From a virus, in IMG/VR virus record IMGVR_UViG_3300024339_000062, positions 1 through 28,723 of that record: 28,723 nt of DNA; one strand, 5' to 3'. The notes below the pieces were generated by a model. It saw only the letters and a program-made list of their open reading frames with translations, did no database searches and was not told the DNA's origin. Below, in pieces: positions 1 to 28,723 of this stretch (its first letter is position 1; the number at the start of each line of letters is the position of its first letter). Both the position numbers and the translations under genes were made by a program.

Positions 1-141
1 GATTATATTTTAGACGGAAATCATAGGTTGCAAAAAGCTTATGATTTAAGTAAAAATAATAAAAAATATGAAAATATTAAAGTTAGCGTATTAGATTTGG
101 ATGATCCAAGAATTCCTGAAGAATTTGTAAGCATGTTTTGA
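1..141 (+). CDS. ParB-like domain protein, C-terminal fragment (partial at the 5' end)
   Basis: The window opens inside a plus-strand reading frame that runs from base 1 to a TGA at 139-141. Its 46 visible residues begin DYILDGNHRLQKAYDL. The LDGNHR element is the signature of the ParB/sulfiredoxin-type fold, also found in phage ParB-like nucleases and modification proteins, where the Asn-His-Arg loop binds nucleotide. Only the end of the domain is visible, so partition protein, nuclease or other enzyme cannot be separated. The N-terminus lies outside the window, so it is unknown whether it carries the leader peptide seen on its neighbours. Genes of this kind are common in large phages. Confidence 0.6.
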   Translation, partial: DYILDGNHRLQKAYDLSKNNKKYENIKVSVLDLDDPRIPEEFVSMF

Positions 142-147
142 TTTGAC

Positions 148-179
148 TCGAGCTGGGTGTCTCTTGGGTCGCGACGTTT
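148..179 (+). repeat. 32-bp intergenic repeat, copy A
   Basis: Begins 6 bases after the stop codon of the upstream gene. It matches 915-946 at 29 of 32 positions, and all three differences are G-to-A. Similarity continues more loosely into the AT-rich stretch that follows, including a shared ATATATAGATT block. It contains the GC-rich core GAGCTGGGT and ends in CGACGTTT. No convincing conserved hairpin was found, so its role is open: 3' UTR element, recombination scar or regulatory site. Confidence 0.75.
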
Positions 180-253
180 GTTTTAGATGAACTTTATTTT
201 GTGATTTGATTGAATATATAGATTTGTATAGAAAATTAAACTGGAATTAACGT

Positions 254-313
254 ATGAATCGAAAAGATACAAAATTATTGGTTGATAGAATACGATTGGC
301 CGCACATATATAA
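254..313 (+). pseudogene. Orphan leader peptide (capsid-targeting-like), 19 codons
   Basis: A 19-codon frame encodes MNRKDTKLLVDRIRLAAHI and then stops at TAA 311-313. It resembles the N-terminus of the next gene (MKRNEYRLLVESWREVL), with the same M-x-R start and LLV-D/E core. The bases before its ATG (attaaac, then ttaacgtATG) closely match those before the gene at 2969. This looks like the surviving start of a leader-tagged gene whose payload has been deleted. No (L/I)-x-E site remains. A real mini-protein cannot be excluded. Confidence 0.5.
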
Positions 314-540
314 AATATTTTTTAATATTTGTGTGAAAGAACAAGTCTGAATGTATTGTGTATAGAGAGAAACGTGTGTTAAATAGTTTTCAGTGTGCAA
401 AACTGTTTTTCTGGATTTTGTGAAAAAACTTCGGGAGAAATTTCGGAAAGCTTTTTGATATATAAAATAAAAAATTTTCGAGCGAGAAAAATCTTGGTAA
501 ACTTTATATAATTAAACGTATTAAACAAGCGAGATTTAAA
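314..540. other. AT-rich non-coding stretch upstream of the first complete gene
   Basis: No coding frame of useful length was found on either strand here. It contains TATAAAAT-like boxes near 308-315 and 461-468, weak inverted repeats, and an attaaacgtattaaac segment just before the ATG at 541 that echoes the leaders of the 254 and 2969 frames. It may be a promoter region plus the decayed remains of the gene that began at 254. Confidence 0.4.
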
Positions 541-906
541 ATGAAAAGAAATGAATATAGGTTATTAGTTGAAAGTTGGCGTGAAGTTTTAAAAGAAGAT
601 GATTCGAAAGAAGATGATTCGAAAGAAGATGACTTATATGCGCCTATAGAAGAGCCTGACCAGTTAGATAGAGGTCTGGATTATGTAGAATCTCAAATAG
701 ATTACTTTAAAAAGTCGGATACTGAAAAGGAATTGATGTTGCAAAGATTTTGTGATATGTTTGGAGTGTCAAGAGAAGAGATTGAGGCATTTTTGGAGAA
801 TGTATTATTTGATGCAGGACATAATGTGGAAGGAAAAGAATTCGATTCAGAGCAGACACCTGATGATATGCCTTTGGACGATGATTTAGATGGTTATGAT
901 GGGTAG
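541..906 (+). CDS. Acidic protein with capsid-targeting-like leader
   Basis: Function not recognised. The 121-residue product begins MKRNEYRLLVESWREVLKED, a basic amphipathic helix ending in L17-K18-E19, a candidate prohead-protease site of the (L/I)-x-E type. Directly after it lies a DDSKE repeat made by a 15-bp DNA tandem. The middle (about residues 40-88) is predicted helical, with a compact FGVSREEIEAFL segment, and the tail is very acidic (PDDMPLDDDLDGYDG). The leader groups it with the other payload genes here. Small size and acidity would suit an internal head protein or a DNA mimic, but that is inference. The gene is followed by the second copy of the 32-bp intergenic repeat. Confidence 0.75.
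   Translation: MKRNEYRLLVESWREVLKEDDSKEDDSKEDDLYAPIEEPDQLDRGLDYVESQIDYFKKSDTEKELMLQRFCDMFGVSREEIEAFLENVLFDAGHNVEGKEFDSEQTPDDMPLDDDLDGYDG
592..632 (+). repeat. 15-bp in-frame tandem repeat
   Basis: The unit gatgattcgaaagaa occurs at 598-612 and 613-627, with partial units on each side, giving the acidic DDSKE repeat directly after the leader peptide. The copies are identical, so this is a recent slippage expansion and its copy number probably varies between relatives. Confidence 0.85.
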
Positions 907-914
907 AGTTTTGG

Positions 915-946
915 TCGAGCTGGGTATCTCTTGAGTCACGACGTTT
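915..946 (+). repeat. 32-bp intergenic repeat, copy B
   Basis: Second copy of the element at 148-179 (29 of 32 identical), beginning 8 bases after the stop codon of the 121-residue gene. As in copy A, it is followed by an AT-rich tract holding a TATATAGATT-like block before the next gene. Confidence 0.75.
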
Positions 947-995
947 ACTTCTGGTTGTTTTAATTTTGTATTTTGATATTATATATAGATTATAG

Positions 996-1003
996 TATAA
1001 AGA
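996..1003 (+). promoter_or_regulatory. TATAAAGA box, possible T4-type late promoter
   Basis: TATAAAGA lies 10 bases before the ATG at 1014. It resembles the T4 late-promoter consensus TATAAATA, but such boxes are expected by chance in DNA this AT-rich. Confidence 0.25.
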
Positions 1004-1013
1004 TAAGAGAATT

Positions 1014-2927
1014 ATGAATTACGATTTATTAAAAAGTTATATTGTATCGAGTCTTAATGAAGTAAGAGGCGATTTGGCAAGAGACGATAATTTTATTAAA
1101 GAGTTATGTTCAATTGCAGGTTTGATGTTTTACAAAAGTTATATTAGTAACATAGAAGAAACAACAGTAAATTATGAGTATAAAAGAGATCCTAATGCGG
1201 AAAAGAGTCATTTAAGACCGATTGATTGGAAAAGACATAAACATATTAAAACAATAAAAAAGTGTATTGATGAAGCTTTGGAAGAAAGTAAAGAAAAATT
1301 AACTAGTTTAAATAGTGAAAATATATTTTCTATTGATGATACAAGCAATGAACATTATAGGTTATTCAGAGACAACATACCTTATGATGAGTATCATACC
1401 ATTACAAATACAAGTAATAACAAAAGGTTTAGTATATTAATTTACGATACTGAAAGTTTGCCTTTTATAGAAAAAGGAACTAAAGGAAAAATAAAAAGAT
1501 ATGATTCAAAAAGAGAGGATCTTTTTGGAAAGCAAGATATTAAGATTCATAAATATCTTGCTTTGTCATTTATTAGTTCTGGCGGGTCAAGCAAAGAGGA
1601 GCGTAAAATGTTTGACTCGAATTCAACCGCGACTTATAGTCCACTTTATAGAAAAAGGTTTTTAAACAAACCTGAGTCTATCTTTGTAAGCAGTGTAAGA
1701 TTGTTTTTTAATAATAAACATAATAGAAAATCATTTAAAGAATATATTGACACTCTAATTGGACTAACTTATACACATAGTAAAATGTGGGATCATGAGT
1801 TGATTAAAAAATATATTTTAGACATAGTTTCAAGTAAAGAAAGTAATTCTTCCTTAGAAGCGATAAGAAATGATCTTAGTCATGAAATAGTTCATATGAA
1901 ACAATACTTAAATAGTTTTAAAATAACAAAATATGATAAAAGATTTTTAGGTACGCATAGAAGATATGGTTTACCAGAAGTTCCTTTTAAAAAGAAAATG
2001 TATAAAGATGAAAGTGAAGGAAATTACTGGAGCGTTGGTTCAAGAAACCCACATAGAAATTCTGTAAGACATGAGATGCAACCTATTGAATTTTATGCAA
2101 GACTTTCAGACGAGTGGGAAAATTTGAAAAAAAGAATTAACCCGAAATTTAAATATAATTTAATTTTTAATATTAATAAACAAAAAATTGTATCATTAGA
2201 GGAAAGTGTTAATAAAGAAATAAATGAAATAATATTAGATTATAGAGAAGATTCATATTGGCTTAAGCATTTATTTAGCAGTGCAAGAAAACATTCTAAA
2301 AAAGCAAAAACTTATTATAAGAAAGCAATTCAAGAATTATACAAGTTATCAATTGAACATGTAAATAAAGTTGAAAAAGAATTAATTGATCTATACAGTA
2401 AAAACAAAGAAAAAGTTTTGTCAGATATTGAAAATAAAAAATATCATCATAGAGCTTTTTATATAACAAAAAATTACTTAGAAAAAATAAACAAAGTAGA
2501 ACATTATTCTGAGGTAGAGGATTCAGATAGAATTTATTACCATAATATTAATAAAGATTCTGAAAATAAAAATAAAAAAGCAAAAGATTCTTATGAATAT
2601 TCAAGTATAATAGAGTGGACAAAGGAAGATGTTGAAAATGCTGCTAATAGTAAAGAACATAATTTATCTAAAATTATAGATGATGATGATTGCAGTGTCT
2701 GGTGGTTAGATGAAATGGAAGGAATTATTCCTGAGATTATATACATGTTGGACGAAGATTATTTGGCAGAGCATGCAAAAGAATTATTAATTGTAATTAG
2801 AGAATTAATTATAAAAAAAGATTTGATTACACACAATGAAGATAAAAATAAACTAAAAATTAAAGATTATATTAAAGACGAATATCCTGATGTTTTCCAG
2901 ATATTGGCTTTGCCGACAGCTAATTAA
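1014..2927 (+). CDS. Putative zinc metallopeptidase-like protein with capsid-targeting-like leader
   Basis: The 637-residue product begins MNYDLLKSYIVSSLNEVRGD, with a predicted prohead-protease cut after L14-N15-E16. A HEIVH motif (H290, E291, H294) followed by a second Glu about 65 residues later in QPIEFYARL (E359) matches the gluzincin plan: two zinc-binding His, catalytic Glu, then a downstream Glu ligand. The rest is Lys-rich and mostly helical, with long charged segments and no clear second domain. Its position among other leader-tagged genes suggests a capsid-packaged enzyme that could act on host proteins or on the cell wall after ejection. The target is unknown. The peptidase call rests on the motif pair alone. 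Confidence 0.6.
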   Translation: MNYDLLKSYIVSSLNEVRGDLARDDNFIKELCSIAGLMFYKSYISNIEETTVNYEYKRDPNAEKSHLRPIDWKRHKHIKTIKKCIDEALEESKEKLTSLNSENIFSIDDTSNEHYRLFRDNIPYDEYHTITNTSNNKRFSILIYDTESLPFIEKGTKGKIKRYDSKREDLFGKQDIKIHKYLALSFISSGGSSKEERKMFDSNSTATYSPLYRKRFLNKPESIFVSSVRLFFNNKHNRKSFKEYIDTLIGLTYTHSKMWDHELIKKYILDIVSSKESNSSLEAIRNDLSHEIVHMKQYLNSFKITKYDKRFLGTHRRYGLPEVPFKKKMYKDESEGNYWSVGSRNPHRNSVRHEMQPIEFYARLSDEWENLKKRINPKFKYNLIFNINKQKIVSLEESVNKEINEIILDYREDSYWLKHLFSSARKHSKKAKTYYKKAIQELYKLSIEHVNKVEKELIDLYSKNKEKVLSDIENKKYHHRAFYITKNYLEKINKVEHYSEVEDSDRIYYHNINKDSENKNKKAKDSYEYSSIIEWTKEDVENAANSKEHNLSKIIDDDDCSVWWLDEMEGIIPEIIYMLDEDYLAEHAKELLIVIRELIIKKDLITHNEDKNKLKIKDYIKDEYPDVFQILALPTAN

Positions 2928-2968
2928 AGATATTTAGTTATAATATAGAATTAAACGAGAGTTAACGT

Positions 2969-3955
2969 ATGTTATTAGAAGTGTATATAAAAGATTTCTT
3001 GTTAGAAATTATGAATTCTAGTGATGGGTCTGAAATTGGCGTTATTGGTGAGAAGTTAGATAAAGTGAGTAAGGATTTAAGAGCTCATTTAGAAAGTGAT
3101 GATTATAGTGGGGGTATAGAAGATTTGCCTCATTATATTTATGGGGAGTTAGAGAATGTTGCATATAGTAATAAGCCGAGGATTGAGCTTTTAGATTCGG
3201 GTGCTTTTAGGAGTGGGTTTTCTATAAGCGGGAAGCTTTGGGTTTTAAAGATAGCAATGAACCCGATGGGCGCTGAAACTAATGGTAAAGAGATAAAAAT
3301 GTGTTTGGCTAAGGAACATAGTGGTGCAGCTTCAGATATATTTATTAAAGTTTTTGGGTATGATAGAGTCAATGAAAAGCCTTATTGGTATATTTGTGAA
3401 AAAGTTAGACCTTTGAGTGACATTGAAGATATAACAATATTGAAGAACGTTTTTCCTACGTTTTGGAACGTGTTAGATCATGGTGACAAAAATAGAGCAA
3501 AGAGTTCAGCAAAGAGTTTTAAAGAGTTTGTAGTTAGTACTATAATGATGTGTGTTTATATGACAAGGCTTCCTGAAATGAGGAGAAAGACATATCGTAA
3601 AGATGATGAAGAAAAGTATAGAGAGATGTTGATGTTTAACAGGAATTCTCCAGAAAGTCAAGGTAAAGAAGTTGCTAGTGACAAATTAAAAAAAGTTACT
3701 AGTAATTTTGATAATTCTGGTAAGTTAGATAGAATATTGCCAAAAATAAGTAATGTGATGTTTCATGATGCTGCTAGTAATTTTGCAAATGTTAAAGATA
3801 TAGAAGATGTAATGTTTTATGAAGATTTTAAAAGATTATCAGCTGCTTTTGGTTATATTAGTACAAGTGATATGCATGACGATAACTTTGGAGTAAAGAT
3901 TGTTGACAATCCTAGTCCAAGTGATATTGTTATATTAGATTTTGATATTATATAG
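2969..3955 (+). CDS. Protein kinase-like fold protein with capsid-targeting-like leader
   Basis: The 328-residue product starts MLLEVYIKDFLLEIMN, with candidate cut site L11-L12-E13. The body carries kinase landmarks in order. A Gly/Ser-rich loop (GAFRSGFS) is followed by WVLKIA with Lys94 in the ATP-binding position. A catalytic loop near the end reads SDMHDDNFGV, aligning with the D-x-H-x-x-N of aminoglycoside-phosphotransferase and HipA-like kinases (D301, H303, N306). DFD at 324-326 replaces the usual DFG, and the protein ends two residues later, so no activation-segment lobe exists. It may be an ATP-binding phosphotransferase or a pseudokinase. The leader implies packaging with the DNA. 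Its last codons are part of the 42-bp repeat repeated at 4580-4621. Confidence 0.6.
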   Translation: MLLEVYIKDFLLEIMNSSDGSEIGVIGEKLDKVSKDLRAHLESDDYSGGIEDLPHYIYGELENVAYSNKPRIELLDSGAFRSGFSISGKLWVLKIAMNPMGAETNGKEIKMCLAKEHSGAASDIFIKVFGYDRVNEKPYWYICEKVRPLSDIEDITILKNVFPTFWNVLDHGDKNRAKSSAKSFKEFVVSTIMMCVYMTRLPEMRRKTYRKDDEEKYREMLMFNRNSPESQGKEVASDKLKKVTSNFDNSGKLDRILPKISNVMFHDAASNFANVKDIEDVMFYEDFKRLSAAFGYISTSDMHDDNFGVKIVDNPSPSDIVILDFDII

Positions 3956-3970
3956 ATTTAGATTTTAAAG
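3929..3970 (+). repeat. 42-bp direct repeat, copy 1 (3' end of the kinase-like gene)
   Basis: Identical to 4580-4621. Copy 1 covers the final codons and stop of the kinase-like gene and continues to the ribosome-binding region of the Nudix gene. It overlaps the 64-bp repeat by 5 bases, forming a chimeric junction. Confidence 0.9.
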
Positions 3971-4029
3971 GAATTGTATAAATGAAAATAACAGAAAATG
4001 ATCTTAGGATCCTGATTAGAGAAGTATTA
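3966..4029 (+). repeat. 64-bp direct repeat, copy 1 (leader-peptide module)
   Basis: Identical to 4727-4790. It contains the ribosome-binding site (aaaggaattgtataaATG) and exactly the first 16 codons, MKITENDLRILIREVL. The identity stops at the codon 16/17 boundary, where the Nudix-specific sequence begins. Confidence 0.95.
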
Positions 4030-4554
4030 GCGTTTAGTGTAAAGGGTAAAGTGATGAGAAAAAATCCTACATTTTGGGGAACCGCAGGTGCAGGTATTCT
4101 TTTTGTGTGTGAAGAAGATAATACCGTTTTCCTAATGCACAGATCGAGAGATGTGGAACAGCCAGGCACATGGGGTATTCCTGGAGGTTCTGTAAAAGGT
4201 GAGGGTTTTTATGACTCTGGAATGAGTGCTGAAAGACCCACCGACGCTACTTTTTGGAAAGGTGCAAAAAAAGAAACCAAAGAAGAATGTGGAGACTTAC
4301 CCAACATGTCAAAGTCGGACATCATTGGATATATCGACTTTGTTTCGGGCAGCTTCATTTATCGAAACTTTATTGTGAGTTTGTCTCTTGAAGAAAAATT
4401 AGAATGGACATCTACAATTGAACTCAACTGGGAGAATGACACTTATGAGTGGATTTCTTTTGACGATGTAGATTCGTATAATCTGCACTTTGGTGTAGTC
4501 TATGTTTTAGATAACGATACCAATTTCCAAGATGCTTCTCAGTTAGATATCTGA
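3982..4554 (+). CDS. Nudix hydrolase fused to a capsid-targeting-like leader
   Basis: The 190-residue protein has the leader MKITENDLRILIREVL (candidate cut after I12-R13-E14), then a Nudix fold. The box begins with G68-x5-E74 (GIPGGSVKGEG) and ends in KKETKEECGD (about 97-105), matching RExxEExG with Arg replaced by Lys. About 15 extra residues (GFYDSGMSAERPTDATFW) separate the two halves, where the standard box has 7. Nudix enzymes hydrolyse nucleoside diphosphate derivatives; the substrate here is unknown. The body uses more C-ending codons than its neighbours (for example cccaccgacgct), suggesting foreign origin. It sits between direct repeats showing that leader and body were joined by a recent duplication. 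The start is set by AAAGGA upstream. Confidence 0.8.
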   Translation: MKITENDLRILIREVLAFSVKGKVMRKNPTFWGTAGAGILFVCEEDNTVFLMHRSRDVEQPGTWGIPGGSVKGEGFYDSGMSAERPTDATFWKGAKKETKEECGDLPNMSKSDIIGYIDFVSGSFIYRNFIVSLSLEEKLEWTSTIELNWENDTYEWISFDDVDSYNLHFGVVYVLDNDTNFQDASQLDI

Positions 4555-4579
4555 GTCCACAAGTTCACTGAGTTGATAT

Positions 4580-4621
4580 GTTATATTAGATTTTGATATT
4601 ATATAGATTTAGATTTTAAAG
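4580..4621 (+). repeat. 42-bp direct repeat, copy 2 (stranded kinase-gene 3' end)
   Basis: Exact copy of 3929-3970, now stranded 3' of the Nudix gene and coding for nothing. It is flanked on both sides by the 9-mer TGAGTTGAT (4569-4577 and 4622-4630), which may mark the recombination joint. Confidence 0.9.
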
Positions 4622-4710
4622 TGAGTTGATTTATGATATTAACTATCATATTACATGTTTTTGTATAATTGAGTACACTTTAATCAAATTTAATATAAAG
4701 TATATGTATA

Positions 4711-4718
4711 TATAAATT
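4711..4718 (+). promoter_or_regulatory. TATAAATT box upstream of the 107-residue gene
   Basis: Lies 24 bases before the ATG at 4743, close to the T4 late consensus TATAAATA. The spacing resembles that of the TATAAATA box before the helicase gene. A chance match is possible. Confidence 0.3.
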
Positions 4719-4726
4719 AATATTTA

Positions 4727-4790
4727 TAAAGGAATTGTATAAATGAAAATAACAGAAAATGATCTTAGGATCCTGATTAGAGAAGTATTA
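4727..4790 (+). repeat. 64-bp direct repeat, copy 2 (leader-peptide module)
   Basis: Exact copy of 3966-4029: ribosome-binding site plus 16 leader codons. In this gene the leader continues NEV and supplies an LNE site, so this copy is probably the donor. Confidence 0.95.
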
Positions 4791-5066
4791 AATGAAGTTG
4801 GTTCTGATTCTATTCACGTGTATAACAAGACTTCAAAGAGAATAAAAATAGGAGACATTTTTGAAGGTGATCCTATTAAAATTGGTGGTCAAGATATTCA
4901 AGATAATCAATACTATAAAGTTATAGGTGAAGATGTTCATGAAGAAATTAAAGGGTCACGTTCAACTACATTTAATGTTATTTTAGGTGTAATAGACGAT
5001 GAAAATAATATGTCTGGTGAAGTGTATTACTTCAAGCCAGAAAGTATCTCTAAAATAGAAGATTAA
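4743..5066 (+). CDS. Small unknown protein with capsid-targeting-like leader
   Basis: Function not recognised. The 107-residue protein begins MKITENDLRILIREVLNEV. Its first 16 residues are identical to the Nudix leader, and it has candidate cut sites at I12-R13-E14 and L16-N17-E18. The body looks beta-rich and is interrupted by short acidic turns (GDIFEGDPIKIGGQD, GVIDDENN), consistent with a small globular domain. The frame stays open after its TAA for another 34 codons before a TGA at 5169-5171, so the gene may have been longer. It is preceded by a good ribosome-binding site and a TATAAATT box. Confidence 0.75.
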   Translation: MKITENDLRILIREVLNEVGSDSIHVYNKTSKRIKIGDIFEGDPIKIGGQDIQDNQYYKVIGEDVHEEIKGSRSTTFNVILGVIDDENNMSGEVYYFKPESISKIED

Positions 5067-5171
5067 ATTAATAACCTTAATAACTATATTGGAATATATT
5101 CTGAAGTAGTGAACTATATCGAAGATTTAGAAAAAGATTTAGGTTATAATATTTTGAGCATAGCTCTGTGA
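5067..5171 (+). other. In-frame open extension after the 107-residue gene
   Basis: Directly after the TAA the same frame continues for 34 sense codons (INNLNNYIGIYSEVVNYIED and on) to TGA. The predicted peptide is amphipathic helical. It may be the former C-terminus cut off by a nonsense change, a readthrough extension, or chance. Confidence 0.3.
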
Positions 5172-5175
5172 TGTT

Positions 5176-5319
5176 TTAAACATTATTTAGTTTATTTATA
5201 GTTTTATGTATTCTTATCATTTCATCTTCATCGAAACAATTTCTATTGATAGCTTCTTGGAGACATCTAATAAGAATGTTTATACAAGTTAATTGTGTTT
5301 GTGTTATTGAGTAATGCAT
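5176..5319 (-). CDS. Possible 47-residue small protein
   Basis: A minus-strand frame with ATG at 5319 and TAA at 5176-5178 encodes a 47-residue protein. It begins MHYSITQTQLTCINILIRCL and continues as a Lys/Asn-rich helix with acidic patches (CFDEDEMIRIHK). It fills most of the gap between two plus-strand genes, and its composition looks protein-like. No strong ribosome-binding site precedes the ATG and no family was recognised. Confidence 0.35.
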   Translation of the reverse strand: MHYSITQTQLTCINILIRCLQEAINRNCFDEDEMIRIHKTINKLNNV

Positions 5320-5354
5320 GATATTTATCATATAAGAGTTTTAGTGAGTTTACA

Positions 5355-5600
5355 ATGTTTAAGAAAATAATGTTATGTGTTGTATTTTTTGTTGCATCTG
5401 CAGTTTCTTGTAGTAGAACGTATAAGAAGATTGATGAGTCAAAGTCTGAGTGTGAGCAGATTTTGAATGTAGTAACTGATTGTATGGGATTACATCGTGG
5501 TGCATTTGATCATATTGCTAATTGTGGTGATGCGTCAATAGAAAGAATAAAACAGTTAAGAAATTGTGATGATATATTAAATTATTTAGAAAATGATTAA
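5355..5600 (+). CDS. Small predicted Cys-rich lipoprotein
   Basis: The 81-residue product has a bacterial lipoprotein signal: basic start MFKK, hydrophobic stretch IMLCVVFFVASAV, and a lipobox-like AVSC with Cys19 as the likely lipidated residue. The mature part is helical, with Cys in CEQILNVVTDC, IANC and RNC spaced as paired helices might be. It lacks the leader of its neighbours and would be exported and anchored in the envelope of a Gram-negative host. Known phage lipoproteins include outer-membrane spanins and superinfection-exclusion proteins. Nothing here distinguishes these, and it is distant from the holin-like genes. The lipobox is imperfect, with Ala rather than Leu at -3. Confidence 0.6.
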   Translation: MFKKIMLCVVFFVASAVSCSRTYKKIDESKSECEQILNVVTDCMGLHRGAFDHIANCGDASIERIKQLRNCDDILNYLEND

Positions 5601-5631
5601 TATATTAGCTTAGAATTCAAGGATTAAATAA

Positions 5632-7494
5632 ATGAAAAGATCAGAGTATAGAGAAATTTATTTTGCTTTTAACAATTATCTTCAAAAAAGTGAGCAACAA
5701 TTATTAAGAGAAGATTTAATTTATGAAAATTTAATTTTAAATGAAGGTCTTAGAGATCTGGCTGATAAATTTGGTAGAGAAGGAATATTATGGTTGACCT
5801 TAACTTCTTCAATAAATATGTTTGGGTTAAAAGCAACTGCTCAAACTTTTAATGCGTCTGAAGAACAGGTCGAGAGTATTACAGAAAATCCGCCTCCAGG
5901 TGTAGAAAATGCTACAAAAGCAGATAAGTTTGTTATAAGTCAGAGTATGGAAAACATGTCTAAAACAGAAAAATTTGACGAAGTATTGACATTAGATGAC
6001 TTTGATTTTAAGAAAGAAAATATTGAAGATTTTGAAAATGAGTTAGCAGCATCAGATTTTGTTACAACTGGTGATATGCCTGTAGAAAACATGAGCGGAA
6101 TTTTTATCAAAGAAACTTTTAAGTCTAATGATCAAAATAAAAAAATAATACAAGCTATTATTAAAAAAGGAATGGAAATATATGAAAGTGGAAAGTCTAA
6201 TCGAGTATTCTATATTAAAGTTAATAATTTAAAATATGCAATTGCAGTTAACCCAAATATTAGTAATAGTAATAGTACTTCTTTAGTTAGTAAATCTGCA
6301 ACAAATATTACAGAATCTATATTAAAACATACTTTGCCCAACATAACGGCTGGTGATGATGAATCAAAAGAAAAATTTAAGCAATGTCGTTTAACATTTC
6401 ATGATACTCTCAACAACATCATATTTGAAGATTTAATAAAAAATACAAATTCTGCGATTGCAAGTTATTTTGATGCAAATGTTTATAGAAATATTTTTAA
6501 TAGATGCTTTTTTAAAGAAGCTGAAAAAATAAAAAGTGTAAAATTTAGCATTAATGAAGGAGACTTAGCAGGAATAATAACATTAAGATGGATATTTTTT
6601 CAAGATCATTTAGATAGTTTAAAAGCCTTAAATCCTGAGTGGCAACATGTTTCTAAAGAAATGATGTCTGAATTTCTTGTGCACGAACTTGGTCACTTAT
6701 TAAGTGATCAAAGTGGTAGTAACATAATGGCTAAACATGAAATAAGTGAGCTTTATAATGGTATTTCATTAAAAAGGTTTAGAGTTAAAGATGTTAATAG
6801 CTATATAGCACTTCAAAACTTTAATAGATTAGGTGTACTTGATAACTTAGAAGAGTTAGGAGTAAAAAGAGAAGACATAGACACCTATGACGTATCAGAT
6901 TATTTAAGTGAAAAGGCTACTAAAAAACTCACAAAAGTTTCAGTTTATCTTATAAAACAAATGTTAGGTGGCGGAGCAATTGTGAAGGGAGAAGACAATT
7001 ATTTTTACTGGACTTTTGCGGATAAAGATAAAAATAAATACTTGTACTACATGAGTCTTGAAGAAAGAATAGAAAATTTTAAAAACTGGGTTTCTTCTGT
7101 TAGATTGAAAAATCAAAAACATAAAACAATTGAAAAGTTTTTTGATGAATTGTTAGAATATACATCGGATTTGTCAAAAGATTCTGAATTCTTGTCAGAT
7201 ATGAAAGATTTTGCTGAAGATGATAGAGAGGAAAATGACAATAGAAATATTGATAAACTTGTCGACGAGATCAATGGTAAAAGAGCAAGAGATAGTTTTG
7301 ATTATTATTTAAGATACGAAATGAAAATCAAAGGAATAAAGTCTTCTGATCTTAATAGATTTTTAAATCTACTAAATTTTTCAAGATTTGGAAAAGACAG
7401 TGGTAATTTTGAAAAGGGACGTAAATATTTAAATTTTTCTATTGAAAACTTAAAAAAAATGTTTGAAGAGAACTTTAAAGGCCATGATCATTAA
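5632..7494 (+). CDS. Putative HExxH zinc metallopeptidase with capsid-targeting-like leader
   Basis: The 620-residue protein starts MKRSEYREIYFAFNNYLQKS. It has candidate prohead-protease sites at L25-R26-E27 and, better, L36-N37-E38 before Gly39, so the leader is longer than on other genes. A moderately hydrophobic segment follows (ILWLTLTSSINMFGLKATA, about 52-70). A clear zinc-binding signature, EFLVHELGHLLSDQ, sits mid-protein (H351, E352, H355), with the hydrophobic flanks typical of active metallopeptidases. The third ligand was not identified. The C-terminal third is helical and charged. Start choice is supported by AAGGA upstream. The likely role is an internal head protein released into the host, but self-processing in the virion is also possible. 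The gene converges with the minus-strand lysozyme operon, 2 bases apart. Confidence 0.65.
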   Translation: MKRSEYREIYFAFNNYLQKSEQQLLREDLIYENLILNEGLRDLADKFGREGILWLTLTSSINMFGLKATAQTFNASEEQVESITENPPPGVENATKADKFVISQSMENMSKTEKFDEVLTLDDFDFKKENIEDFENELAASDFVTTGDMPVENMSGIFIKETFKSNDQNKKIIQAIIKKGMEIYESGKSNRVFYIKVNNLKYAIAVNPNISNSNSTSLVSKSATNITESILKHTLPNITAGDDESKEKFKQCRLTFHDTLNNIIFEDLIKNTNSAIASYFDANVYRNIFNRCFFKEAEKIKSVKFSINEGDLAGIITLRWIFFQDHLDSLKALNPEWQHVSKEMMSEFLVHELGHLLSDQSGSNIMAKHEISELYNGISLKRFRVKDVNSYIALQNFNRLGVLDNLEELGVKREDIDTYDVSDYLSEKATKKLTKVSVYLIKQMLGGGAIVKGEDNYFYWTFADKDKNKYLYYMSLEERIENFKNWVSSVRLKNQKHKTIEKFFDELLEYTSDLSKDSEFLSDMKDFAEDDREENDNRNIDKLVDEINGKRARDSFDYYLRYEMKIKGIKSSDLNRFLNLLNFSRFGKDSGNFEKGRKYLNFSIENLKKMFEENFKGHDH

Positions 7495-7496
7495 CT

Positions 7497-7703
7497 TTAC
7501 CACTCATATACAAGGCTTGTCTTGATAATCAAGTCATTTGTAAGAATATCTTCTGGAGGTTTTGTGTCGTACATAAAGTTTACAGAATTTTCTATAAAAA
7601 GGTTTAAATTAGTTATCAAAAGTGTTCTTGCGTTTTCTTCTAAGTTAATTCTATAATCTTTTGGATTGTTAAACAAGGGTTGATAATAAAGAGTAAACAG
7701 CAT
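7497..7703 (-). CDS. Hypothetical 68-residue protein
   Basis: Not recognised. The frame lies 11 bases downstream of the lysozyme stop, with a weak AGAAAGA ribosome-binding sequence, and ends 2 bases from the convergent metallopeptidase gene, so it fits tightly as the second gene of a lysozyme operon. The product is short and without membrane segments. It starts MLFTLYYQPLFNNPKDYRIN, with a central amphipathic helix. Confidence 0.45.
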   Translation of the reverse strand: MLFTLYYQPLFNNPKDYRINLEENARTLLITNLNLFIENSVNFMYDTKPPEDILTNDLIIKTSLVYEW

Positions 7704-7714
7704 TAAATTCTTTC

Positions 7715-9094
7715 TTAAGAAAAAAGGTTTTTGTAAATATTTTTTAGTGAGTTATTTTCATTAATACTAGCTTCTAATTCTTCAATTACCCCAAGAAGTA
7801 ATTTATAATTTTCTGTAGCTCTATCTCTATTTTGTCTATAATATGTGGGTGCACCCTTTGGAGAAATTTCTTTTGCTGCAAGTTTTAAGTGTGCTATTGT
7901 TTTTTTAATGTCAGGTTTTTCTTTTATGATTTCTTCACTATAATTTACTAAATGCTTGTTAAAGTCTGTATATACTTTTTGTAGAAAAAATAAGCCAACA
8001 TTATAATTCATGTCAATAATAACAATTATAACATCTAAGTGCATTTTTTCAAAAGCGTTTTTAAAATCACTTTTTGCTTTATTATATGCTTCTTGCACGT
8101 CAAGTTCAAAACATTTTATAGCTTCCTCAAGCGTTAATACTCCTCTGTCATATGCTGCATCAATTCTTGATTTTAAGTGACTTATTTTTTTATCAAGACG
8201 CTTTCTTTCTTTTTTAGGGAAACGATACCTATTAGTTTTTCCGACTTTACTGTTTTTTCTTTCTTCTAATTCATCAATTCTTTCTTCTATACTGGCGACG
8301 TATTTTTTTATTTCTTTTTTAACATTATCTATATATTTTTTGTCCTTTTTCAGCTCTTTAATTTTTGCATCAGAATAACCTAATTTTTTATAAATAATAT
8401 CTTTCCAGTTACCGTCTTTCTTGAGTTTTCCAGCGTTTCCTTTTGTCATGAACTGTGTGCCAAATCCTATTGATACACCACTTCTGTCTTGATAAGGAAA
8501 AGGCTTAAAGTTTTCAAACTCCTTTATTCTTTCAATTGAAATTTCTTTAATTCTGTCGTTTCTTTTGTTTTTAATTGGTTTTGTCAGAGTTTTTTTGGTT
8601 TTTTCTTGTGAATTAATATTTTTGACTGTTGTTTGAGGAGCCACTTTTTGACTTGATTTTGCTTTACTTTGATTAATCATTTGTTCTACAGTCATATTAT
8701 TTTGATGTGCCATCAAGTCTAAAGCTTCTTTTTCTTGTTGCGGCAAATTAGCGTTAAAAAACATACTTGCTGCTAATGAGCTTACAGTTAAACCGCCTAA
8801 TGCTATATTTAGTATTTTTTTCATTTTAGATTTTAACTTAGCTGCATATTCTAAATCTTCTGGTTCAACTTTGTCCTCTATTGTATCAGTGTGAATGACT
8901 TCAGTATCATCATCTTTGTAGGCTGGGTAATCAATAACTGTATCATTATTATCTAAAGAAGCTAAATTGAATTGTGTGTGTGCTCCTCCTTGAGTTTGAT
9001 TAAGACGAGTCTCTTTTAACTTTTGCTTATTAATTTCATCATAAAAATTTTTTATTAAATAGTGATTTTTTTTATTTTCCGTTATAATAATCAT
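7715..9094 (-). CDS. Membrane-anchored GH24-type lysozyme with possible capsid-targeting leader
   Basis: A peptidoglycan-cleaving muramidase of the T4-lysozyme (GH24) type. The 459-residue protein begins MIIITENKKNHYLIKNFYDE with a possible cut at L26-K27-E28. A single membrane helix lies at about 94-113 (ILNIALGGLTVSSLAASMFF), followed by a Lys-rich linker. The catalytic region reads EFENFKPFPYQDRSGVSIGFG: E194 and D203 keep the 9-residue spacing of T4 Glu11/Asp20, while Thr26 appears as Ser208, one residue closer. A Lys/Glu-rich helical insertion of about 60-70 residues precedes the C-terminal helix DVIIVIIDMNYNVG. It is much longer than the T4 enzyme (164 residues). It may be a signal-anchored endolysin or a virion muramidase aiding DNA entry. 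AAGGGA precedes the start. Confidence 0.8.
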   Translation of the reverse strand: MIIITENKKNHYLIKNFYDEINKQKLKETRLNQTQGGAHTQFNLASLDNNDTVIDYPAYKDDDTEVIHTDTIEDKVEPEDLEYAAKLKSKMKKILNIALGGLTVSSLAASMFFNANLPQQEKEALDLMAHQNNMTVEQMINQSKAKSSQKVAPQTTVKNINSQEKTKKTLTKPIKNKRNDRIKEISIERIKEFENFKPFPYQDRSGVSIGFGTQFMTKGNAGKLKKDGNWKDIIYKKLGYSDAKIKELKKDKKYIDNVKKEIKKYVASIEERIDELEERKNSKVGKTNRYRFPKKERKRLDKKISHLKSRIDAAYDRGVLTLEEAIKCFELDVQEAYNKAKSDFKNAFEKMHLDVIIVIIDMNYNVGLFFLQKVYTDFNKHLVNYSEEIIKEKPDIKKTIAHLKLAAKEISPKGAPTYYRQNRDRATENYKLLLGVIEELEASINENNSLKNIYKNLFS

Positions 9095-9128
9095 AAAATT
9101 CCCTTATCAGTAAAATATAATTATAATT

Positions 9129-9434
9129 ATGCGAGACAAAATGAACAAAGACAGTTTGTATATGATACAGTCAGATGTAACAGGAATGATAAAAATAGGT
9201 AGATCTAAAAATCCACAAAAAAGATTAAAACAGCTTCAAACTGGTAATCCAAATAAGCTTAAAATAATTGCTGAGTTTAAAGGAGAAGGATGGAAAGAAA
9301 AAATTGTCCATGAAAGACTTAGAAAATATAGATTAGAAGGCGAATGGTTTAGCTATGACTGTGTGGGTAGTATACCTGATACTTTGTATGAACAAATATC
9401 TTTTGGATCTTTTGATGGCTGGTGGGATAATTAG
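9129..9434 (+). CDS. T5orf172/MUG113-type GIY-YIG domain protein
   Basis: The 101-residue protein is essentially one domain. It reads SLYMIQSDVTGMIKIGRSKN, then PQKRLKQLQTGNPNKLKI, and later VHERLRKYRLEGEWF. This order is characteristic of the T5orf172/MUG113 branch of the GIY-YIG nuclease superfamily: degenerate YMI and IKIGRS strands, an R-x-x-x-L-Q-T-G-N helix, an H-x-x-[LF] helix and a final EGEWF. Standalone copies are frequent in phages and may nick DNA or be selfish endonucleases. The annotated ATG has no clear ribosome-binding site; the in-frame ATG at 9141 is an alternative. It is divergent from the lysozyme gene with only 34 bases between. Confidence 0.8.
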   Translation: MRDKMNKDSLYMIQSDVTGMIKIGRSKNPQKRLKQLQTGNPNKLKIIAEFKGEGWKEKIVHERLRKYRLEGEWFSYDCVGSIPDTLYEQISFGSFDGWWDN

Positions 9435-9464
9435 TATAGTTATTTAAATAAAAAAGGAAAAATA

Positions 9465-11186
9465 ATGTCAAACTTACTTAGACTTTACGTTAAAAACTTG
9501 CTAAGCGAAGCAGGTCACGAAAGAGCAAGAGAGTCATCGTCACTATCAGGCTTGTCAGAAGATATTCATGAGCCTATTATAGTTACAATTCTTGACGACA
9601 AAGCAGCTGATTTTAATGAAGATTTAACAAAGTTTCCAGTAGAAAAAAGCTTTATTTGCTTTGCAGAGTCTGGTTTTAAAACTAATGTTATAAAAAGTCT
9701 TGAAAAAAAATGGGATGAACGATATGAATCTGATAGGAATGATCCATTATCGATTTTTTCTGCTTATGAAGACTCTAAAACCATTGAAAATGTTGATATA
9801 GGGTTGCAAGAACCAATTGAAGTAGTATATGTTATGTTTACAGATATTACTGGTGTAGATGTTAAAGCTTTAGGAAATCAAGACGACAAAGGCAACCCAA
9901 CAAAAAGAAAGAGTCAGTTTGATGAATATCAAAAAACAGATGATTTTGATGATTTTGATGATAAAAAAACGTATAGAAGTCAAAAAAGAAAGTTAGGAAA
10001 ACAATTTAGATTTAGTAGGGAAAACTATGGCTCTTCCTACATGCATACAAGTGCAATAGTAAAGCAGCAATTGAGCTTAGCACTTAGAGACTTAGGTCTT
10101 GTAAGAGTTGTAAAAGACATACCTGCCATCTTTAACGAAGAATATATTGAAAAAAGCTTTACAAAAATATTTAATGATAATGGTTGGAGAAGAACACTCG
10201 CACAAATGGGATATACACCAGGAAGATCAGAAAGTGAAACAAAAAAGCTTTCAAAAGTCTATGGTATAGATAAAGATTCTGTTGCTTCTTCTTTTGACGA
10301 GGTTTTGATGGGTGCTTCATCACTTAATTCAAAAAATGATCTCGTAGATTCTATTGAAAATGGATTTGCTGCAAGTGCTGAAAAATTTATACCAAGTATA
10401 TTTGAACTTTTTAAAATGTTTAGAGAAAATCCTGACGGTGTTGTTTGGTCTTTCGGCGCTTGGTTAAAAAGCTGGGAGAAAACTGGTCAATCGCAAGGAT
10501 CAGAAGATATTTATAAAATACTTAATGATGCTGTAGTTACTTCTTCAACAGAAGAAAAATATAATCATAAGGGTAAAGAAAAAACACGAATAATATACAA
10601 CACTGGTGAGTTAGACGACTCTCTACTGGAAATAGCTAAAGTTAAGTTATTGAAGATGTTTGCTGATCGATATATTAGTTGGCTTAGTAAACAGTCAGAC
10701 TATGTTAGAAGAAAAGACGCTGAGCTTAAGCTTAACCCAAATGAAAAACAAAACTATTCACGAGATAGAATTAAAATGGCTAAGTCGTCTTTTGTTGATT
10801 TCGAAGACAATAATAATACTATTGAAACAGATAGTGCAGGATTTCCAACAAACTTAACAGACCAGCAAAAAGCTTTATTTTTCTCTACAATTGATCAAGA
10901 CTTTAGATTTAAAATAGCAACTTTACCTCATATAAAAAAGCAAGATAATCCAATGGGTTATGCTCCAACTCCTGAAGGTTTAACGCCAGCTGAAGCTAGG
11001 GTTTGGCGATCAACTCAAGATGCAATTACTTCAAAGTATAATACTGATCTCGCAAATAAAGCTCGTAAAAAAGAAGGACTTCCAGCTCTTCCTCAAAGTT
11101 CTGTTGTTACAAGAGTTACTAATCCTATGGATAGAGCAAGAGCAGCAAGAGCAGCTAGTAAAGCAAGAAGTAAAAAAAATAAATGA
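9465..11186 (+). CDS. Unknown large protein with capsid-targeting-like leader
   Basis: Function not recognised. The 573-residue product begins MSNLLRLYVKNLLSEAGHER. L13-S14-E15 followed by Ala-Gly is the best match in the window to a T4 gp21-type cleavage site. It is charged and mostly helical, with a short acidic tandem (DDFDDFDDKK, about 163-172) and an Ala/Arg/Lys-rich C-terminus (RARAARAASKARSKKNK) that could bind DNA. No membrane segment or familiar catalytic motif was seen. The start has a good AAAGGA ribosome-binding site. It overlaps the next gene by 4 bases (ATGA), so the two are probably translated together. The basic tail and leader suit a DNA-associated internal head protein. Confidence 0.75.
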   Translation: MSNLLRLYVKNLLSEAGHERARESSSLSGLSEDIHEPIIVTILDDKAADFNEDLTKFPVEKSFICFAESGFKTNVIKSLEKKWDERYESDRNDPLSIFSAYEDSKTIENVDIGLQEPIEVVYVMFTDITGVDVKALGNQDDKGNPTKRKSQFDEYQKTDDFDDFDDKKTYRSQKRKLGKQFRFSRENYGSSYMHTSAIVKQQLSLALRDLGLVRVVKDIPAIFNEEYIEKSFTKIFNDNGWRRTLAQMGYTPGRSESETKKLSKVYGIDKDSVASSFDEVLMGASSLNSKNDLVDSIENGFAASAEKFIPSIFELFKMFRENPDGVVWSFGAWLKSWEKTGQSQGSEDIYKILNDAVVTSSTEEKYNHKGKEKTRIIYNTGELDDSLLEIAKVKLLKMFADRYISWLSKQSDYVRRKDAELKLNPNEKQNYSRDRIKMAKSSFVDFEDNNNTIETDSAGFPTNLTDQQKALFFSTIDQDFRFKIATLPHIKKQDNPMGYAPTPEGLTPAEARVWRSTQDAITSKYNTDLANKARKKEGLPALPQSSVVTRVTNPMDRARAARAASKARSKKNK

Positions 11187-12085
11187 AAAAAACAAAAACA
11201 ACAAAATTTTTGTTAAAGTCTTGGAACAAATATCTTTTAAACGAATCTATTAAATTAGATCAACATTACGAAGACAGAGAAGACTATGAAGATTCAGGTT
11301 TTCAAATAGAAGACGAAGAAAACTTTTTAGATATTGCTGCTTCTGATCGGAAAGAGACTGGTTTGCATGGCGGATATGACGAAGAAAAAACAAAAAGACT
11401 CTCATCTTTTGATTCTTCAGGAATAAATGTAGGAATTAAAAGTATTATAGATAGATTAGAAAGTAAAGTTATAAATTCTCGTACAAAAACAGGAGATGAA
11501 AACATAAAAGGTAGGATATACCTTTATGAAAATGAATTTGAAGGTTTTATTAAGTATAATTTTGACGATTTGTTGCCTGAAGGTCGAGTTAATAGTACAT
11601 TAGAATTTGAATCTACACCTAAAGATTGGGTAATGGGTTATGGCTTAGGTGCTTATAGACACATGCTTACACACAAGTCAACAAAAGGTGTAAGCGCATT
11701 AATTTTTGAAATTATGTTGGAGTTTGTATCTATAATAAGAGGTAAAAGTTTAGTTTCTGATCGTTACTCTATAACACCACAAGCACAAAAAAAATGGCAT
11801 GTATATGCAAATAGAAATGATGTAGATTTAATACAATTAGATATGATGCCTGATGAGGCTGAGTCTTATAATTTAGAACAACTTACTCCTGAAGCTCCTG
11901 AAGATGATATTTCTCAGAAATTTAGTTTAGATTACTTTGGAGAAGATTGGACAAACTCAGTTTTTTCTAAAGCTTTCAAGAAAACAAACATGGATGTAAT
12001 AAAATATTTAATTGATTCACCGTATATTGAATTAGTATTTTCTATAAACAATGAATCAGACTTGACTTCAAAAATAAGCTTATAG
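11183..12085 (+). CDS. Phage protein with acyltransferase-like conserved block and capsid-targeting-like leader
   Basis: The 300-residue protein starts MKKTKTTKFLLKSWNKYLLN, with site L19-N20-E21 before Ser22. An acidic linker follows, then a block at about 148-220 that resembles a domain I recall from many phage proteins. That block has a G-x-G loop (MGYGLGAY), a helix (SALIFEIMLEFVS), G-K-S-L-V-S-D-R, then ITPQAQKKW and YANRNDVDLIQLD. The order S-D-R, S/T-x-x-A-x-x-x-W, R-x-D-V, Q-L-D is distinctive and looks like a divergent GNAT-type acyltransferase fold. That assignment is recalled similarity, not a search. Start overlaps the preceding stop (ATGA). Its 3' end overlaps the convergent minus-strand gene by 6 bases. 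Confidence 0.55.
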   Translation: MKKTKTTKFLLKSWNKYLLNESIKLDQHYEDREDYEDSGFQIEDEENFLDIAASDRKETGLHGGYDEEKTKRLSSFDSSGINVGIKSIIDRLESKVINSRTKTGDENIKGRIYLYENEFEGFIKYNFDDLLPEGRVNSTLEFESTPKDWVMGYGLGAYRHMLTHKSTKGVSALIFEIMLEFVSIIRGKSLVSDRYSITPQAQKKWHVYANRNDVDLIQLDMMPDEAESYNLEQLTPEAPEDDISQKFSLDYFGEDWTNSVFSKAFKKTNMDVIKYLIDSPYIELVFSINNESDLTSKISL

Positions 12086-12568
12086 CTTTTTATTTCTATC
12101 AGTTTCAGGAAGCCATTCTTCTACGTGTCTATTAAGAACAACATCGTCTTCACTTTTAGACTTAATAATATTGTCACCTTTGAACATTGAAAGTTTGTTT
12201 ATAACTGCGTTTTGCAATTCAAATATTTGCTCTCTTAATAATTGCATTTGAATTTGTGAATCACGTAAACGTGCTATTAGTGCAGCTCGATCCGAATTAG
12301 CGATTGCAAGTTTGTCTTTAAGTTCTTCGACTTCACTGGGGTCACGTCCACTTGCTATGGCAAGCATTGAAGAAATACTTCCTGTAAGCATACCGATAAT
12401 TCCAATAAGAATATCACGGTTTTCTTCAACTATTTTTGTTGTTGACAAAAAATAAATAAGTTCACAGATAAGTGCCATGAAAACAACAGAAGCCCACCAC
12501 CCTCTTTTTGCTTTGTCAGTCTTTGTGAACTGTTTTTTGGTTATTTCTTCTTTATTTTGATCAGACAT
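12080..12568 (-). CDS. Two-helix membrane protein with C-terminal coiled coil
   Basis: The 162-residue protein has a basic N-terminus, membrane helices at about 24-42 (WWASVVFMALICELIYFLS) and 53-73 (ILIGIIGMLTGSISSMLAIAS), then a long coiled coil at about 78-125 and a charged tail. Both ends are predicted cytoplasmic. A strong ribosome-binding site (CAGGAG) precedes the ATG. It is the last gene of a minus-strand operon, 47 bases after the membrane cyclase. Size and layout could suit a holin, while the operon position also allows a role as partner or effector of the cyclase. No cyclic-nucleotide-binding motif was seen, so the effector idea is only contextual. Confidence 0.7.
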   Translation of the reverse strand: MSDQNKEEITKKQFTKTDKAKRGWWASVVFMALICELIYFLSTTKIVEENRDILIGIIGMLTGSISSMLAIASGRDPSEVEELKDKLAIANSDRAALIARLRDSQIQMQLLREQIFELQNAVINKLSMFKGDNIIKSKSEDDVVLNRHVEEWLPETDRNKKL

Positions 12569-12615
12569 ATATTGACTCCTGCTTTAATCTGTTTTAATCT
12601 TTTCTTAATTTTAAT

Positions 12616-13488
12616 TTAACTATTAATTATTTTTTGAAAAGCATAAACAGCATACAAAACAATCGTATTTATCCACTCAAAAGGCTCGAGCCACCAATAG
12701 TCAATGGCCCAAAAGCGCTTATTTTTGCTAGAAGACAATAAAGGCCAAAACAAGAAAAGAAAGTATAACAATTCGATTAATACCAGTCTATAAATAAAAT
12801 AAAAGAATATTTCTTTCCAACGCTTGTGACGAAGTCTTATTTTTACTTTTCTTTTCCCACCAATTCTTTTGGCTTTTTCTCCGTCTTTTGGCGGCTGTAA
12901 TTGTATTTCATGCAAACCCAGCGCGTATATTTGTGCTGGTTCTTTTACTCCTTTAAATCTATACAACCCTACAAATACTGAAAGTGCTCTTTTTGGAATA
13001 TATCTATTTTTGTTTTTCCTTGCTTTAAAAACTTTAAAAGCATTGTGGCTTAATAGTATCTGTTCTTCTCCACAAATAGACATTGTTCTTGCAGCAATAT
13101 TTTTCCCTATACCTTCTAAATTTATTCTTTTTCCACCACCTCTTACGAGTTTATCATCTGATTTTACAAGTATCATTTTATCCCAGTGAATGCCGATTCT
13201 ACTTCTAAAAGGAAATTTTTTTGTTCGTAAGAACTTTTTATATTCAAAAGCGAAAGCAATAGAATCCTGTATTGATCCAAAATACATTAGGTGACCATCA
13301 CTATTGTCAACCCACTGGCCGTTAAATCTGGTAATAAGATTCATAACAAGTTTATCGTGAATAGCAAACCACTGCGCTGCAGCTTTAGCGCCATTTCTTT
13401 GAACAAATTTAGTGCTACCAATAATATCAGTTAAAACGATTGCGACATAAGATTCTGTCATATGCTCTGGTAGTTTTGTCGTATTCAT
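12616..13488 (-). CDS. Membrane-anchored class III nucleotidyl cyclase
   Basis: A class III cyclase domain fills residues 14-200. It begins VAIVLTDIIGSTKF (first metal Asp D21), then NSDGHLMYF (second metal Asp D64), and later EGIGKNIAARTMSICGEEQI, where N130 and R134 match the transition-state Asn/Arg. The purine-reading Lys usual just before the second Asp is replaced by Asp61, and the usual base-reading position before GKNIAAR is also changed. Product identity (cAMP, cGMP or a pyrimidine cyclic nucleotide) is therefore open. Two C-terminal membrane helices follow (about 227-250 and 268-286), unlike soluble PycC enzymes. It begins 5 bases after the Cys-rich gene and precedes a membrane coiled-coil gene. 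The catalytic set looks intact. Confidence 0.85.
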   Translation of the reverse strand: MNTTKLPEHMTESYVAIVLTDIIGSTKFVQRNGAKAAAQWFAIHDKLVMNLITRFNGQWVDNSDGHLMYFGSIQDSIAFAFEYKKFLRTKKFPFRSRIGIHWDKMILVKSDDKLVRGGGKRINLEGIGKNIAARTMSICGEEQILLSHNAFKVFKARKNKNRYIPKRALSVFVGLYRFKGVKEPAQIYALGLHEIQLQPPKDGEKAKRIGGKRKVKIRLRHKRWKEIFFYFIYRLVLIELLYFLFLFWPLLSSSKNKRFWAIDYWWLEPFEWINTIVLYAVYAFQKIINS

Positions 13489-13493
13489 TTTAA

Positions 13494-13703
13494 TTACTCT
13501 TCTTTCAATTTACATTTACAATCGTTAATTAACTCTATACATTTATAGCAAAAGCAACTTACGTCTGGCCATTTGCAATTTTTAGCTTTAATATTGCATG
13601 GACAATAGTACTCGTCATTACAAAGACAATTATGGTTTTCTTTGCTACACAAAGAACAAATTTCCTGATTGGATAAATCTATATTTTTAAAATCAAATTC
13701 CAT
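13494..13703 (-). CDS. Cys-rich mini-protein
   Basis: Family not recognised. Of 69 residues, 12 are Cys, arranged mainly as CxxC and CxC pairs (ICSLC, CLC, YYCPC, CFCYKC, CKC). This density implies metal binding (zinc or iron-sulfur) if cytoplasmic, since no signal peptide is present. A good AAAGGAC ribosome-binding site lies before the ATG. It leads the operon containing the membrane cyclase, with 5 bases between the genes, so co-expression is very likely. It could sense or regulate the cyclase, but that is inference from position. Confidence 0.7.
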   Translation of the reverse strand: MEFDFKNIDLSNQEICSLCSKENHNCLCNDEYYCPCNIKAKNCKWPDVSCFCYKCIELINDCKCKLKEE

Positions 13704-13749
13704 TTTATTAGTCCTTTTAGTCCTTACATAGATAATTATTTTTAAAATA

Positions 13750-13757
13750 TATAAACA
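13750..13757 (+). promoter_or_regulatory. TATAAACA box in the divergent intergenic region
   Basis: Lies 17 bases before the ATG of the holin-like gene, in the 71-base gap between divergent operons. It resembles the T4 late-promoter consensus. The match is weak given the AT-rich background. Confidence 0.25.
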
Positions 13758-13774
13758 TAAGAAAGTATTAAAAA

Positions 13775-14032
13775 ATGTTGGACAAGACGCCTCTCAAAAG
13801 CAAAAAGTTTATAGCATACCTTATTGCAGACCTCGGTTGGAAATTTATTATACTGTATTCTTTGATGCACTTAAAGTCTAAGATTGAAGCAGGAGAGTTA
13901 ACATTTCTTTTAACAGTAGTTATTACAAGTGGTATAATACAAATTGGTTATATCCTAGGACAAGCAGCATTAGACAAATATATAAATGCTGCAGTTGAAA
14001 TATTTGATAAAGACGAAAAAGAGGACAAGTAA
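13775..14032 (+). CDS. Holin-like small membrane protein
   Basis: The 85-residue protein has two membrane segments, about 11-33 (KFIAYLIADLGWKFIILYSL) and 42-63 (LTFLLTVVITSGIIQIGYIL), a GQAALDKYI segment after the second, and an acidic/basic tail (DKDEKEDK). Size, hairpin topology and charged C-terminus match class II-type holins, which form the lysis hole at the end of infection. It is not next to the lysozyme gene, about 4.7 kb away. Another small membrane role is possible. Its stop abuts the ATG of the next gene. Confidence 0.5.
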   Translation: MLDKTPLKSKKFIAYLIADLGWKFIILYSLMHLKSKIEAGELTFLLTVVITSGIIQIGYILGQAALDKYINAAVEIFDKDEKEDK

Positions 14033-14434
14033 ATGAATTTAAAAAAAATTTTATATGAAAACTATGGGATTGTAATTAAAAAGTCAGAGGAAATGTTTTG
14101 GAATCACATCGTTAAAAATAAGTCGCATCAAAAACTCGCGGAATCTTTGGAAGAATTTTCTTCAACTACAGAAATTCAATATTTCAATCATAGACATTTT
14201 AATAACATAGCAAACTGTCTCGTTAAAGAAGAAATAAGTCATAGAGATCAAGAGTCAGGATATAAACCGGGCGATTCACAAAATATTACTGCAAGTGATA
14301 TACTTTATCATGAATATGATGTCAATGAAGAAGGTTTAGACACAAATGAATTTTCAGAAGAAAGTGATCCAGACGCACAGCATGTTTTTAGTGTAAATCA
14401 TCTTTCAAAGAAGATAGGCTCTCATAAAAAATAA
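14033..14434 (+). CDS. Unknown 133-residue protein, possibly leader-tagged
   Basis: Not recognised. The ATG directly follows the TAA of the holin-like gene, indicating translational coupling. It begins MNLKKILYENYGIVIKKSEE. L7-Y8-E9 could be a short prohead-protease site, but the leader is shorter than on the clearer members. The remainder is hydrophilic, with an acidic C-terminal half (YDVNEEGLDTNEFSEESD) and no known motif. Confidence 0.65.
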   Translation: MNLKKILYENYGIVIKKSEEMFWNHIVKNKSHQKLAESLEEFSSTTEIQYFNHRHFNNIANCLVKEEISHRDQESGYKPGDSQNITASDILYHEYDVNEEGLDTNEFSEESDPDAQHVFSVNHLSKKIGSHKK

Positions 14435-14466
14435 ATTTTTGTAAAAATAATATAATTTTGTTATAA

Positions 14467-14739
14467 TTATTTTAAATAAGTATTAACAATGTGCTTTTTC
14501 CTATAAAACATCTCATGATATTTTTGCATCATACTTCTAAATATATCTTCTACTGATTTATCAAAGTTTTTATCTAAATCTTTAATATCCATGTTTTTAA
14601 CATGACTTTCGATCTCTTTCTTAATAAGAGACCTTAGTTCATTCTTCTTAAGCTTTTCAACTTCAGACTTTATTATACTTTTAATTTTTTTCTCTTCTGA
14701 CTTTGAAAACTTTTCGTTTAACGGCTTTTTATTGTTCAT
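14467..14739 (-). CDS. Lys/Glu-rich coiled-coil protein
   Basis: The 90-residue protein is almost entirely charged helix (KFSKSEEKKIKSIIKSEVEK, then further Lys/Glu repeats) with likely coiled-coil character. Function not recognised. It stands alone on the minus strand between convergent (32 bases) and divergent (67 bases) neighbours, with only a weak ribosome-binding site. Small proteins like this in T4-type phages include scaffold-core and DNA-binding components, but nothing specific supports either. Confidence 0.55.
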   Translation of the reverse strand: MNNKKPLNEKFSKSEEKKIKSIIKSEVEKLKKNELRSLIKKEIESHVKNMDIKDLDKNFDKSVEDIFRSMMQKYHEMFYRKKHIVNTYLK

Positions 14740-14769
14740 AGTACTACAATCATCTGGCTAAAATTATAA

Positions 14770-14777
14770 TATAAATA
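14770..14777 (+). promoter_or_regulatory. TATAAATA, T4-type late promoter match
   Basis: An exact match to the T4 late-promoter -10-like consensus, 29 bases before the GTG start of the helicase gene and at the head of a seven-gene plus-strand run. It is the best such match noticed. Confidence 0.45.
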
Positions 14778-14806
14778 TACCTTAATATTTAAAGAAAGTT
14801 TAAATA

Positions 14807-16444
14807 GTGAATCAAAAAATAGAAACAAACGACTGGATTAAATATTTTCCTTACGATCAACCAAGAGTTGCTCAAGAAAAAGTTATCAATAAAGTATTAA
14901 ATGACTTTTTAAATAAAAATAAAAAGTATGCAATAATTGACTGTGGTACAGGTGTAGGAAAGTCAGCAATTGGCTTGACTATCGCAAATTTTATCAATGA
15001 AAATAGTTCTTCTTTTGAAGGCAAATATGAAGATGGTTCTTATTTTTTAACAACACAAAAAGTATTGCAAGATCAATATGAAAAAGACTTTTCTAATAAA
15101 GGTCTCGTCTCTTTGTACTCTGCTTCTAATTATAGCTGTTCTATAGACAATAAAGCATCTTGTAAAGATATTTTAACAGGGATTAGATCAAAAAGCTTAC
15201 CAGCTAAATTTGATTGTTGTGGTTATGAATGCAAATATAAAAAGAAAAAGAAGAACTTTGTTGATAATAAACTAGGTGTAACAAACTTTAGTTATTTTTT
15301 AACTGAAAAGAATTATAGCAAGAAGATGCCTAATAAAAAAGTGCTTATTGTCGATGAAGCACATAATCTTGAAAATGAGTTAACGAGATTTGTAGAAATA
15401 AACATTTCAGGTTATTTTTCTGATAAGATACTGGGTTTAAAAGTTCCAAAAGATTTAACAACTCAGTTTAAAGTCTATAACTGGATTAGAAACGTGTATT
15501 ATCCAAAGCTTGTTTCGAAAATTAACTTTATTAAAAGTCAACTTGAAAAATTTGGACTAAACTCTTCAAAAATTGAAGAGTTTAAAAAGATAACAAATAG
15601 ACTTGAAATGTTGACTTCACATGAAACAAAAATATTACAATTTATTACTTTGTATAATAAAGATAACTGGATATTTGATTTAGAAAAAACTAATGAAAAA
15701 TACAGAAAATTTATCTTTAAACCAATTGATGTTTCAAGGTACGCACATGAGTATCTTTTGAGTATGGCTGACTTTGTAATTTTTATGTCTGCCACTATTA
15801 TTAATCATGAAGGATTCAGTCTTACGTTAGGTCTTCCCTCAGAAGAAGTATCGATAACATCAGTACCGTCACCTTTTAGTTCAGAAAACAGACCTATTAT
15901 ATTTTCTTCTGCTGGAAGTATGTCTTCCAAGAATATTGAAAAAACTTTGCCTGTAATGACACAAATGGTTAAAGAAATTTTAAATAATCACAAAAAAGAA
16001 AAAGGTATTATTCATACACACAGTACGAAAGTAGCTGAACATTTAAAGAGAACAATCAGAAATAAAAGGATTATTGTCGCTTACGGCGCAAATAGAGAAG
16101 AGTCTTTGCAAAAACATATAAAATCAAAAGAACCAACAGTTTTAATATCTCCTTCTATGGCAGAAGGAGTAGATTTAAAAGGTAATTTGTCAAACTTTCA
16201 AGTAATATGTAAAGTTCCTTTTCCTTATTTAGGTGATAAAGCTGTAGTTAAAAAAATGAATAGATGGAAGTGGTGGTATAATACACAAACAGTCAGAACA
16301 ATTATTCAAGCTGTTGGAAGAAGCATAAGATCTGAAAATGATACAGCTGTTACATATATATTAGATGGTGACTGGAATAGGATAAAATCATCTTGTAGAG
16401 ACTATTTTCCAGAAAACTTTTTTGAAAATTATCACGAAATGTAA
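14807..16444 (+). CDS. DinG/XPD-like superfamily 2 DNA helicase
   Basis: ATP-driven helicase of the Rad3/XPD/DinG type, usually 5'-to-3' on DNA. Motif I is GTGVGKS (47-53), motif II is the DEAH box (183-186), and motifs V-VI are recognisable as GVDLKGN and QAVGRSIRSEND. Between I and II lies a Cys cluster (C111, C119, C137, C138, C142; DCCGYECKY) matching the position of the Fe-S domain in this family, followed by a TNFSYFL element. At 545 residues it is shorter than E. coli DinG (716). The start is GTG, with AAAGAAAG upstream, so translation may be weak. Likely roles are phage DNA repair, recombination or replication restart. It is the first gene of a long plus-strand run. Confidence 0.85.
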   Translation: MNQKIETNDWIKYFPYDQPRVAQEKVINKVLNDFLNKNKKYAIIDCGTGVGKSAIGLTIANFINENSSSFEGKYEDGSYFLTTQKVLQDQYEKDFSNKGLVSLYSASNYSCSIDNKASCKDILTGIRSKSLPAKFDCCGYECKYKKKKKNFVDNKLGVTNFSYFLTEKNYSKKMPNKKVLIVDEAHNLENELTRFVEINISGYFSDKILGLKVPKDLTTQFKVYNWIRNVYYPKLVSKINFIKSQLEKFGLNSSKIEEFKKITNRLEMLTSHETKILQFITLYNKDNWIFDLEKTNEKYRKFIFKPIDVSRYAHEYLLSMADFVIFMSATIINHEGFSLTLGLPSEEVSITSVPSPFSSENRPIIFSSAGSMSSKNIEKTLPVMTQMVKEILNNHKKEKGIIHTHSTKVAEHLKRTIRNKRIIVAYGANREESLQKHIKSKEPTVLISPSMAEGVDLKGNLSNFQVICKVPFPYLGDKAVVKKMNRWKWWYNTQTVRTIIQAVGRSIRSENDTAVTYILDGDWNRIKSSCRDYFPENFFENYHEM

Positions 16445-16458
16445 AGGAATAACTGTTT

Positions 16459-16917
16459 ATGGAAAAATGCACAGGTGCAGGAATAATCTTGTATGTTGAC
16501 AATAGAGGAATAAGTGAAATATCAAATCCTGATTATGAAAAAGATATACTTTATTTTTTTCTTGAAAGGGAAGACGGTCAATTAGATTTTCCAAAAGGAG
16601 GTATTGACAAAGGTGAAAATAGTCCTTTAGACTGTGCAATAAGAGAAACAAAAGAGGAATCTAATTTAAAAACTTTTGATTATGACCTTTTAGAGCCAGA
16701 AGTAAACTTTTTAGAATGTGGAGAAGGACTAATACTTTTTTTAGGTAAACTTCATATGCATTCAATGAAACATGCAAAAGTTTTAAGAAACGAAAAAACA
16801 TTAGAGTTTGAGCATAAAGAAGACGGTTGTAGATATCTTACTAAGTTAGAAGGCGAAAAAAATCTTTTGGACTATCTACAAATAGGATTAAACTGGGCTG
16901 ACAAAATCATACAATAA
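16459..16917 (+). CDS. Nudix hydrolase (no leader)
   Basis: The 152-residue protein is a single Nudix domain. The box reads FPKGGIDKGENSPLDCAIRE, then TKEES: G47-x5-E53, eight rather than seven residues to R62-E63, and E66-E67. The Gly near the box end is Asn69. The FPKG start resembles diadenosine polyphosphate hydrolases, but the substrate cannot be fixed by eye. Unlike the Nudix gene at 3982 it has no capsid-targeting-like N-terminus, so it should act in the infected cell after expression. It sits 14 bases after the helicase gene, with AAAGGA before the ATG. Confidence 0.85.
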   Translation: MEKCTGAGIILYVDNRGISEISNPDYEKDILYFFLEREDGQLDFPKGGIDKGENSPLDCAIRETKEESNLKTFDYDLLEPEVNFLECGEGLILFLGKLHMHSMKHAKVLRNEKTLEFEHKEDGCRYLTKLEGEKNLLDYLQIGLNWADKIIQ

Positions 16918-16969
16918 AATTATACAAAGATAACATTTTTCATATAATTTTTATAAAAGTGGCAGTTAT

Positions 16970-18169
16970 ATGAATAGTAAAATTATTGTTTTAGCAAGAA
17001 AATTAAATAAATTTAATAATGACTTTATCAACAATAAATGTAGAATTGTTGATAAGAAAGTATATAGTAGCAAGTTCTTATTTTATTTTTATTTTTATTG
17101 GTCTAAAAATTTCTATAACGAACCTTATAGAAAAATATTGTTAGACTATTTTAGTAAAGTAGAAAAATCATATCCTGGTAGTAGCTATTTTGTCTCTGTT
17201 AAGCTTTGTAACAAAATATTAGGTATTAAACATGATTATGAAAAAGAGTTAGCAGACAGAAAATATAGTAATATCTTAGAGATTCTGAAAAAGCAAACAA
17301 ACGAAGAAACTTTTTCTCTTTTTAGAAATATAATAGAATTCTCCGGAGCTGACGCTTCAATATCAGTAGAAAAAAATAATAACGCAGAAATATCAGTAGA
17401 AAAAAATATTTTTCCTGAATTTAACATAGAAATGTTAGAAGAATTTAAAAATATATACTTTAAAAATATAAGTTCAACAACAAAAGATTTTTTATTTTGC
17501 GTTGTTGATGGATTTATTGAAAGAGAATCTGAAATTATTCCACTATTGGACAAAGCAAAAAATTTAAATATTCCACTATTAGTAATTACTCGAGGATTTT
17601 CTTCTCAAAGTATTAAGTCGCTCAAATCAATTATTTTAAAAAATAATTTGTATGTTTATCCCTATGTTGAAAAACATAACAACGAAGACCCCTTCAAATT
17701 AAAAGACTTATGCGAAATCAATAATCTACAAATAGTATCTTCAGAATCAGGAGATAATATTTACACATCTGCTGTTGATAAATCAAATATATTAAAATGT
17801 CAAGTTTATAAAAACAAAATAATATTTAGTAGTTTATTGAAAAATAATTTACTCACTAAAATTAATGATCAAATTAAAAAAAATTCTGGCAATAAAAGTT
17901 TATTAGACTATTTGTCTTTTAGAAAAAAAAGATGTACACCTAACAAAGTAGTTGTTAAAATACCAAAAGAAAAAGAGACTTATTTTATTGAACTTAGAGG
18001 TTTAATTAAGTCTTACAATAAATGTGTAGTAGGTGGTGTATACGTTAAAAGAGACATTGCTGTTATTTGCGAAGAAATAACAGAATTATATGCAAAAAAA
18101 TTATACAATACACTTAAAAATATTAAATTTAAGATAGAGATAAAGGAAAAAGAAAAAAATGGCAAATAA
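16970..18169 (+). CDS. Divergent GroEL apical-domain-like protein
   Basis: Residues about 172-262 follow the GroEL apical domain segment by segment. FLFCVVDGFIERESEIIPLL matches the strand-turn-helix before the central GKPLLIIAEDVEGEAL of GroEL, here NIPLLVITRGFSSQSI. LKSIILKNNLYVYPYVEKHN and then FKLKDLCEINNLQIVSSESG match the later apical strands and the DIAxLTGGxxISEExG helix region. The 399-residue length is below the usual 540 or so. The GroEL ATP motif GDGTTT is not visible in the N-terminal 170 residues, and the C-terminal region only loosely resembles the intermediate domain. It may be a non-ATPase substrate-binding or GroEL-interfering protein. A 30-bp-spaced internal repeat (ISVEKN twice) lies near residue 131. 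Confidence 0.6.
   Translation: MNSKIIVLARKLNKFNNDFINNKCRIVDKKVYSSKFLFYFYFYWSKNFYNEPYRKILLDYFSKVEKSYPGSSYFVSVKLCNKILGIKHDYEKELADRKYSNILEILKKQTNEETFSLFRNIIEFSGADASISVEKNNNAEISVEKNIFPEFNIEMLEEFKNIYFKNISSTTKDFLFCVVDGFIERESEIIPLLDKAKNLNIPLLVITRGFSSQSIKSLKSIILKNNLYVYPYVEKHNNEDPFKLKDLCEINNLQIVSSESGDNIYTSAVDKSNILKCQVYKNKIIFSSLLKNNLLTKINDQIKKNSGNKSLLDYLSFRKKRCTPNKVVVKIPKEKETYFIELRGLIKSYNKCVVGGVYVKRDIAVICEEITELYAKKLYNTLKNIKFKIEIKEKEKNGK
17359..17407 (+). repeat. Short direct repeat (19-bp unit, 30-bp spacing)
   Basis: The 19-mer aatatcagtagaaaaaaat occurs at 17359-17377 and 17389-17407, in frame, giving ISVEKN twice in a probable linker before the apical-like domain. Confidence 0.85.
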
Positions 18170-18392
18170 AAAAGAAGTAAGTAAAGAAGTAAATACTGCT
18201 GAGTTTGGAAGAAAATATTATGATATAGTTGATGTTTTTTCGCAAAAGTTAATGTCACAAATCGTAGAATTAAAAAATGACACAAAGCTTTCAGACGAAG
18301 CAATGACTAAGCTTAGCAATGTAGTTATGCAAGAGTCAACAAGCTTTAAAGACTGGGGCTTTGATCAGCTGATCAAAGTTGTTAAAAAATAA
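18159..18392 (+). CDS. Unknown 77-residue protein
   Basis: Not recognised. It overlaps the end of the chaperonin-like gene by 11 bases, with an AAAGGAAAAAG ribosome-binding sequence inside that gene, so the two are probably coupled. The product is helical and charged. It begins MANKKEVSKEVNTAEFGRKY and ends KDWGFDQLIKVVKK. The last codons contain a perfect 20-bp palindrome. Confidence 0.65.
   Translation: MANKKEVSKEVNTAEFGRKYYDIVDVFSQKLMSQIVELKNDTKLSDEAMTKLSNVVMQESTSFKDWGFDQLIKVVKK
18359..18378. repeat. Perfect 20-bp palindrome
   Basis: ctttgatcagctgatcaaag is fully self-complementary and holds two GATC sites and a central AGCT. As RNA it can form an 8-bp stem with a 4-base loop. It lies at the 3' end of the 77-residue gene, 17 bases before the next ATG. 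It could be an operator, an RNA-processing site or a weak terminator. No T-run follows, which argues against a standard terminator. Confidence 0.8.
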
Positions 18393-18394
18393 AA

Positions 18395-18871
18395 ATGAAT
18401 TTTACTAGACACTTAATTGAGTGTCACTGCACTTTAAAAATATTTGAAAACAAAACAAAACCAGTTTATCATAAGTTTCCTGTTTTCTCTGTTATAGATG
18501 AAAAAGAAAACATAGATGAAATAAAGTATGTTTCTTGCAATAATTGTGGTGCAATTCATGAAGTTAAAGACTTTTGTAAAAGCGAAATTATCTGGGGAAC
18601 AGATGATATGTCTTCTTTAGTCGTTTCTAAAGAAGACATTAAGCATAATCTGATAGAAGAAAATCAAAATAAACTTATTGAAATATTAGAAGAAAACTTT
18701 CCTGAAGACATATCTGCTTGGGAGATGGTATACTATTGTATTGATAATAATATTGACTATTCTATTCCGATTAAAAAAATAGATATTAAAGACAACACAG
18801 TAATTACTTGCCTTAACATAAAGGGAAAGTCTTATAAAATAAAAAAAGAAGTCATACAGAGGTACATATGA
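18395..18871 (+). CDS. Unknown protein with possible zinc-ribbon
   Basis: Not recognised. The 158-residue protein has Cys/His pairs in ECHC near the start and CNNCGAIHEVKDFC in the middle, suggesting one zinc-binding site. The C-terminal half is a mixed alpha/beta domain with no known motif. The ATG follows the previous stop after 2 bases without a clear ribosome-binding site, so translation may depend on re-initiation. The end overlaps the next gene by 4 bases. Confidence 0.65.
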   Translation: MNFTRHLIECHCTLKIFENKTKPVYHKFPVFSVIDEKENIDEIKYVSCNNCGAIHEVKDFCKSEIIWGTDDMSSLVVSKEDIKHNLIEENQNKLIEILEENFPEDISAWEMVYYCIDNNIDYSIPIKKIDIKDNTVITCLNIKGKSYKIKKEVIQRYI

Positions 18872-19110
18872 TGCTAGACCCTTCAGACATTGAAGACATT
18901 AAATCAATTGAAAAATGTAGACAGATTTCTAAAGAAATAATAAATTACGGTGTTACAGACTTAGAAATTAAAAAAATAATATCTTTTTTATCACTTGAAT
19001 TAGAAGATATTGTCTGCATGAAGCAAATACAACAAAATTTAAAACCTCAAGAAAGTCATGATAGTGACTTGCCTAAAAAATCAAATACAAAACCAGAAAT
19101 AGAAATATAA
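18868..19110 (+). CDS. Unknown 80-residue protein
   Basis: Not recognised. The ATG overlaps the upstream stop (ATGA), with AGAGG just before, a typical coupled arrangement. The product is acidic and helical, starting MMLDPSDIEDIKSIEKCRQI, with a polar tail. No motif was identified. A second ATG follows immediately, so the true product may be one residue shorter. Confidence 0.6.
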   Translation: MMLDPSDIEDIKSIEKCRQISKEIINYGVTDLEIKKIISFLSLELEDIVCMKQIQQNLKPQESHDSDLPKKSNTKPEIEI

Positions 19111-19122
19111 AAAGGAATAAAA

Positions 19123-19347
19123 ATGAGTGATTTAGTAGAACAAGAAGTACAGCAGTTAGATGAAGAAACAACACCAGAAAGTATTGAAGAATACTATGAC
19201 ATGTTAAAAATTATGGTTGAAGGCATGGAGTCAGATGTACTTAAGTCTCAAAAAGGCAATAAGTCTGCTGCTACAAGACTTAGGAAAAGCTTAAGACTTA
19301 TTAAAAATAAGTCTGGTGAATTTGTTAAATTTACATTAGGAAAGTAA
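19123..19347 (+). CDS. Hc1 histone H1-like small protein
   Basis: The 74-residue protein has an acidic N-terminal helix and a basic C-terminal segment, KSQKGNKSAATRLRKSLRLI, that closely resembles the KGNKAAAxRVR core of bacterial Hc1-type histone H1-like proteins. In bacteria such proteins bind and compact DNA. It lacks the long Lys/Ala tail of chlamydial Hc1. It follows the 80-residue gene by 12 bases, with an AAAGGA ribosome-binding site. It may help organise phage or host DNA. The assignment rests on one short motif. Confidence 0.5.
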   Translation: MSDLVEQEVQQLDEETTPESIEEYYDMLKIMVEGMESDVLKSQKGNKSAATRLRKSLRLIKNKSGEFVKFTLGK

Positions 19348-19351
19348 ATTT

Positions 19352-19603
19352 TTAAGCTAAACTTTTCTTTATTTTTTCAATAGCTTTTTTTTCAATTTGA
19401 CAAACTCTCATTCTTGTTATGTCAAACAAGTCTCCTATTTCTTGTAAAGTGAGAGTTCTGTCTTGCGATTCGTTTATAATACAACTATTAGATACGTTTT
19501 CATGCCAGTATCTGCATTTTTCCCTCTTGCAGTCTACTTTTTTATTAGCATGTGCAGCAAAGCATGAAATATTGTTAATTGATGTATCTAATTCTTTTTT
19601 CAT
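19352..19603 (-). CDS. Sigma region-4-like small regulator
   Basis: Residues about 48-78 read RTLTLQEIGDLFDITRMRVCQI then EKKAIEKIKK, the helix-turn-helix of sigma-70 region 4.2, which reads the -35 promoter element. There is no region 2 or 3. The N-terminal half carries four Cys and nearby His (CFAAHANKKVDC, CRYWHENVSNSC), probably a zinc site. I place the start at 19603, where AAAGGA sits 6 bases upstream; a frame-compatible ATG at 19618 lacks a ribosome-binding site. It probably redirects or tunes host RNA polymerase, as T4 gp33/gp55 do together, but homology to either was not shown. It converges with the Hc1-like gene and diverges from phoH. Confidence 0.7.
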   Translation of the reverse strand: MKKELDTSINNISCFAAHANKKVDCKREKCRYWHENVSNSCIINESQDRTLTLQEIGDLFDITRMRVCQIEKKAIEKIKKSLA

Positions 19604-19668
19604 TATAAATCCTTTCATTTTTAATGATAATTACTATTATAGTTTATTATACGGGATTAGGATTTACA

Positions 19669-21018
19669 ATGATAGACAAAAAAATCAATAGCGACATTAG
19701 AAAACTTTTTATTGTTGATACAAGTGTTTTGCTTTATGACAAGAATGCTTTGTTTAATATGAAAGGAAATGATATTGTTATTCCTCTTATAGTTTTAGAG
19801 GAAATGGATAGGTTTAAAACAAGAGAAGGGCTTTTAGGAGAAAACGCAAGATTTTACAATAGGTTTTTAGACGGAATAAGAGAAAAAGGGAGCTTAAACA
19901 CAGGAGTTTGTATTGAAGAGCATGATGTTAATTTAAAAGTAATTTCAAATGCTTCTTGGGAAGGTCTTGAGGGATTAGATAAAAATTTAAATGATAATGT
20001 TATTATTTCAAATGCAAATTACTTTAAATTAGATAAAAATACAAAGTCAAAAGTAATTGTAATAACTAAAGACATTAATTTAAGAGTTAAATGTGATGCA
20101 GTAGGAATTTTTGCAAATGACTATTATGCAGATTATGAATTTGTGCAAGCAGACAATTTATATCAAGGTCATATTGAATTGACTGTAGATCCTGATGTCA
20201 TAAACAAAGCATATTCAGGTAATCATCTTAAAATCAAAGAAGATTTGTCTGATAAAGGTATAGATATAGACATTGCTGAGAATGAGTTTGTTGTTTTAAG
20301 ATCAAACAATGGCAGCAACCAGTCATGTTTAATGATGAGAAATAATTCTAATTTAGTAGTTTTAGGCAGCAAGCAGGAATTACAAAAATTAAGCGGAATA
20401 GAGCCTAAAAACAAAGAGCAGATTTTTGCTTTAGAACTTCTGCTTAACGAAGAAATACCACTTGTTACATTGACAGGTATACCAGGCAGTGGTAAAACTT
20501 ATTTAGCATTAATGACAGCATTAAAATCTATAGAAAAAAACATTAAGAAAAGAATTATATTTACACGACCGATACAGACAGTTGGCAAAGATATTGGATT
20601 TTTGCCTGGTGATTTAAACGAAAAAATGTCTCCTTGGCTTGCACCTATTGTTGATAACTTTAGAAATCAATTTGGCGACTTAGCTTATTTTGAAATGATG
20701 ATGGATAAAGGACAGATTGATGTTGCACCACTATCACACATCAGAGGAAGGAGCTTTAATGACTCGATAATTATTGTTGATGAAGCACAGAATGCAACAG
20801 TTCATGAGCTTAAAACAGTAATTACAAGAACAGGTAGGAATTCTAAAGTAATACTTTTAGGTGACATAGAACAAGTTGATTTACCTTACGCAAATAAGTC
20901 TTCAAATGGTTTGACTATAGTAACAGAAAAGCTAAAAGACGCGTCTTTAACAGGACACGTTAACTTTACAAAAGGATATAGATCTGAATTGGCTAATGTT
21001 GTTGCAGAAAAATTATAG
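19669..21018 (+). CDS. phoH: PhoH-like protein with N-terminal PIN domain
   Basis: The 449-residue protein joins a PIN ribonuclease domain to a PhoH ATPase, the PhoH2-type layout. The PIN part begins IVDTSVLLYD and continues with VIPLIVLEEMDRFK, supplying the acidic active-site residues. The ATPase has GIPGSGKT (270-277) and IIVDEAQ (D371, E372), followed by a typical GDIEQVD segment. Related proteins unwind and cut RNA. PhoH genes are widespread in marine phages, but their role in infection is not settled. I use the ATG at 19669 because AGGAT precedes it; an upstream ATG at 19624 would add a hydrophobic 15-residue extension without a ribosome-binding site. Confidence 0.9.
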   Translation: MIDKKINSDIRKLFIVDTSVLLYDKNALFNMKGNDIVIPLIVLEEMDRFKTREGLLGENARFYNRFLDGIREKGSLNTGVCIEEHDVNLKVISNASWEGLEGLDKNLNDNVIISNANYFKLDKNTKSKVIVITKDINLRVKCDAVGIFANDYYADYEFVQADNLYQGHIELTVDPDVINKAYSGNHLKIKEDLSDKGIDIDIAENEFVVLRSNNGSNQSCLMMRNNSNLVVLGSKQELQKLSGIEPKNKEQIFALELLLNEEIPLVTLTGIPGSGKTYLALMTALKSIEKNIKKRIIFTRPIQTVGKDIGFLPGDLNEKMSPWLAPIVDNFRNQFGDLAYFEMMMDKGQIDVAPLSHIRGRSFNDSIIIVDEAQNATVHELKTVITRTGRNSKVILLGDIEQVDLPYANKSSNGLTIVTEKLKDASLTGHVNFTKGYRSELANVVAEKL

Positions 21019-21027
21019 GATTATAAA

Positions 21028-21357
21028 ATGTCAAAAAGAATATACGACTTAAATAGAATGAGAAAAACTTATCCTTTGATAAGAAGAAAACCCAGACTCG
21101 CAGAATTAGATCTAAAAATTATTGAAACTGTAAAACTAAGGTACAATGAGAGTGAATTCTCAAAAACATATAGCTTTAAGAAACTATATGTTGAATCTCC
21201 TATTTGTGTAGCTACTGCAGAAAACGAAAACTTAAATGCTTACATTATTAGTGTCAATAGAAGTGAAGTAACAGTAGAAATATCAGCACCTGCTTTAGCA
21301 AGCCCAGAAGTTTTTGTTCATTTGCAAATAATTAGTAGAAATAGCGAGGAAACATAA
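21028..21357 (+). CDS. Unknown 109-residue protein next to the tail-fibre genes
   Basis: Not recognised. A basic N-terminal region (MSKRIYDLNRMRKTYPLIRR, then KPRL) precedes a beta-rich second half ending in SPEVFVHLQIISRN. Its stop overlaps the start of the 952-residue fibre gene (TAATG), so the two are coupled and this is likely a small tail or baseplate component. No catalytic motif is visible. Confidence 0.7.
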   Translation: MSKRIYDLNRMRKTYPLIRRKPRLAELDLKIIETVKLRYNESEFSKTYSFKKLYVESPICVATAENENLNAYIISVNRSEVTVEISAPALASPEVFVHLQIISRNSEET

Positions 21358-24215
21358 TGGCAATTAATTTTACAATATCAGCAGCAGGGACAAATATCGT
21401 TAATCAAGCTGATATCTCTGGAGATCTAAGTAAAACATTAAGCATAACTAATTTCACTGACGATCTGCTAGCAAACATAGATGATTATACTTTTGAATGG
21501 TACTTTATAGATAAACCACAAAGTTCTGCATGTTCTTTTGATACAACAATAACACCTAATAACAAAACAATTAAAATTGATTCAATTGATACGTGGGGAA
21601 CATATAGAGTTTTCTGTATTGCAAAAGAAACTGCTAATGTTGCAAATATAACAAATAATAATCCACTTAGAGCAGAAGAATCTTCTTTTATTAATATCAT
21701 TGTTAGAAGTACTAATAATTTATTAGAAAAACCAGCTAGTTTTCAAAGAAGTTGGAAAAATCAGTACGATAATTTAGTTGAAGTTGTAGACAATACAACA
21801 AAAACAATTAATAACTTAAAGGTTTCTAATTCAACAACTTTTACATTGCCTACTGCTGACGGTATTAATGGCCAGGTATTAACAACAGATGGTTCTGGTT
21901 TACTTTCGTTTTCTACTTTGGATATTTCAAATATGGAAACTAATCTTTCCATAAATAGTTTATCTGACGTAATTTCAGCTAACCCACAAGATGGTTATGC
22001 TTTGGTCTGGAACACAGACCACTGGGAGCCTGGAGAAATTCAAGGCAGTAATATAGATGGTTTAAGCTCTATAACTGAAAATCTAACTAAAAACTTAATA
22101 GTTGAAGACGGTTATTCAATAATACCTGAAACTGGCGTGAATATAGCACAAATTACAAATGATATTGGATCTTTAGCAGCACCTTTTAATACTATTTATA
22201 CCAAAGAAATAGATTGCAGCTCAGGCTTTATATTAAATGAAGTAATATATTCAGGATTTGATGGTGCAACAAATACATTTTTAAAAACAAATGGTGCTGG
22301 AGTAACTTCATTTTCTGCAATAACACTTGCAAACATTTCGGATATTCCATTAGAGTTGAGCGGCAATAATATTCTTCAACCTAAGTTAGATTCAACTTTA
22401 AACTTAGGTGCATCAAATAAAAAGTTTTCTAATTTTTATTCAGATACAATCCTTTGTAATAATATAGGTCCAGTTAGCGGAGGAGACAACGCACTACCAA
22501 TTGAAATAGGCTCAAATATACATGTAAATCCGTTCAATGTAAGTAAACGTGCATTAGAAATACAAATTGATTATGCATCTGTTACGCAAAATTTTGATAA
22601 TTTTAATAATGATATATTTGCTATAACTACATATGATATAGATTCAGATCCTGTTACATATGATGATGCGACAAAGCCTTATCATTTATTTGTAGACAAA
22701 GATGGAATTTTTAATATTGGAAACAAGAACGCTGTACAACCATCAAATTATTCATTTCCTTTAACAAGAGGCGAGCCCGGTCAAGTATTAACTTTAGGTG
22801 GTTTAGGACAGCCTAACTCAAATGATATTGGCAAATTATTATGGTCAATGCCTTTTAACTCTGTAAGCGCAGTTGCTGCTAATGGTGGTGGTAGTCTTTC
22901 ATACACAAACGATACTGGTGTACTTCAATATACTCCACCCGATCTTTCAAATTTTATTGATTTGACCAGTTTAAGTGTTAATCAAGTTGCTGCTTCTGGA
23001 AACGGAACACTTGCGTATAATAACACAAATGGAGTTTTAACATATACGCCACCTGATTTGAGCAATCTTGGCGGCGGAGGTGCAGGAGGATTTAATAACT
23101 GGACAGAAAATGGAAATGGCCATATTATTCCAAATACAAATGAAGCTTATGATATAGGTGAAGCTGAATATAAAGTAAGACATTTATTTTTGAGTGACAA
23201 TAGTCTTCATGTGGGTGATTCATCGATCAGTCTATCCACAAACAATGCAGTTGATACTAGTAATTCGCAAAAATCAATTTATTTTAAGTCAGCATCGTCT
23301 ATTAAGTTAGATAATTATAAGTTTTTAGACCAGAATACTTCACCTTCAAATATATTAGGAGGAAATACATATAGAATTAGTGCTACAGGAAATGTTGATT
23401 TTAAACTTGTTGGTGCAACTTACAATGAAGTTGGGCATATATTTGAAGCTTCAACAGACGGCGCTGTAGCTGGTTTGCAAGATGATGGTGTTTCTTTTGT
23501 TCGTGAAAGTGAAGATTATAATCCTGCAAGTTTGTTTTTTGAAACAAAAATGGACATGATGTCAGATCCTCCACAAAATGTATCAAAACTTATGTATAGT
23601 CTTAGCGATGGTGGCGGTCAAAGTTATGAAATCTTAGCACTTCCTAATCCGCCAATGATCATTCCTGACGATACAACCTTAATAACATACGATGGCAGCG
23701 GAAATTATGGATCAACGTTTGCTAGTGCTTTAGCGTTTCCAAAAACTATTCATTTGACCGGCGGAGTAATAACTCGACTTTATGACTATCCTACAAACCC
23801 AGCTTCTAATACTCTTGAGTCGAGTAAAGGACCGAATCATTTTCTTTTTAAGTTTAGAAACAATTCAGGAAAAAGCATGTTAATAAAAAAAGTTACTTTG
23901 TTTTGTAGTCATATGATGAGTAATGAAATCAAATGGTCATTAGCAACGTGTACAGATGCAGAAATAGTTAGTAATGTTGCCCATAAATTTGGTAATATGC
24001 TCAATCAAACAATGAGCATAGCTAATTATAAAACGCAGCAAGAAGCTAATGCTGATGGCACTTTGCCGGGAGGCACAGGAGTATCAACTTACGTAGAAAA
24101 TAATTTTACTACAGTTGCTGATGGTCAATGGTTAGTAGTTTTAGCGATACATTTTGATGATGGTCCAGATGGAGATTCTAATTCTGGTTTTACACTTTCA
24201 GTAACATATACATAA
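21357..24215 (+). CDS. Tail fibre / receptor-binding-type structural protein
   Basis: A 952-residue, Asn/Thr/Ser/Gly-rich, beta-dominated protein. The N-terminal 120 or so residues look like an immunoglobulin-type domain (SLTITNF-like strands, DYTFEWYFID, GTYRVFCIAKE). A trimer-fibre shaft follows, with repeated phage-fibre motifs: LPTADGINGQVLTTDGSG, LTRGEPGQVLTLGG, and two copies of a YTPPDLSN repeat (GVLQYTPPDLSNF and GVLTYTPPDLSNL). The last 180 or so residues form a separate beta domain (KTIHLTGGVITRLYDY to the end) that may bind the host. No chaperone or autoprotease motif was seen. The start overlaps the upstream stop. Confidence 0.75.
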   Translation: MAINFTISAAGTNIVNQADISGDLSKTLSITNFTDDLLANIDDYTFEWYFIDKPQSSACSFDTTITPNNKTIKIDSIDTWGTYRVFCIAKETANVANITNNNPLRAEESSFINIIVRSTNNLLEKPASFQRSWKNQYDNLVEVVDNTTKTINNLKVSNSTTFTLPTADGINGQVLTTDGSGLLSFSTLDISNMETNLSINSLSDVISANPQDGYALVWNTDHWEPGEIQGSNIDGLSSITENLTKNLIVEDGYSIIPETGVNIAQITNDIGSLAAPFNTIYTKEIDCSSGFILNEVIYSGFDGATNTFLKTNGAGVTSFSAITLANISDIPLELSGNNILQPKLDSTLNLGASNKKFSNFYSDTILCNNIGPVSGGDNALPIEIGSNIHVNPFNVSKRALEIQIDYASVTQNFDNFNNDIFAITTYDIDSDPVTYDDATKPYHLFVDKDGIFNIGNKNAVQPSNYSFPLTRGEPGQVLTLGGLGQPNSNDIGKLLWSMPFNSVSAVAANGGGSLSYTNDTGVLQYTPPDLSNFIDLTSLSVNQVAASGNGTLAYNNTNGVLTYTPPDLSNLGGGGAGGFNNWTENGNGHIIPNTNEAYDIGEAEYKVRHLFLSDNSLHVGDSSISLSTNNAVDTSNSQKSIYFKSASSIKLDNYKFLDQNTSPSNILGGNTYRISATGNVDFKLVGATYNEVGHIFEASTDGAVAGLQDDGVSFVRESEDYNPASLFFETKMDMMSDPPQNVSKLMYSLSDGGGQSYEILALPNPPMIIPDDTTLITYDGSGNYGSTFASALAFPKTIHLTGGVITRLYDYPTNPASNTLESSKGPNHFLFKFRNNSGKSMLIKKVTLFCSHMMSNEIKWSLATCTDAEIVSNVAHKFGNMLNQTMSIANYKTQQEANADGTLPGGTGVSTYVENNFTTVADGQWLVVLAIHFDDGPDGDSNSGFTLSVTYT

Positions 24216-24231
24216 TTAAAAAGAGATAATA

Positions 24232-25185
24232 ATGTTGTACATTATAAAAAATTATATTGATTTAGGATTTGGTAATCCAGAAGTTGATTTTACACTTAGT
24301 TTATTTTCTGATATTGAAAACAAACAAGTTTCTAATCACGGCTTTAGCAGTCAAGAATTGGATTTTAAAAATAATGATTATATTAATCAAAAAGATTTTA
24401 ATTTTGGATCAAAAAATGTAGTTTTAACCAAAAAAGATGTTGAGTATATTTATGATGAAATATCTGAAAACGGAACTGTTATTGTTGAACCGGAAAGTTT
24501 TACAAATATAAAAATAAAAAACAGGTTAATGTTTAGTCCTAATATAAACTATAGTATAAAAAATAATAGTCATAGAATAGACTACAGCATCTGGATTGAA
24601 AAAGTAAATGCTAAAAACTTTAAAATGCATAACTTTAGTAATAAAAAATTAGAAATTAGTTATATTGCAACATCAAGCCTCGTTAAAAAAAATAATTTAG
24701 AAATTAATCAAAATAAAATAAATAGACTTAATGATAAAATTAAAAAATCATTAGAAGACACTGTTACAATTACTCCTCGGTATACAACATCAACATTAGC
24801 TGATGATTCTGTCACAATTTCAGCTTCGCCAGGTGCAGAAGATTTTGATGTAATACAATATGGCATACATAATATTTTTGTATCATACGACATAGCTGGT
24901 GTGTTTGATATTACTACGCCGACAGCAGACTATTTTTCTTTAGAAATACCACAAATTGGATGGGACGCTGATGTTTATGTAGCTGCAACAAATGATATAA
25001 AGGTTTACTCAGTATTTAACCCTAACAATATATCAAGTAGATCATTGTCAACTATCAATATTAATCAAGCTTTTCCTTACGGAACATTACTCATTTCTTT
25101 AAAAACATATTATTTCTGGAAAGAAAATGATAATAACTGGTATTATAGCTTTGTTGGATTTCCTGATAATATAGAATATTCTTAA
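24232..25185 (+). CDS. Unknown virion-associated protein between fibre genes
   Basis: Not recognised. The 317-residue protein lies 16 bases after the 952-residue fibre gene, with AGAGAT before the ATG, and immediately before the long collagen-containing fibre. The N-terminal half is mixed and Asn/Lys-rich. A short helical stretch (LEINQNKINRLNDKIKKSLE, about 157-176) may trimerise. The C-terminal part is beta-rich (TSTLADDSVTISASPGAEDF, then a domain ending YYSFVGFPDN). Layout suggests a short fibre or fibre connector. Confidence 0.65.
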   Translation: MLYIIKNYIDLGFGNPEVDFTLSLFSDIENKQVSNHGFSSQELDFKNNDYINQKDFNFGSKNVVLTKKDVEYIYDEISENGTVIVEPESFTNIKIKNRLMFSPNINYSIKNNSHRIDYSIWIEKVNAKNFKMHNFSNKKLEISYIATSSLVKKNNLEINQNKINRLNDKIKKSLEDTVTITPRYTTSTLADDSVTISASPGAEDFDVIQYGIHNIFVSYDIAGVFDITTPTADYFSLEIPQIGWDADVYVAATNDIKVYSVFNPNNISSRSLSTININQAFPYGTLLISLKTYYFWKENDNNWYYSFVGFPDNIEYS

Positions 25186-25211
25186 TTAAACACACTGATG
25201 ATTTGTATTTG

Positions 25212-25240
25212 TTGACATATTTATAATCGAAAGATAATTA
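25212..25240 (+). promoter_or_regulatory. Possible sigma-70-like promoter before the long fibre gene
   Basis: A TTGACA hexamer (25212-25217) is followed 17 bases later by TAATTA (25235-25240). A TATAAT at 25222-25227 lies too close to pair with it but could serve as a phage late-type box. This is the only sizeable gap (70 bases) in the fibre region. Confidence 0.3.
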
Positions 25241-25255
25241 AAAGTAGGAAATATT

Positions 25256-28200
25256 ATGTCAAGAGACTTTTTAGCATCAAGAGTTAGATCAAGCGCTTTA
25301 ATAGGTAATAATAATGGTCAAGAGCCTTCTTTACTATTATATCCGTCAAGTGAAGCTTCTAATAATACAGGTGCAAGATCAGCGTCATTAGCAAGTTTTT
25401 TAAGCGATTCATCTAACTATCCTGTAAATACCTTTTTATATGTGTTTGGAACACCTACAACTTCACAACAAGCAACAGGAGTTTTGCCTGGAAATAATTC
25501 TACAATTTTTGGTGGTGATGTTGTTTTAAAAGGCACTTTATTTGCTGATTACTTAAGAACAAATAGCGGTGTATTGATTGATTTTGCAGGAATAGCGTAT
25601 ATAACGCCGCAAGGAACAAATTACATTTCAGATCCAAATGGTCCAACTACTGCAGCAGACGCTGACGTTATTCTGGATGCAAAAATAAAAACCAATGTAG
25701 ATAATATAGATTTAAATCTACAAGCTATTAATAATAATTTAGCATTATTAAATACACATGAAGCTGCAATAGGTTTAAACTTAGCCACAGGAGATTTTGT
25801 TGCTAAAGTTAATTCAAACTACTTGGACGCAGCAACATCTATATCAAATGAAATATCTTTATTAGATACACAAATTGGTGCAAATGAAACTAATATATCA
25901 TCTAAAGTGTCTCAAGCTTCTTTTGATACGCTCGAAGAAAAAGTTGATAAAATACAAATAGCGTCAGGATTAGATGTTAACGGTGATTATGTTGTTAATA
26001 ATCCAAGCAATTATATTGGTAATGCAATATCTTTAAATGATGCTGATTTAAAATTAGACACACAAATAAAAGCTAATACAGATACAATCAGTGCTTTTGG
26101 CGTTGGTACTTTTGCCAATTTACAAGGTCAAATAACTCAAAACACTAACGATATAACAGACTTACAGGCTGCTGATATTGTACTGCAAAATAATATTAAT
26201 GCTGAGGTGGGTACAAGACAAACAGCTGACGAAACGCTTCAGGGTAATATAGATGCTGAAGAGCTGAGTAGAATAGATGCAGATGCAGTTCTACAGGGTC
26301 AAATAACTCAAAACGAAGGTGGCATATCTGGTCTAAGAACAGACTTAACAACTGCAGAAGTCAATATAACTGGCTTAAGAACGGATTTAACAACTGCAGA
26401 AGGTTTGATATTAACAAAAACATCACAGACTGAAGTAGATACAATTAAAGAATCTGTTGGATTAGAAGCAGCCGACGGAACATTATCTAACTTTTTAAGT
26501 ACTTTTTTCATTGATAATGAAGATACTGTAAAGTCTGCTATCGAAAGCTTAGACACACAACTTGATTCAACACAAAATAGTCTTGCTGGCGAGATATTGA
26601 ATAGACAAACTGAAGATTTGAGTTTACGTAATTTAATTAATTCCGCAACAAGTAATGTAGGACTGGCTTTAACAGGACTTAGAGGAAATTATTCTTCTAC
26701 AAATTTTATAAACAATACACAAACACATCATACAGCTTTAGGTCAGCTTGATACGACTTTAGACACAGTCTTAACTTCTTTAAATCAAGAAATAACAGCA
26801 CGACAAACTGACGATCAAAGTCTTAGAAATGATCTTAATACAGAAATAACTAATAGAGAAAATGCAGATACAGCACTTCAAGATCAAATAACACTAAACG
26901 ATAATGATATTCAAGGCTTACAAGCAGCTGATATTGTGCTACAAAATAATATCAACACAGAGACTACTACGAGACAAACAGCAATCGAAACGCTTCAGGG
27001 CAATATAGATGCTGAAGAGCAGAGTAGAATAGCTGCAGACATAGTGCTACAGGGTCAAATAACACAGAATTCTGATGATATTGTTGTGATAAGAGGGGAT
27101 GTAACTGCAGCAGAAAGTAACATAACTGATTTAAGAACAGACCTGACATCAGCTGAAGATGATATTTTAACAAAAGCGTCTCAAGCTGAGATCAATGTCA
27201 TAAAAACTTCAGTTGGTTTAAATATTGATGGTTCTTATGACACACACGACGATTCAGAGTTTTTAAACAATGCAACATCTGTTAAAGACGCTTTAAGTAA
27301 GCTAGATACACAGCTTGAAGCTACGCAAAAAGAAGTTGACGATGAAGAAACTTTAAGAGCAAGTCAAATTAGCAGCTTAAATAATGAAATAAATACAATT
27401 GAAAACAGCTTAGGCCTATCAGGTGCTGGTCTTCGTGGAAATTATTCAAATACTAATTTTATTGCTAATACAGATACACACCATATTGCACTTGGTAAAT
27501 TAGATGGTGCTTTGGCATCATTTGATAATGCTGGTCAAGTCGAAAGCTTACAAGCAATAAAACAGTCAGTAGGAACTGATAACGGTGGTGATATTCAAGA
27601 TTATAGCTCAAATAACTTTATTGTTAATGCTGATATACAAAACAACATTACACAAGATTCGCATCATGTAGCTATTGGTAAACTTGATGCTGCGATTGGA
27701 AATCAAAGTATTTTTAGTCTTGTTGATATAAATGATGAAAACAAAGCTGATGGTAAAATTCTGCAATATTCAATCGGAGGCAATGAATTTGTTTATGTTG
27801 ATGCTGCTGCCGGCGCACAAGGTGAACAGGGACCACAAGGTGAACAGGGACCACAAGGTGAACAGGGACCACAAGGCCCACAAGGCCAACAGGGTCCGCA
27901 AGGCGATGCAGGTGTGCAGGGTGTACAGGGTCCAGCAGGCCCTCAAGGTCCAGCAGGACAACAAGGTGATGCAGGTCCGCAAGGTGATGCAGGTCCGCAA
28001 GGCGATGCAGGTCCGCAAGGACCACAAGGCGACGCAGGTCTGCAAGGTGACCAAGGACCACAAGGTGATGCAGGTCTGCAAGGTGATGCAGGCCCACAAG
28101 GCCCACAAGGACCACAAGGCGACGCAGGTCCTCAAGGCGACGCAGGTCCTCAAGGTGACCAAGGTCTTCAAGGTGATGCAGGTCCGCAAGGTGATGCAGG

Positions 28201-28723
28201 TCCGCAAGGTGATGCAGGCCCACAAGGACCACAAGGCGACGCAGGTCTGCAAGGTGACCAAGGTCTTCAAGGCATTCAAGGTGATGCAGGCCCACAAGGA
28301 CCACAAGGTGACCAAGGACCACAAGGCGAACAAGGACCAGCTGGTGCTGCAGGATCAGATGCACCAACAATATCAGGAGTAATCATAAGTGGGTCAACAA
28401 TTACTACGTCATTTAATGGAGCAAATGACGCTGTTACTAATAACGCATTTGCTGTTTCTATTGCTGACCTTGATAATGTAAATATTGACTTGAATACCAT
28501 TGCAGATGGTAAAATTCTTAAGTGGGATGATGACACAAGCAATTTTATAGCTGCTAATGACATAAACGGTGGTGGTGGAGTTGACCTAACTGTCACAGAC
28601 AATACAACTTCAGTTGCACAATCTGCAACTCTGGATGTACAACAACTTGCAACAGTTACAGACTCAGGAAATAATGAAGCAACATTAGTAGGCATAATTG
28701 GAAATGCAGAAGATGCTGATTAT
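25256..28723 (+). CDS. Giant tail fibre with collagen-like segment (partial at the 3' end)
   Basis: The frame is open from ATG 25256 (AGTAGGA upstream) to the window end: 1156 codons without a stop. The N-terminal 130 or so residues are globular ([20 protein letters not shown]). A coiled-coil-rich shaft follows, built of repeats such as [22 protein letters not shown] and LRGNYSxTNFI, including a 252-residue internal duplication. A collagen-like run of about 60 Gly-X-Y triplets (about residues 853-1035, mainly GPQ, GDA and GDQ) leads to a downstream beta region that continues past the window. Collagen-like and coiled-coil segments both trimerise, as expected of a long side tail fibre. The receptor-binding tip is not visible. 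Confidence 0.85.
26160..27671 (+). repeat. 756-bp in-frame tandem duplication in the fibre gene
   Basis: Bases near 26160-26314 recur near 26916-27070 with an offset of exactly 756 bp (252 codons); for example [10 protein letters not shown] and VLQGQITQN appear in both. A second block ([14 protein letters not shown] and [14 protein letters not shown]) repeats at a 753-bp offset. The copies have diverged, so the duplication is not recent. A shorter third echo ([11 protein letters not shown]) lies near 27600. Confidence 0.8.
27812..28360 (+). repeat. Collagen-like Gly-X-Y repeat tract
   Basis: About 60 consecutive Gly-X-Y triplets encoded by 9-bp units such as ggtgatgca, ggtccgcaa and ggaccacaa. 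Opposite-strand and shifted frames stay open through the tract because of the repeat and are not genes. Gln and Ala dominate the Y position and Pro the X position, typical of phage and bacterial collagens that fold without hydroxyproline. Confidence 0.95.

Follow-up and report, generated by a model that had tools for sequence, protein, structure and literature searches.

The closest described counterpart of the locus considered here is found in phage T4, in which the internal proteins IPI-III and Alt carry a short N-terminal segment (CTS) that is cut by gp21. The present locus resembles this system in that unrelated, variable proteins carry a short segment at the N-terminus, in its L/I-x-E site, in the occurrence of an S77-type protease and a Gp23-type capsid protein in such phages, and in the likely injection of the proteins. 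In P1, as described in one published account, an N-terminal stretch no longer than 30 residues directs the anti-restriction protein DarB into the head, and the N-termini of the Dar proteins yield no consensus by BLAST (PMC9024508). Unlike these, going by that description, the tag presented here is a recognisable family. In phiKZ and SPN3US, many head proteins are reported to be cleaved after glutamate by gp21-related proteases, with S/A-x-E given as the phiKZ motif (PMC9026906); the present phages appear to differ in their L/I-x-E site, and they differ in the T4-like Gp23 capsid of their relatives.

The window, i.e., the whole 28,723-nt stretch of viral DNA that was analysed (IMG/VR record IMGVR_UViG_3300024339_000062), contains an array of genes in which a first-pass annotation had proposed capsid-targeting-like N-termini ending in (L/I)-x-E. 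The eight genes that it named are all present with the N-termini it quoted:

541-906, plus strand: leader gene, class 2, 121 aa; leader MKRNEYRLLVESWREVLKE followed by DD (nt 541-597); HMM 19.1 bits
1014-2927, plus strand: leader gene, probable class 3, 637 aa; leader MNYDLLKSYIVSSLNE followed by V (nt 1014-1061); HMM 5.7 bits
2969-3955, plus strand: leader gene, class 3, 328 aa; leader MLLEVYIKDFLLE followed by I (nt 2969-3007); HMM 12.4 bits
3982-4554, plus strand: leader gene, class 1, 190 aa with a Nudix body; leader MKITENDLRILIREVL...; HMM 16.6 bits
4743-5066, plus strand: leader gene, class 1, 107 aa; leader MKITENDLRILIREVLNE followed by V (nt 4743-4796); HMM 17.4 bits
5632-7494, plus strand: probable class-2 leader gene by homology, 620 aa; MKRSEYRE...LLRE followed by D, or LNE followed by G; HMM -0.2 bits
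9465-11186, plus strand: leader gene, class 3, 573 aa, unknown body; leader MSNLLRLYVKNLLSE followed by A (nt 9465-9509); HMM 8.5 bits
11183-12085, plus strand: leader gene, class 2, 300 aa; leader MKKTKTTKFLLKSWNKYLLNE followed by S (nt 11183-11245); HMM 10.4 bits

Unlike T4, each large record examined here holds 4-32 leader genes, several leader classes coexist within one phage, leader DNA is reused, genes are swapped in slots, and the bodies include Nudix and HExxH proteins.

Three leader HMMs were derived from 23 short seeds picked by eye in relatives, the window being left out. At 8 bits or more, they recognized six of the 38 window ORFs (541, 2969, 3982, 4743, 9465 and 11183; 8.5-19.1 bits), and none of 245 internal segments of the window; decoys drawn from relatives passed this level in 4 of 3,880 cases (internal 2/1062, C-terminal 1/1180, shuffled 1/1638). 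These six are confirmed as leader genes. Lys/Leu/Glu-rich N-termini arising by chance in an AT-rich genome do produce weak scores, since 25 of 1,638 shuffled N-termini reach at least 4 bits, but the comparison with decoys refutes chance for the six strong genes, a degenerate leader pattern that matched at least 120 IMG/VR stretches gave no match once scrambled, and leader DNA is reused; the probability left to chance is negligible. Gene 1014, whose 5.7 bits should be read against 31 of 3,880 decoys at 5 bits or more, is a probable leader gene, as is 5632 on the basis of homology: at about 25% identity it matches the G097 gene at 10384 in residues 1-112 and 347-614, and the sister-contig protein to which residues 1-112 align (E=2e-4) has a class-2 start by eye. 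The shared leader-type N-termini proposed at first pass are thus real. EM motif discovery on the N-termini of relatives also returned a helix-like motif, to which no weight was given because controls yielded motifs too.

The proposed (L/I)-x-E ending holds for seven of the eight genes, at LKE-19 (541), LNE-16 (1014), LLE-13 (2969), LNE-18 (4743), LSE-15 (9465), LNE-21 (11183) and LRE-27 plus LNE-38 (5632), i.e., at residues 13-21 in the window with 5632 at 27 or 38. It fails for 3982, which has IRE-14 only; its leader equals that of 4743 but with VLAFS in place of VLNEV, so that the terminal L-x-E is absent. The search of all ORF N-termini that the first-pass annotation had suggested as a check was run on relatives: in genes of at least 80 aa from four relatives, [LI]xE is most frequent at residue 18 (32 occurrences vs 8.4 expected; 647 genes), and in two further sets the maximum lies at residue 14 (45 in 513 genes and 31 in 473, vs 5.8 expected each). 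Of 154 canonical leader proteins, 85 have [LI]xE at residues 18-26, a peak that the leader search pattern does not cover, against 25.7 (sd 4.3) after shuffling and 5-8% in other residue ranges; [LIVMF]xD shows no enrichment in the same proteins (24/154 vs 30.2 shuffled). In two phage groups the P1' position favours small residues, namely S, A, N or G (23/48 vs 48/201 and 25/53 vs 30/135), with no preference in a third (9/26 vs 34/90).

The second suggested check, i.e., locating the prohead protease and the capsid sites, was likewise run on relatives. S77 was detected in 44 of 65 leader contigs of at least 20 kb (26/36 at 60 kb or more, 18/29 at 20-60 kb), as opposed to 3 of 17 random contigs of that size (Fisher p=3e-4); the 10 of 36 large leader contigs without a detected S77 could be accounted for by fragments. 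Gp23 occurs in 23 of the 36 leader contigs of at least 60 kb. Among the PhoH relatives of the window, both S77 and Gp23 were found in 5 of 13 searched, plus G022 and G008 (searched as leader contigs), these seven being all of those that reach 95 kb; no head genes were seen on the window, its contig or its 41.6-kb extension. At the sequence level, all ten of the Gp23 N-termini listed have L-[RK]-E followed by S, A or N, and the proteases of G038, G040, G042 and G049 themselves start with MGA[QP]RLITE.

Two conserved proteins encoded near the protease (the core cluster) have leader-like N-terminal segments in some phages, although 8 of the 19 first-protein sequences and 7 of the 11 second-protein sequences score under the 99.9% shuffled level with the leader profile; in one core-cluster protein, the similar segment begins about ten residues inside. 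These proteins, together with the position of several leader genes close to head genes (e.g., G023 132445-133592 and G049 64803), could mean that leader proteins are structural parts of the core or scaffold which the protease destroys in the prohead, rather than cargo for the host. However, the 254 leader-gene bodies (duplicates kept) fall into 193 clusters and are strain-variable, which counts against such a role because structural core parts are expected to be conserved, and some bodies match enzymes or other families (Nudix, HAD, superoxide dismutase C-domain, AAA, pentapeptide). We regard a core or scaffold role as unlikely. Short segments of basic and hydrophobic character are able to bind membranes or proteins, and the putative helix might instead direct its proteins to another location within the host during infection (the membrane, the host polymerase or the replication site), with x-E and the protease link as side effects of lineage; shared phage ancestry could indeed underlie the S77 association. 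Against this stand the similar segments of the near-protease proteins, the identity in type between the leader site and the phages' own capsid site, and the lack, unlike in Sec-secreted proteins, of an N-terminal Sec-like hydrophobic segment in leader genes (0/115 vs 47/1,349 other genes in a simple hydropathy test), and sorting to another location appears very improbable.

For the putative cargo itself, the functions assigned to the leader bodies are mostly motif-level. Of the effector labels given at first pass, Nudix is upheld by the only Pfam match among the eight window leader genes (3982; PF00293, E=3.6e-9), and the two putative metallopeptidases have HExxH motifs (HEIVH in 1014, which has no homologs in 12 relative records, and HELGH in the metallopeptidase-like body of 5632). 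The 2969 body may be kinase-like, judging from motifs identified by eye; its predicted structure (pLDDT 42) is too low in confidence to use, and searches of solved structures with 2969, 7715 and 5632 gave no convincing match. No evidence was found for the label "acyltransferase-like". The 541 body is acidic, falls in no family and has a single homolog, in G038, at 33% identity.

The DNA of the array bears traces of the movement of leaders and of whole genes:

3963-4029, plus strand: leader DNA module, copy 1 (upstream bases and 48 coding nt; repeat D3)
4724-4790, plus strand: leader DNA module, copy 2 (repeat D3)
3928-3970, plus strand: end of gene 2969 and next bases (43-nt repeat D1)
4579-4621, plus strand: second copy of the 43-nt repeat D1, beyond the Nudix gene
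148-239, plus strand: 92-nt intergenic repeat (D2), 73% vs the copy at 915-1006
915-1006, plus strand: second copy of the 92-nt repeat (D2), upstream of leader gene 1014

The two leader modules are 99% identical over 67 nt and precede unrelated bodies. The Nudix gene is flanked by direct repeats, as the 43 nt of 3928-3970 recur at 4579-4621, and the latter copy is a possible insertion scar. In the sister contig, with which 2969 shares 96.6% DNA identity over 1,047 nt, array genes are preceded by sequence similar to the 92-nt repeat (blastn). The homologs of 2969 in G038 and G040 have a class-2 leader in place of class 3, with L11 and E13 invariant in the three sequences, and leaders are thus exchanged on one cargo family. 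Leader genes are also swapped as cassettes between strains in fixed slots, in agreement with the swappable locus first proposed: the slot of 9465 (between 9129 and 12080) is empty in G038, L238, L240 and L254, that of 5632 is empty in G038, G040 and G049, and homologs of the 11183 body occur in G042, G040 and G023, as well as in G097 (8427-8867), there in a different slot. Slots may also carry non-leader genes (L224, G097). In a comparison of five genomes restricted to genes of at least 100 aa, 21 of 47 leader genes have a homolog outside their own genome vs 421 of 523 others (p=3e-7).

The shared 5' ends could alternatively represent an expression module (ribosome site, early codons or translational control) with an incidental protein sequence. 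The exact run in the window modules includes 16 nt upstream in addition to the 48 coding nt, two genes of G049 share 37 nt upstream, and TATATA precedes leader genes more often than others (28/60 vs 18/170). Yet in G040 the 43 nt common to leaders run from the ATG to one base past the last Glu codon, the motif is maintained at the protein level across phages despite degenerate codons, enrichment concerns x-E and not x-D, and the core-cluster protein has its similar segment in an internal position. We consider that an expression module has little probability. In the comparison for a shared late promoter, which covered TATATA as well, T4-like TATAAATA occurred upstream of 3 of 60 leader genes vs 3 of 170.

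Most probably, the leaders (13-38 residues) are capsid-targeting propeptides of a T4-superfamily myovirus with a gp21-type (S77) protease, and their cargo would be packaged, cut and injected. During head assembly, every tag would dock onto the proteinaceous prohead core, probably in the manner of the similar N-terminal segments on the two near-protease proteins. Cleavage after L/I-x-E by the S77 protease would next free the cargo within the head, and the cargo would enter the host together with the DNA when another cell is infected. As a portable module, the tag alone is copied to new bodies or exchanged on existing ones, and entire leader genes swap between strains at fixed slots. The T4-like tag system proposed at first pass is partly supported, through context, by the gp21-type protease and the L-[RK]-E capsid site of relatives; the T4 tags, however, are not matched by the leader models (IPI -0.7, IPII -0.7, IPIII -2.6 and Alt -2.0 bits), and the likeness to T4 is for this reason a functional analogy. 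In a scan of 241 T4 ORFs from 150 of 169 kb, two non-CTS ORFs reached 9.2 (match at residues 34-40) and 8.9 bits, the T4 tags being unranked. The best reading is that the leader system would work like the T4 internal proteins, with no detectable similarity between tags.

On a broader scale, the odds seem about even that a large group of T4-superfamily phages, most of them uncultured, has a general delivery system, in which a portable tag resembling their own prohead-core N-termini is recombined onto changing cargo to give a strain-specific injected mix, and in which, in one slot, some cargo may gain an N-terminal Sec-like segment once the tag is cut and be redirected to the host envelope. As a general feature, a Sec segment past the cut site was not enriched (6/115 vs 46/1,349, p=0.29). 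If such a system exists, a simple N-terminal pattern would be a catalogue of proteins injected ahead of phage gene expression, some two hundred unrelated families (193 clusters) would be candidate early-takeover or counter-defence proteins, and the phage would renew its injected set through short-tag movement and cassette swaps in fixed slots. The tags could also act as loading signals to package foreign proteins in laboratory phages. The idea is testable now because an isolate, Flavobacterium phage vB_FspM_immuto, has the same signs, namely the leader-like proteins immuto26A_157, 176, 177 and 191 (8.3-27.2 bits) and an annotated prohead core protease. Against GenBank phages, the 22-aa leader consensus matched one uncultured record (E=2) and the first core-cluster protein had no matches. 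In the accessible portions of the literature, no description of the leader and no virion proteomics for phages with these leaders, immuto included, were found; among the papers listed, literal leader strings appeared in four unrelated ones, and those on the CTS concerned T4, P1 and SPN3US.

The remaining annotated genes of the array region are backbone genes and one unsupported case:

5355-5600, plus strand: backbone gene without leader, adjoined by cassette slots; secreted-protein-like N-terminus by eye
7497-7703, minus strand: backbone gene, 68 aa here
7715-9094, minus strand: backbone gene, GH24-like muramidase by motif (family alignment); no leader by HMM (0.6 bits)
9129-9434, plus strand: backbone gene without leader, T5orf172/MUG113 (GIY-YIG-like; PF13455, PF10544)
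12080-12568, minus strand: backbone gene without leader
12616-13488, minus strand: backbone gene without leader
14033-14434, plus strand: weak case of the first-pass annotation, unsupported (HMM -1.5 bits)

The two weaker cases listed at first pass, the minus-strand gene starting at 9094 and 14033, are not supported as leader proteins. The former, the muramidase-like gene, is retained in relatives and its hydrophobic segment is internal, at residue 97; the latter has one homolog (L226), and its place is occupied by different ORFs in relatives. The ORFs corresponding to 7497 are 153-255 aa long in six relatives. Identity is 78-86% for 9129 in the group's relatives and, among the 14 matches listed for each, 68-83% for 12080 and 60-66% for 12616, while homologs of 5355 are 35-55% identical in G038, G040, G042 and G049 and 94% identical in G097.

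The N-termini that the first-pass annotation had described for eight genes of the window (541, 1014, 2969, 3982, 4743, 5632, 9465 and 11183), i.e., short segments ending in (L/I)-x-E and referred to here as leaders, are all present, but 3982 carries its leader without the terminal L-x-E. Three leader models were derived from 23 seeds, picked by eye exclusively in relatives:

Class 1 leader, M[KR]ITExxLRxIIRxVIxE
Class 2 leader, MNRKEYKLLVExWxxYLxE
Class 3 leader, LLENYIKEVLLxE

Scores of at least 8 bits were reached by 6/38 window ORFs, compared with 0/245 internal window segments and 4/3,880 decoys. Gene 1014 is borderline (5.7 bits; 31/3,880 decoys reach 5), and 5632 has no leader-model score (-0.2); residues 1-112 and 347-614 of its product align with a protein of the sister contig, G097, in which a class-2 start is evident by eye. 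The models lend no support to leaders in two weaker candidates of the annotation, 7715 on the minus strand (listed there as 9094 minus) and 14033. A second Nudix gene of the locus (16459-16917) is leaderless, has homologs in many relatives and could serve as a natural reference for 3982-4554, the Nudix gene with a leader.

A degenerate DNA pattern for MKI[ST]xxxL[KR]x[LI]I[KR]E and close variants matched at least 120 stretches in IMG/VR, and the same codons reordered matched none; 180 ORFs, including duplicates and cut ORFs, were taken from these stretches. Genes of metagenome records, which are possibly fragments or mis-binned, were called with a simple longest-ORF script. Ten large records hold 4-32 leader genes each. 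When the IMG/VR stretches, ten large leader or relative records and the window were pooled with duplicates kept, 254 leader proteins with a body of at least 55 aa formed 193 sequence clusters, of which 161 have a single member. In a set of 88 leader proteins, six from the window and 82 chosen for their length (almost all at least 180 aa and not across a piece boundary), 13 Pfam families were found with one member each, including Nudix, Fe/Mn superoxide dismutase C-domain, HAD RNA repair, AAA, pentapeptide repeat and ParB. PHROGs assigned leader proteins to 35 families (most of the 25 displayed being of unknown function), and PADLOC returned one weak match. One protein of the relative G040 (L289:590-1303, minus strand) combines an Fe/Mn superoxide dismutase-like C-terminal region with a long leader-like N-terminus (10.7 bits), similar to the N-terminus encoded at 161558 in the relative G038.

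In cellular genomes the pattern matched 14 stretches, 13 of them on metagenome-assembled contigs and several multi-copy; the sole isolate-genome match is a 6-residue chance ORF. S77, the gp21-type prohead protease, occurs in 3/8 genomes with such matches, the isolate counted. Two contigs with many leader genes, NHDW01000006.1 (305,838 b) and PBIO01000025.1 (101,404 b), binned as Methylococcaceae and Halobacteriovorax, are probably large phages binned with bacteria; S77 proteases were found at the level of these two whole assemblies.

The IMG/VR search pattern stops at residue 14, before the region tested for a cut site. In that region, 85 of 154 distinct leader proteins (at least 60 aa) have an [LI]xE that ends within residues 18-26, compared with 5-8% in same-width windows elsewhere and a shuffled mean of 25.7 (sd 4.3); [LIVMF]xD is not enriched at residues 18-26 (24/154; shuffled mean 30.2). 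Two phage groups show a preference for a small residue at P1'; a third does not. The annotation had proposed locating the protease and its capsid site, and in relatives the protease and a candidate site were found: S77 is encoded, and the Gp23 homologs (T4-type capsid proteins) of 10/10 phages carry L-[RK]-E at the corresponding position, with S, A or N next. The S77 proteases of four relatives (G038, G040, G042 and G049) themselves start with MGA[QP]RLITE, and T4 gp21 with MNEPQLLIE.

The S77 search covered, among the matches listed, every leader contig of at least 60 kb (26/36 positive) and of 20-60 kb (18/29 positive). As a control, 67 stretches matching an arbitrary 15-mer were collected; of the 17 on contigs of at least 20 kb, three had S77, two of them with an identical score, and none of the 12 of 20-60 kb did (Fisher p = 3e-4 overall, likewise for the 20-60 kb class). 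A short distance downstream, the protease gene is followed by genes for two conserved proteins that begin with leader-like segments, best exemplified by MAKITKRMLKGIVKECLVEILSEG (locus L144) for the first and by KITPSTIRRLVKEERARLNE (relative G042), about ten residues inside, for the second. The leader profile exceeded 99.9% of shuffled versions in 11/19 sequences of the first protein and 4/11 of the second; because the remaining sequences of both score low, despite a similar shape by eye, the apparent resemblance of leaders to the N-termini of protease-adjacent proteins is suggestive.

The window is itself a full IMG/VR virus record (28,723 bases); a longer one of 41,594 bases, nearly identical with 2 mismatches in 21 kb, extends it by about 13 kb of fibre-like genes, with no head genes seen in that extension. 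The PhoH gene of the window led to 33 loci in IMG/VR. All seven PhoH-relative contigs of at least 95 kb (five from a set of 13 records searched, plus G022 and G008) encode S77 and Gp23, and both are absent from the other eight of the 13 (35-61 kb). These seven long relatives place the window in a T4-superfamily myovirus, with the head genes located outside this contig. Collagen-like GPQG repeats occur in a 2,342-aa fibre-like protein running off the window (window 25256-28723; locus L124 4073-11101).

Among the hits listed, the backbone genes 9129, 12080, 12616, 13775 and 14807 stay put in relatives, mostly at 60-88% identity, with lower values for 5355 (35-55%), 13494 (36-45%) and 7715 (31-37%). 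Leader genes, by contrast, are missing there, have diverged or have given way to other genes. Between 9129 and 12080, the slot is empty in G038, L238, L240 and L254, whereas G040 and G042 carry different leader genes in it, and L224 and G097 carry leaderless ones; the slot following 5355 is occupied in the window, G042 and G097 and vacant in G038, G040 and G049. Among genes of at least 100 aa from five genomes, homologs in one of the other genomes exist for 21/47 leader genes, as against 421/523 other genes, with relatives' leaders taken at 6 bits or more (one clear false positive was seen) and the window's eight assigned by hand. The sister contig, whose leader genes were assigned by eye, keeps 2969 at 96.6% DNA identity and the 5355 region at 95%; one different leader gene, its body resembling 11183 of another slot, replaces 3982 and 4743, and the following slot contains another leader gene together with a gene distantly related to 5632. 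The backbone gene 7497-7703 (minus strand) encodes 68 aa in the window, and matching ORFs in six relatives span 153-255 aa. In G097, two parts of its homolog flank a cargo gene, whose insertion thus seems to have broken the backbone gene there.

The leader itself is mobile as well. Genes 3982 and 4743 have 67 nt in common (99%) and diverge beyond; two adjacent G040 genes share exactly 43 identical nt, stopping one base past the last Glu codon; 38 coding nt are common to two genes of the record G012. The 2969 cargo family bears a class-3 leader in the window and a class-2 leader in its G038 and G040 members; L11 and E13 are the same across the three proteins. A 43-nt piece from the end of 2969 recurs beyond the Nudix gene and is likely the scar of that gene's insertion. 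In several cargo proteins from in or near one slot, a hydrophobic Sec-like segment lies soon after the predicted cut site, as though a secretion signal would be uncovered once the tag is removed:

Window 5632-7494, metallopeptidase-like, segment seen by eye
G097 (L381/L382), reverse-complement 191, segment found by a simple test
G097 (L381/L382), reverse-complement 9666, segment found by a simple test
G097 (L381/L382), reverse-complement 10384, segment seen by eye

Such segments are not enriched among leader genes (6/115, against 46/1349 others).

The principle of N-terminal head-targeting tags is already known. In T4, gp21 removes the tags of 10-19 residues that steer internal proteins to the core; ten residues of IPIII are enough for targeting, and the mature internal proteins are variable (PMC9026906, PMC3012670). 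P1 DarB has an N-terminal packaging signal, and the Dar proteins yielded no consensus (PMC9024508). Since the leader models do not match T4's own tags, the leaders are filed as T4-like in their presumed working, not as proven homologs. We infer that leader proteins would be packaged, cut and injected. As far as literature listings show, the leader family, its abundance and its visible recombination are new. In the isolate Flavobacterium phage immuto, there is a related capsid protein and a prohead core protease is annotated; no virion proteomics was found for it in the literature searched. A scan of 225 ORFs called from 150 of its 160 kb gave four leader-like genes, immuto26A_191 (27.2 bits), _177 (11.4), _157 (9.3) and _176 (8.3), of which immuto26A_157 looks by eye more like a core protein.
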